Of a stretch of DNA of 64,000 nucleotides, positions 1-64,000 are shown piece after piece. Under the pieces are notes generated by a model. It was not told where the DNA came from. It made no database searches and saw only the letters and a list, made by a program, of their open reading frames with translations. The stretch covers positions 6,822,501-6,886,500 of the forward strand of contig OY987273.1 of NCBI GenBank assembly GCA_963920665.1, given 5' to 3'. Position 1 is the first letter of the stretch. Each line of letters opens with the position of its first letter. The DNA comes from Straminergon stramineum. Taxonomy: Eukaryota > Streptophyta > Bryopsida > Hypnales > Calliergonaceae. Both the position numbers and the translations under genes were made by a program.

Positions 1-410
1 AAGGTACTCAAAAGAATACTTTTGGAATTGATAGAGAAATGGAAGTTACACATTTTGAGTTGTGGATTCCATGTATATGGTTTGATCAACCAATGTTGTC
101 CCTTATTTTTCTTTTTAATTTGAAAGAAAAAGTTCTTAATTTTTTCCAAATTTGAGTATAAGCTAATTCTATTTATTTTTCATTAAGTTTGTTGGAATGG
201 ATTTGAAATGAGTTTCCCTTCATATGGTAGTTTAAAAAAGAAATTGTATTCTTTAAGTCTATGACCATTTTCCATAAAATCTTTTTTTGAAGTATCTTTA
301 AATACCACGTCAAAACCTTGGATAGTGTTTAGGATTTAATAAAATATCTATCTAAACTAGGATGACTTTCATCTAGAAACTCAACGATGGAACGCTAACG
401 GGATAATAAA
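1..410. other. AT-rich noncoding sequence
   Basis: No reading frame, repeat or RNA gene is recognisable here. The stretch is AT-rich with poly-T and poly-A runs and leads into the GC-rich minisatellite that follows. Confidence 0.5.
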
Positions 411-437
411 AATGGCCTTGGGTCCTAAGCGTAAGCG

Positions 438-664
438 CAGTCGCCCTTCAAGTACCCAAAGTCGCCTCTTGAGACCCGCGGTCGCCCCCTTCTACCCGAA
501 GTCGCCCCCCCTTCCACTCGCAGTTGCCCCCCAGACCCGCACTCGCCCCCCCAAACCCGCAGTCATCCTGCCATGGACCCGCAGTCGCCTCCTTTTCGAC
601 CCGTAGTCGCCCTTTGATCTACACACGCACTCCTAATGCGAACCGTCCACCCATAGTCGCCCAC
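438..664 (+). repeat. GC-rich minisatellite array A (AGTCGCCC core)
   Basis: About nine imperfect units of roughly 22-26 bp, each built on the pattern ACCCGCAGTCGCCC followed by a variable C/T-rich spacer. The array stands out from its AT-rich surroundings. It ends with CCACCCATAGTCGCCCA, almost the same as the end of array B at 5354-5364. It lies about 320 bp upstream of the first in-frame ATG of the decayed hAT transposase, so it may belong to that element's promoter region. Short open frames through it are repeat artefacts. Confidence 0.8.
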
Positions 665-983
665 GGGGCGAGTGCGCTTCTTACGAGGTCACCCGTTTCT
701 TGCACCCATTCTTGCTCTTAGTGGGCGACTTGCGGTGCTAGCAGGACTGCATTGTAAAGCTGAAGGCCCGGACTTTGGTTTTCACCTTGCTTTGGGGATG
801 AACTCATGGCTTGAATCTTCGAAAGAGGCTTCTTGCGGATGTTTGGTTCTTTGGAGGGCAACAACTTGGTTTGAGTGGTTTAAAAGACCGTTCAAAGCAA
901 GTGTCTTAACCATTCTTTTTTCTAAATCAAGGCTCTGATTCATATGATAATATTGTTTTAAGAACTCATAGGCGAGGAACAAT

Positions 984-3118
984 ATGGCTAGTCGGGGTGA
1001 GGGGAGGAGGACTACCATTAACGATACAAGGAGAGCCACGAAGGAGTGGGCCCTTGGTTGGTTGTAGACATTGACCATCAGTTTGCGGGAAACACACGAA
1101 CATGTGTTTTCTGTGGGTGGACCTCCGTATTTGTACAAAAGTAGGCATTCTGTCATTTTGGATTTGGCGGCAAGACTACATCGGAGCGATGTAAGAAAAT
1201 CCCATGGGCAGTATTGCAAAAGTTTAGGACTTGTCATGGGGTTGTTCCGAAGGAAATGAGCTTTGAATAAATGCATGAAGAGGTTCTAGAATTTGATGTT
1301 GTAGATGAGACTATGGTTGAGCCTATGTTGGAGGGGGGTAGGGAGAGATCAGAGGAGCCTAGTGCTACAAATGAACCAATGCTTCCTATTACAAATTCAG
1401 GAGATTCTACTCCTCAAACAATCTTGAGAAGGAGGAATAACCCTTCCATTTCTAGGCAAACTAGCATGGATGAGGCATTACAATGTAGCATGAGAGCAAA
1501 GTTGGATACCATGTGGGCTTTCTTCTTTTATGAGGCTAGCATCGCATTCAATGTTGCGTGCCATCTTGCCTTTGTGAAAGTAGTGAAAGAGACAGCAGCA
1601 TCAGGACTACGATACCAACCGCCCTCATACAATGCTTTGCATACAAGAATGATAGAGCCAAAGAAGGAAAGTGTTTCTAAAATGGTCACTCAGTGGACAA
1701 AGCACTCTATCGAAGTTTACGGAGCGACTCTTTGTTCGAATGGTTGGTTTAATACTAATAGCTGTCCATTATTGAATTTAATGCTCGTGTGTCCTGTGGG
1801 GGATGTGTTTCTTGGATCGGTGGACACCACGGGGGAAAAAGACATTGCGTACACAACCAATATGATGGCGCAATACATAGAAGAGGTTGGCCCCAAAAAC
1901 ATTGTCCAACTATGTACAGACAATGCCATTGTCATGACAAAGACTTTGAAGGCGTTAAAAGAGAAATATCCTCACATGTATACCCAAGGATGCGCAGCAC
2001 ACATTTTGGACTTGCTTTTGGAAGACTGGGCAAAGGATGGCAAGGTGAAGAGAATAGTACGACGTTGTACGTAGATAATAAAGTACATCAAGAGGTACCA
2101 TTCCACATTGGCTCTCTTCCGAAAGTACTCCCTAAACAAGGCATTGCGAATGCCTTCTCAAACACGCTTTGCAGTGAACTTCCTCATGATTTCACGTGGT
2201 GGAGTGCAAGTTAGCATTGATTCGAGTGATAATGGATGAGACATATGTGCAATTTGAGGCTAGTTTGGAACGTCGCCAAAATGGAGATATATTGAAAACG
2301 CAAGCATGTATAGCATGGGAGGACATTCATTCGGAATCTTTTGGGTGGAGTGTGATAATTTTTTGCACATGGTGGAGCCCGTCCTTATTGCTCTTCGAGT
2401 GTTTGATGGGAAAGCCCTGGCAATGCCTAAGGCTTGGTTGGTTATGAAGACTCTTCAAGAGCACATGTGAAGCTTGAGAAACAAACCTTTTTTTTTGAGT
2501 GATGAAACTGCGATGAACTTTGAAAAGCATTTTGAGGATTGTTGGAAATTGATGCTCACAGACCTATACTATGTAGGGGCACTCTTAAATCCTTTCTTGA
2601 TTGAAGTAGGGACCCTTCATAACAACAGTGTGGCCAAAAGAGCCTTAAATCGGGTGCTTCGAAAAATGAGCGAGTCATTGGGATTATCATATATGGACGC
2701 ATTGCAAGAGCTCACGTAGTTCGAAGAGAAGACAGGCCCTTTTGACCCCTTAGAAGAGGCTCTCGATATTACACAGTGTAAACTAATGCCTCATCAATGG
2801 TGGAATCTTGTGGGTGCTAATGTTCTCCCAAAAATTGCAATGAGAGTTCTATCTTTGACATGCTCAGCATCATCATGTGAAAGGAATTGGAGCATGTATT
2901 CATTTGTGCACAATAAAGTGCAAAATCGCCTAACCACATCCAAGGCAGAAGCATTGGTGTATATCTACACCAACAGTAAACTTGAACGTGAGAAATGTGG
3001 ACGCAATCTTGCAATGTTCTATGAAAAGTACCTTGTGGATGGAAATACCTCGGAAGAAAATGAAGAGCCATTAGGTACAAGATCATCAAGGGATGGCGAC
3101 CTAGTCAAAATGGCTTGA
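984..3118 (+). pseudogene. Decayed hAT-superfamily transposase (BED finger, DUF659, dimerisation domain)
   Basis: A cut-and-paste hAT transposase would bind element ends through a BED zinc finger and act through an RNase-H-like core. A damaged BED-like finger is seen around 1103-1255 (CVFCG, then CKKIP). A DUF659 core spans about 1591-2000 with YGATLCSNGW, LLNLMLV and GPKNIVQLCTDNA. A frame-shifted middle section covers 2075-2450 (RFAVNFL is readable). The C-terminal hAT dimerisation segment at about 2840-2990 reads SASSCERNWSMYSFVHNK. Most of the gene lies in one frame (1076-2217 and 2373-3118). It is broken by stops near 1140, 1268, 2072, 2236, 2468 and 2717 and by at least one frameshift near 2200-2370. 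The start at 984 is the nearest ATG upstream of the finger, but it is in a different frame. The family assignment is secure. The element's terminal inverted repeats and 8-bp target duplication were not found. Confidence 0.88.
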
Positions 3119-4259
3119 GCTAATGACAATGTTAGGCTGGCAGAAGAGTGCCTACGTGGAAATATTTGGGCAGGACTGATTCGTAGAGAAAAGAGTCCTC
3201 CATAGAGACACAACTATGGAAATACATTTACAGCTGAGAATAATACGTACTACTTAGTCTAAGGAGGAAGAGGTTCAACATGCACCGCAAAGGCCCCCGC
3301 AACCCTACGTCTCTGCTAGGGATAGGAATGTACCTCCTCCAGTAAATTCATCGCCGACGAGGGCAAGTAGTACTGACAACCCCAATGAAGGCGTAAATAA
3401 TCCAATACCCACAAGAGCTGAGGAAACAAGATCTCCAAATGTTGTAGATCAGGTGCCTACAAGGATAATGAACCTATGAAGCGCCGCTTGAGTTGCTGAG
3501 GTAAATGAAAGGCAAGAGGAGGCAACACCGCCAACACACATCCAAGATGTTGTGCATACAAGCGTTCTACTTTCTCCATTACGGAGCCCTTTAAGAACAG
3601 AAAATGTGAAATATGATTCAGACTTGCCCTTACAAGCTATTATGAACCAGAATCGTATGGTGCCCTTAAGTGGAGGAGGAAACGCAAACAATGCTAGGGC
3701 GACTAGGTCTATACCAACCCGTGTGACTAGGCCGCCCTTGCATAATAGTCCTCTTAGGGCAGTTGATAATGAAGTCCATGCCTCAACTCCCCAATCCACT
3801 CAACCCTCCTCTATTTCTGGCCCTAGAGAATCATCCTTGCTTCTGCGTAAAGGCACAAGAGGACAAAAAAAGCGATTGAGGAAGACATAGGAGAGACTAC
3901 AAAGAAATCCCAAACGACAAAACCATGTTGTCCAAAGATTCATCATGGGTGAAGCCAATTCCAATCGAAACATCAGGCAATCTAGTAGAGGCGAACAACA
4001 CCCTGCATCCAACCTTGATGGAACAACAAATGCATTGAGGTTGACTTAACGATTGGTGCAAACTAGCGACGACGGCGTCGTGGATACTGAAGTGTGGAAA
4101 ATGAACTCAGAGGTAGAACATGAAGTGCAAAATGAACAAGTACAAAGGGAGGACGACGAGAATGGTAACCGTGATGATAACGAAAAGGTCGAGGAGTCGG
4201 ATGATGATTTTGACCCTGACGCTGATGAGATGCCAAGTGATTACACATTTTCATCGTAA
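3119..4259 (+). pseudogene. Possible low-complexity tail of the hAT gene or a second small ORF
   Basis: After the dimerisation domain, one frame stays readable with gaps, mainly 3552-3890 and 4053-4259 (same frame). It encodes a Pro/Ser/Thr/Arg-rich stretch and then a strongly acidic end (ESDDDFDPDADEMPSDYTF). Stops interrupt it near 3887 and 4047. A disordered acidic tail would be unusual but not impossible for a hAT transposase, and it could instead be an independent accessory protein. No domain is recognised. The frame differs from that of the transposase, so a frameshift or intron would be needed to join them. Confidence 0.4.
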
Positions 4260-5139
4260 TTTTATAAATATAGATTTAGAGGTAGTGAAGTGATAATGTA
4301 ATGCTTTTGCATAATTTTGGTGTGCTAAAGTTTTCTAGCTTAAGTTCATAGGCAAATAGCCTATAGATGAATTTTGTGTAGTATCTACTTTAGTATGAAA
4401 GCATAATAGTATTAGAATTACAAAGTTTTGTTCATTGTCTTTAGTGTGGACTTCTACAAGTATAGACGTGGAGATCTTAACAAAGTTCATGGAAGTACAA
4501 TTGAAGTAGAAGTTCATTTATAAGATTGTGTCACTACTCTATTAGTGTGTATAACTTATAATTACAGTAATACTAATTATCCTTACTTTTTTCTTGTTTT
4601 TGTATCTATTTTTGGTGTAATTATTATATCCAATTGTAATATTGGCTTCTACACTTCAATAGGAGTAGAAAATTTGAATTAGAAATTCCCGACCATATGT
4701 AATAAAAACATGTAGAACTCAGAGGCTCCTATGAATGAGTGAATGACCACAAAATGTGAAGTACTTAATTTAAGGCTTAGGAGAATGCAATGGCACATGG
4801 AAACTGTAGGATCCTAAATTGTGAGCAAGATTGAAATGGTCGTTATATCCATGTTTGCAATTGCAACGGCACACAAGGTTGCTCTTAACCTTTTACAGAT
4901 GGACTAGTGAGTATGAAAATCATCTCCAATGGAACTATGTGATGTGATGTACTTGCCTTTTCCCTAACAAAAATACTCATTTCCGGTATGAGGACTCAAT
5001 AAGATCTCTCTTTTGGGACCCAATTTTCAAAGATGGACAATTGCATTTATGTCATATATTAGAAGTTTTTATCATCCACGGAACAAAAAAAATTCCTTAT
5101 GTATGGGATAAAGCCAAGATCACCCTTTTCCTTACACCG
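4260..5139. other. AT-rich noncoding spacer
   Basis: Nothing coding is supported. The stretch contains short A/T runs and no recognised repeat boundary. The 3' end of the upstream hAT element probably lies here, but no terminal inverted repeat was identified by eye. Confidence 0.4.
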
Positions 5140-5364
5140 ACGGTCACCTTTACACCCTCAGTCGCCCTAGGTTGGACCTGCAATCGCCCTCATTCTGGGA
5201 CCCGCGGTCACCCTAGGTTGGACCTGCAATCACCCTCATTCTGGGATCCGCGGTCGTCCTACCTTACCCGTAGTCGCCTTGGATTTTAGACCCGCAATCG
5301 CCCTCATTCTGGGACCCGCAGTTGCCCCACCTTACTTGCATGCACCCCACCCACAGTCGCCCAT
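5140..5364 (+). repeat. GC-rich minisatellite array B (AGTCGCCC core)
   Basis: About nine units of roughly 22 bp with the pattern (G)ACC(C/T)GCAATCGCCC plus a spacer such as TCATTCTGGG or TAGGTTGG, alternating in a higher-order pattern. It has the same core, orientation and 3' closing unit (CCACCCACAGTCGCCCA) as array A. It lies about 240 bp upstream of the first coding exon of the methyltransferase-like gene. Confidence 0.8.
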
Positions 5365-5430
5365 GGTGACGTGGTCAAAGCTTTCCACGTCACTGTTGAC
5401 AACTCGCCACGTAAGATAAAATTTTTGGCT

Positions 5431-5457
5431 ACCCTAACCGAAAACCCTAAACCCTAA
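5431..5457 (+). promoter_or_regulatory. Telomere-box motif (CCCTAA repeats)
   Basis: The sequence reads ACCCTAACCGAAAACCCTAAACCCTAA, that is, three imperfect CCCTAAA-type units between array B and the methyltransferase-like gene. In plants such telo-boxes are common in promoters of growth-related genes. Too short to be a telomere remnant; could also be chance in a repeat-rich region. Confidence 0.45.
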
Positions 5458-5599
5458 TTATGTGCTCGTCAAATTTGTCTCGTATATACGACTCTCGTCT
5501 TCTACGACATGCAACATCAAACGAACAACTCAACACCCAAACTCCAAAACATGTTCGATAGAACAACCCTGGCATCATTATTTGTATGACAATCTTACT

Positions 5600-8340
5600 G
5601 CTTTCTAGGGTCCAAATATAAGGACCTCTTTTGGGATTCTTGGATCAACAAAGCATCTTTTTGGGCTGAGGTATTGTATTATGACCACAAAATATTTCTT
5701 GACTTATATTTCATGGTTTCATTTTTTTTAACATTCTTCATTTCATTTTAATAGATGGAGGAGGCAATTCTTAAGATGGTTACAAACATTTGCAAACACA
5801 AGAATATTGTTGTTGATTGGACCATTCAAGGTATTTGAAAGCCCTCTGATTATGTCAAGAGTTGGCATATTCTTCTTTGGGACAAAGCATTCATTCCATT
5901 CTTTGGAAATAAAGATCAAAAACTTTATACAAAGAAGACTGTATTCAAAGAGTTCCCTAGAACTAAAAGTGCAGTGAGACGAATTGTATACAAGTACTAC
6001 CATACTACTGCATTTATATTAATGCTTTGATTTTTCATTATTTATTTTTTGGTCCTTAATTCTTATTGTTGCTTCTATAAATTCATAAAAATGCTTTGTT
6101 TGTTTTTATTATTTAAATTTCATAAACTACTTGTTGATCATTATATTTATTTCCTCAACTTCAGGTACTTCATGCGAGTTCTACTTCCCAAGAATGCAAA
6201 TCCAAAGGAAGCTATACCAACTTTTTTCCTTTCATGGTTGCAAAAAGACTCGATCTTTATATGTTTACATTTGAGCAACTGAAGAAATTCAAAGTTGCAT
6301 ACTTGGAAGTTGGAGATTGGTACCTTGATTGTCATCAGAACTACACCCCTAACTCAAAGGTTACTATGAGGACAATTCTTGATGGTGGAAAGCTTCTTCT
6401 TGTTGAACCTAACAATGCGCAAGAAGTGAATCCCAAAGAAACTCAAGCACAAGTAAAGGCACCAAAGAAAAAGTGGCTTATGAAGAAAGAGAAGGAAGAG
6501 ATAGAGAGGGTGGCAAAAAATTAAGCAAAGAATAAACAAGCCGAGAGAGAGAAGTCTCAAGAAAATGAGATTGTGGTCGTGCCCTCAAAGAGTCATGAGA
6601 GTAACCCCATCCTAAACCAAGGTCATCATGACAACATTGCATCCATAGCTCCAGATTCCTCTTTATCAAATGTTGTTCATGCCATTGGGAATCAGATTCA
6701 AAAGAAGAAACAATTGATATTTCCTTCTATGAGCTCTTCTATGATCGAGCTTACCACTCTCTTCATGTCTTTGTAGAGTGCACTTCTCTCATCACTCACT
6801 TGAATAGTTTACAAGAGCCCACTGGCTCTAATCCTTGATGGATAAAGTTGTATGATACTATAGCCAAGGTATTGTATTCTAAACATAATTCCAACATTTC
6901 TCCTTTTATGGCATTGTTGTGAAGTTTCTAATTCTAACTTCAGATGTATGGAATATACAAATTAGTACTACTCGCAATTGTACAATTACATCCGACTTTT
7001 GCAAGAAATACAAGCATATAGGGCTTTATTTGATTATTGCAGACATTCCTGAGAATCTCCCTATTCCAGGCATTTTGACTTCAATTCTAGACTAGAACTT
7101 GTGCAAAGAAAACTACGTTGAGACTATCTTTAAGATGGTTGATGTGTATTTGCATAATGACGGTGCTCTTTTACTTATACATTGTGATGACCACAATTTG
7201 CTAAAAGAAGTTGATGAGTTGGTTGACTAGTATGACATGAAGTTGGCCAAAGATTGGTGGGGGATCAATGAACTACATCTTGCATCTCCATGCGACCCGT
7301 CATTTATGATAAATAGACAATTTGTTACATATTTTGTGACCATTTGTAAGGATTTAGGGGGATGATTGAATTGAATTATATATGCTTAAATTAAATTAAT
7401 GGTTTGCAAATACAATTTCACTTCTAATATTCAACTTTGTAATGCTTCCAGTCTATTCGATTTTGAATTCAATTATTCATTTGGTGAGACATTCCTTTAC
7501 GGTTTTCATTCCAAGAAAAACATGACTCTTCTTATGTTGGTGAGCCTTTGGAGAAAAATGATGCTCTCTTCAATCTTACGGACATTGAAAACCTTTCTAT
7601 GAACGAGAAAGTTTCTTGGAGAGGTTCACATGAGAAGAATTTATCCTTCATGCGAGATCTCATCCTACAATTTTGCAAACCTGGAGATACTGTCCATGAT
7701 TGCAAGGCTTCAACAGGTAAATTTTTTTCTACAATCTAAAGTTCTACTCATCATTTTTTGAAACCCAATTTTCATGACTTATTCACATATTTTTTGTTTA
7801 CATTAGGGTCATTCATTAAGGCTTGTTTGGTGACTAGACGACACATCTTGGCCTTAGAAGATGATCCTCTTATTTTCAACGCCATGATTGCCCCATTTGC
7901 CCCTACACCAACCTCTATTCCTACAACCAAGGGTAGGGTCACTACCCCACCACCTAATTAGCCACCTACAAAGAAGCCAAAGAGAAATCAATTCATCTCT
8001 TATGCATAAGTTGTGATCCATTTGTTTTGTCACAATTTTTTATCTTATGTTTGCATTTCATAAGACTTGAATGATTTCTCTACTTATCTTTTTTTTGACT
8101 TGTAGAAGCACTATACTAGAGTGATTGCAAGATGCAAATGAACAAAGTCCGCCTTTCAATTTCAATCTCTAGATTTATGTAGAAAAGATTGCTCAAGTAT
8201 GTATTGACACTCCATCTCTAAGAGTGAATTGATATAAACTTCAATATAATCCAAAGGTAAAGGAGTTCTTGGATATAGAGGTAGATGAAGGAGAGGAAGG
8301 TTCAACCTCTAGTGATTCTCGCTCTAGCAATGATCTCTGA
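5600..8340 (+). pseudogene. Decayed multi-exon DNA amino-methyltransferase-like gene (N4/N6 class beta)
   Basis: The protein resembles DNA methylases of the N4-cytosine/N6-adenine type. The C-terminal half has the class-beta order. A motif-IV-like region comes first (about 7020-7310): LIIADIPENLPIPG where DPPY is expected, followed by LHNDGALLLIHCDDHN and DWWGINELHLASP. The AdoMet-binding motif follows at 7590-7910: WRGSHEKNLSFMRDLI, KPGDTVHDCKASTG, SFIKACLVTRRHILALE. That last motif is split by a 90-bp intron. Upstream exons encode a Trp-rich N-terminal part (from about 5600; FWAE joins MEEAI across 5665-5755) and a Lys/Glu-rich linker (6180-6780). The end is acidic and Ser-rich, at 8338. 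In-frame stops occur near 5836, 6523, 7092 and 7229, and there are frameshifts near 6230 and 6690. The catalytic motif reads DIPE, so activity is doubtful even in the ancestor of this copy. Confidence 0.65.
7717..7806 (+). other. GT-AG intron inside the AdoMet-binding motif
   Basis: The donor is CAG|GTAAAT at 7717 and the acceptor is CATTAG|GG at 7806. The 90-bp intervening sequence is T-rich. Removing it joins KASTG directly to SFIKA in phase and restores a D-x3-S-T-G-S methyltransferase motif. This is strong evidence that the gene was a spliced eukaryotic gene and not recent bacterial contamination. Confidence 0.75.
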
Positions 8341-9170
8341 GTGGTCTTCATTTTTTAGTGTATTTCACTATTGTGGCTCTAAAGTGCCCTATAGTTTTAT
8401 GGCATTTATTTTCTTATATGCATATTATGTAGGCATTCAGTTTTGAACTCTTCATTTTGAATGACATCCAAGTGGCCCACATGTTTTCAATTATTTCATT
8501 TTCTATTCTCAGTGAGTATGTAATTTGTCCTTCTATGCATTATCTCAAGAAAAGATTTGTTTGTAAATGTTTCACGATTGTCTATAATCTTGACAATTGC
8601 AATATCATGCCATGGGTATATATATTATTTTTATGATGATATTTCACTATCATAGATTTCTTTTCAATTTCTTTTAAACTACTTGATCTTGCCATTGCAA
8701 GTCTTGAATGACAAAAGTCCATAGTCATAGATCTCCTTCCACTTTCACCAAAATTGTAAACCATCATTTCATTAATTGTCCTAATTTTTTTACAATTTGT
8801 AGATTCACATGCCATTTTTCAATATAAAAATTCAAAACTAATGACAAGTACACGGTAATAGGGTCTCTTGTATTTCTAAATCTAAACTCACCATTCTTGT
8901 AGAAGGCTTTAAATGTCTAAAAATTACATAATCATAATGCTTACATCACATACCTTTAGGTGTAAGCTTCCAAGATTCCACAGCTTTAGGTCATACTAGC
9001 ATAAGAAAAATTTCAATCTAATTTTTTTGTGACAAATTGATTACACGGTTTTAGGTACTTTTCTTCATGGTAACAAGATTAAAATCAATCTTTTTCCCTA
9101 AAATCCTTACTCCATGCTCACTTTTCCCTGCTCCCCGCTCCTTACTCACAAACTAGCATTCCTCAAAGGA
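8341..9170. other. AT-rich noncoding spacer
   Basis: I see no supported gene or repeat. The only open frame of note (reverse strand, 8582-8815) shows no recognisable feature and looks like chance. Confidence 0.4.
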
Positions 9171-9179
9171 GAACAAGGA

Positions 9180-9592
9180 CATTTTTGAAGCCATCCTCAA
9201 ACCAATGAAGAAGTCCACTCTCACCATGGTGGCGACACAACCACTAGTTGCAGTTATGGTTTCACAAGACTTGGACAACATGCCCATAGTACCTTGGAAA
9301 TTCACTCAGAAGGGAAAATTCAATAAGTAAGTTGGCACTTTTCAAAATTATGTCTTTGTATGGTGACTTCCATATTTTAAATCTCTAATATGGTATCAAA
9401 TTTATTTGCAGTCATTAAGGATTGATGACAAGGGATGCAATGATGAAGAATCAAAGTCTTTTCGTTAGTCTAGAGAAGCCTTTCGACCATCCGGTTTATG
9501 ATGAGCAAATGGCAACAACCTTTGCGGTTTTGGGTTGCTTAAACCAAAACGCCGTAAAGACCTTATGCTCTAAATGTCTTGCAGTTCATTGA
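9180..9592 (+). pseudogene. Unrecognised gene fragment, possibly two exons
   Basis: Two short stretches read like protein. One is near 9206-9330 (MKKSTLTMVATQPL onward, ending KFTQKGKFNK before a possible GTAAGT donor at 9328). The other is 9418-9592 (MTRDAMMKNQSLF, then FDHPVYDEQMATTFAVLG). A T-rich stretch with a possible acceptor (TTTGCAG at 9412) separates them. No family is recognised. It could be part of a transposon gene downstream of the methyltransferase-like gene, or chance. Confidence 0.25.
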
Positions 9593-10059
9593 TGGGTCTA
9601 TGTCTGAGGGTAGAGAATCTTCTAACTCGTCCGAGACTTTTGATTCTCCGACCTAGTCCATAGAGACTTAGACTCAAGAGATTGACATACCTCATGAATC
9701 ATACTATTGTGTGTTGACTTTTATTATGATTGGATTTGTGTGTTTTATAGCTATATCTTGGAAATTTGTTATTTTGCTTTGCATTGTCTTCTATAAGATT
9801 TCTACTCCAATTGACCATAGCAAGCTACTTCCCCCTCCAAATGAAGGCTAAGTAGAAAATACCTTGTATTTCATAGAAAGGACCCTACTTTTAGAGAAGA
9901 GGAGGATTATCTACATCCACAGTCATAGGCCCCTCTCTATTATTTTGTAGCAAAAAAATTCTCGCTCACGAGCTCACAAGCTTATAGGCTTCCTACTCTA
10001 AGCTCGCATATTAGCAACCTTGGCGGATGGGGCATGAGATAGGTGGTTTAAGATGTGGA

Positions 10060-10275
10060 GGTGTGGACGGATAATGCGAACAAGTGGATGGAGAGGTGGA
10101 TGGAGGAGAGGCTAGCAAGGAAAAAGCGGGTGGGAGGGAGAGGTGTTTTTGATTTGGTGGAGGTGGGCCTATAGTGGATGGGCGGACAGGAGGAGGGCAT
10201 GAAAGAGAGATGGGAGGGAAGGAGAGGTGCTTTTGACTTTGTAGAGGTGGGGGGATGGGCGGACAAGTAGAGCAT
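10060..10275 (+). repeat. G-rich imperfect tandem duplication
   Basis: Two copies of about 80 bp: one around 10125-10195 and one around 10205-10275. Each carries GGGAGG(GA/AAGGA)GAGGTG, then TTTTGA(T/C)TT, GGAGGTGGG or AGAGGTGGG, and GGATGGGCGGACA. The top strand is strongly G-rich. The reverse-strand frame at 10048-10284 is an artefact of this composition. Confidence 0.6.
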
Positions 10276-10289
10276 GCATTGCATGGTGA

Positions 10290-12110
10290 ATCAAGAAAGC
10301 TATAGAAATTATATCTTTAATATGTTATATCATGAGGCACTAAATTGGTACAACTATGAAAAGTGGCACCAAATAGCCTCTTGTTTGGAAAATCATTTGA
10401 TTTGTAAACGAAGAATTCAAATGGGTGTGTAAAGAAATTTAGTTTTACATTGGTGCTTTTTTACAAGTTTGCTTTATCAACATTACCTTTTGGCTAATAG
10501 CAAAAGAAATTCAAGGTCAAGATTGTAACAATTTCATTGGTTTCAATTTCTAATTGATTTCTATGCCTTTAAAGGCAAGTAATTAATACCTAAAGTCCTA
10601 AGGACCCTACAATCTTATAGGGGACTCTTGTGATATGTAATCTCAATTAAATGATTTATTTCTGAATTTTTTGTTCAAAATTCTTCGCTTATTAGCTAAA
10701 TTCTTCAACAAAAGATATTATAAAGTTAAAATCATTAGTGCCAAAATTTAAAGTGAAGAAAATTAGAGGCCCAAGAATCTAGTATAGTAAGATGGAAGAA
10801 AATATTTTTTTGCTTACTTTAAATGCAAATACCATGCAATGTATGCACTCAAAGTTTTCAAGATGACAAGATTACTCCCACATATTTTTATACTAGTGTA
10901 GTACAAATTCCAATGGTTAGATATGCCAAAAAATTAATTTAGAAAGTTTTTTGCTCTTTGCAATAGAAATGGCAGTTTTAAGTGATATTCAATGGAAAAA
11001 AAAGACTTATGACTTTAGGGGTTCAAGATTTTGAAAAATTGTAGGCCTACATAATTACATAAGTAATTCAATCAATATTGTAAATACATAATCTACAAAA
11101 TATGATATTATGAACCTTCTTAGAAAATCATTTGCAAAAAAGTCTTGAGATGAAACGTACTTATAATCATTGGAGTATGACTTACTTATTCCAATTGTTG
11201 TACTGGAAGGCTCATCATATTTGAAGGTCAATCACATTCTACACTCAATCACATTCTACACTACCTTAGCTCTAATATTTTGGGGTTGTGATAAATTTAT
11301 TGATGGTTTACAATTTATGATGCACGCAAGTATACATAGGTATAAGCATGTATGATCTGAACCTCAATTTTATTTTTGTTGTATAAATGCTTACTTGAAT
11401 CTTGTCCACATCATATCACATTAAATTACATTAAAGTGCTTAAATCTTTTTGAGTATCATCCCATAAATGCCATAATAGAATAATGAAATAATATAATTT
11501 TTTTTAGGATATTTACATTGGTATTTTGAACAAACAATGCATTCTACAACAAAAATTGAAGAAACACTTTAGGTTATAATCAAATGTTCTACATTTGTAT
11601 AGTGGCCCACAATAAAGTAAATCTTAAGAACAATTGAAACCTAAATGACAAAGTTAGAAAGGCCTACATATGCATTACATTGTCATCATTGCATTCCAAA
11701 CTTCAAAAGAATCAAAGGTAAAACATATTCCACACATTACACCATTAATTTTGAAAACTCATGCAATGTTATAAGTTTGGTATGTACAATTAAGGATTTA
11801 CAATTCAAGTTTTTGGGTAAGGTTTAGGGTTTAGGATTTGGAGAGAATGTTTAAATGTAGGGAGTAATATATGAAATTATCCTTTCTTACATTAATACTA
11901 CATTGGATATTTGTTGCATTGAAGAGTTTTTTTAGAAATGAATCTGTACTTTTTAGAATTCAATGTTGTAGAATTGCTGGCAATTAAAGGTCGAGTGGGG
12001 TGGATAGCGAGGCAAATTGTTGAGGTGGTTGGCATAAGGGGACGATTGAGGCGAATGGCAAGTTCGGGGCCAATTTGGGCAGATTGCTTCTAGGTTTGGT
12101 GGCAGACGGG
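10290..12110. other. AT-rich noncoding sequence
   Basis: No gene is supported. Small open frames at 11170-11355 and 11645-11827 have no recognisable features. A TTTAGGGTTTAGG motif occurs near 11822-11836. Confidence 0.4.
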
Positions 12111-12115
12111 TAGTG

Positions 12116-12955
12116 AACCACCATATTGGTTCACCCTTTAGAAAATCGATGATATAGTCAATTTCCTTAAATTTGCAAATCCGGAATGTTAGTACTCCGG
12201 ATTAAGCCATAAACATTCATTAGGGAGTTTTTCGCTAAATAGCAATGGAAACTTCATGAGGTTAGAACAAGATGCTAGATAATGCAATTAGGAGAAAAGT
12301 AGGGGAAATTCTAGGGAAAAAATGGGGATTTCAAGCTAAGAAGAAGTTAAGCAAGATTTGGTAGAGTAACCAAATTAGGCTAATGGTAAAATGATGACAA
12401 AATAAAAACCAAAAATCAAAAATCAAAGTGAAAACAAAAGACTAGAAGTAGGAAATGAAACTAAACATAAATTAAAAATTGCAAAAAATAATAAACAATA
12501 AAAAACACAAAAGAAGTTAGTTAAACTAAAACTATGACGAAAACACTAGTGTAGTGAGTAAAACACTATAATAGTGCTAGAAACACTAAAATAGGGGTTT
12601 TCTAGGAATTTTGAGTGTTTTTAATGATTTAGGGTGTTTTACACTAAACTATAGTAGTTACACTAAACTAGCGGATTTATAGTAATCTAGTGTAATTTGC
12701 ACTACTTTGGCGCATTTTGCACCAAATTAGCAGATTTATAGTAAATTAGTGTATGATGAAGTAGTTAGGTAAAATTAATTTGTTAGAAAGTTGGATATAG
12801 GCAAAATTAGGGTTTGGAGCCCTCTCTCTCTCTCAATTTTCCAAGGACTTGTGGGTAGGATGTATTTTTGAGAGCTTGTGAAGAAATGTGATAAAAAATG
12901 GAAGAAATTAGGGTTAGAAGTAGGCAATTTGTTGAGTAGGTTCACTTGTTGTAAA
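12116..12955 (+). repeat. Dispersed repeat, copy 1 (partner at 62803-63655)
   Basis: This segment matches 62803-63655 in the same orientation and colinear order. Shared landmarks include ACCACCATATTG, GTTAGTACTCC, AATGCAATTAGGAGAAAA, GCAAGATTTGGTAGAGTAA and CAAATTAGGCTAATGGTAAA, then a run of short internal repeats (TTTATAGTAA, TAGTGTA, ACACTA) and CCCTCTCTCTC. The distance from the first landmark to the CT run is about 703 bp here and 711 bp in the partner. There is no coding capacity. It is probably an interspersed noncoding element or part of an LTR. Confidence 0.75.
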
Positions 12956-12959
12956 AGCA

Positions 12960-14680
12960 AAATGGGTGAAAAATAAAAAGTGTTGGAGGCCATTTTGAAG
13001 GTTGATTTTTAGATTAGGGGCGAATTTTAGGGGTTTTGTGTGGATTGGGAAGGATTTTGGGGTTGAGAATGAAAGCATCTACTTTGGATACAGATTTTGG
13101 GGCATGACAACGAATTGGGGTCTGAAATTTGGTGGGCAAATGTAGGGATAAGTTAGGTTTCCAAAGAAACTAATCTTGAATCATTTGGAGGAAAATTGAA
13201 GCAATGGTGTCCGTTTCCATGGAAAGAAGTCTGCTGTCGTTCAATTGTGGAGCGACAACTTCAAGTGAGTATATTAGAGGCATCACAATTCATTTGAGTG
13301 TAAATTTTGATGAGCGTATGCAAGACCAAGTTAGGTTTTCAATAAGCTTGGTCTTGGACCATTTGGAAGAAAATTGAGGCGATGGTGATCATTTGAGTCC
13401 AAGGATGTTGGTGGCCATTGCAACTTGAGGCAACTCAAGTAGTTCAAGTTTGGAGGTTGATAATAGAGCGCCCCCAACGAATGAAGATCTGAAATTTGGG
13501 AAGGAAGTCAAGCTTGAAGTTAGCTCTTCAAAGAGACATAGATCAAAAGATTTGAAGCTTGGACAAGGCATTGGCAGCCATTCTAGTGAAGCATGGTCTG
13601 ATGCCATAGTAGTGGCGGTTCGTTTCTTGTCCCCTTCTTTCCCTTTGATTAGTTGAACCATGCTAGTACTTTGTTAGCTAATTTTTAGGTGAAGATTGAA
13701 GATAGTGTTTCCTAAAACAATTGTGGTAGTAACCACAAGGTTTTCTCTTGGCCCTTGTCCATGGGCATGGACATGGAATTGTAAATGGTGAGTTAGTCAC
13801 CCAAAACTATCTATTATAATTGAACTACTTTCAACATATTTAGGATACAAGTTTGTATGAAATAGGCTCTTAGGTGATTGCATGGTGTGAGTGAAAGTCA
13901 AGGCCTACGGGTAAATTTGAGTGTATGGCCATGATTTCATAGGAGTGTGGTTCAAGTTAAGGTCACCAAGGTACTTATGCATGCGTAAGAAAAGAACCAT
14001 GGAGTCATGGAGAAGATGCTAATTGGATGTCAATGTATAGTGAATTAGAGGAGTAGTAGACTTGCGATTGTTGTTTGGAGTATGTAGTGTAGATAAATTG
14101 GGTGTTGGAATTATTGGTGGGGGTGCAATTAAACGTATTTGGGGGTGGTAATTGTCAATTTTTAGTGGTTTTGTCAATGCATGTGGATTTGGTGAATTTT
14201 GGTGAATTTTGGTGAATGGGTGTGTTGTAATTAGTTTCTAGGACTCTAACTGTCCCATTTTGGAATCCAATTTGGAGATTTTTGTTAGGATATTGTCCAA
14301 ACCTCTTAGAATATGTACTAGGAGTATGTGGTGATTTTAGGACACATAATTGGGTGATTTAGGGGTGCTATCCCTCTTTCACTTAACTCATTTACTTAAA
14401 TTTATTAAGAAATATCGTGGAGTCCATTGCTTGGAAGGCAATCTAGGTAGAGGTCCCATACACTCCCCACCGCCCAACTCTAGGGGGGTTCTTCACCTTG
14501 CGGTGGAAAAACTTTATACGGGCTTCTCCTTTTCCCTCACTTCTACTCTCCTTCAGTGCCAAGTTGAATGTGCTATTGTTGCTTCAAGTGTGAGTTTCTC
14601 TTATATGGTAGAGAGTGGGGGTTTGTAAGCTTTTGTTACTATTGCGTATTTACACATTCACTTATTTACACACATCTCAT
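12960..14680. other. Noncoding sequence, no recognised feature
   Basis: No supported gene. Complementary open frames at 13389-13661 and 13450-13656 overlap on opposite strands and neither shows a family. A short GGTGAATTTT triplication is present near 14189-14217. Confidence 0.35.
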
Positions 14681-14689
14681 TGTACTACC

Positions 14690-15259
14690 GTGATAATATT
14701 TATACAAGGGCTCACAAATTCTTCATCAAGCCCTTGCCAAGTAGTAAGCCTAAGCCAAAGGTTGAGCCCAAGACAAATATTAAGCCCAAAAGTTAGAGAG
14801 CATCCACATTTGTCAACTTTAAGCCCATCGCAATTAGAGATTCTTTGTTCCATGCCCAATGCCAATCAATTAGAGAAGCTATTAGAATGTTGTAGTCATT
14901 GGCAAGTATTAGGAGAAAAACATTTGAATTTTGATTCCAACAATGAGGTAATAAGCTCTAGTTAGCCCACAAAAAGAGGTGGGTGGGGCACTATTTCAGT
15001 AACCACGTAGAGACTGAGATATTTAGCTCAACTTGTAGTTGAAATTAGTCCTTGGGTTAAGGAAATGGTAGAGGAGTTTTCCAAAATGGCGCTTGAACTC
15101 ATGATTGGTGCCTTGGCTTTTTGCAATTTCACTAAGAAATTGTCACCAATTCTTGACAGTGACGTGAACAACTTAAAATTTTTGATTGCCTTAGATGAAG
15201 ACCTTCATGAGCTGAAGTTAAAGTGTGAGGATTTGGAAATGAAGCTGCTATTGTCGTAG
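14690..15259 (+). pseudogene. Unrecognised coding remnant
   Basis: One frame stays readable from about 14690 to 15259. It is broken by two TAG stops (near 14963 and 15008) and ends at a third. The predicted protein has a Ser/Pro/Gln-rich start and a helical C-terminal part (MVEEFSKMALELMIGALAF; LIALDEDLHELKLKCEDLE) with coiled-coil character. No family is recognised. The pattern of a long frame broken only by TAG resembles the decayed transposon genes elsewhere in the window. Confidence 0.35.
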
Positions 15260-15357
15260 AAAAACATGTAGTGTGGACGTTCTAACAAGGTTGTTCAAAG
15301 AAAACACATCCGAGAATTAGAGCTCTAAATACACAGGAAGAAATTACGTTTTTTTTA

Positions 15358-15630
15358 ATGTCGGGCCTTAACATGCTCCTGTCTAAGGTTTGGACATTTC
15401 ATATCCAACTTGGTGTCTACATGTCTTCTTGTGCATCTCTATGTCTACTAGGGGTTGAAGTGGATGTTGGAGATGAAAAAAGTGAAATTCACGTGAAAAA
15501 ACATGGTGGTGTTTCTATTTGCATCCACTTTGACGTTGAGATGGTGCCTGACATCATCATGTTCAAATGGTTGTCTGAAAAAACAATATTTGACACATTA
15601 GTAGTGGGGACCCACTTTGACCATGGGTAA
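15358..15630 (+). pseudogene. Unrecognised 90-codon open frame
   Basis: An uninterrupted frame begins MSGLNMLLSKVWTFH and ends at a TAA. It has no recognised domain. It is close to and downstream of the remnant at 14690-15259, in a different frame, and might be another piece of the same gene. Low confidence. Confidence 0.2.
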
Positions 15631-15639
15631 TTTTCATTT

Positions 15640-16490
15640 ATATTATTATATTTTTAAATAACAACGATGCCCACTTGAAAAAAAGAGTTGGGCAACATCT
15701 TTTGGGCAAGGTATGTTAAAAAGTGATGACATGGCAGATGACATGGTCCAAAGCTGACATGGCAAACAAGATGCTGACTTGGCAGACACTACCACGTCAA
15801 CAATTTCTTAGTTTAACCATTCTGATGGCCTTCTTTGGAATGCCATGAGCAACTTCAAGACATCCTAGAAGACATCCATGTAGACGTTTAATGTTCTAAA
15901 TGATGTCTCAAAGGACCTATTGGCGTTGAGGGTGATCTTCCTATTAATATTCAGGTGTTTACATTAAGGCGCATGAGACAAGAGGATGTTGATGATGAGA
16001 TTAGGATAAGGCAGTACGGACATTCCCTAAGACATTCAATGGGGCATGGCAGTCTTCATTGTCTTGCACATGTGCACTTCAACATAAGGTATGTTGGTTT
16101 GAGATGACGTGCATTGAATTCACAAGAATTTAGCTTATGCAATGTCTAAAGCATGAAACTTTACTATGGTGTTTAGGGTGTTCACCATGGAAGATGATTT
16201 CCAACTATAAATGTCCATAGGGGAAGGTTCATGAGTGCTTTTAATAGTCTGATACAAAAGTTGTAAGAACAAGTGGCATGGAGGAGCATGATGATGTGGG
16301 AAACTACAAAGACATGCATTGCGTAGAGGGTTCACATGAGGCACCTTCAATGCAAATTGGCAATGTCATATGAATGTTTTGGGAGTAGTGAAACATGCAC
16401 TAAAACATGCACTAAGACATACATACCGTCTACAGTATTCTCATGATGTTTGCACAGACGGCTATGTGTTAGGCGACCCTCTAAGAAAAA
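15640..16490. other. Noncoding sequence with short TGACATGG repeats
   Basis: No gene. At 15722-15800 the words GACATGGCA and TGACATGG recur several times (GATGACATGGCAGATGACA). This is a short decayed tandem array. Confidence 0.4.
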
Positions 16491-16534
16491 ATTTGTAGGC
16501 CCTTAAAGCCCACTTAGGAAAAAAATGGAGACAT

Positions 16535-17112
16535 ATTCTGCACCCAATCCAAGAAAATATGAAAACATGTGTAGGCCTCATAACTTCAAGAACCCCAAAA
16601 GGAGGAACATCCATCCCACTAAAGAAAACAAACATGAAGACATCTGTAGTATCCCAAATCCGTCTTAGGAAATAACAAAAGAAGATAAAAGGGTCCAAAT
16701 TCACAGGTCTACATACACTAATTATGTCCACATTCAAAAACAAATGTCTAAAATGACAAAGAATGGACCAAAAATGTACAAACTAACACATCTTAATTGA
16801 TTGAAAGTGTCCGAATTGACAATGTTCATTTCAACTAAAAATATGAAAACATGCGTAGCATTTGAAATTTCTCTATTGTTTTCAAGTAATCTCATGAAAG
16901 AACTTTGCAAGCCTCCAAGCCTCCTATTAAAAACTAAAATATGCAAACATGGGTAGGCCTCCAAGCATCCTCATAAAATAAAAAAAAATGTGCAAACATG
17001 GGTAGGCCTCCAAGCATCCTCATAAAATTAAAATAATATGCAAATATGGGTAGGCCTCCAAGCATCTTCATAAAAAAAAATATGGAAACATGGGTAGGCC
17101 TCCAAGATTTTG
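16535..17112. repeat. Tandem repeat array, about 49-bp unit
   Basis: At least four clear units start near 16943, 16992, 17041 and 17086. Each carries AACATGGGTAGGCCTCCAAG followed by CATCCTCATAAA and an A-rich spacer. More diverged units with ATATGAAAACATG(T/C)GTAGG occur upstream near 16555 and 16845, so the array may have been longer. The reverse-strand open frames across it are artefacts of the repeat. Confidence 0.85.
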
Positions 17113-17228
17113 AAATTATATTATACTATTGTTGTTGTCATCTATTTTGACAGAAATGGTTTAAAAAGGCGTGCCACCTGGGACTCTTAGATGTCTTAGA
17201 AGACCTTGGAATGGACGTTATGATGTGC

Positions 17229-17336
17229 TTTTGCCTGTCATGTGGAACCCTAAAAAAGTGGATGCCTACTTTTGCCTATCGCGTGGAACCCTAAAAAAGT
17301 GGACGCCTGCTTTTGCCAATCGCATGGAACCCTAGG
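17229..17336. repeat. Three-copy tandem repeat, 41-bp unit
   Basis: Units start near 17229, 17270 and 17311 and read TTTTGCC(T/A)(G/A)TC followed by (A/G)(T/C)GTGGAACCCTAAAAAAG and GTGGA(T/C)GCCT. The last unit is partial (CGCATGGAACCCTAG). The array lies just after the 49-bp array. Confidence 0.8.
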
Positions 17337-17631
17337 GCATCTTCTTGCAAACTGTTCAAAAATTTAGCTTTGGAATTGAGAGCAATCTTTTGTGTGCAAC
17401 ATGACACTTCACTCAGGTGCGCATAGTTATCTTCCGTTTCCAAGTGGAGAAGGAGCTTTCACAGAAGGAGATCATGATCTTGAGAAGGATAGTGTAGGTC
17501 TCAGCATTTTCAAGAACTTTTTGGAGGGGGTTGTGGCTGCATCACTCACCTCAACAATGGAGGCAGTCGAGGCACCCATTGCATCCACCCAAAACCTCCG
17601 TAGAAGTAGCCACTTGCACAATCCAAGTGAG

Positions 17632-18105
17632 TTTTAGGGTGACGCCTCTTGTGTAATGCCACAAATCCAGTCGTTTGATGCTTTGTATGAGGTCTCAGTC
17701 GTAGTGCGGCCGTCTCAATGCTGTCTTGGACCCTGTTTCCGACATTGAGTCAAGGCGGTCTGATTCCATTACAACGTCTTCCTATTTCTATGTCGGGGCT
17801 TAGGGGGAGATGTACCGTCATTTTTTAGATTTCTTACATAATCAATTATGATCAAAGGGGGGGGGGGATAATCTCAGTGAACTTGTTGCCTTGATCATGT
17901 TGCCTTCATCCTCAACCCTTGTCCTCAAGGAGCCTTTGTCGAGCTTTGATCAAGGCTGTCGTTAGTTTTAGAGTGAGAATGCTTGTGTGATGCCACAAAT
18001 CCGGTCATTTGATGCTTGATACGAGGTCTCAATCTTGGTGCGGACATGTCAAGGTGGATGCAAACACTGTTTGGGACATTGAAGCAAACAATTTGATTCT
18101 AGTTG
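17632..18105 (+). repeat. Direct duplication, two copies about 330 bp apart
   Basis: The segment around 17632-17775 recurs at about 17965-18105 in the same orientation. Shared blocks are ATGCCACAAATCC(A/G)GTC, TTTGATGCTT, GAGGTCTCA(G/A)TC, GTGCGG and GACATTGA, ending in a GATTC(C/T) block. A run of about 13 G lies between the copies near 17857. Divergence shows the duplication is old. Confidence 0.7.
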
Positions 18106-18600
18106 TTAACTATGGATTCTCACCCCTCTATGGGTTTAGGGTTTTAATAGGTTAGGAAACGTAGTTTATGTTCATGAACATTGAGGCCCCCATTGAAAAC
18201 CCCCCTGATGTTTTAAATTCTTTGTGTTGACATGGATTGGTTGTGCCCCCCAAGGTGCTTGTGCTTGTGCTTATATTTTTATTGATTATTTTGGTGAGAT
18301 TGCATGTCGCTGTTGATGTAAATCCGTCGTTGTGGACGTCTAATATGTCTAAACGCCATGGTGAAATTCTAGGACCATGGGACCGTGTTGTTGCAGTCAT
18401 ATGGTGTTCAAATCAGTAATTGTGAGACTTATGTTGTCATGATCAGTGATCAAAGCCTTAAGCGTGTTGAATCTTAGTTTCTGCCTACAACAATAGCTAT
18501 ATTGCTTGAGTCACATCCTTTTGGAAATCCTTGTACTTAGACGCCCTTTTTGATATCTTGAAATATATGAAGGTCAGAGATTGGAGGTCATCTTGCTGAG

Positions 18601-19134
18601 ATGAATAACTTGATCCCTTTGCTTGTGCAATCCTTTGGCCCTGACAATGTACAACATCAGATTCTTGCATCAATGCTTGCAGGCCTGGCACTCTTGCAGG
18701 GCAACAACTACATCAATATTCCCTAAGTCTTTCATGGTCACAACACTGCTGCAGGTGATGTTGATGGAGATGGAACCAATGCTGTGCAGGCTGGTGAAGT
18801 TGGTGCAGACGTTGGTGTGGATGCAGATGAGGACGCGGAGCCTGAGGTTGACTACTTGATGGACCATCCCCTGGACAACGCAAGAGACATTGATCCCGAA
18901 CAGATTTAGGTTGATGTTGATAGAGGTACCATGCCTGGCATTGACGGAGTGGCCCTTAACCCCCCTGCAACGCTTGTTGATAACGCGGTGAGCGCTCTCG
19001 TGGACGTCCCTGTGGATCCATATTCCATAGTGGCTCAGCTTGCATCCGTCGAGGGAGAGGGTACTCCTATTGCCTTGGTAGGGCAATCCAACCCTCGAGA
19101 CATATTTCTCATGTTGGATGAGACAAGAACATAG
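18601..19134 (+). pseudogene. Unrecognised acidic-protein remnant
   Basis: One frame runs from ATG 18601 to TAG 19132 with only two internal stops (TAA near 18724, TAG near 18907). The product starts MNNLIPLLVQSFGPDNVQH and becomes strongly acidic in the middle (DVGVDADEDAEPEVDYLMD). It ends with a hydrophobic stretch (DIFLMLDETRT). No domain is recognised. It ends 170 bp before the LTR-like unit at 19312. It could be a gene end interrupted by that insertion or an unrelated transposon ORF. Confidence 0.4.
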
Positions 19135-19306
19135 ATGGGAGCTAGACATTGGAGTATTGTTTTAGACATTGTATTGGACATTCTGTATCTCTCTCTTATT
19201 ATAGTGTTTTATCATTTAGTTTTAATAGTATGTATGGTAGTATTATGTGCAATCAGGTTGCAAATCTTCCATCTACGGGATCGTCGTCTCATGTCAATTG
19301 AGTGAC

Positions 19307-19311
19307 AAGGA
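19307..19311 (+). repeat. Target-site duplication AAGGA (left)
   Basis: AAGGA at 19307-19311 is repeated exactly at 22706-22710, immediately outside the element ends TATCGTAGCA (19312) and CGTCGTGACA (ending 22705). A 5-bp duplication is typical of retroviral-type integrases. Confidence 0.75.
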
Positions 19312-22300
19312 TATCGTAGCACAGGATAAGTAAATTCCCTATTATGCTCACAAAAATCACTCTAGAGCATAACGAAGTGACTCTAAAGATCGAACCCACG
19401 AGATTCTGTGAAGTATTTACTTAGTTTGGGCGAGTAAGCGCTTTCACCCTCTCAAACTTCCTTTCCGGTCCTAGATCTAAAACCGGAAACCAACAACCAC
19501 CTAGAGGATCTAGACCGGATTACTTCCCACCCGATTCAAAAATCCTCCGTTAAAACCAATTCTCTCAATCTCCAGGACCTAAACAATTCCGGTTCTGGTA
19601 CTACTCTGAACCAATCCACTCTGGCTGGTTCCTGTATCTTCCCAACACTCTTCCGGTTTAGTTTTGCCTCTGTTGGACCATCAGAGGGTTCGCCGCTTAG
19701 GTGCCTGAGTGGTAGGCCCACCACTCCTTTGCGGATTGTAGTGGTTGAAGACCCATTGTCCTCTCCCTTCCTTTCCTAACTAACTCGGATCCGGTTTGAT
19801 CCCTCACAGCAATCTGGACAGCAATCCGGAATGCAGGTCACACAGAGATCCCCCGTACGATCCGTTCTTACTACAACGACCTCAATGCTAGCTCCTACCC
19901 GTGCGAAGCTAGGTGGCTACAAGTGTTCTCGTCCGTTCCAACAGTACCTAGGATCATTCCGTTTACCAATCTATGGTGATGAGACCTCTCAGAAGATCAG
20001 ACACTCGACCGGGCTACCCGTCCAGGAGTTCTAGCGCGACTAAGGATACCCTCCCTATCCGCCTAGCCTAACAGCGGCTATCTCACCCGGAACTTCAAAA
20101 CCCTAGATCCTGCTGAGGCACTGAAATACACTCCCAACACTTACACAACCTGCACACACTAAGGATCAAAAACTATCGCACTAAGGGGAGAAATCTAACC
20201 ACAACTCTGCCTTGCACCTTCCTAACTTTACATCATGCAAACCTGCCAAGCTTGGGAGACACACACAACGAGAGAGTGCATATAAAGGTACAACAAAATT
20301 GCAAAAAGAAGACTCCTAGCGTCCCTCGCGGGCGCTAACTATATACATTTCAAAAAGTTACAAATGGGCGGGAAAACTCGCGAAAGTTCCGCCGCCATCT
20401 CGGTCAGACTTTCCAGTCCTACCTACTCCCCACTTGGACCGGAACAGGTTCCGTATCCGTTCCTACTCTACCTACTCTACACATCCTAAGTCCCTATCCG
20501 CGATCCGATGGTCGCGCTGTCCGCTCCCGGGTCCATTTGCTCAAAATCCTCGTTGAGGTTCCAACTCCTCTCGATCTCCTGAGGTCGAGGAATCGAATTG
20601 CCTTCTGTGGACGCGGGCGGTGAGTCCAAGTCGATGGCGGTCCCGGGCGTGCCGGCCTGGGTCGTTTTCTTGGACTTCAGGGTCGTATCCTTCCCCTCTC
20701 CAACTGTCACTTCCGGGAACGAATCCGGGAGGGAGATATCCGAGAGTCGGATACCGCGAGAGTAGGTTGCTCTCGACAGCATCCGAGTACTCTCCTCCAT
20801 CTGGTCCACTACCTTCCGTGCCTCCTGCATTGCCGCTTCTACCTGTTCGGCAAAGTTGTTGAGGATCCGCACCATCTGAGTACCGGATAGCTTCTTCTCC
20901 TCGTTCACCCACTCGTCAAATAATTTGGCTTTGGTGAGGGCCGTTCCGGTCTCCCCGAACGTGGCCTTCACTTGCTCCATCATCTGCTGAGCATCCTCTG
21001 CAATCGATTTGGTGGCGGCGAAGTTCTCCTGATGCACCAGGATCTCCGTCTTCATCCGATCCACCTCCTCCTATAGCCGGCGGATCTCTGCTTCCTACTT
21101 CCGGGACTCGACCGGATCAGAAATACAGGCCACCACCTTTTCCGGTAGCTCCTGGTTGGGTGCTGCTCCCACCATCCTCTCGATTGCTATCAGCATCTTC
21201 CTTTTCATCTCCCAATCCGCTCGTATATCGCATAAGTTCTTTACGAGCAATCTGAATGGATCATCGAGATCTGATTCTTCTGACACCGGCTTCTCGACCT
21301 CCGGCTTCTCCTCTGGGGCCAGGGTGTCGGGAGCGGGCGGCGTCCCCCTCTTGTTGGGAGAGGTCGTCTTCTGCCGTTTGATGACCGGCATTGGTGTTTC
21401 CTCTTCCTCCGACTCGCTATTCTCCTCGGGATCCGAACCGGATTCCATCTCCTCATCCGTTTCCGATTCTCCGTATTTCAGGAGAGTTTCTTGAGCCTTC
21501 CACCTCTTCTCCTCCGGTGCGCTCAGGAGATGTTGGGAATGGTAGAGGTGCATGAGATAGGGGCACACCGGAGTGGCCCTACTCTTCCCCACTCTTTCTA
21601 CAAGTTGGGTGACCAGCTCGGAAAGGATCCGAGCCCAGTCAACTTTCCGGTCTCCTCTTAGAGAGCCGAAAATAGTGTTGGCGAGGGAGATAGTCACCCT
21701 TGTCGGTTTTTCCGGATGAAGGACCGGAACTAAGAACTTCAGCAGTCGGCGCTGCCGCTCATCGATGCAGTCGTCCACCGCGTATTCGTCTTTCGGGTTC
21801 ACCGCTCCCCCAAACTTCCCACGGCAGAACTCATCCTTCCGGCTTGCCATTCCTAGCCCTCCTGCGCGGAAACTATAGGTTGTTCTCCACATGTCTTCCG
21901 TCCATAGATGTGGAACGGCTCGCGGAGTGTTGTCAAACTCATTGGACAGCTTGCCCAAGAGTTCTTTGACTATGGACTCTTCTTTCAAGCCCCAGGTTTA
22001 TCTACAAAACCCAAGCAGCCCATGGAATTCAAATCTTCCATGAGTTGGGACTTGGCTGGTTAGGTGGAGGGAACAACTGGAACTACCTTCCGGAGCTTTA
22101 CCTCCGCTGGGGGCACACTAGAACTGGCCTGTCCGCCTCTAGTCCTCTTAAGCTGCGGCATGGACACGGATTGGTGTGCTTGGGACCCTTTCCGATACTC
22201 CCTCGCTATCCTTCCTAGCCGCACGTCTCGTTCTCACTTTCGCTCCCCGATTTCAACCGGTAATTAAAGCTCGAACGTTCAAGGACCACAAGTCTCGCAA

Positions 22301-22705
22301 CGGACACTAATCACATAGGTCTCCCACAAAAGGCTCTCACGGAAAACTAGTTGACAGGCACAGAGGCAAACACAGAGCACAGACAGCGCTAGGCAAACGA
22401 GAATGAGAAAGAGTTTGACCTAGGTAGCTCTAGTTCTTTTAAAGCCATTGGACTCCCTGCCACCTCATCCTAACTCATTCCGGATCCGGTTCGTCTAAGG
22501 TATCTGGTCCATCCCTATCCGGTCAGATATCTGTTCGTACCCTTCCACTTCTTGGGATCTGGATTGAGCAAATCTTTTCACTATCTCATTTTCCGCTTCT
22601 TATTTAGATCTAGATGGTTCCTTAGCTAATTCCGGATACCTATATGTGTTTTCTGGTTAGCTTGACCTGGTAAACCAAAAAAATCTAAAACTGCACGTCG
22701 TGACA
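19312..22705 (-). mobile_element. LTR-like unit 1, solo LTR with internal ORF (3394 bp)
   Basis: Read on the minus strand the unit starts TGTCACGACGTGCAG and ends GTGCTACGATA (a TG...CA end with the last C changed to T). It is flanked by the exact 5-bp duplication AAGGA. No direct repeat of its ends is seen, and no reverse transcriptase, protease, integrase or primer site inside, as expected for a solo LTR. Most of it is taken up by a conserved reading frame (22161-20489). A TATA-like TTTAAAAG lies about 280 bp before the ORF and a TATATAG-type box about 150 bp after it, near 20338-20345. The second box could be the LTR's own promoter, placing the ORF in U3. This copy is GC-richer than its surroundings and represents a different subfamily from the units at 31523, 43613 and 53714. 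Confidence 0.75.
20489..22161 (-). pseudogene. LTR-borne acidic coiled-coil protein, copy 1 (decayed)
   Basis: About 557 codons from ATG 22161. The frame is interrupted by a TAA near 22065, a 1-bp frameshift near 21995, and two TAG stops between 21065 and 21095. Order of parts: basic/Ser start; MEDLNSMGCLGFVD; a conserved block LGMASRKDEFCRGKFGGAV; then TRVTISLANTIFGSLRGDRK, a helical segment and CPYLMHLYH (about 21560-21880). A long acidic Ser/Glu-rich region follows, then a C-terminal helical region with coiled-coil character and a Ser/Pro tail. No CCHC knuckle, protease or polymerase motif is present. The layout loosely recalls the plant 'putative transposon protein' domain found near retrotransposon gag genes. 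That is a resemblance only and the function is unknown. Confidence 0.6.
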
Positions 22706-22710
22706 AAGGA
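22706..22710 (+). repeat. Target-site duplication AAGGA (right)
   Basis: Exact partner of AAGGA at 19307-19311; it defines the right boundary of LTR-like unit 1. Confidence 0.75.
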
Positions 22711-24360
22711 CCTTAAAGCCAACACAAGTGGTCACCACTGTTAAGGCTACGAAGGGAACCATGCAACAAGTGCCCAAACCCAATCCCCCTACAAGAGGAG
22801 GGTAGCCCAAAAAAGGAGAAGCATCACGAAAGAAATGACCATTGAGGTGTGTTTTGATTCTCTCAAAAGCATGGATATGTGATTGGTAGGCCTTCAGTTG
22901 TTTGTTTGTCTGTTGTCACTAACGTCCAACGTTTGTTTGCAGGACTCCTCCTATCCATGGAGACTTTGCCTTCAACGCTCAAATGTTTGCTTAGATATAG
23001 AGGACGCTTCACACAACATTGTGAGAACTTCTTGGTGGCACTATTTCATGATTATCTAAACAGGTTTAGTGTCTATCATATTTTTTGTGGGGCATGTTGT
23101 GCTATATTGCCTTTTACAAAAGCTTTGTTCTCCTCATGGAGATTTGTTTTCCTTGCAACACTTTACCAGTATATGAATATGATATTTTTTGTTTGCCTAA
23201 AGGTTCCTCCATTCAGTGGTGCATGTATTTCAAGTATTGTGATTGTGCTAAGCTCTCTTGCTATGCAATGTCATTCATTGATATAGTGTAAAACCAACTT
23301 TGGTAAATACGTGCTATGCCAGAGCGTTGTTTAGGTCTCTTCAAATGTGGGCACAATGTCTAATGTTCAATGTCCTCACAATCATTGCAATGTTGCGCCA
23401 CATTGTTTTGATGTCTCAACGTGTGTCTACAAGCGCACATAGGAATGCACCATGTGGTTAGGTAGGACTTAATCCTAGACCCCTTCAATTCAGTGTCAAT
23501 GTCCGTGAAGTCTACAACATGTCTTCATTCATGTCTCACAGTGCACATTGCTATCACATCTAAGCTTGCCCTAAACGTGGAAGCATCAAAAGCTATGCAT
23601 GCATGTCATTAAACATAGCCCTATACACATCCTCAACATTGTCTACACAGACTTGTGCTTCTCAATTGCCTAACTCGTTAGTGTCATTTCAGACATCCCA
23701 TGCTCAAAACCAATCTTCAAGCACGTTGGTATGAAGCATGCACATGTTGTCTAAAATGATTTGTTACTTGTAAAAATGTTGTACATGTGAATGTTGACAT
23801 CCAACGCGCCACACGTCTAGTAGAAAATTGCATGAACATGTCCTTAACCATGTCGAATACTCCACTGTCAAAGCCTCAGACGACACAAACAGCGTTAGAA
23901 TCGTAGTGCTTACCAACAGTGCATGTTCCACATAAACATTGTCTTTAACATAGTTGTGTCTAGGACAACATTGTGTTAGACTTTGTGATGTCTGAAAAGA
24001 TATCTTTCATACGTATGTAGAAAGCTCTAGAAGAGGCTTCTCCATGCACCAAAATTATCCACGTCAGCATTCGAAGATGCCATGTCACCTAATGTTGACT
24101 CACCGGTCAATGTACACATCAGATGCCACATTACCAAAATTGGATGGATGAGAAAATTGCCAACCTAGCTGCCCATGCTCACGTGGCACAAATTTGTCGC
24201 CACATGGTAGAGTTCTGGCACCCGTTGACCAGTGTCTTTTTGGATGTCCGGTGCTTAGCATGCCCTTGTCCAGGCTTATTTTTGGATGTCCGCCCCCTGT
24301 CTTGGGCAACGTGATGTGATTAGACACCTACGTCAACATGCCTAATGTTGGATCTGACGT
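22711..24360. other. Sequence without a recognised gene
   Basis: A 135-codon open frame (22879-23286, hydrophobic, Cys-rich) overlaps another at 23085-23291. Neither has a recognisable domain. From 23330 to 24350 the words TGTCTA, ACATTGT and CACGTCA/TGACGT recur without a clear period. This may be a decayed LTR or other noncoding element. Confidence 0.35.
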
Positions 24361-24364
24361 CTGA

Positions 24365-26136
24365 GTGTCCAAATTTCGAAGTTGGGCAACTGCGTGTTTT
24401 CTTCCACTGATAGAAGACTTGAAGAGTAGTAAGCCTACTATGAGCTCTGTAAATATTCCATTTGTGCAAGAAAGTCAAGAGAGCAATCATCTCTCACTTC
24501 CTTTTGAGAAGGTGAAAGCAATGGAGACGTCCATCATCTTGAATAGAGATGAGGTTGGAGATGACAAGAAATGTGAAGAGCCAATACATCCCATCATCTA
24601 TAATGTTTCCCCTACATTGGAGGATGCTTCCACACAAACGAAAGGCACTGAGTTGGAACAGCTAAAGTTGAAATTGGATGAGGCAATTCAAAAGAAAATC
24701 CTTGTTGAGTTTGAGTTGGACTGATTTCAACAAATCATGGGCATGGAGGATTGCATGTTGAAGAGAGGATTGGAGTCTCAATGGTTGGCATGGGTAGAGA
24801 AACTCCAAGACAAACCATCTATAGTATTTCAAGCAATGAAAGGGCTTATGAAATTTGCAATGAAGTCGGATGAAGAATGCAATGCTATGGAGACCTCTTA
24901 AGAGAGGTTTAAGAAAGTGTTTGATGAACATCCAAGGGATTCCATTGAAATTACATGTTGGGAAGACATAGATGCCATGTTTGAGTAGTTGAACCACACA
25001 AAGAAGGACGATCTTCCACACATCAATTGGACCTTGGAAGTAGAAGAAGGGTGGATCCCTTATAACACCCTTTCATTGCACATCAAGGGGAAAGACAAGA
25101 CAGTAGTGCATGCTTGTGATCCAGCACCAAGAATCTTGAATAGTCATTGTAGCTTTTGCCAAGGTCCTTTTGGCCCTAAAGGAGCCCTAACCATGGGCCA
25201 GTGTTGCCACACTTTTCATGTGACATACATCGTGAAAGCATCATTTGTTCGTTCGGTTTGTGCGAAGTGTTGTTCTCCTTTGAGCCCTAGGTTCTATAAA
25301 ATGCTTGGCATCTTAGAAGATATGCCCCCCGGCCATGAATAAAATTGATGGACCCTTCTAGTTGACCAAGGGCCATATCACTTCTAAAATTTCTTGCATT
25401 GGAGGTGACCTCTCATATGGGATTCAATTGAACACTAACATGGATTGTATGAGGAGTTTGGGAAGCCAGTGGATCCCTTCATGTGGATGACTTTCAATAG
25501 AGATGTGGAGTTGTGGGCTTAGGGTATTGAAGATGGCGAGGCTCGCGAAGTGTTTTGTCACAATAGGGGGGGGGGCATTGGAGTGTGCAATACAAGAAAT
25601 TTTTTTGGTTTCCCACAAATGAAGTGTAGAAAGGGCCAAATAATAGTTGGGTAGAGGTGGAGTGTGCTCAAGAGTTTAATGAGCAATATGGGGCCTACAA
25701 TCACACTTTGATTGGTAGGGCCCTTCTCTCATCAAAGTTGGAAGAAGCTGCCTAAGTTCATGCTCTTGTTCATATAGATGGGGAAACTAGTATAGGGCAT
25801 TCATTTGTAGAGGTAGCTAGGGCATTTGATAAGAAGATAGTCGGCATCATAGTTCACTCGAGGGGGTTCCTATTGGACAATTTTTGACCAAGCTTTTTAC
25901 CCATCAAAGCTAATGACAAACATGTCAATATGATGATAGATCAAGTGGATGTTGCGTTGAGAGCCTTGAAGGTAGAGGAAGTAGATTTGCCTCCCAATCA
26001 AACCTTGAAATGGAAGAGGGAGGATGAGGATGAGGATGACCACTCTCTAGAAATCAAACGACGATTTTTAGCGGTTAACATGGAGGTTAGATCTAGTGGG
26101 CTTGTTGTTCGTAGTCCTAGGCAAAATATTTGGTGA
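24365..26136 (+). pseudogene. Decayed gene for a coiled-coil plus RING-like zinc-finger protein
   Basis: One frame runs 24365-25342 with three internal stops (TGA near 24721, TAA near 24898, TAG near 24987). It encodes an acidic helical N-terminus (QLKLKLDEAIQKKILVEFEL) and then a zinc-binding module (about 25147-25310): CSFCQGPFGPKG, QCCHTFH, then CAKC and a final RFYKMLGI. The spacing C-x2-C ... C-x2-H-x2-H ... C-x2-C resembles a RING or PHD-like finger. Further coding matter continues to 26136 after frameshifts: WMTFNRDVELWA near 25480, HALVHIDGETSIGHSFVEVA near 25770, and a charged tail KWKREDEDEDDHSLEIKRR. The first codon of the open frame is GTG, and the true start is unclear (ATG at 24439 is possible). 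RING proteins usually act as ubiquitin ligases, but no such role can be assigned here. It may be a transposon accessory gene. Confidence 0.55.
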
Positions 26137-26139
26137 ATG

Positions 26140-26900
26140 AGTGCAAGACTTATGGCTAAGGAGGGGCCATCTCACGATTTAGGAGAGGGTAGCAGTAGTT
26201 AAATGTAAGAGAGGCTTTATTTTTCCTATTATATCTTATAGTATAGAAGTATATAGAATGTTGTTTGGATGTTATAAAGGTTGAGTACTAATAATTCAAT
26301 GTATTCATTATATATTTTGATTTATTTTGAAATTTCAAATATATCGATATATAAATACATATATCTTTGAATTGACTATTGGTTTTTCTTTCTTTTTAAT
26401 TCATGCTATTATGAAGTAAATGTTTTCATGAAGTATATTTTCTTCATGCTCATCTTACAATTTTTAATTGTAAGACACTTTGACTAAACCGTTATTCTCT
26501 AAAATCCCATGATTCCATCTATAAATCCATATTTTTTTTCCACATTTCCTAAACATGCTCTACCTTGCTCATCTACTTGAAATCCTTCATCCGTCCATTT
26601 TCTCTTTCCGCTCGATTGTAGGTGTGCATGTTCGCCTGTTTGGCCCATTCTCCCCATCCACAATGTCATGCTCGTCCACTCGTTTGTAGAGACCGTGTTG
26701 TCTACCCCTAGTTGACCAAAATCGAATTGTGTGCCCATTTGGAGTGGACCAACCCACTAGGAATTCAAAGTTCTTCTCCAATGGTTAGGGCCTATTTTAG
26801 AAACTCTGAGGGCATCAAGTTGTAGGCTTCAAAGACAAAGTAGTCTAGTAGATGGCTTTGAATCAACCACAAAATGCAATTTGGATGCACTATGGGCCAT
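26140..26900. other. AT-rich noncoding spacer
   Basis: No supported gene. Overlapping reverse-strand frames at 26499-26781 have no recognisable features. Confidence 0.35.
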
Positions 26901-26919
26901 TTTTTTTTATGCGGTGAAC

Positions 26920-27870
26920 ATTTGTTGTAGCCCGAAATCCAACCTTCAAAGAAGCGATGAAAAGAATGGCCGAGTGTAATGGACCCTACATCCCACCATC
27001 ATATCATGATCTACGCTATAAATTGCTTAATGAAGCAAAGACCAACATCAAGAAAAAGCTTCATAACAAGACCAAAGATTATATTAGGAAGTTTGGAGCA
27101 ACATTGCCTATTGATGGATGGAGCTCAGTTACCAAACAACCATTGATAAATGCCATGCTTGTATCTTCTACAGGTGAGCAATTTCTTGGATGGGTAGATA
27201 CAAGTAGGGTCGAAAAGAATGAAGACTTTTTGGCCTCTATCATGGAAAATTTAATGAACAAGTGGGCCCTATGAATGTCATGCAAGTGATTGCAGACAAC
27301 ACTCTTGTGAACTCCGTAGCATGGAATATGGTGTCAAGTAAATATTTGCACATTTTCTTTCAAGGTTGTGTGGTGCACACCCTGAATTTGTTGCTCAAAG
27401 ATTGGAGGAAGCAAGAATGGATTAAGGAACAAGTTTAGAAAGTTGATACCATTGTGAAGTTTTTCAAGTTGTGGCATATGCCTCTAGCCTTATTTCAAAA
27501 GCACAAAATGAAGTATAGCTTGTTGATGCTAATGGAAACAAGATTTGCCTCAAATTTCATCATGATGAATCGTTTGTTGGAGGTTAAAGTTGTGTTGGAA
27601 CAAAGTGTGGTGGATCGACAATAGATGTAGTACGTGTTGAAATTATGGGACACCAAGAAAAAAAAATCTCATATAGAGTCTCAAGAGGTGAAGAAGACAA
27701 TTTTCAGTGAGCATTTTTGGGCCTAAGCCACCAATTTCCGAGAATTGATGGCTCCCGTGGTGTTTGGTCTCTATGATTTGGATGCCAAGATGCCATATAT
27801 GGGTAATTTCTGTCAACAATGGTGTCGGCAAAAAGCACCTCAAGGAAGATTTCTAAGAACCACCACGTAG
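26920..27870 (+). pseudogene. Decayed hAT transposase fragment (DUF659 region), second copy
   Basis: A partial hAT transposase different from the one at 984-3118. Readable parts: YIPPSYHDLRYKLLNEAK and FGATLPIDGWSSVTKQPLIN (26957-27150), FLGWVDTSR, then after a frameshift near 27255 GPMNVMQVIADNTLVNS, CVVHTLNLLLKDW (about 27365-27405), ALFQKHKMKY, TRFASNFIMMNRLLE, and a segment that fades after 27870. Stops occur near 27436, 27622 and 27724. The BED finger and the C-terminal dimerisation segment were not found. This copy is truncated at both ends or too decayed to read there. Confidence 0.8.
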
Positions 27871-27874
27871 CGCT

Positions 27875-28550
27875 CCTCCACATGCACTATTCAAAACTGG
27901 TAGTACAACATTGGATGGTTGAAGGAAATCACAACTTGGGAAAGGACATTTATCTCCTTCAAAAGAGATGAGTTTGAACATCATATTCATTAAAATGGGA
28001 GAGATGGGCCCTCTCAAAATAGCATTAGTCATTTGAAGGCACAATGAGCGAATTCAATGGGCTATGAGTTAGTTTGATAATCACTCAATAAATTTGTTCA
28101 AAGTTTCAATTTCCATTGAAATGAGAGTCATACAATCAAGAAATATCTTGAAACAAACATTATATTGTTGTAGGTCCAAAAATTCATTTTTTACACAAAC
28201 AAGTATACATAAAATATTATAGTAAATATATTAATACGGAATACATATTGCACTTGACAGATGAATATTGTAGATGTAGAACCGAAACATGTACTATCCT
28301 CCAAAACTCTATAACTCTCAGTTCTACATATGCTACTAAATATTTGAACATTCATAAATCTAAATTTTCAACCCCACATTCATGAGAAGACAACATATTA
28401 TTCTTCACAATTATGTGAAAGTATAATAGACATACATAAAAAACAAATTGCTCTCTATCATGTATAGGTAACAAAATATTAGATTGAATCCCTCCAATTG
28501 TCGATGCACTTAAGACAAAGTATATGAAGCCAAACTTTGGTTGATGATTT
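27875..28550. other. AT-rich spacer without recognised features
   Basis: Nothing coding is supported. It separates the plus-strand hAT fragment from the minus-strand DUF7869-type gene, so both elements' unseen ends may fall here. Confidence 0.35.
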
Positions 28551-28554
28551 CAAT

Positions 28555-31023
28555 TTAAGTAGCTGGGATCTTGATCATGCATTGCACAGTATCTTTTAAG
28601 ATCTGAGACTTCCACACTATCATCAGAGCATTTGTCTCCTCCCAAAGTGGTAGCTCGGTTTCATCCACCTTCCAACATAGACCTCTTTCGTTATCCCACC
28701 TAGTGTAGTAGTTTTGAACATCTTGATTTCTTAAAGTTGGATGGAAATATCGAATGAGTACACAATTTGGTTTCTCGGGATTAGAATTTGGATTTGACAA
28801 CACCCTTGCTATCCAAACTGGCCACGTGTCACCATCTGTAGGTTAAATTGATATAAAGTAACCTTCAAAGAGATCTCAACCCACCTTGAAGGATGGTTGC
28901 AGGTGACCCCGCAAAGGCTCGACATAGGCGTCATCCTCCCCAAACTCTTTACGATCCTCACCAAAGGTCATATTTGTTATATTGAGACTTTTCATAGATT
29001 TTGAGACAGAATACTAGTTATTGGAAAATTCATTTAAAAAATTAGGAATTGAAACCAAAAATAAATAATGCTCAAATAGTGATCCTATAATGAAATTCTA
29101 AAAGTTGTTGTTACTTATTTATAAAAAAATACTAGTAAAGAGATAAAATGATTTATCCTCGAGTGGAGGATAAAATTGAGACTGTGAAAGGTCTCATTAT
29201 AACAAATATGGCTTTACCGTCTTCTCCTACTTCATCCACTCGAGCTACTTGAATACAAGTAGTTGGCCAAAAACCATCCTTCAACACCGCAGAAGGAGGT
29301 ATTGGTCCCAGCAATGGCTCCTTTACATCATGCCAATAGTGAACCAAATGCTCATAGCACCTTTAGTATTCCCCATTGATGTCTACATTACACAAATTCT
29401 CCTAGTACTTCACAAATCCAGCTAGACATTTTAGAATGTCTTCCATGCCTCTCATTGGATGTTGTGGAATGGATAGTGGTTCTCCATGGGGCTACAAACT
29501 TCACCCCTCTTAATCTTCTTCCAATAACTTGATGCCTCTACCATCCTCCCCTAATTAATCCACATCGGTGCACAACAATTTGTACTTCATAACAAGACCC
29601 CCCGTTGAATCCTAATAGAACTTTACTTATTGTGGCTTCATATGTCCAACAAGAATCTCATCCCCATCCACAAATGCACCTGCAATAAACCCCTTAAAGT
29701 CAAGCACTCCTTCTACAAGGTGAGGGATAGTGGGAATGGATTCCACATCCATGAAAGACTTCATGAGCACAAGAACCATAGGGAAGTTCTCCTTTGTCAA
29801 TAGCATGCTCAATCTTCCAAACAATGCATCAATGTTGTTATGTGTATGACCCACAATCATGAAGTTCACATACACTTCATAGAAGATCTTGTTTGCAACA
29901 AGTAGAGACCAAAGACAAAAAACAAATCTGTTTTGATTGTCCTTGGTGGCATTGTACATTTGTACATTGAGAATAGGTGGCAATGGTGTTGTTGGAATTA
30001 AGGTGTTCGGAGGTGGAGGTAGTGATGCTTCACACATCTTTGCACCCTTTAGCACTGTTCAAAACAAATTTGTCGAGCCTGATCACACAAACAATTGCCA
30101 AAAAAAGGACTTTGGTGGCTCTTCTAGATCTCACAACAACTTAGCCATGGAACCAATAGTATAGTTCAAATCACAAGGAAACAAGTCCAAGCCATAATGT
30201 GCATAGTGCACATCTATGTGACCATGTGCAATCATGCCAATGACGGACACATGCAACTTCACAAGTCCGTCAAGCTCTTTACTTTTGTGGGAGAAGATCG
30301 GAGAAGCAGTTTTAGCATGGTCCATCTTGTCGTGCATGATTGTAAGACACTCATGCGGGAAATTATGTGATCGATAATGGTTCGCATAGTACAACTCTCG
30401 GTGAGCACAAACAAAAGCAAGATATTTGTCCAACCTCCGCGACCACTTCAGAGCAGTGTGAGACCTAGGAAAAGCACTCTTCCAAAGTTCTTGTAATTGA
30501 TCAAAAATAGAGCACTAGGCAAAACTATCTCTTGGCTTCTTCACATCGTACTCAAAAAACTTGGTTGATCTAATCTTGTTCAAGCTCGAAGTTGAGACCT
30601 CCTTCAATCCGAAAGCAACATTGGCTTGGTTGATACGTTTCATTTGATCGTCCATTGAAATGTAGGTGGAAGAATCATGGACATGACCTTGTCCCCTCAT
30701 TTTAGGGTCTGAGTACGATGTGGCATGTGATTTGCCTCCTTGTCTAGGATGCACTTCAATGTAGCAGTAGTTTGTTGAGTGTGTTTTTGTAGCTTCACTA
30801 ATCCTAAATTACCATGGTCCATAGCTTCTCCTCCATCTTTCATGTATGTTTGGTAGCGATAGATTGTAGCCTTTGGGACCCCATAAATATGCATCCATGT
30901 TCTCATGCACACATTAATCTCTTCAACCGTGATCATCTTTTGCCCATGTGAGTCACAATGAATCTCTCTATGCACATCAATCTTCATGAATGCTTTATGC
31001 TTGAACATCAATTTAAGGTACAT
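28555..31023 (-). pseudogene. Decayed DUF7869-type transposon protein gene, copy A
   Basis: Read 31023 to 28555. The N-terminal part (MYLKLMFKHKAFMKIDV, 31023-30697) is followed, one frame over, by a continuous frame 30754-29627 with few stops. Key motifs: HECLTIMHDKMDHAKTASP, GMIAHGHIDVHYAHYG, FPCDLNYTIGSMAKLL, and the signature VGHTHNNIDALFGRLS with NQNRFVFCLWSLLVANKIF before it. Further pieces continue the gene: 29347-29153 (VHYWHDVKEPLLGPIPPS) and a Trp-rich C-terminal domain 28985-28555 (PVWIARVLSNPN; IRYFHP; WDNERGLCWKVDE). The HTHxDID and DKMD motifs are typical of the DUF7869 family, which is widespread in eukaryotic mobile elements and probably RNase-H-like. Biochemistry is not established. 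The upstream side now carries a MITE. Confidence 0.7.
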
Positions 31024-31161
31024 CCGTTTGCAGAAGGTGTGAATCTTCTCCCTAAGAAATGGCTATACGAAATTTTGGCTAGAGCAGATTTTGCTAGACA
31101 TCGCATTGATGGAGTCTTAAGTGAGGAAATCCTTAGATTTTAGAGAGGTTTCGCTAGGTGG

Positions 31162-31493
31162 CACTAAAACAAAACATGGTAAAAAAAAACCGCACTCAAA
31201 AGTGGGTGCGATTTTTTTACCACGTTTTTGTGCAGGCCCACTACAAGTGCAGCCAATGTTTTTTGCAATTTCCCACTGCAATTTTGGGAATTTTGGGGCA
31301 TGTGATATACCATTGCAAAGGTGTTGAAAAGACCTTTCCAATGGTATATCACAAGCCCCAAAATTCCAAAAATTGCAGTGGGAAATTGCAAAAGAAGCTA
31401 ATAGCCCACTATGGGCACATGCCCAAAAATGTGGCAAAAAGAACTATAGTCGATTTTGACTATGGGTTTTTTTTACCATGTTTTGTTGTAGTG
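31162..31493. mobile_element. CACTA-type foldback MITE 1 (332 bp)
   Basis: The ends are CACTAAAACAAAACATGG and CCATGTTTTGTTGTAGTG, inverted repeats starting with CACTA. They are flanked by a 3-bp target duplication TGG (31159-31161 and 31494-31496), as for CACTA transposons. The whole interior is close to palindromic: GCAATTTCCCACTGCAATTT near 31264 pairs with AAATTGCAGTGGGAAATTGC near 31371. Transcripts would form a long hairpin. It has no coding capacity, and the open frames on both strands are reflections of the palindrome. Confidence 0.88.
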
Positions 31494-31923
31494 TGGATTT
31501 CTGATGGTACTTGTATATAGCCTGTCGCGAGGCATAAACTTGGAATCCACTAGGTTAGTATAAAATAGGTCTATAATAGTATAGAATTTTTTCAAAATTT
31601 CCAATAGGCAAACAAAATTAGAACCCTCTTAGCTTAAACATTGCATTAAGGCTAAGAGGATGATCCAAGTGTTTCGTAAAAGGATCCAGGACGGAACCAA
31701 ATTTCAGAAACCCGGATAGCGACGGCCTACGGCCTAGAGTTCTAGTCTAGGAATCTAGGGAGCCGTTACGGGTAAACGGTACACTTCAAGAATGGTCGAT
31801 AGGATGACAGGTACTTAATCCCACCACTCCCATTTCTCCTCCCTCTTTCTTCTACAATGGTTTTGCGCTCATATAGTTGAGTGAAAGACTAGTGAATTAG
31901 TGATTGTTTCAGCAATTCACCTA

Positions 31924-32255
31924 CACTATAACAAAACATGGTAAAAACAAACAGTAGTCAAAATCAACTATGGTTCTTTTTGCCATGTTTTTGTGCATGT
32001 GCTCATAGTGGGCTGTTAGCTTCTTTTTCATTTTCCCATTGGAATTTTTGGAATTTTGAGCCTTGCAGTATACCATTAGAAAGGTATTTTCAATACCTTT
32101 CCAATGGTATATTACATGCCCCCAAATTCCCAAAATTTCAGTGGGAAAATGCACAAAACATTGGTTGCGCACATAGTAGGCCTACACAAAAATGTGGCAA
32201 AAAGAACCGTAGTTGATTTTGACTATGGTTTTTTTTAACATGTTTTGTTATAGTG
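31924..32255. mobile_element. CACTA-type foldback MITE 2 (332 bp), nested in LTR-like unit 2
   Basis: The ends are CACTATAACAAAACATGG and the decayed AACATGTTTTGTTATAGTG. They are flanked by the 3-bp duplication CTA (31921-31923 and 32256-32258). It has the same length and family as MITE 1 but has diverged internally. It lies in the leader between the unit's putative promoter and the ATG of the ORF at 32272, so it inserted after the unit did. Almost fully palindromic (GAAAGGTATTTTCAATACCT is at the centre). Confidence 0.9.
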
Positions 32256-32271
32256 CTAGTTCCAGTTCTCA

Positions 32272-34266
32272 ATGGCAAAGGGAGATATTTGAAAACCCTT
32301 AGTTACTGCACAAATGGTTTGTTTGACCATTTCGGAAAGGCTGAGAGACTGGTCACAGTTAGAAGACGACCTAAGCACAATAGGGTGTATTGGTCTGTTT
32401 CTTAGGTCGTGGATTATAAAGAATGATCGGATGATTCAGGAGCTCGTCATAGGAGCTTCAAATCAATATGAGTTGATAGTGAGAGGGCGACCTAAAACCT
32501 AGACAGATGAGGTTTGGGCAAAGGTATACAGATTCCCTAGGAAGGGATTTGGATTAGCCTTCCGAACAGATAAGTTTGCGGTAGAGAAGCTCAGGAATGC
32601 AGCCCATTCTAAGGAAGGGTATGCCATTAGTAATTGTCTAGATGGGAGGCAAAAGCAGGTCTTAGAGTTTCTTACTCCGATCTTGTATCCAAAAAAGCCG
32701 ACCCGAGTTATGGTTATGGTAGCCAACACCATTTTTGGTGTAATGGAGGGTAGACTAGTCAACCGGGGGAAAGTCATTGGAGCAATAGTCTCCAAGCTTG
32801 CCACCAATGTAGAGAAGGCAAAGACCATCCCAATTGGTCCTTACCTGTTCCACCTCTACCACTATGTAGAACTTTTGAGTGATGTAGAAATAGTAGAGTA
32901 CAACACCGGATCCACAATCCTGCATTACGGCCTCACGAATGAGGTAGAGGCAGAGGCAGAGGAGCCGACATTTGAAGAAGAAGAAGAGCCAGAAAAGAAG
33001 GAGTAGCTCATAGATCGGAGACGAAGGAAATCTACCGATCCAACATCACACGGGAAACTCCCTATTCCGGAGAAGGTTCCGGAAAAGCCAAAGGAAGACA
33101 TTTCCGGATTCTTCAAAACTGGATTCGATTGGGTGTTGCAAGCATAGGAGTACCACAAGACCTTGGCAGACCTTCTCAAAAGGATCAGCAAGGAGTTGAA
33201 GGTCAAGCTAGACGATATACTCAACGCCATGTAGAAACTTCCGAATCTGTAAGAGCTAGAACGAAAGGAGAAGTAGATTGAGAATCTTGAGAAGGAGAAG
33301 ACTGACCTTCAAGCTAGGTTGGATTGGACGGAAGGAGAGTTAGCCACAACGAAGCAGAGGGAGAAGGAAGCTTTGTAGCTTATGAAGAACCTATCCGGTT
33401 TGGTGGATAGACCCGCGGAGCTTGTCGTCAAGGCCTCTCTCATCCAAAACCGACTAATAGAGGAAAGACATTTCACTGGATCCAAAGTAGTCTAGATCCT
33501 GGTCGACTTCTCATCGAGGATGGATTCCATATTGAAGGAGATGCGCCAACTGTTGGGGCGAATTGACTCGAACCATGTCATGGATTTTTCCCACTTTTCG
33601 GAAATCTACTTTGATACCGAAACTCTAGTGAAGTTAACGGCATCTCTGCCACTTCTGTCAAGACCGAAAGTTCCTAGGGAGACTCTTCGGCATTCAACAG
33701 AGCCCTTCTCAACTCAACTAGAGAAGATTGTCCAAGGGAGCGTGAAGACAGTTCGGGAGCCAATCAAGCAGGTAGACGCAGCACGAGAGTTGGTGCCATC
33801 GAAATTTACCATATCACCACCAATTCTGACAATTCGTCTTCCTGAGAAGGAAACCCTTTAGACACCCAGGCTACTTATCCGGAGTGACCTAGTAGATTGG
33901 ATTGGAGGACTAATGAATCTGGCTAGGACTCATCTGGAAAGCTTTAAGCACATGCAACAACCTCAACCAAGGCAAGAGAGGACCACCATTGTGTTGGATG
34001 AGACCTCTCCAGGAGAAAAAGACAAGAGAGTGGTCACTCAGATTGAGAAATCTAAAGAAGAGGAGTACCAAACTAGATCAGAGGAGGAAGAAGAGGAGGA
34101 CATGGAAGAGGAAGACTTGCCCCCCAAAATACAGAAGATCCAGACTTGGGCAACGTTGAGGACGACTCCGGTGAAGGCTACTCCAAAAGCAACTCCAAGA
34201 ACATCCATCCAGACACTAGCAAGTGAAGGCAAGAGCAGTCTAAAGAAGGCGCAAAAGACGAAGTAG
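32272..34266 (+). pseudogene. LTR-borne acidic coiled-coil protein, copy 2 (decayed)
   Basis: 665 codons from ATGGCAAAGGG to the TAG at 34264-34266. The frame is broken by about ten stops, the majority TAG. Conserved parts in order: LEDDLSTIGCIGLFL; RTDKFAVEKLRNAAHSKEGY; PTRVMVMVANTIFGVMEGR; PIGPYLFHLYHYVELLSDVE (to about 32890); an acidic segment; a long coiled coil (about 33250-33400, with LEKEKTDLQARLDWTEGELA); a Ser/Thr/Pro region; a second acidic block with EEEEEDMEEEDLPPK; and a Lys/Thr/Ser-rich tail. No Gag zinc knuckle or enzyme motif is present. The reading is supported by colinear similarity to the copy at 44040-46033. Confidence 0.65.
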
Positions 34267-35365
34267 TTAGAATTGCAATTAGTTAGGATTTGAATTTTGA
34301 ATTTGATTTGAGTTTCCAAGCGTGGGCCCAAGTTCCAGATTTTTAGGATTTGACTTTCCGGGTTTCTTGGGAGGTCTGTGATTGGTCACTTGGATTTCCG
34401 AGTGGCTTTTTGCCTTTGGGTTTTTGAGTTTTTAAGGGAGGGCAGGCTTATTGTCCTCTCATTCCATCCTAGTGCATATAGTTGTTATCTTGTCATCCTT
34501 TCTTTAATCTGAGCCACCAAGTGGACATTCATGAATTGATCTGTTGTATATCTAGCTTTCCTGTGTTTGTTTGTGAGAGCGTTGAAGTGTAAGAGAGAGG
34601 AGGAGGAAAGGAGGAATCTGGATCTGAGGTGACTAGATTTGATTTGGGAGGGAATGTTTGTGACATAGTTTAGGCTTGTGAATACGGTCTTGTGTGTGAT
34701 GCCTTTAAAACACTGGAATAGAAATTCGGCAAGGAGTGGTGTGAATGTGAGTTTGGCATACCAAGAAGGATTTTGTACGAAGGTAAGCAACCGCGAGCGG
34801 AAAAATCCCCATCCTACTCTCTAGAAGGTTTGCCAAACTCTAGGATCAGTCTAATGAATGACTAACAATCCTCCATCGGTTTCGGTTTTTGTTGATCTGT
34901 CGTTGTAGTGGAGAAGATTAGTAATGGCTCTAAGTGACCTGCCTTCCGGATTAGCCATCCAAGAAGTTGTGAGAGTGGTTCTTGGTCTGCTTTAGTGCAA
35001 CATTTGGTTTAAGTGTGTTTTGTGTAGTTTAGAAAGAAAAGAGAGTGTGAGGAATACGAGTGTTGAGTCCCTACCCCTCTACAAGATCAAAGGTGGACCC
35101 TTTCAGGGTAAAACAGAGGCACCAAATACCAATGTGTGTGTGAGAAGAGACAGATCCAAAATTCGAAAAGGAGCAGATCTAGATTGGATTCCGGAAAGGT
35201 AGTAATCCAAAAAAGAGAGAAAAGAAGTAAAGAGAGAGCTTAAGTTGGTAATATGGATAATCTCGGCTTGCAACAACAGTCTAGAATCCCCTAGGACAAC
35301 ATTTCGAGTCATTTTACGATGTTTTGGTGTTGTAATGGTACTTACGCTCCATTGCACGTATGACA

Positions 35366-38300
35366 TAGTTGGGTAGTTGTCGAGGATGGTGGATCCAATA
35401 GACTTGCGTGGTGACAATTGAAATTTTCTCGAGCTTCATGATCATGCAAGCTGGCATTACGGTAATGGACAAGCTTAATCGACTAAGCTAGCAAAGAGTA
35501 CACTTGCTATACATGAATGTCAACTTCGGAATGTATCTTTGAAATGTGCACTACAACACAAGTGTCACCTAGAGGACCGTTGGCACAAGCATGAGGTCTG
35601 AATTCACGTTGTGGTAGGTACCCTCTCCAACAAATACACCTTTATTGTTGTATAGAGTGACACACTTTGTATTCTAGAGACGATGGGGAAGTCCTTTGCA
35701 CTTCGGAATGCCAACATTCCTTCCTTTAAGAATTGGAAATTCATCATCTAAAGAGTCCATATTGTCAACTTGGTTGGCAGTGGAATTCATGTTGTCCGTA
35801 AATCACAATGAATTTGTCAAAATGACGCATTTCCTCAATTAACATAAACCTCCGAAGTGATGAATGGAACAAACTCGTTTTAGCTCGACTTGATCTAAAA
35901 TGTATAGCCCACAATACATCTCATCAACGTTTACATATGCCACAATCTGTATCAATATGGTGACAAAATGTTCTTAGAAAGTAGGGGAACACAAAGCGAT
36001 GAGTGTAGTACAAAATACTCCTTCTCCAAAACCAGTTGTTTGTCGAAGTGTTTCCCTTGACCGCTCCCTTGATAAAAGGAGCTTGGAAATGATTCCATAT
36101 TAATCAAGTAAAATGAAAACATTTAGTGAACATATTAGCTCAAATCAAGCTAATGTGAAGTATAACATTTGACATCTAAAGAGAGAGATATTTCATCTCA
36201 TTATAAGTTTATATATGTTTTGCAATTAGCATATTAGTTAATTATTTGTCAATATGGTAAAAAGATTTATAATTCATTATGATCTTTATATCTTCATTCA
36301 ACCCTACAATAATGCAATTCGAGAAAAATTATGAAAGATGTATCATATCATCATGACTCTAGATAAACTAACAATTTAATTGATCAACAGAACATAATTC
36401 CACATCTCATGAATGCAATTTAGATTGAAGAGAGCTAAATTGCATAATATGTTTCATTACTCTAGAAGACATAAACATCATGAATATTGTATGACACTTC
36501 ATATCAAATAGAGCTGAATTGTATGATTTGTTTCATTAATCTAGAACACATAAACATCATGGATATTGTAAGTTACTTCAAATTTAATATAGCTGAACTG
36601 TATCTGCCTTCCTTTTGAATTACCCGTTGCATTAACAAATATATTGACATTTTAGCTCGACTCGAGCTCAATGGGAAGCAATAGTGCACATTACCATTCA
36701 GCTCGAATTAATCTAAAGTGTTTTGTAAATGTCAGGATTATGAAGAACTTACAATCTTTTCTACATTTTGTCTATTAAAAGAATTGATGGATTCATAGTA
36801 GCTCATTCAGATACACTCTCACATTGTTAGAATGCAATTTTGGAACAATATGACAAAATGACTGTTTCAATGCAAAGTGAATGGTACAATGCTCAATTAC
36901 ATAGAATGCCAAGAATGTAACTACACATGTGTGCATTGTCATTGTTAACCAAATAAGTCTTGGCAATCTACAACATACACAAAAAATGCAATCAGGAACA
37001 TATAGGTGAGCAAAGAAGGTGATATAACGTACATGAAAGTGAATAATCACTTTGCGATAAAGCACCTCCTCACAGAATGCGACGAGCAATAACGAAACAA
37101 GGACGATGACAAAGACAATTCTTAGATAACTTGAGCAAGAATAATTGAACACAAAGAAGACAAGATAGATGCACACAGAAGTTGACACAATTGGGGAGAA
37201 AGGTGAAAAGAGGAGTTTGAGAGTGGACATGACGAGGTTCATCCACCTCCTTAGTGGGAATGGAATGGTGCCAATTCATATGACAATTTTTTCCACTTAG
37301 CATTACATTTAATTTATCTTGAGAATCTTGATGTATTTTAGAATTGTACACCTTAAAAACGACATGGAATGTTGGTGTCAAGGAATGGCTCTATAGAAAT
37401 TATGGAATAATAAATTTTCTACAAATTCCCTTTATAATGGGCACAAGGTATGTAATGCAATTTATTTAGAAAATAATTCACTTTTCTTGCAATGACTTTC
37501 CAATCTTCATGGGGCGGAATTTGCTTTCTATTTTGAAGTGAATAGAAAATCCATATTTCAAACTTTCCCACCATCCCACCATCCCACCAACCGTCCCAAA
37601 AAGGGATGTTCAGGAAACTACAATTTCTCCTAATCTAATTTGGAATTTAGGCTTCAGGGATTTAGGGTTTGTAGGGTTTACAATTTAGGGTTTCATGAGT
37701 GTGAAGATAATTTATGGAAATCTCAAGTTTCATATAATTTTCAAATTGAAGTAGTAGAGGGCTTCATGTAGTTTTCACCAACATTTTCAATGCACATGCA
37801 AAAGAATGTTACTTTTGTATAGTTTCAAGAGCCAAATTTATGGTCATAGGGTTTACACTACTGAAGAATGATGCGTCCATTTCAATAGACTTGTCGCATA
37901 CATGTGTTGTTCAAAGCAGTTGGTTCAAACGACTTGATTCAAACGTCCAAATGCATACATGGATTGATTGTTGCCACATCAGCATGCAATCCTATCACCC
38001 TTGACAGCGTGTTACAACAATGTGGATTTACCTTACCTCAAGGCAATAGTTTTAACTATATAGTTTACAATGCAAATCAATTTTACTAGATACTATAGGC
38101 AAATGGGAGACTCAAAATCTAGCTAGTTTCTAGGAATCATAAAAGGTACTCCCATTTTTTAGCGTGTGTTTAAAGCAACTTTTCAAAAATAAGGTCATAA
38201 CTAATTGACTACTATTTTGGAGCTACTGTTAACATCCACATGCCTTCTAATGATTGAATGATATGGAAAAGTATATTTTTTTCTAATAAGTGATACATGA

Positions 38301-39250
38301 TCTTTTAGCTAATTCAAGAAAACTCACCCATTTCAACCTTACATTGTGAAATAGAATTAGTCATGCTTTACTAATAACAAACTATTGTAGGCTTCTTTAG
38401 TTGCGAAACTGCTTTTGGTTCCATAATACAATCATGACCTTTTCCCAATTTCAAAGAGGGGTGTCCATTTAAACTGGCCATTTTGCAATGGGATTCGTCA
38501 TGCTTTACTAAAAAAGCACTAGTGAAAGGGACAACTTCAATGAAAATAAATACCAATTTGGCACATCATGTCTGATGTGGATTTTCCACCTTTATAACTC
38601 ATACATGAGTGATTCTAGCTCTTTTTCCAATTTCTTTGTCAAGTAAGTTAAGCCACCAATTTTTGAATCAAATTAATTTTTCAAAAATGTAGAATCAGAT
38701 TCAAATGGTTCGCATTTATATTAACTAAGACTCTAGACATTTAACAGCTATCTTCCAGCCCATGAAGTAATCCACTCACCTTTTGTAGAAAAGTGTGACT
38801 TCATCAATTGTATAGTCAAGACATTTACGAATGCACTTGGGAAATTCAAACCCTTGATGTTTTGAAACGGAACTCATAAATTTTGGTCAAATGAATTTAA
38901 CTAAAGGTAGACTTTGTCCTCTACATTCATTCAAGGAGTGCAAACATTCTTTTGCCAACTACCTCATGCTAACTAAGTTTTTGGATTTCTATTGCTCGAA
39001 ATGTAGGTACAGAAATCGACAAAGCCCCTCTATTATACTGAGCTATTGCTTACAAGGCATGACCTACAGTTTATACTCACGCATGATTTCACAAAATATA
39101 GATGCGGCTTCAATCCTACCAACCATTTCTTTTTGATGCGAAGAAATTACCTTCTCCATTTCCTAACTTCGATCCCTCTTGAACTGAATACTACCAACCA
39201 AATATGGTGTGGGAGCCCTAAATCCGGCCTTAAAAGTTTTTAGAAAGATT
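35366..39250. other. AT-rich sequence without recognised genes
   Basis: About 3.9 kb with no supported gene. The longest open frame (reverse, 36793-37242) is hydrophobic and Cys/Val/Phe-rich with no recognised family, probably chance. AGGGTTT motifs cluster at 37663-37696. CATCCCACCATCCCACCAACC is a small local repeat near 37570. Confidence 0.35.
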
Positions 39251-42200
39251 TGATGACATAGTGGGTTCATCTAGCTAAAATTTTTTGGTTTTTACTATTA
39301 GAAATAGAAGGAATAGGAGATAAAACTAGAACTAGATAATCGGAAAATCGTAACAGCATAATGGAATTAATGGTCACTGTCTTCTGAAATCCAGAACTGA
39401 AACTTCAATATCCGGAAACAGAATTGGATTTAGTCAATATTTAGATAGATAGTATGCAACCGGAACCGGAAACCGGAAGTTAACGGTCACTTCAGGACAA
39501 TACGGGTTAATGTGATGTTCCGGAGGATTTCACGGCACGCCACCAACAATCAATTTAACGGTCCAATGTCTGAAAGCGTCAAGCCCCAATGGTAGGAAAT
39601 GGGAAATAGAACTTGGGTGATAGAATTCTCTGTCAAGGTATTTAAGTCTTTTAAAATCTTCTTCTAGTTTCCTTGACAAGTCGTAAGTTTGGAAGCATTG
39701 TGTTTAGTGATTCGTCTTGCTAAGTGTTTGTTTTTTATTTTTACCGTCATTTTGAGTGGGGTCATCAAGCAGTCTAACTTTGAGAAAAGCAACAGTTTTC
39801 AGAGGAAGCACGGAGAGTAAGGTAACTCTATCAAGAAGTGAGGAAGAAGAAGAGCTCGCTCTTCCTAGGATAACATTGAAGCACATTAGTTTGGTTATTC
39901 TGGAAGATTCAGAGGAGAGGGTGGAGCTGTTGGAGGATCTAAGCCAGATGGGCTGCGCCGAACTAATAGATCAACCTTAGAGCTTTAGAGACAAAGGGAT
40001 GGTGCCCAAAGTGTTGCAGCCATCATTGAATGAGTGGAAGTAGACCTTACGCGCACTTCTGGACAAGTGGACGACATCGATTTGGAGGGAGGTGTACGGG
40101 CTTTACAAGAATGGAGAAGGGTTAGCTTCCTAGGTGGGCAAGTTCACCACGGGTAAATTTCTCAACGCTCCTCACGCTAAAGATGGTTACAAGGTGAGTG
40201 AGTGTAGGAACGCAAGAGAGAGAAGTGTGTTGGAGTTCCTAGTTCCTATCTTCAGTCCAGATAGAGTAACCAGGATGATGATCACTTTAGCCAATTTAAT
40301 TTTTGGTGCTCTGTCAGGAGATCGGAAGGTGGATTGGGGATTAGTGCTAAAGGATCACGTAGCAAAGTTGTGTAAGGCAATGGGCAAAACTAAGCCTTCC
40401 GGTCTCTCTCCCTTCCTTTTCCACTTGTACAACACCCATGACTACCTAAGAACTCCTAAGAGGTTAGAATATAAAGTTCAGGAGGTGAAACTCACTCATA
40501 GAACGAGGTTAGATTCAAAGAGTGAGCACGAGGAGAGTGGGAAGAGAGGTGAGCCTTCCAAATTTGTAGTAAAGAAAGAACCGAAAGACAAAGGAAAAGG
40601 AAAAGCCCAAACAAAGAGGGTAGAAGAGCAAGACCCGGTCTAGAAGAATGATCCTCTAAGAGAGATCATTCGTAATCTCACACAAATTAGGGAGGGACAC
40701 AAGTTGGAGAGTAGTACCTTGAAAGAGGTCCGCGAGTTATTGGGGAATGTACCCATAACTAAGTGTGTAGATCAAGTCTGGAATTTGATCTGGGATGTAG
40801 AGAAGAATGCCAAGAAAGAGAGAATTCAAGAATTAACGGACAAGTTGTTAGACCTCAAAGGGAAGTTGAGAGGACAGCAGGAAGAGAGTGAGAGAGAGCG
40901 GAAGGTCTCACTCCGGGTCCAAGAGCCCCTTGACCGGATTAGGGAATTCATCACCCTTCTAGCAAAGATCTTGAATAATGCCAAACTCTTTGATGAGAGA
41001 GTGTTGGAGGGTGATGTCAAATTAGGAAGCAAGGTAATTAGCGTCCTAGTTTCCTTCAATGAGGGCATGGAGGAATTGTTGGTGGAGATGAGAGAAGCTA
41101 TGGGGGAAATCGCTAAGCCTCCCCAACCGGAATCATAACTAGAATTAGCCGCCCCTAAGGAGGCTACTCCATCTAAGCCACCACAACCAGAAGTGAAGTA
41201 GTTGTCTCCAATGATGAGGGAGAGATCTGGGAAGTCATCAGAAGACGTGGTGATCATCACCCTGGCTGAGGATACTACTACACCAAAAACCAGAACTAGG
41301 CGTGCGTCTACACTCAGATCAGTAATGTGGGGGAAGGCAAAAACAACAGAGGCTGACCAAATAACTCTAATGAGGAAGGTTTCAATGGCCTCCCCTACTC
41401 CAAGCCAGACAAAGATGAAGATTCCATGGTCCCAATTAACAAAGAAGACAATCCAATTAGAATCAAAAGAAGAAGAGGACAAAGATGAAGAATCAAAAGA
41501 AGAAGAGGAGGGATCGAGTTCTGGGTCCAGAAAAGAGTCTAAACCTTACTCCGACCCGGATCAAGAGCTTGTCGCTCCAAGAAAGGTAAGGGCCAAATCC
41601 AAGGCTCAATCCTCCCAAGCCAAGAAACACAAAGAAGTTTCCGGTTCTGCCTAGAAACAATTGGCGAGGAGGAGCTTCTCTACACTGAGCGAATCTTTAG
41701 GGAAGCGGCCAAGAAAGTAGGATTAGGGTAAAGTAGATAGACTGTGGTGGATGAAAACCTAAGTTTTTGGTGGGAAGTACTTCCCTAGTAGCTTGTAGGT
41801 GAGAAGGGAATTTTGAATTCCCTAGATCCAGATTTTTCATATCTGAGATCCATTTTTTACGAGCAGTTTTGGACTTCAATGGAAATCAACTCAAGGTAGG
41901 ATAAGGCCAATGACATGTGTCATTCCCTTGTAGTTGGTTTTGATTTCCCTTGGGGTTGTAGATTCCCTTGGGTTGTAAACTATTTAGGTGTTGGATTTCA
42001 GTTAGTTAGTGTGCATTTCCAAACTTTGTCATCCTAGCATTGTGCAATTCAAGTCAGCATTTTATGATTCACATTTCAGGTGGCGGCCTGTACTTGGATG
42101 GTTGATCCCATTGATGTATGTTTTGTAGAAATTGCAAAAATAGGTAAGGAGGGAGTGTACTTGAATATTGGAAGTATTTGGATTCTTGGATTGTGGAAGT

Positions 42201-42989
42201 GAGACTATGTGTGAGGGTGTTTTCGTGATCTCAAGTGTGATTGGTTTGTGTTTTCTGTTAGTGCTGATGGTCGCAATTACGTCTGAAGTACAACCATTGA
42301 TTGTTCCGGGGTAGCTTCCGTTTCCTGGTCGAATAGTCGATAGGTTCAATGTTAACCAGAATCACGAAGGGAAGGTGACAACTTCCTAATTGAGCCATAT
42401 TGGTTTTTCTTAGGGATCTAGATTAAACCAATAGGCCGTCGTTGTAGTATAAGTTAGTATTTCAGCTAAAGGTCCCTTGTGTGACTTATTGATTGCAATT
42501 GCTATCTGGTTCAATTGTGAAGGAAAGTTTGGTTGGAAGTAGACTTTTGTGATGTTTCATTTTTTAAATTTTATAGTGGAACTCTTCTCACTTTAAAACT
42601 CAGAGGGTAGGTCTTAAGCTCCCTACCTTAATCCCAATACGCAGATCCCTCTTGATTTAGAGGTAAAACTCAATTCCGGTTACTAGAATGTAGGAAAGTT
42701 GGATTAGCTACCCAACTTTCGGTTCTGGTTTTGACCATAAGTAGATTGTAGATAGTTTGAGAATGGGAGAAAGTGAAGAATTAGGATTGGGATAGAATAG
42801 AGTAGTTAAGATTGGATCTTTAGCCGGATTTGAGTAGGTTTTCTTGGATTTGTTTTACTATGCCAACCAATTCCCTCTTTTCCAGACATTAAGTATTCTA
42901 CCAACTAAATCTCTATGGGAACAATAAACGGGTCACTTAGGATCATTTCCGGTCCTAGAGAAGCAACCTCACTTTCCTGTGCTACAACA
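39250..42989 (+). mobile_element. LTR-like unit 3 (boundaries approximate)
   Basis: The ORF (39756-41728) places this in the same family. The 3' end is probably CCTGTGCTACAACA at 42976-42989, matching the end of unit 1 (CCTGTGCTACGATA) except for base changes. The 5' start is guessed from the AAATTTTTTGG block that lies about 30 bp inside unit 1; the flanking 5-bp duplication could not be confirmed (3' flank CTCAC). A TATA-like TATTTAAG lies at 39639, upstream of the ORF. No pol genes are seen. Confidence 0.5.
39756..41728 (+). pseudogene. LTR-borne acidic coiled-coil protein, copy 3 (one frame, stops only)
   Basis: The best preserved frame of the family: 39756 to about 41728 with no frameshift. 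It has seven internal stops to 41654, six TAG and one TAA (near 39977, 40050, 40130, 40641, 41136, 41200 and 41652). There is no clear ATG at the start; GTG 39756 begins the open stretch, so the start codon may be mutated or lie upstream. Order: basic/acidic start (LSRSEEEEELALPRI), LLEDLSQMGCAELID, LYKNGEGLAS, FTTGKFLNAPHAKDGY, RMMITLANLIFGALSGDRK, LSPFLFHLYN (about 40410-40440), a Lys/Glu-rich linker, a long coiled coil (40700-40900), and a charged Ser/Glu/Lys tail. It differs enough from the copies at 32272 and 44040 to be a separate lineage. Confidence 0.65.
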
Positions 42990-43612
42990 CTCACATAGTT
43001 TTGGGGTAACAATGGTTTGTTGTTCTTTGAAGTCTCTATAGGACTGTCACTACGTTTGGTAAATACTTTCAAGTATTAGTCATAAGAAATATTTTCTAAT
43101 TACAATGTGTGAGTTACTAACCGTTCTTTACATTATCCTTGATTCGAGAATAGACATATGAATTTTGTGATTACCTTGTCAAGAAAGTTTAAGAGTGTTC
43201 TCCACTATTCCAAAGAATGCGAGTTCTTATCGGTTTGAAGATAAGTATTGTCCTTGTAATATTTTCAAATACAGATTGTATAGAATGTAAATATTATATA
43301 GTATTCTATTTCAAATTCAGTGTGGCACATTCTAACAATCATGTTTTGGGGTTGACGCGATCATATATGTTCTCATTCACTTAATGGCTTTGAGTTATAT
43401 CATTGACTTGATGATATACGTTCTTATCCTATGATTGAGTATGACTCTTAGTCTTAAAGTAAATTTATAATTTGTTTAAGTAGATTTATGACCTCTACAT
43501 ACTATAATCCTCCTTTGTATTGTCTAGTCATTGAGAGATTATTTGATTGTTTGTTGGGTTCCCACAGAATGGAAACTCATAGACTTAAGAATTTTGCAAC
43601 CTTGGTGCCTAG
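42990..43612. other. AT-rich spacer between two LTR-like units
   Basis: No gene or repeat recognised. I looked for the missing 5' half of the DUF7869-type gene that begins abruptly at 47091 and did not find it here. Confidence 0.4.
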
Positions 43613-44039
43613 TATCATGAGGTGTAAACTTGGAATCTACCAGGTTAGTATAAAATAGGTCTATAATAGTATAGAATTTTTTCAAAATTTCCAATAGGCA
43701 AACAAAATTAGAACCCTCTCAGCCTAAACATTGCATTAAGGCTAAGAGAATGATCCAAGTGTTTTGTAAAAGGATCCAGGACAGAACCAGATTCCGGAAA
43801 CCTGGATAGCAACAACCTATGGCCTAGAGTTCCAGTCTAGGAATCTAGGGAGCTGTTACGGGTAAACGGTACTGTTCAGGAATGGTCAATAGGATGACGA
43901 GTACTTAATCCTACCACTCCCATTTCTCCTCCTTCTTTCTTCTATAGTAGTTTTGCACTCATATAGTTGAGTGAAAGAATGGTGAGTTAGTGATTGTTTC
44001 AATGATTGAGGATTGTCTTTCTCCAACTTTTGATTTACA

Positions 44040-46033
44040 ATGGCGGAGGGAGATATCCGTAAACCATTAGTTATAGCACGGATGGTCCATCCGACCATTC
44101 CAGAAAGGCTGAGTGACCGGTCACAGTTAGAGAATGACCTGAGCACGATAGGGTGTGTCGGCCTGTTCCTTTGGCCATGGACCATGAAGAATGATCAGAT
44201 AATTCAGGAGCTCATCGTAGGAGCTCTGAATCAGTATGAGTTGACAGTGAAGGGCCAATCTGGAACCTGGACAGATGATGTTTGGGCTAACGTATACGGA
44301 TTCCCCAAGAAGGGATTTCGATTAGCTTCCCGAACGGATAAGTTCATAGTGGGGAAATTTAAGAATGCAGCCCATTCTAAGGAGGGGTATGCCATTAGTG
44401 ACTATCTAGATGGGAGGTAGAAGTAGGTCTTAGAGTTCCTTATTCCAATCTTGTATCCAGAAAACTCGACCCGGGTTACAATTACAGTAGCCAACACCAT
44501 TTTCGAAGCAATGGAGGGTAGACCAGTCAACTAGGGAAAGTCATCGGAGCAGTGGTCTCCAAGCTTACCGCCCATGTAGGAAAGGCTAAGACCATTCCAA
44601 TCAGTCCTTACTTGTTCCACCTCTACCACTATATAGAACTTCTGAGTGATGCAGAAATGGTAGAGTACAGCATCGGATCCACAATCCTACATTACGGCCT
44701 CACAGATGAAGTGGAGGCGGAGCAGTTGGCATTCGATGAAGCAGAAGAGTTGGAAGAGGAGCAGTTCATAGAGTAGAGACAAAGGAAATCCACCGATCCG
44801 ACTTCACGAGGGAAACTCCCTGCTCCGGAGAAGGTTCTGGAGAAGCCAGAGGAAGACATTTCCAAGTTCTTCAAGACCAGATTCGATTGGGTGCTATAGG
44901 CACAAGAGTATGATGAGACCTTGGCAGACCTTCTTAAAATGGTAAGCAAGGAATTGAAGATCGAGCTAGAGGATATATGCAACGTAGTGAAGAAACGTCC
45001 AAATTCGGAAGTACTGGGATGAAAGGAGAAACAAATTGAGAATCTGGAGAAGGAGAAGAATGACCTTCAGGCCAGGTTGAGTTGGACAGAAGGAGAGTTA
45101 GCCACAGCAAAGCAGAGGGAGAAGGAAGCTCTGTAGCTTGTCAAAAACCTATTCGGTTTGGTGGATAAACCTGCGAAACTCATCGTCAAAGCCTCCCTCA
45201 TCTAGAACTAGATAATCAAGGAAGGACATCTCACCAGATCCAAGGTAGTCTAGATCCTAGTCGACTTCTCATCACAAATGGATGTAGTATTGAAGGAGAT
45301 GCGCCAGTTCTTAGGGCGGATTGATTCGGACCAGGTCATGGAATTTTCCCACTTTCTGGAAATCCACTTTGAAAGGGAAACTCTGATGAAGTTAACAGCA
45401 TCCGTACCACTTTTGTCAAGACCGGAAGTTCCTAGGAAGACTCTCTAGCATTCAATAGAACCCTTCTCAAATCAACTAGAAAAGACCATCCGAGGGAGTA
45501 TGAAGATAGTTTGGGAGCCAACCAAGGAGTCGAACACAGTACAAGAGTTGGTGCCACCGAAAGTTACCGTCTTGCCACCAATTTTGATGATCTATCTTCC
45601 TGAGAAGGAAACTTTTCAAACACCCAGGTTGCTTATTCGAGGTGACTTGGTGGACTTGATTGGAGGATTGAAGAATCCGACCCGAACTAATGCAGAAAGC
45701 TTCAAGCACATGCAACAGCCTCAACCGATGTAGGAGAGGACCACCATTGTGTTGGATGAAACCTCTCTAGGAGAAAAAGAAGACGAGAGGGAGATCACTC
45801 AGATTGAGAAATCTAAAGAAAAAGAGTACTGAACCGGATCAGAAGAGGAAGATGAGGAGGAGGACATGGAAGAGGAAGACTCAAATCCAGAGATCCGGAA
45901 GATCCAAACTTGGGCAGCATTGAGGACGACTCCGGTGTAGGCAACTCCGATGTAGGTGACTCTGAGGGCATCCATCTAGGCACCATGAAGTCAAGGCAAA
46001 AGCAATCAGAAGAAGGCACGAAAGGCAAAGTAG
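44040..46033 (+). pseudogene. LTR-borne acidic coiled-coil protein, copy 4 (decayed)
   Basis: The ATGGCGGAGGGAGATATCC start aligns with copy 2. The frame is open for 127 codons (to 44420), with clear motifs LENDLSTIGCVGLFL, TWTDDVWANVYGFPKKGF and RTDKFIVGKFKNAAHSKEGY. One base is missing near 44533 relative to copy 2, and the rest reads in the next frame to the TAG at 46031-46033: ISPYLFHLYHYIELLSDAE, coiled coil near 45040-45100, LPPILMIYLPEKETFQTP, acidic block EEDEEEDMEEED. There are many TAG stops. Several sit where copy 2 has Gln codons (for example AGGTAGAAGTAGG here against AGGCAAAAGCAGG in copy 2). Confidence 0.65.
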
Positions 46034-47038
46034 TTAGGGTTGCAGTTAATATTTGAATTTTGAATCTGATCCGGGTTTCTAGAAGTACGCCCGGGTTTTG
46101 GATTTGTAGGATCTAACTTTCCGGGTTTTTTGAGAAGTCTGTGATTGGTCACCTAGATTTCCAAGTGGCTTTTTGGTTTTGGTTTTTTCATTTTTTAAGG
46201 GAGGGCAAGCTTGTTGCCATTTCATTCCATCCTAGCACTTATAGTTGGTATCTTATCATCCTTTCTTTAATCTCAGCCACCAAGTGGACATTCAGGAATT
46301 GATCTGTCATATATCCATCTTTTTTGCGTTTGTTTGTAAGAGTGTTGAAGTGTAAGAGAGAGGAAAGGAGGAATCCGGATCTGAGGTGACTAGATTTGAT
46401 TGGGAGGGAAAGTTTGTGACGTAGTTTAGACTTGTGAATACGATCTTGTGTGTAGTGCCTTTAAAACATTGGAACAGAAATCCAGCAAGGAGTGGCGTGG
46501 GTGCGAGTGTGGATTATCAAGGAGGGTTTTATGTAGAGATAAGCAACCGCAAGCAAAAAAATCCCCATTCTACTCTCCAAAAGGTTTGCCAAACCCTAGG
46601 ATCACTCTAGTGAATGACTAATAATCCCCCATTGGTTCCAGTTGTTGTCAGTCTATCCTTGTAAGTGGAAAGGACTTGTTATAGCTTTGAGTGACTTGCC
46701 TTCTAGATTGGCCATCCGAGAAGTTGTGAGAGTGTTCCTTAGTCTAGTCCAGTACAACATTTGGTCAAGTGTGTTTTGAGTAGTTAGAGAGAGAAGAGAG
46801 TGTGAGGAATATGAGTGGTGAGTCCCTGCCCCTCTACAAGACTAAAGGCAGACCCTCTAAGGGTGAAACAGAGGCACCAAAAACTAGTGTGTGTGTGAAA
46901 AGTAACGGATTTGAATTCCGAAAAGGAGAAGATCCGGAAGAGAGAAAGGAAGTGAAAAGAGTGCTTAAGTCGGTAATACGGATAATCTTGGCTTGTAGCA
47001 ACAATCTAGAATCCCTTGGAACGATATTTCAAGTCATT

Positions 47039-47060
47039 TTACGACATTTTGGTGTCGTAA
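47039..47060 (+). other. Perfect hairpin near the 3' end of LTR-like unit 4
   Basis: Arms TTACGACA and TGTCGTAA enclose the loop TTTTGG, 30 bp before the unit's end. The same position in units 2 (35314-35335) and 5 (near 53750) shows the decayed hairpin with the identical TTTTGG loop. Conservation of position suggests a structural element of the transcript or of the end. Confidence 0.6.
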
Positions 47061-47090
47061 GGGTACTTATGCTCCTTTGCGTGTACGACA

Positions 47091-48708
47091 AAGATGCTAA
47101 CCATCATCCATGATAAAATGGATCACTCCAAGACCGCTTCTCCACACTTCTCTCACAAGACCAAAGCAATGGATTCATACATGAAAATGCCTGTTGTAGT
47201 TACGGGTATGCTTGCTCATGGTCATGCGGATGTTTGATATACATACTACGGCTTAGACATTTTCCCCACAAACTCAAATCATACCATTGGATCCATCGCA
47301 AAGCTATTGCGTGATGTTTAAGAATTGCCAAAGAATTTATTGCACAAGTTATTCTCTAAAGAGGAGATGCAATCCACATTAACCAAGGCGGTTCTACAAG
47401 AGGCGGATATTTGTGTGGATTCTCTACTTCCTCTTCTAGAAGAATTGATTCGAGCTCAACCTCTACCACCAATATTGACTTTGTAGTTGGATAATGCATC
47501 AGGGACAATAAGAATAGATGGATTTTTGCTTTTTGTTCCCTACTTGTACACAAAGGCATTTTTCTTGAAGTGTACATCAACTTCCTCATTGTTGGGCACA
47601 CTCATGAAGACATTGACGCTCTTTTTGGTCGATGGAGCACTAAATTGAAGACAAACAACTATCTAACACTTCTGAAATTCATGAAATTCTTCATGGATTG
47701 CAAAACGCACCCCATCATTCCTCATCTCATCAAGGAAGTTCTTGATTTCAAGTGATATGTAGATGGATATTTTGATACAAGAGGAGATTTTTTGGAAGTT
47801 CATTCTAGGTCCTTGAAGTTCAAGTTTTATATGGATTCCAATGGATGGCCTTTAATAGAGTATAAGAATTTGTGTACGGACAGGAAATGGTTGCCAGAGC
47901 ACTTCAACAGATTTCACTTGTGGTCTGAGATTGAAGATGGGCTTTGAATAGTTCCAAGTGGTAGTTTGCCATCTCTAGTTCCTGAGAAGTGCACCTTCTT
48001 GATGAGATTAAGAGAGGTTTGAATAGTTTCATTGCACATTGGAGCGGAATGGTAAACAATGGCAAATCTACAGAATTCAAGAGGAAGAATGGTCCTATAA
48101 AAGAATATTGGATAGGTGTTTTAACAACTCTCGATGCACCTCTAGAGCCACATGAGAGGTTACTACATGGATTTTGGCTAGGTTTGAAGATCATCCATGA
48201 CAAGGCACATTGCAAGCAACGAGATGGTACACTACGTGAAGAGGATTCAAAGGATGCACTTTTTGTTGGACAAAGGCATGATTGTCCACGTGCTTCTTTC
48301 TGTGTTAATTGCGATATGTTCACAGGTTATTTTGTTGTGTTGCGGCCTGCTAATGGTGACTCCAAGCCATTACGGCTTGCTAGAACCGTTATGAATCCAA
48401 ATTCAGATCAAAGGTGTATAAATATGATCCAAATCCAATATTGGACACAAGCTTTAGATTGACACATTAATATGGAAACATATGATGGATGGAACACAAA
48501 AAAAAGGAATGTGTGGCACGAAGATCGAGCAATAAATCCAACATGGTCGAGCATAGATTGTATCATGACGGCTTGGAAGCCACATATGCAAGAGGGGACT
48601 TCAAATCCAAGGGTGGCAATTCCGAAGCCACAAATTGACATCATCAAAGCATTAGTGGAAGCCTTCACGGCTAATTCAAACGATGATGAATCTATGGAAG
48701 AAGGATGA
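47091..48708 (+). pseudogene. Decayed DUF7869-type transposon protein gene, copy B (5' truncated)
   Basis: It begins abruptly at the end of LTR-like unit 4 with KMLTIIHDKMDHSKTASP, which corresponds to the middle of copy A. It continues with GMLAHGHADV, YYGLDIFPTNSNHTIGSIAK, LTL-stop-LDNAS (TAG where Gln is expected in a Q-x-DN motif), then INFLIVGHTHEDIDALFGRW, FYMDSNGWPLIEYKNLC and WLPEHFNRFHLW. After a frameshift near 47950-48000 the C-terminal part is open (47989-48462 and 48472-48708): GYFVVLRPANGDSKPLRLAR, IQIQYWTQALD, then a Trp-rich end. Stops lie near 47237, 47320, 47485, 47753 and 47946. The N-terminal third is missing. Family assignment rests on the HTHEDID signature and similarity to copy A. 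Confidence 0.72.
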
Positions 48709-50980
48709 ATAGTGTATAGGTATATAAGTAGTCTTTGTTGTAGGGTGTGAAGTGGCATGGACTTTGCATTAACATATTTTGAAATGTTCGCATAAATATA
48801 TTTTGTCAATTTTATTAGGGTAGTTTGATTGTGTTACAATTGTTGATTTCTATGAATAGTATATTTTATCTTCTTATTTTTTTCTGATGTTTTGCATTAA
48901 GTGTATTCATTTGAATATTTTTTAATAAAGATGTTTTAGATGTTAAAGTTTGGTATCAACAACTTAAAGATTAGTCCTTTCGTAGTTTCACCTCTCAATT
49001 TCAAGAAATGTCTCAATTGATGACATCTTGCATGATTAAAGTGTATATTCTTAATGAAATAAAAATGTTCCAAAGATGAACTTGGCTTCTTCCTACTATT
49101 TATAGCAATAGCAAATTAATTAAATACATACTTCGACATTTTCAAGTCTCACTTTATTGGATTGTCTTAATTCAATTTACTCTTTTGTATTCTAAATATA
49201 GAAGTGAATTAAAATGAGACTGCAACTTGTCTCAATTTAACAAATAAGGCCTTCAAGTTGAAAAGAATAGCGAACTAAATGACTAGGAACAAATGAATGT
49301 GGACAAGACGAGCGTGGAGTTCGGAGGAGGATTGGAGAGCAAAAGCAGTTGAGAACCAAGTACCTTGAACCGTAAAGCAAATGTTATAAGGAACAACAGA
49401 AGTTCTCATTCTATAGAATGCGGAAGCCCAAACTTACTTCACAAAGACCAAGGGACAAAGGAAAGCGTGCAAAGTTTGCAACATCCAACATGCAATGGTC
49501 CTCAAATAGCTCCACCCTCCCTATTTAACAATGGGAGTATCAGTTTGTTGGTTTTAGGAAATTCTCAATGTTGACCATGAGTCATCAACATTTCGAAAAA
49601 AATGGGACATATGGAGAATTCTAGATTAAACATTACTTCATTCACTAATAGTGAAGAAGATGAGACATTGGCATCAATGCTCAAGAAGTAAGAAGGTTTC
49701 TGACCACAATCTTCCATTAGGCCATCTAACTCTCAATTGCAATCTTTGAATGCAATAGAGGCATTTTCCACAGAGGGACGAAAGGTAGGAAAAACAAAGA
49801 TGAAAGAAACCCCTAAACCTATGAACAAACGAGTAATGGAACCATTTGCTATCTCCCCAAACAAGAAAGTAAATGTATGAAGACCCCACTTGATAAGCGT
49901 ATGCCTATTCCAATGCTTCCCTTCCAAAAAGGAAAAGTGGTTGATTGCCTTCAAGATTGCTTAGGGAAAATATTGTTGTAAGCAAAGAGGGAGCAAAAGA
50001 TGGACAAGCATAAGCGGAAAGCTTTTGTAACTAGAAAAGTACAAGAAGAAAAAGGGGGAAATGAATCACCTTTGTTGAATGATGAAGAGAACACATTAAT
50101 GGATGATGACGACGAATTCCAATAAAGAGACTATAGTAGTGGGGCAGAGGTGAAAGGAGAGAGTGATTACCATGTTTAGGAATTTAATCTTGGAAGAGGC
50201 TTGCACCTAGGCCATTTATAGGTGCTCAAATTCTTTTGATTTAGAGAGATATTGAGCTAAGAAATGTTAGTAGTACAAGTTGTTCAATTTATCTTGAAGA
50301 AATATATGACACTATTCAGTTCCCTTACTTGAGTTACTTGTTTGGTTTTTGTTCCAAGTGACATTCAAAAAAATCTTTTGTTTTTCGAACAACATTCAAG
50401 AAATTTCTATTTAGTTCATTGTGTAATTTTTTGTTATGAATTTTAAATAAATTGAACAAGATAATTTCTAAAGCAATAGAACTCTATGAAATTAGTAACT
50501 AACCTTGCAACAAAACTTAAATTTGCCAATGTCAATATGTCGCACTCACCCCATGTGTTTTTCTTGGATCACTAGTTATATGGCCTTTCTTTCAATAAGG
50601 TTCTGAGTTTCTTAGCTCCTTCAATTGGGGGCTTGCATAGTTGCATCAAAGGAGGCCAACATCAAGTGTGCAATTTTCGGTATGTAATTTTTGTATGCAA
50701 TTTTTGTATGTGCTAACTATAGTACTCTGTGGCATTTTTTAACACATTTACCCCCTTTTTTTTCTACAGGCTTGAAGTTGCCCATTTTTTTTCAAGCAAT
50801 TGGGCATTTAAATGCCTAAAAACCCCAAAATACACTCACCCCACATGCCCATCCGCCCATTTGCCCCTTGAACGGCAACTGAGCAGCATCCAACTACATC
50901 AATCACGTTTTCTAAAATCGGGCGTCCGGACATCCGATTTTCATAAGCAATTTCACTATGGACATACATCCGGGACAACC
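48709..50980. other. AT-rich sequence without recognised genes
   Basis: No gene is supported. Overlapping frames at 49674-49954 and 50729-51068 show no family. The stretch before 50980 contains TGCAATTTTTGTATG duplicated near 50684-50708. Confidence 0.35.
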
Positions 50981-50983
50981 TTG

Positions 50984-51073
50984 CCAATTTGAGGGGTAGC
51001 TCCAACGCTCCCTTAGACCCTAGTCGGATCCAACTGAGGTCAAAGGACTCTCTAATGCTACCCCTCAAATTGG
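50984..51073. repeat. Inverted repeat (hairpin) with 17-bp perfect arms
   Basis: CCAATTTGAGGGGTAGC at 50984-51000 is exactly complementary to GCTACCCCTCAAATTGG at 51057-51073. The 56-bp interior continues to pair imperfectly (CCCTTAGACCCTAG against CTGAGGTCAAAGG). A transcript would form a hairpin of about 90 nt. It could be a small foldback element or a small-RNA precursor. No flanking target duplication was confirmed. Confidence 0.75.
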
Positions 51074-53708
51074 GCCTTTGAAATTACAACACATTTTTTT
51101 TGCTAGCCAGTGACAACCGAGACACCAATAGCTGGACACCACGACCTCCTCATAGTGGGGACACGACCCACTCACAAGCTGTAACGCCCTACTCACACGC
51201 TCCTATCACGCACTTACACATAGAGTGAGATCACATTGAGTCAGTGAGACGAAGGAGCTCTAGCCTTGGATGGGTCATGCCTCAAGCGCAAAGGCACGCT
51301 ATGGCCTTTGGGACAAGATCCCAGCCACGACTAAAATTGAAGGGTGGCCCAAGCGCAAGACGATCTAATGTACAAATGCAAAGTTTGGATGATAGTTCAT
51401 GATTACTTGAGGGTTTGTGTTGGTAGGTAATTGGTGAGCTATGGATTCCAACTGTGCAGCTGGTCCTTCGTCGCGAGCCTTGCTTTGAATTCTCATCATC
51501 CTCACAGCTTCACTCCCTCATGATTCCTGAGACATGAAAACAATATGGTTGGAATTGGATATGCTTCGCAAGGCACAGTACAAGAATAGAATGGAAGAGC
51601 AAGAGAATTCATCAATTCCTAGGTGCGACACGAGAATGTTAGTGGCGGCAGAAACTAAGCACCTTAACTATCTCCTATGGGCTCCATCGGAGCTTCCTCG
51701 AAATTTGTGGTAGCTCAGGAAATTCTCCACTCCATTTCATGGAGAAGAGGCTTAGCGTGGAGATCCCCCAATGGCGTCAATATCCATACTTTCTAAATGT
51801 GAACGGATCGCCTTCAATCGTACTAGACTCAAAAAGTAGTAATTCTAAATTGATCTCAAGTAGTGCAAGGAGATTGGTAATAGGCACCTTAGGCCTCGTC
51901 TAATTTGAACCCCTGTTTGGCATTGTGAATATGTAGAGGATTAGTCACGGTAGCCTTTAATTCAATGTAGACGAGTATTTCATCTAAGAGGTTTACAAGG
52001 GTATCATCAATCAATTCTTGAACCTATTGAAAAATTTATACAACAAAATGATTTGGTTTCCTTAATGGAAACCCCAATTATAGATACAAGAGTGGAAAAT
52101 AAGATCTCTAGTAGTCAAATAATGATTCATTCAAATGTTTTGACTCCTAATCCCAAATTGTTTTTTCCTAGCAGTTTAGCTAACACATTGCATACCTACC
52201 TAAACCCAAAACTCGTAACTTCAATTTGAATGTAATTATTCTTCTACAGAAATGTAGACTAACAAAACTCTAAGATTTAAATTAATCATCCTATCTTCCT
52301 ATTTCAATGAGGAAACAATAGATTTTGACAACCAATAACGAAGAAGGACAAATTGAGATTTGTATTGCAACTACAAGGTGTTGCATTACAGTTTTCAAAA
52401 CATTCATGAATGCAAAGTATTTAGAGAAAGTGGATATGAAAGTATGATGTTTACGTCATTCATGTTAATGAGCTCTTCCCCACGTTGATGACAAGTACCA
52501 TTTGTGTCCTATGAAACCTCTTGCATTACATCCACATTTTCCACACCAACAACCTCTTCTGTAGTGCTCTTTTCTTCCTTGAAGCAAAGTACTTTGTGCA
52601 AATTTCCTATTGTTGATTGTCGTGTCTTGGACAATTCTCTCCTACCCTAGTCATTCTAGACCTTTTAAGTGACTTGGAAGATGAAAAATCTAGTGAACTA
52701 CACTTCTTTCTCTTTTTGGTCTGATTCAAAATGATAAACGCATCTCTACAATTCTCTAAGAGCATGAGGTGATGGAGGACCTAGTATAACCACTTACCCT
52801 CTACTACAAATGGATCTCCTCTCTAAAAAGATTGAAAAGACTTTGAAAACAGAGCAAGGCTAATACTTATCCACACCAGCTTCCAACACTACAAGTAATG
52901 TATAAGAGAAAGAACTTCATGACAAACACGAACATTGAATTCAACGGCATTGCCGTGTGTCACTTAATTTAATGCACTGCTCATTTTTGGAAGGCACAAT
53001 TCGAGGCGTTCATGAGACTATTACATCAGAAGGGCTAGAAGTCGCCAAATACACATGGTGGCATGCTTTATCACAATAACAACCATTGTGGGCATTCAAT
53101 GTCACAATGGGGTCATCTACCATATTTTCCATTATGCTATCTATTTTTAGAGTATGATCTTTGGATATCCCCATTCCCAAGATGCTCTCTTAATTGTGAA
53201 GCCTCCATGGTAGTAGAGAATCTACCATAACTCATGTTCTTGCGCAACTATTTGAATTGCACTTAGTCTAAACAGGACTAATAAAGGCACTTTTATGGCT
53301 TGAATTATATTGAAGAAGTAGTTCATTGAGGAGAACATCTATGGCAGCATAAATATTATTATTTGAAATGAAAGTTAATATTGAACTATTCACTAACATC
53401 TTGCCATCACCCTCTCCCAATCTCCTACAGCAAGTCATTCAAATAGAGATGTTACAATGTATCACCTAGTCCCTTTCCTTCAACCACCGTTAGGACCATC
53501 TCCTTCATTCCAAGTGCCCATTGTGAGTACACATTTGTAATGGCTTGCATTCGAGTTGACGGTTATGAAGTTCCCCTTTTCTTTCCACTACAGGAGGATG
53601 GACATGCTAGGATTACAAGTCACTTGCTCCATATTCGGTTCATGTTTGTAGAGTCTTCCATCTATGTCAAGGAAGAGAAGAAGTCGCAATTAGGTGAACT
53701 ACAAGAAC
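51074..53708. other. Sequence without recognised genes; one short ORF fragment
   Basis: 51110-51990 is less AT-rich and carries repeated CTCAC and CACGC words, possibly an LTR remnant. A 57-codon stretch at about 51535-51705 reads MKTIWLELDMLRKAQYKNRM and continues past a TAG, but no family is recognised. The rest to 53708 holds nothing I can support. Confidence 0.3.
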
Positions 53709-53713
53709 CTATC
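53709..53713 (+). repeat. Target-site duplication CTATC (left)
   Basis: CTATC at 53709-53713 is repeated exactly at 57181-57185, directly outside the ends of LTR-like unit 5. Confidence 0.75.
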
Positions 53714-56700
53714 TATCATATGCATTGTCTAGGCATAAGTACCCTTATAACACCAAAACATTGTAAAATGACATAAAATATCATCCCAAGGGATTCATGT
53801 ATGTTGTTATAGGCTAAGGTTATTTGGATTTCTTCCTTACTCACTCCGTCCAACTCCTTACTCTCTTTTCCTAAAAATTCTCTCTATTCAAAATTCAATC
53901 CAAATCTGGCCTCTCCCGAATTCTGGTTACATCTTCTCCAAAACATTGGTTTCCTATGCCTCTATTCTACCCTCAAAGGGTCTGCTTTTGATCTTGTGGA
54001 GGGGTAGGGACTTACCACTTGTATTCCTCACACTCCCTTCTCTCTCTAACTACATAGACTTCTATAACCATGTATTGTAATAGATTAGACATGGAACTAC
54101 CTTCACAACTTCCTGAATGGCCAATCTAGAAGGCAGGTTACTCAGGGCTGTTTCCAACCTCTTCCACTACAATGACAAATCAAAGACATCCAGAACTGAT
54201 AAGGGATTGTTTGTCATTTGCTAGGTTGATCCTATGGTTGGCAGACCTTTTGGATAAGTGGGGGGTTTTCCTACTAGCAGTCTCTTATCTATGCATGGAA
54301 TCACATTGGATTCTAGACCCACATCCACACCACTCTACACTAGATTATCATTCCCATCTTTTAAAAGCACCACGCACAAGTCTCATTCACAAGCCTAAAC
54401 TTTGTCGCAAACATTCCTTCTCAATCAGCTCTAGTCACCCAAGATCCAAATTCCTCCTTTCTCACTCCCTCTTACAACTCAACACTCATGTAAACACACA
54501 TGCCAAACTCTATGCATAAAATTGAAACTAGAATGTCTAGTTGGTGGCTCAAATTAAAGAGAGAGAACAAAATAAACAACTGAAAGTACTAGGATGGAAT
54601 GAAAGGAAAATAGGCCTACCTACCCCTTCAAACCAAAACCAAAAGGCAAAAAGCCACCCTAAAATCAGGGTGGCCACTCTATGACCTCCTGAAAAATCTG
54701 GAAAGTACAAGTAACCCCTAAAAATCCAAAACCCAGGCCCACGCTTGGAAACCCGGGCCAGAACTAAAAATTCAAATCTTAACTAATTGAAACCATCTAA
54801 CTACTTCATCTTCCTTGCCTTCTTCAAACTACTGCCACCTTGAGTCGTTGGTGCCCTGTTGGGTGCCTTCACCGGAGATATGTTAACGGTTGCTTGAGTC
54901 TGAATTTTGCACATCACTGGTGGCGAATCTTCCTCTTCTTTTGATTTCGTCTTTGTTTTGGTTTGATACTCCTCTTTGTTGGACTTCCCAATGATCTAGA
55001 CCTCCCCTTTTCCTTCTTCTTCTCCTTCTATTGGGGACATCTCATCCAACATGATTGTCATTTTCTCCTTCCTTGGTAGGGGCTACTGCATGTGTTCGAA
55101 GCTTTACGGATGGGTTCGGGCTAGATTCGTCATGGCTCCCATTCAATCAATCAGATCACTCCAAATTGATAATCTAGGTGTCTTAAAAGCATCCTTCACA
55201 ATTGGTCGGGTGGTCAGGACACTCAATAAAGTGGAAACCTTCGACAGTATCAGAACTATCTTCACGCTCGGCTCCCTTTTTGACTCAAGTACCATCTTTC
55301 CGCTTTCCTGTATGGCATTCCATACCTGACTTGAGAAAGGTTCCGGAGAGTGACAAAGGGCATCCCTTAGCCCTTTCAATCGTGGCTGTGGTGGAATTGA
55401 TGAATTCCGCTTAACTAGAGTTCTTGAAACAAAAGGGAGTTTCATAAACTGCGTGAAGTCCGTGACCCGATTTGGATCAACACGCCCCAACAATTATCAC
55501 ATCTCCTTCACCATTGTTTCCATCCGAGTTGAAAAGTCAACCAAGATCATGACTATCTTCAATCCAATTACATGCCCCTCTTGAATTAACCGGTCCTAGA
55601 AGAGGGCAACTTTATTGATGACTTCTACTGGTCTTGCCACCAAGCCGGAGAAGTTTTTGATGAGATGGGGAGCCTCCTTCTCCCTCTATTTCGATGTTGC
55701 AAGTTCTCCATCTGCCCAATTCACTTGGGATTGGAAGTTATCCCATTCCTTCTCTAGGTTCCGGATTTGCTCATCGTTCCGTCTCAACTCATCTAGATTC
55801 GACAATTGCTTCACTTTGTCCAAGACTCTTTCTAGTCTGACATTAAGCTCCTTAGCGATGTCGATCAAGAGCTCTGCTAAGTTGTCGTGGTATTCCTATG
55901 CCTGCAATACCCACTCAATTCTAATCTAGTAGAACATTGAAACTTTTTCCTTCAGCTTCTCCTGAACAAGCAGCTTTCCTTGTGAGGCCGGATTGGTGGA
56001 CTTTCTCTTCCTTTCCCTACGGTCAACCAGTTGCTCCTCCTCTTCCGACTGATCCATCTTGACTTCTCTTGTAAGACCATACTACAAGAGAGTGGCTCCA
56101 ATATTGTACTCGATCATTTCTTCACTACTCAAAACCTCTACTTGGTGGTAGAGATGGAACATATAAGGGCTAATGGGACTAAGCTTGGTCTTTCCAACAT
56201 GGTCAATGAGGGTGGATACTACGCCCATGATAAACTTCCCCCAATTCACCTGTCTACTTTCCATTGCCCCGAAAATGCTATTGGCCATTGTGACCCTAAC
56301 TCGGGTATACTTTTCTAGATATAGGATTGAAATGAGAAATTCTAACACCCATTTGTGCCTCTCATTCTTACAATCACTAATAGCATACCCCTCCTTTGCA
56401 TGGGCCAAACTTTTAAATTTTTCAGCCATATACTTATCTGCTTGGGAGGCTAATCTAGATCCATTCTTTTGGAATCCATAGACTTTAGCCCAAATATCCT
56501 CCATCCATGCTACAAGTTGACTCTGACCATCAGCTCGTATTAATTCGAAGCTCCTACGATGAGCTCTTGAATCATTTCGTCATTCAAAAGGGTCCATGGG
56601 CTTTGTATTAACCCGACACATCCTATGCACATCAGGTCTTCTTCTAACTGCTTTCGAATGTTCGAATCAATAGGGATGGTGAGAAAAACCATCTAGGTCG

Positions 56701-57180
56701 TGACTATATGCTTACAGCTACTACCTTTCGCCATTAAATACCATAACTAAATATGGATCTAGTGTAGACAAGCACATCTTCACTTTCCTCTTCTTGACGC
56801 AGTCACTAACTCACCACTCTTTCACTCAACTACACTAGCACAAATTTCTATGGAAGAAAGAGAAAGAAAATGGAGGTGGTGGGGGTTTAAGTACCTAACG
56901 TTCTACCGACCATTCTCGGTAGAAGACCATTGCCATAACGCTTCCCTAGATTCCTAGGTCGAAACTCTAGACTATAGGTTCTACCTATCTAGATTTCCGG
57001 ATTCTAGATTCGACTTTGGTCTAGTTATGGAACATCCGTTACTTCTTAATCACTTAAGATTCAAAATTCAAGCCTAGCTGACTCTAATTCCATTTGCCTA
57101 ACCAAAAAGATGAAAAATTTAACTCTATCCTAGTTCTATTCTATCCTAAGTCAATTCATTCCAAGTTCTGTATTCCCACA
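53714..57180 (-). mobile_element. LTR-like unit 5, solo LTR with internal ORF (3467 bp)
   Basis: Read on the minus strand it starts TGTGGGAATACAGAACTTGG at 57180 and ends ATGCATATGATA at 53714 (GACA decayed to GATA, as in unit 1). It is flanked by exact 5-bp duplications CTATC. The leader, ORF (56734-54801), Gly/Ser-poor 3' region and near-end hairpin remnant (TTTTGG loop) are colinear with units 2 and 4. No long terminal direct repeats and no reverse transcriptase, protease or integrase are present. With its defined ends and matched duplication, this copy and unit 1 are the firmest evidence that the whole 3.4-3.5 kb unit is one LTR. Confidence 0.78.
54801..56734 (-). pseudogene. LTR-borne acidic coiled-coil protein, copy 5 (decayed)
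   Basis: About 644 codons from ATGGCGAAAGG at 56734 to the TAG at 54801-54803, with several stops and frameshifts. Readable conserved blocks: EDLMCIGCVGL, MIQELIVGASN (near 56540-56640), then GSRLASQADKYMAEKFKSLA, YTRVRVTMANSIFGAMESR and ISPYMFHLYHQVEVLSSEE (56504-56082). A coiled-coil stretch reads LERVLDKVKQLSNLDELRR (55868-55686), followed by an FTQFMKLPF block (55493-55143) and an acidic/Lys-rich end. Function unknown. The most conserved block across all five copies is the ANTIFG to FHLYH region. Confidence 0.62.
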
Positions 57181-57185
57181 CTATC
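57181..57185 (+). repeat. Target-site duplication CTATC (right)
   Basis: Exact partner of CTATC at 53709-53713. Confidence 0.75.
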
Positions 57186-57900
57186 CTTGTAGTTAAGTTA
57201 ATAGAAGATGAAGGAAATTGTTGGTACCTTACTTCGGGAAATTATAGGGCTTATGGGTTTCCTCTATCTATACTAATTATGTCTACTAAGATTTTAAGCT
57301 AACAATCCGACACATCAATAGTGGATATGCTACACATCAAACATGTAGTGGCGTGTCGTCTTCCACGAAATGTTCTTCCATTCTTTCCTCAAACTATAGT
57401 TCTTTGTGTAGTGAAAATTGAGAAAGTAGATCCTCTCATAGAATTGTCATTTGAGTCATAAGGAGTGTCACTTGAGCTAATGCTATGCCCTAAATCATGC
57501 TCCTTCCAAATTCAATCGAAAGAGAAAACTCCTATCAACTCAATATCTAACACCCAATCAAATAGTTTAACGCACTCATTAGGCTCAAGTCTTTCGACGC
57601 ACCCATGTCCAATTGAGGGAGTCAGTAGAATGGACTATTTGAAAAGACTATCCACTATGCAACGCTTGTAGAATGAATTGTCCACGATGGATTTCAACAT
57701 CGTAAAGCATCATCATGTGTAATATCTGCCAAAAGTATTTAACGGTGATGTCATTTTCAAATTGCCTCCCTCTTGGTCAACATTGTCTTCATCAATAGCC
57801 CAAAACTTAGAGGGAATAGACAAGCGATATGACAAACACCTGTGGTGTAAGTTGGTCACGACAAACATTCACAACTTCAACTAACTCAAATTTCGTAAGT
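57186..57900. other. Spacer without recognised genes
   Basis: An open frame at 57465-57671 is Ser-rich with no recognisable domain. Nothing else is supported. Confidence 0.3.
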
Positions 57901-57905
57901 TACAC

Positions 57906-58285
57906 TGTCATGGTCATAGTTGTTCTGTCGAACACATTTTGGGGTTGGGTGTCGAGTTGTTTGTTTGATGTCGCATGTCGTACAAGACGAGTGTCGTGTA
58001 TACATGACAATTTTGACGAATAAAGCCTTATCTTAATAGCAGAGATAATTTGAAATCTCATTTTATTTATGATCCATAATTCAGAATGGAATAAGTGATT
58101 ATTAAATTGAGACACTTCAATAAAATGAAACTCAAATATGTCAAGATTGGAAATAGAAAGTGTTTTATTTGAAAGTCAACCTTAAAGTTGACTTTATTAG
58201 ATGGACAAGGGGGTTTACTAGACGTGTTGGACGTCGTGTTTGTCGTGTTGTCGAGTTGTTCGGCCGAACAACCATGGTCATGGTC
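57906..58285. repeat. Inverted repeat bracketing an AT-rich core, upstream of the MULE-like gene
   Basis: TGTCATGGTCATAGTTGTTC at 57906 and following is an imperfect inverted copy of GAACAACCATGGTCATGG at 58266 and following. The arms are about 25-28 bp. Inside are an AT-rich core and a small palindrome AAAGTCAACCTTAAAGTTGACTTT (58172-58195). The GTGTCGAGTTGTT word occurs near both arms in direct orientation. It overlaps the 5' end of the transposase frame. It could be a small foldback element inserted in the promoter or part of a long terminal inverted repeat of the MULE-like element. Confidence 0.5.
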
Positions 58286-61200
58286 ATCTTGTTTGTGAAA
58301 ATCCAAAGTGTGATTACTTAGCAAGGGCCTCCAAAATGAATAAAACTGAGTGGAGTGGTTACACAAGCTTCCCTTTTGCAATATGGGATAGTCCTCCCAA
58401 AGATTCTACTCTAGTATGTAAGGTCTGTAGAAAGGCACTAGTGTGCTCAAGAACATACAATGCTAGGATACACTACTCCTATAGTGATAATCCGAAAATG
58501 AATAGGGCTGCAATTCACATTAGAGATCACTATCACCCTATTGCAAGAGGCATGTATAGAGATTCTACTAGGCATATATGTGGACTCATTGCAGAGCAAG
58601 TGGCAAAAACACCAACGGCCACAAACTTTGCAATTGTTCTTTCCTTTAGCAAAAATTTTCTAACGAAATATCTCTTTCATAACAGATAGGGAGAGAAGGA
58701 GATATTGAAAGGGGAGGAACTAGAGGAAGTCATGGATCGATTCCAATATTTGAGCAATCCAAATATACGGAATGTTATCTCTTTCATCCGCTCAAACAAC
58801 CGAAGAGGGGTCATTGACAACATTATGACTATGAAGGAGTCAAAGTTCGAATTCATACACGACAGTATCTTCCCTAGGCAAGGCAAAGAAAAAGTGTACA
58901 TTTTCAAAATGCTCATAGAAGGACCTGGAAGTGGAGTAGACCTTGTCGGAGGTGATTTGTAAAATGTGTGGATAATGTTTGACCACATCAAATGTGTAAA
59001 GGAATGGACTACAATGGCTTGCTACATATATGATCCTTAGTACATAAAGGTCATGACCATTTCAACATGTGATATGCAATCTAAAGACACCGAGATCCAA
59101 ATACAATTTTGGAGGTACTTGAACGCTGTCATGTTACGGAATGTTGTTGACCATACAAAATTTAAGGGATTCATGGATGATAGTGCTATGGCCAATTAGA
59201 ATACAATTCGCATTGTCTATAAAAGTGGTTCTATTGATGATAGAATGGAAAATCGTGAAAGGACTTGTTTGTTGCATTGGACTACTTCTCTTCAAAAACA
59301 CACCCAAAAGCACATCAAAGAAGCATTCCAACAGCAACATAATACACTTTGCAAGCAATACAAAGATTATTAGACTATGGAGAAGGCAGAGACACGATAT
59401 CATGCGATTCAATTATGGTGGTTGTCATGTGGAGTTGCCAATGAAGAAGCACTTCATCACTTGGATCATTGGCTAGTATTTTGGCATTTTTGGTATAGGC
59501 AATGGGGAGGCTTCATGCAAACGGTAAGTCAATATCTCATTTCATAAGTTGTATTCTTAAGGAAAACGTATACCAGTCAAGTAATTATATGTACTTACAT
59601 AGTTGTATGGATGCTTAAATATTATTTATTTATTTTGTATCAAATTACCCTTATACTTTATACACTTCCATATAAATTTCTCATCAATGTTTGTTTGGTA
59701 TCGAAAACACAAGTAACAAGAGACACCCGTAGAACATCAATCGGATCCAACTGATGTTTCAGCGGTGCCTCCTAGTACCCCCATTTTCAGTTCTCACTAA
59801 GGAAAACTAAAAATTGAGGGCATGGCCTTGAGAAACGTGTATTTTATATTACGACCAAGTTTAGTAATTATTGCATTGCTCTTTTCTTGAGAATTGATGT
59901 ATTTTTATATGGATTTCTATTTGACTCTCTTCGATGTTATTTATTGTAAATTAAGACTCAATCATTGCAATTTACAAATATAATTGCCTATGAGGTATGT
60001 GACTAAAAATGCAAATTCATATATACCCTGAACCGTCTACGGATTTGTAGGATTTGAGTTTGTAGGAGATGGCAAACATGCCTTCGCGCAATTTGTCAGA
60101 AATTATCCATAACAAATGGCTCCAAATGATGAGAAACCAAGGAAACAATTTGTTTGATGCCACTTGCAACAACAATTTCGGGCTTGGATGCAAATGACTA
60201 ACTATCATACATATTTGAGAAGACACACATGTGCATCTAGTCCGTCAAAGAGGGAGTTGAAGTTGAGAGCTGCAAGGTAAAGCAAGGATTCCAAGAAAAT
60301 GATTGAGGCCTTGAACACATTGCGTAGAGCTAAGGGGTTCAGAACGCAAGTACCACATCTAGAAAGAGATGAAATTTTTGGAAGCACAAAGAGGAAGTTG
60401 AATGTACCCATTGGTGATGTTCGAGACTCATATCAACCAAACAAAGTTAATTTTTTTCAACCTTGTGTTCAAATAAGGTCCACAACAGCTTCTATGGAGT
60501 CTATACAGGGCAAAGAAACACAACCTCGGGTGAACCCTTCCCAACATGTCATAGTTGCCTTTGAAAGCAATTGTGACACGTTGAAGTGGCAAATAGCGAG
60601 GACCAACCACAAATTGAACGCAAGATGTCAAGCTCAACAATGGGGAGCCAACATCAAATGCACCACAAAAATTGCAAGGAGATAAAAAGGATCTACAGCT
60701 CCCACCTATCATGGGAGAAAAGAAGATTATAGGAGTAAATGAGAGGTGGTGATGGACTTCTGGTTATACTAAGATGATATTGAAAGATGTGTGAAAGGTA
60801 TGAAGTGAAGGTGGGTCATTGATTAGCTAGAAGTACTAGAAGTTTGGCCTATTTTGACTAGGATCAATCTGAGCCAAGAAGAGACCTTGCTCCTACAACA
60901 TGCGGGTTTCTACCTCCAAGAGCAACCTACATTGTCACCATGGTGACTTTTCAACATGTCCCAGATCTTCAAGAGTGTTGTATATGACCACCCTATGCCC
61001 TCAAATCTGGATGTGTATCCCATAGTTAGGAACAACTGAACCATACAGAGAATTCCAAATGCACCATCTATAGAATAGCGAAACAAGTTGAAGAGTGCAG
61101 GTAACATCAAAGGTCAAATCTTTGGAGTAACATTGCTTCCTTTTCCAAGCCTAGGTGTAATTCTATTGTTGGAGATAGAGGTAGACCATAACAGAAACAT

Positions 61201-61411
61201 TTATCAAATAACTGTGGGTATGTTTCTCAGGTGCATATGTCTGGACTTTGTAAACATGGTTGTTTTTGCTATTGGAGGTTGTCATCAATATGTGAATTGC
61301 AAGCACCTATACCACTTGTACCGCTACTTCTGTAAGATGGACATCCATGATCACAAATTCATTCATGCACCAAGTTATAGCTTCAATGAGTTGAAACTAC
61401 TTCTAGTTTGA
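58240..61411 (+). pseudogene. Decayed MULE-like (Mutator-type) transposase
   Basis: One frame stays readable from 58240 to about 59510 with five internal stops (four TAG, one TAA). Motifs: Cys/His-rich start (CENPKCDYL; CKVCRKALVC), then RAAIHIRDHYHPIARGMYRD. The catalytic core follows the Mutator pattern: Asp in MFDHIK (58981), Glu in DTEIQIQFW (59092), Asp in FMDDSAMAN (59176-59181), and C-x2-H in RTCLLHW (59266-59277). After LWWLSCGVANEEALHHLDHW and WHFWYRQWGGFM a possible GTAAGT donor (59523) suggests an intron. Downstream pieces (SRNLSEIIHNKWLQ near 60075; frame 60299-60685; the C-terminal HQYVNCKHLYHLYRYFC to 61411) complete the gene. The DDE-plus-CxxH order supports MULE; the exact clade is not identified. 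A Cys-rich end recalls SWIM-like fingers but does not match one clearly. Confidence 0.68.
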
Positions 61412-61653
61412 GTGGGAATCATCACAATTCTAGAGTAGGCATGAATTCATTTATCCACGTACTTCATTCATATTGTATTCATTCATATATATTATGATTG
61501 AAATGATTTGCAATGTATTGAATTGAAATATTAATGCATTCATGAAATAGAAAAGCATGTTTCATTGGTCAATTATTTTGTAGTTAATTTATACAAATGA
61601 TTGAAATATACCACCCTAATCCCTATTTCAATAAGGCATATATGAATACACAA

Positions 61654-61985
61654 TTTTTTCCTCCCCTTTTTTCCTAGTGTTTTTTCATTTTTTAAACTTC
61701 TTCATAGTCTTTTTAATTCCATTGTTTTTCCTTTCATTTCCGCATTTGCTTCCGGGTTTTTTCCATTATACGTTCTTCCTAGTTTTCCTTTACTCCAAAT
61801 TTTTCCTTTCCCCATTATTTTTTTCTTTTCCCATGTTTTCACTTTTCCATATTTGTTTTCCCTTTTTTTTTTGTCTTTCCCCAGTTTTTTCCCTTTCCCC
61901 ATTTTTTTTTCCTTTTCCCATTTTTTTGTCTTTCCCCATTTTTTTTTTCTATTCCCATTTTTTTCCTTTCCCCATTTTTTGGGGG
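61654..61985 (+). repeat. Polypyrimidine low-complexity tract
   Basis: About 330 bp of nearly pure C/T on the top strand, made of repeated TTTCC(T/C)TTTTCCCATTTTTTT-like units with few purines. The long open frames on both strands here (Phe-rich, or Lys/Gly-rich) come from this composition and are not genes. It starts about 240 bp after the end of the MULE-like gene. Confidence 0.85.
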
Positions 61986-61989
61986 CTAC

Positions 61990-62795
61990 TTATTACAATT
62001 TCTTTTTAGGATGTCAACATTTGGTAGTAAATTTCAATCATTACAAAAAATAAATTTTATAATTCAAAATTAGATGAAGGAAAGAACTTTAAGATTAGGG
62101 TGAAATGTCTACTACAAATCCACCATGGCTTGTGGTCGTCATCTCACCCAAACCTTTAGATTGTTTACTCATTCTACCCATATGCACTTATACAAGAGCA
62201 CGTGAAAAATCCCAATCATTATGGGACATTCAAACCCCTAAATTCTATGTATTCAAATTAGGTAGTCAAAACAACACAACTAAGTTGTGCCTATATGACA
62301 TCTATCTAAAATACTCACAACATCTAGCATATTTTCCATTGTAATCATTGAACTAAATGGTGAAACTTTCCAATAAAGTTTTAAGGTCTTTTTCCATAGT
62401 AATAAGCAATTTTAGAAGAATAAAAAATGAATCATTCCACAATCCATGGTTTTAGGGCACGTAGTCATACGTCATAATACTTACTATGAATAGGAACTTT
62501 TCCTCTATTTTTGGAAAAAAGATGAAGAAAAAAAATTGGGTGGCAAAAAATTCCAAAAAAAAGGTTTTGTGGGCTCTAGGCTCACAAGCTCCATGCTCCA
62601 AGCTCACATGCTCATGGCTCCAAGCTCATACGCTAGTGTTGTTGCCTCGGCCGCTAATCGTTTTTCCAATTGCTCCATCTGTTCGCCCGATGGTGCGTCC
62701 ACTGGCCCATCCCCTTATCCGCTGCGTCGTCCACCTATTTGGAATCTCGTCCACATGTTAGTTGTCATGTCTGCTTTTTGTTGAAGGCCATATGA
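61990..62795. other. Spacer with a short GCTCCA/AGCTCA repeat
   Basis: No gene. At 62574-62635 the words CTCACAAGCTCCATGCTCCA and CTCATGGCTCCAAGCTCATA form a small decayed tandem repeat. A similar CTCACGAGCTCACAAGCTTA occurs at 9963-9985. Confidence 0.45.
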
Positions 62796-62802
62796 ACCAG
62801 TG

Positions 62803-63655
62803 TGAACCACCATATTGATTCTCTATTTAAAAATTCAAAAATATAAATATTAGGTGTGATTTTATGAATCCGGAAGTGTTAGTACTCCAGATTAAACTAT
62901 AACCATCAATTAGGGGGGTTTCCACTAACTAGCAATGAAAACTTCAAGAGGTTAGGGCGGAATACTAGAAAATGCAATTAGGAGAAAATTAGAGGAAATT
63001 CTAAGGAAAAAAATTGGGTTCTAAAACTAAAAAGAGATTAAGCAAGATTTGGTAGAGTAATCAAATTAGGCTAATGGTAAAATGATGAAAAAATGAAAAC
63101 CAAAAATAAAAAACCAAATTGCAAACAAAAAACTAGGAGTATAAAAAGAAACTAGAGGTAAATTAAAAACTACAAAAAATAATAAATAATATAAAACACA
63201 AAAGAAGTTAGTTAAACTAAAACTATGGCTAAAACACTAGTGTAGTGAGTAAAACACTAAAATACTGCTAGAAACATTAAAATAGGAATTTATCAGTAAT
63301 TTAGAGTGTTTTTCAATAATTTTGGATGTTTTAAGCTAAATTAGTGTAGTTTACATAAAACTAGCAGATTTATAGTAACATAGCATGATTTACACTAATT
63401 TGGTGCATCTTGCACCAAATTAGTAGATTTATAGTAAATTAGTGTAGGGTGAAAGTAGTTAGGCAAAATTAATCCATTAAAAAGTTTGGATATAGGAAAA
63501 ATTAGGGTTTGAAGCCCTCTCTCTCTCAATTTTTCCAACTTCTTGTGCATGTGTGTTTTGAGAGCAATTTTGTGATTATAGGTGATTCTTAAGCATGAGA
63601 ATCTAGAAAATAAGATGAAGGAATGAAGGTAGGACAATTTGTCGAGTAAGTCACT
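62803..63655 (+). repeat. Dispersed repeat, copy 2 (partner at 12116-12955)
   Basis: Colinear with 12116-12955: ACCACCATATTG, GTTAGTACTCCAGATTAAAC, AATGCAATTAGGAGAAAA, GCAAGATTTGGTAGAGTAA, CAAATTAGGCTAATGGTAAA, the TAGTGTA/TTTATAGTAA internal repeats, CCCTCTCTCTC and AGGACAATTTGTCGAGTAAG. It is on the same strand and noncoding. The similarity may extend a little further on both sides but becomes unclear. Confidence 0.75.
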
Positions 63656-63659
63656 ATTT

Positions 63660-64000
63660 TTTGGGGAAAAAATGATGAAGGAATGATGGGATTGAGGTTA
63701 GATGGAAAAAGGAGTGGAGAGTATTAGGGTTTGTTTAAATTTGGAGGGAACTATCAACTTTGGAGACCGATTGCGGAAGGTTGGAAGTACGGAATGAGTT
63801 GAATTTTTAGGAGGATGGAGAAGAGGAGGTCAGATTTCAACAAGACATGTCTCAATTAATTCCAAGAAAGGACAAGGACAGAGTGGTTAATTTAGTGCAA
63901 GGAGGTCAAGTTGCCTCCGCCAGAGAAGACTGACAACTTTGGTGAGCAACTATGAGAGTTTGGCAAAGTAGTTCAATCTGAATTTTGATAAAGAAAAAGA
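63660..64000. other. Noncoding end of window
   Basis: G/A-rich sequence resembling in composition the stretch after copy 1 (12960-13400). No gene is supported. Confidence 0.3.

Follow-up and report, generated by a model that had tools for sequence, protein, structure and literature searches.

Lone LTR-like units that enclose a conserved gene in Straminergon stramineum, and their proposed reading as solo LTRs

What kind of mobile sequence ends like a retroviral-type insertion, is flanked by a 5-bp duplication, stands alone and nevertheless encloses a protein gene? This question is raised by the window, i.e. the whole stretch of 64,000 nucleotides of Straminergon stramineum DNA that was analysed here, in which two units (A and B) had been predicted to be giant solo LTRs with a gene of their own. 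Four members of the family were found in the window: A and B on the minus strand, and C and D on the plus strand, the latter two being absent from the original prediction. The units and their flanks are as follows.

19307..19311, strand not applicable: AAGGA, left copy of the 5-bp duplication around unit A (direct reading)
19312..22705, minus strand: unit A, LTR-like, 3394 bp, TGTCACGACG...CGATA; 34 other near full-length hits at 90-95% identity
22706..22710, strand not applicable: AAGGA, right copy of the 5-bp duplication around unit A (direct reading)
31523..35365, plus strand: unit C, LTR-like, with a MITE-like insertion of ~0.36 kb at ~31912-32269; flanks TAGCC/TAGTT (2 mismatches)
43613..47090, plus strand: unit D, LTR-like; flanks CCTAG/AAGAT, no match
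53709..53713, strand not applicable: CTATC, left copy of the 5-bp duplication around unit B (direct reading)
53714..57180, minus strand: unit B, LTR-like, 3467 bp
57181..57185, strand not applicable: CTATC, right copy of the 5-bp duplication around unit B (direct reading)

Read on the minus strand, unit A starts with TGTCACGACG and finishes with CTACGATA, and unit B starts with TGTGGGAATA and finishes with CATATGATA. The termini of both are thus TG...TA and not TG...CA. The TG starts, GATA ends and exact AAGGA and CTATC duplications described earlier for this strand were borne out, as was the lack of terminal direct repeats: self-comparison of the window found none in A or B (20 of 24 repeat families listed). 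The same self-comparison gave no DNA alignment between A and B at E 1e-3, and unit A is akin to B, C and D through the encoded protein only.

Units C and D, where the ends of C were set according to the family ends of D-type copies, show 65-67% identity to B in the self-comparison, with 73% in one 186-bp piece. Their mutual identity is 91% in the first 383 bp and 80% across 3.1 kb; the 91% of the initial piece stands out against the 80% of the remainder. The two lie on the same strand 12 kb apart, a spacing as in an LTR pair, but it is unlikely that they are the two LTRs of one element. Another copy in the genome is closer to D (83% over nearly the whole length, whereas the main part of C reaches 80%), the outer flanks have no 5-bp duplication in common, no primer site was seen by eye between the units, and no Pfam match was obtained there in six frames (X at stops). 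C and D are therefore judged to be two insertions.

The gene sits wholly within the LTR-like unit. Its four copies in the window are all broken.

20486..22161, minus strand: unit A gene, broken by internal stops and one frameshift near 22000; start region MPQLKRTRGG, last residues SRIGT before the stop
32272..34266, plus strand: unit C gene, broken; a single reading frame interrupted by stops, most of them TAG
44040..46033, plus strand: unit D gene, broken, with a frameshift near 44530; ATG at 44040, last residues KKARKAK before the stop
54801..56734, minus strand: unit B gene, broken; last residues KKARKMK before the stop, start assigned as in D

Each of units A and B had been described as enclosing a conserved open reading frame of 560-645 codons. 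The frame is indeed conserved at the protein level; however, it is not open, as stops are present in A, B, C and D. In unit A, an open stretch of 297 aa remains within a longer frame that is interrupted by stops and the one frameshift.

The coding nature of this frame was examined by a codon-phase test on an alignment of A and 20 fetched copies (n=21). Counted by codon position 1/2/3, the variants present in at least 2 of the 21 copies number 94/80/161 (p 5e-8), while the same class of variants is evenly spread outside the frame (upstream p 0.69, downstream p 0.60). The signal is present in each half of the gene. Variants in at least 4 copies are distributed 18/18/44, and their ratio of nonsynonymous to synonymous changes is 0.67, compared to 2.67 and 2.75 in the wrong frames. 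This ratio is 1.01 for variants in 2-3 copies (2.10 and 2.69 in the wrong frames) and 1.44 for single-copy variants (2.38 and 2.60). The differences between subfamilies fall 215/147/305 on the three codon positions for C and B, and 101/60/122 for C and D. The codon-phase bias is weaker for singletons (96/87/135, p 0.002); since these are biased too, base composition may supply part of the effect. The pattern is read as selection in the spreading lineage followed by decay, to which base composition may add. By the evidence of the aligned copies, the gene in the units is real.

What the gene encodes was approached through homologues and fold. From 7999 scored candidates in a database of 5.8 billion, 47 homologous proteins were obtained, several of them uninterrupted and about 500-744 aa long, and a wider profile added 7 further homologues. 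No homologue was confirmed on viral or prokaryote contigs. In the model of the homologue P0003, residues ~52-260 form a helical domain predicted with confidence and long helices span residues 324-475, and the N-terminal domain of unit C, modelled alone, reached a mean pLDDT of 87.9. For neither the P0003 model nor the unit C domain did Foldseek find a match in the PDB at E <= 0.001. Nothing above the cut-off was obtained by Pfam for the genes of the window, and further Pfam searches gave weak matches only; no transposase or integrase domain was found by Pfam, and the fold searches were without match. On the best reading, the encoded protein comprises roughly 560-665 aa; its N-terminal domain is helical and conserved, and it further has a long coiled coil and a charged tail. 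From this layout a Gag-like or accessory role may be guessed.

The family was then followed through the genome (326 Mb in 59 contigs; the window lies in contig C11). The search with unit A returned 40 hits from 753 first-look candidates, of which 35 were scored and 5 partial ones set aside; the 35 near full-length A-type hits, A included, are the best of these candidates and are 90-95% identical to A. The search with D returned 43 hits from 1337 candidates, with 40 scored and 7 partial ones set aside (among them both pieces of C), which left 36 near full-length D-type hits including D, again the best of their candidates. A search with the homologue P0001 gave 72 scored hits of 2577 candidates, at 82-87% identity. 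Only 2 of these 72 frames are without a stop, and the other 70 contain stops, mostly TAG.

The termini of the A-type and D-type copies in the genome include the TG...CA type. Flanks were fetched for 20 of the other 34 A copies, which are 91.5-95.8% alike. Here, the 5-bp duplication is exact in 16 of 20, has one mismatch in three (L012, L018, L026) and is lacking in one (L023); 16 exact duplications have a chance of ~3e-45, taking 1/1024 per match. Among 20 of the other 35 D-type copies, the duplication is exact in 3 and has one mismatch in 6, a smaller share that is expected for an older group. Both P0001-type copies tested carry an exact duplication (2/2).

When the flanks were rejoined minus one duplication, an uninterrupted relative of known units was recovered at 3 of 6 loci: an A-type unit for L013 and L014, and a D-type unit for L022. 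The rejoined L015 and L026 match on one side of the joint only, and L024 gave no match. The target of L027 is also present, unoccupied, in the flank of L026, where its halves overlap by 5 bases. A 29-base pattern of the A end occurs at 204 sites at no more than 3 mismatches, with 0 in the reversed control. The inverted match between the unit ends is only ~4 bp (TGTC/GACA), and no long terminal inverted repeat was seen in the units. That the ends might lie inside a longer conserved element was not supported, as no common sequence continues past them in a shared register among the matches listed. Nor did a transposase source with terminal inverted repeats come into view, with neither a long terminal inverted repeat nor a transposase domain found.

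If the units are LTRs, complete elements should carry them twice. The genome had been proposed as the place to look for units that flank a primer site and gag-pol, and single units only were found: there is no two-unit element among 143 near full-length hits of three subfamilies (the best of 753, 1337 and 2577 candidates). No same-strand pair 4-25 kb apart exists among the 35 A-type or the 36 D-type hits; C and D lie outside these counts, C having been recovered as partial hits. The 72 P0001-type hits contain one same-strand pair below 25 kb, at 0.28 Mb of contig C7 and 8.4 kb apart, which was rejected as one element, the partners having exact duplications of their own (ATAAG and GTTGG). With 0 of 143 hits in pairs, the 95% upper bound is ~2%, for hits that were selected by score rather than drawn at random.

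The search was widened to 125 distinct A-type 3' ends, taken from 99 of 100 listed sites (of the 204) and the 35 hits, one site reading GACC having been removed. Within 25 kb, 3 same-strand and 8 opposite-strand pairs are present. In the first same-strand pair (contig C6, 5.43 Mb, 10.8 kb), which was rejected, one partner matches A over just 756 bp at 79.8%, within other unit-like sequence; the other partner is 96% identical to A across the 156 bp seen. The second (contig C9, 14.57/14.60 Mb, 24.8 kb) was likewise rejected: its second unit has its own duplication, TCTCC, and the start of the first is absent from the 151 bp fetched. The third (contig C2, 45.49 Mb) is 2.1 kb apart, i.e. less than one unit. 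Two adjacencies were also observed: a partial hit at C1:11119633-11122671 (79% to A) adjoins the full hit C1:11122672-11126068 (92%) on the same strand, and a partial D-type hit at C10:19264033-19265426 lies beside a full D-type hit, also on the same strand.

Primer sites were also searched for. For units ending in CGACA, which are the ones covered by this search, CGACA followed by 0-4 bases and an initiator-Met primer site without mismatches occurs at 41 sites (reversed control 0), all with one identical text and the spacer CT. None of the 4 fetched of the 41 is an end of the units: the four are identical over 121 bases and represent the LTR end of another family. Their recovery indicates that ordinary LTR-primer junctions can be found here by the same means. 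TGG directly after the A end was seen at 4 of the 100 listed of 204 sites (chance ~3 in 204), where the pattern itself favours TGG. The flanks of L023, in three frames of the unit's coding strand, gave no Pfam match. For the integrase family PF00665, 150 hits were scored out of 625 candidates in the genome; many of them lie in single frames of 1343-1370 codons, and none was linked to the units.

Taken together, the units are best read as solo LTRs of a retrotransposon that carries a conserved protein gene in its LTR and whose complete elements are lost or very rare, a reading to which we give a probability of about 55%. Ends, duplication length and lone occurrence are known traits of solo LTRs, and TGTC...GACA ends with 5-bp duplications presumably point to a Ty3/gypsy-like lineage. 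The LTR of 3.4-3.5 kb would carry the gene in its upstream part, and complete elements would have carried the unit twice, around gag-pol. Long LTRs are expected to recombine often; here, such recombination may have removed the internal regions, leaving complete elements very rare or none at all, and the encoded protein would serve the element. PMC7251063 places Physcomitrella patens among the genomes with a high solo-to-full-length ratio and cites a correlation of this ratio with LTR length.

Of the original prediction of solo LTRs with an internal gene, the retroviral-type ends, the lone insertions with their 5-bp duplications and, within the unit, a conserved gene that shows a codon-phase signal all stand; the LTR nature of the unit is putative. 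It is remarkable that no two-unit element was found despite copies that are 91.5-95.8% alike, and this counts against the LTR reading. Lone units everywhere, with no internal region, had been named in advance as an outcome that would refute the prediction, and the sample shows this outcome; as the scored hits are 35, 40 and 72 of 753, 1337 and 2577 candidates, the reading is weakened but not refuted.

The strongest competitor, which is possible though clearly the less probable, holds that the 3.4-kb unit is itself mobile: a single-gene transposon with retroviral-type ends, moved by its own protein and/or by integrase supplied in trans from a resident LTR retrotransposon. The lack of two-unit elements among the best hits of three subfamilies, the selection signal on the gene, and the fixed ends and duplications all agree with such a unit. 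The 2 of 72 scored frames that are free of stops do so as well, from which it follows that not all of the family is necessarily old. However, the inverted match of the ends is as short as ~4 bp, neither Pfam (transposase or integrase domain) nor Foldseek gave a match, and the sample of copies is partial. To our knowledge, no mechanism creates lone LTR-like insertions directly, which also counts against a self-moving unit. A slightly more doubtful form of the idea sees in the unit a full mobile element of an undescribed kind, with a single gene, retroviral-type ends and 5-bp duplications, which would spread alone without two LTRs and whose helical domain is unmatched in Foldseek.

An improbable reading keeps the solo LTRs but takes their retrotransposon to be long extinct and the gene in its LTR to be a captured host-type gene, retained for reasons other than transposition. 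The selection signal on the frame and the lack of a known domain would fit, but the stops in 70 of 72 scored frames are ill-suited to a host function, and no copy was seen outside a unit, the unit ends having been checked in a minority of the 72 hits. More improbable still is that the units are LTRs from a non-autonomous element of the LARD/TRIM type, in which two of them would enclose a middle that is short or non-coding. LTR-like ends and the lack of pol between C and D agree with it; however, it predicts close, like-oriented pairs of units, none of which were found in the scored hits, and a separate duplication, at no more than one mismatch, flanks 19 of 20 A copies. Ordinary repeats with a chance open frame can practically be dismissed: the copies in the window are broken, but the codon-phase test, a protein conserved where DNA similarity is lost, and uninterrupted homologues in other data argue against chance.

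What the units mean depends on the reading. If they are LTRs, the gene would be doubled in each complete element and would survive LTR-LTR recombination, so that many solo copies could keep expressing the protein of the element. If they are not, they would represent a new class of elements that mimics retroviral integration. In the full-text literature, where subscription papers are thinly covered, the accessible parts (including those of PMC3726317, PMC9122828, PMC7251063 and PMC7466625) held no report of a conserved gene in a plant LTR.

Several known systems resemble the units in part. Plant Ty3/gypsy solo LTRs likewise have TG...CA ends, a 5-bp duplication and lone units, but the units described here enclose a gene with a selection signal, and no complete element was found among the 143 hits. 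LARD/TRIM elements share LTRs without pol; two LTRs are retained there, whereas single units only are seen here. Ginger-type DNA transposons, which have a gypsy-like integrase and TGTNR ends, also combine TGTC ends with a short target duplication. In contrast to these, no integrase and no long terminal inverted repeat were found in the units. A parallel in layout is the sag gene in the U3 of the mouse mammary tumour virus LTR, since in both cases a conserved gene lies inside an LTR-like unit; sag, however, sits in two-LTR proviruses, none of which were found here.

Unit C, one of the LTR-like repeats enclosing a broken gene, is split immediately ahead of that gene by the second member of a MITE-like pair. 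Comparison of the window with itself and an ORF scan gave the following features.

31161-31494 and 31923-32256, opposite orientation: MITE-like repeat pair
12113-12892 and 62802-63586: direct repeat pair, ~790 bp, 82% identity
5154-5313, 16938-17124 and 61765-61980: short degenerate tandem repeats
1271-2074, + strand: open reading frame, 267 aa, second longest of the three listed of at least 200 aa

The two MITE-like repeats (~334 bp each, 84% identity) are self-complementary over most of their length. In the self-comparison, the initial 383 bp of unit C (31529-31911) share 91% identity with those of unit D (43619-44001), but beyond this stretch the identity is clearly lower, at 80%. The more similar start may perhaps reflect gene conversion.

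TAG makes up the majority of stops in the decayed unit genes (72 scored matches to the homologue P0001, the best of 2577 candidates); C-to-T decay of CAG/CTG sites, inferred to follow CHG methylation, would be expected to give this bias. Eleven of these 72 lie on C11, the contig of the window (17.4 Mb, 5.4% of the host genome). The corresponding shares among the best-scoring, near full-length copies, 7/35 for unit A (753 candidates) and 20/36 for unit D (1337 candidates), are biased because both queries were taken from C11; the P0001 count is free of this bias. Possibly, at a guess, C11 is a repeat-rich sex chromosome.

A pattern search of the genome revealed another LTR family, in which the end CGACA is followed by the spacer CT and an initiator-Met primer site (41 sites). 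The four junctions fetched (L093-L096) are identical across 121 bases, which suggests recent activity.

Integrase matches (150 scored of 625 candidates) are bunched at one location on several contigs, for example:

C1, 44.61-44.73 Mb: integrase cluster
C2, 44.86-44.96 Mb: integrase cluster
C10, 18.46-18.55 Mb: integrase cluster
C11, 10.78-10.83 Mb: integrase cluster

Many of these matches each sit within one uninterrupted reading frame of 1343-1370 codons. Centromeric copia clusters occur in a moss, and the integrase clusters observed here resemble them.
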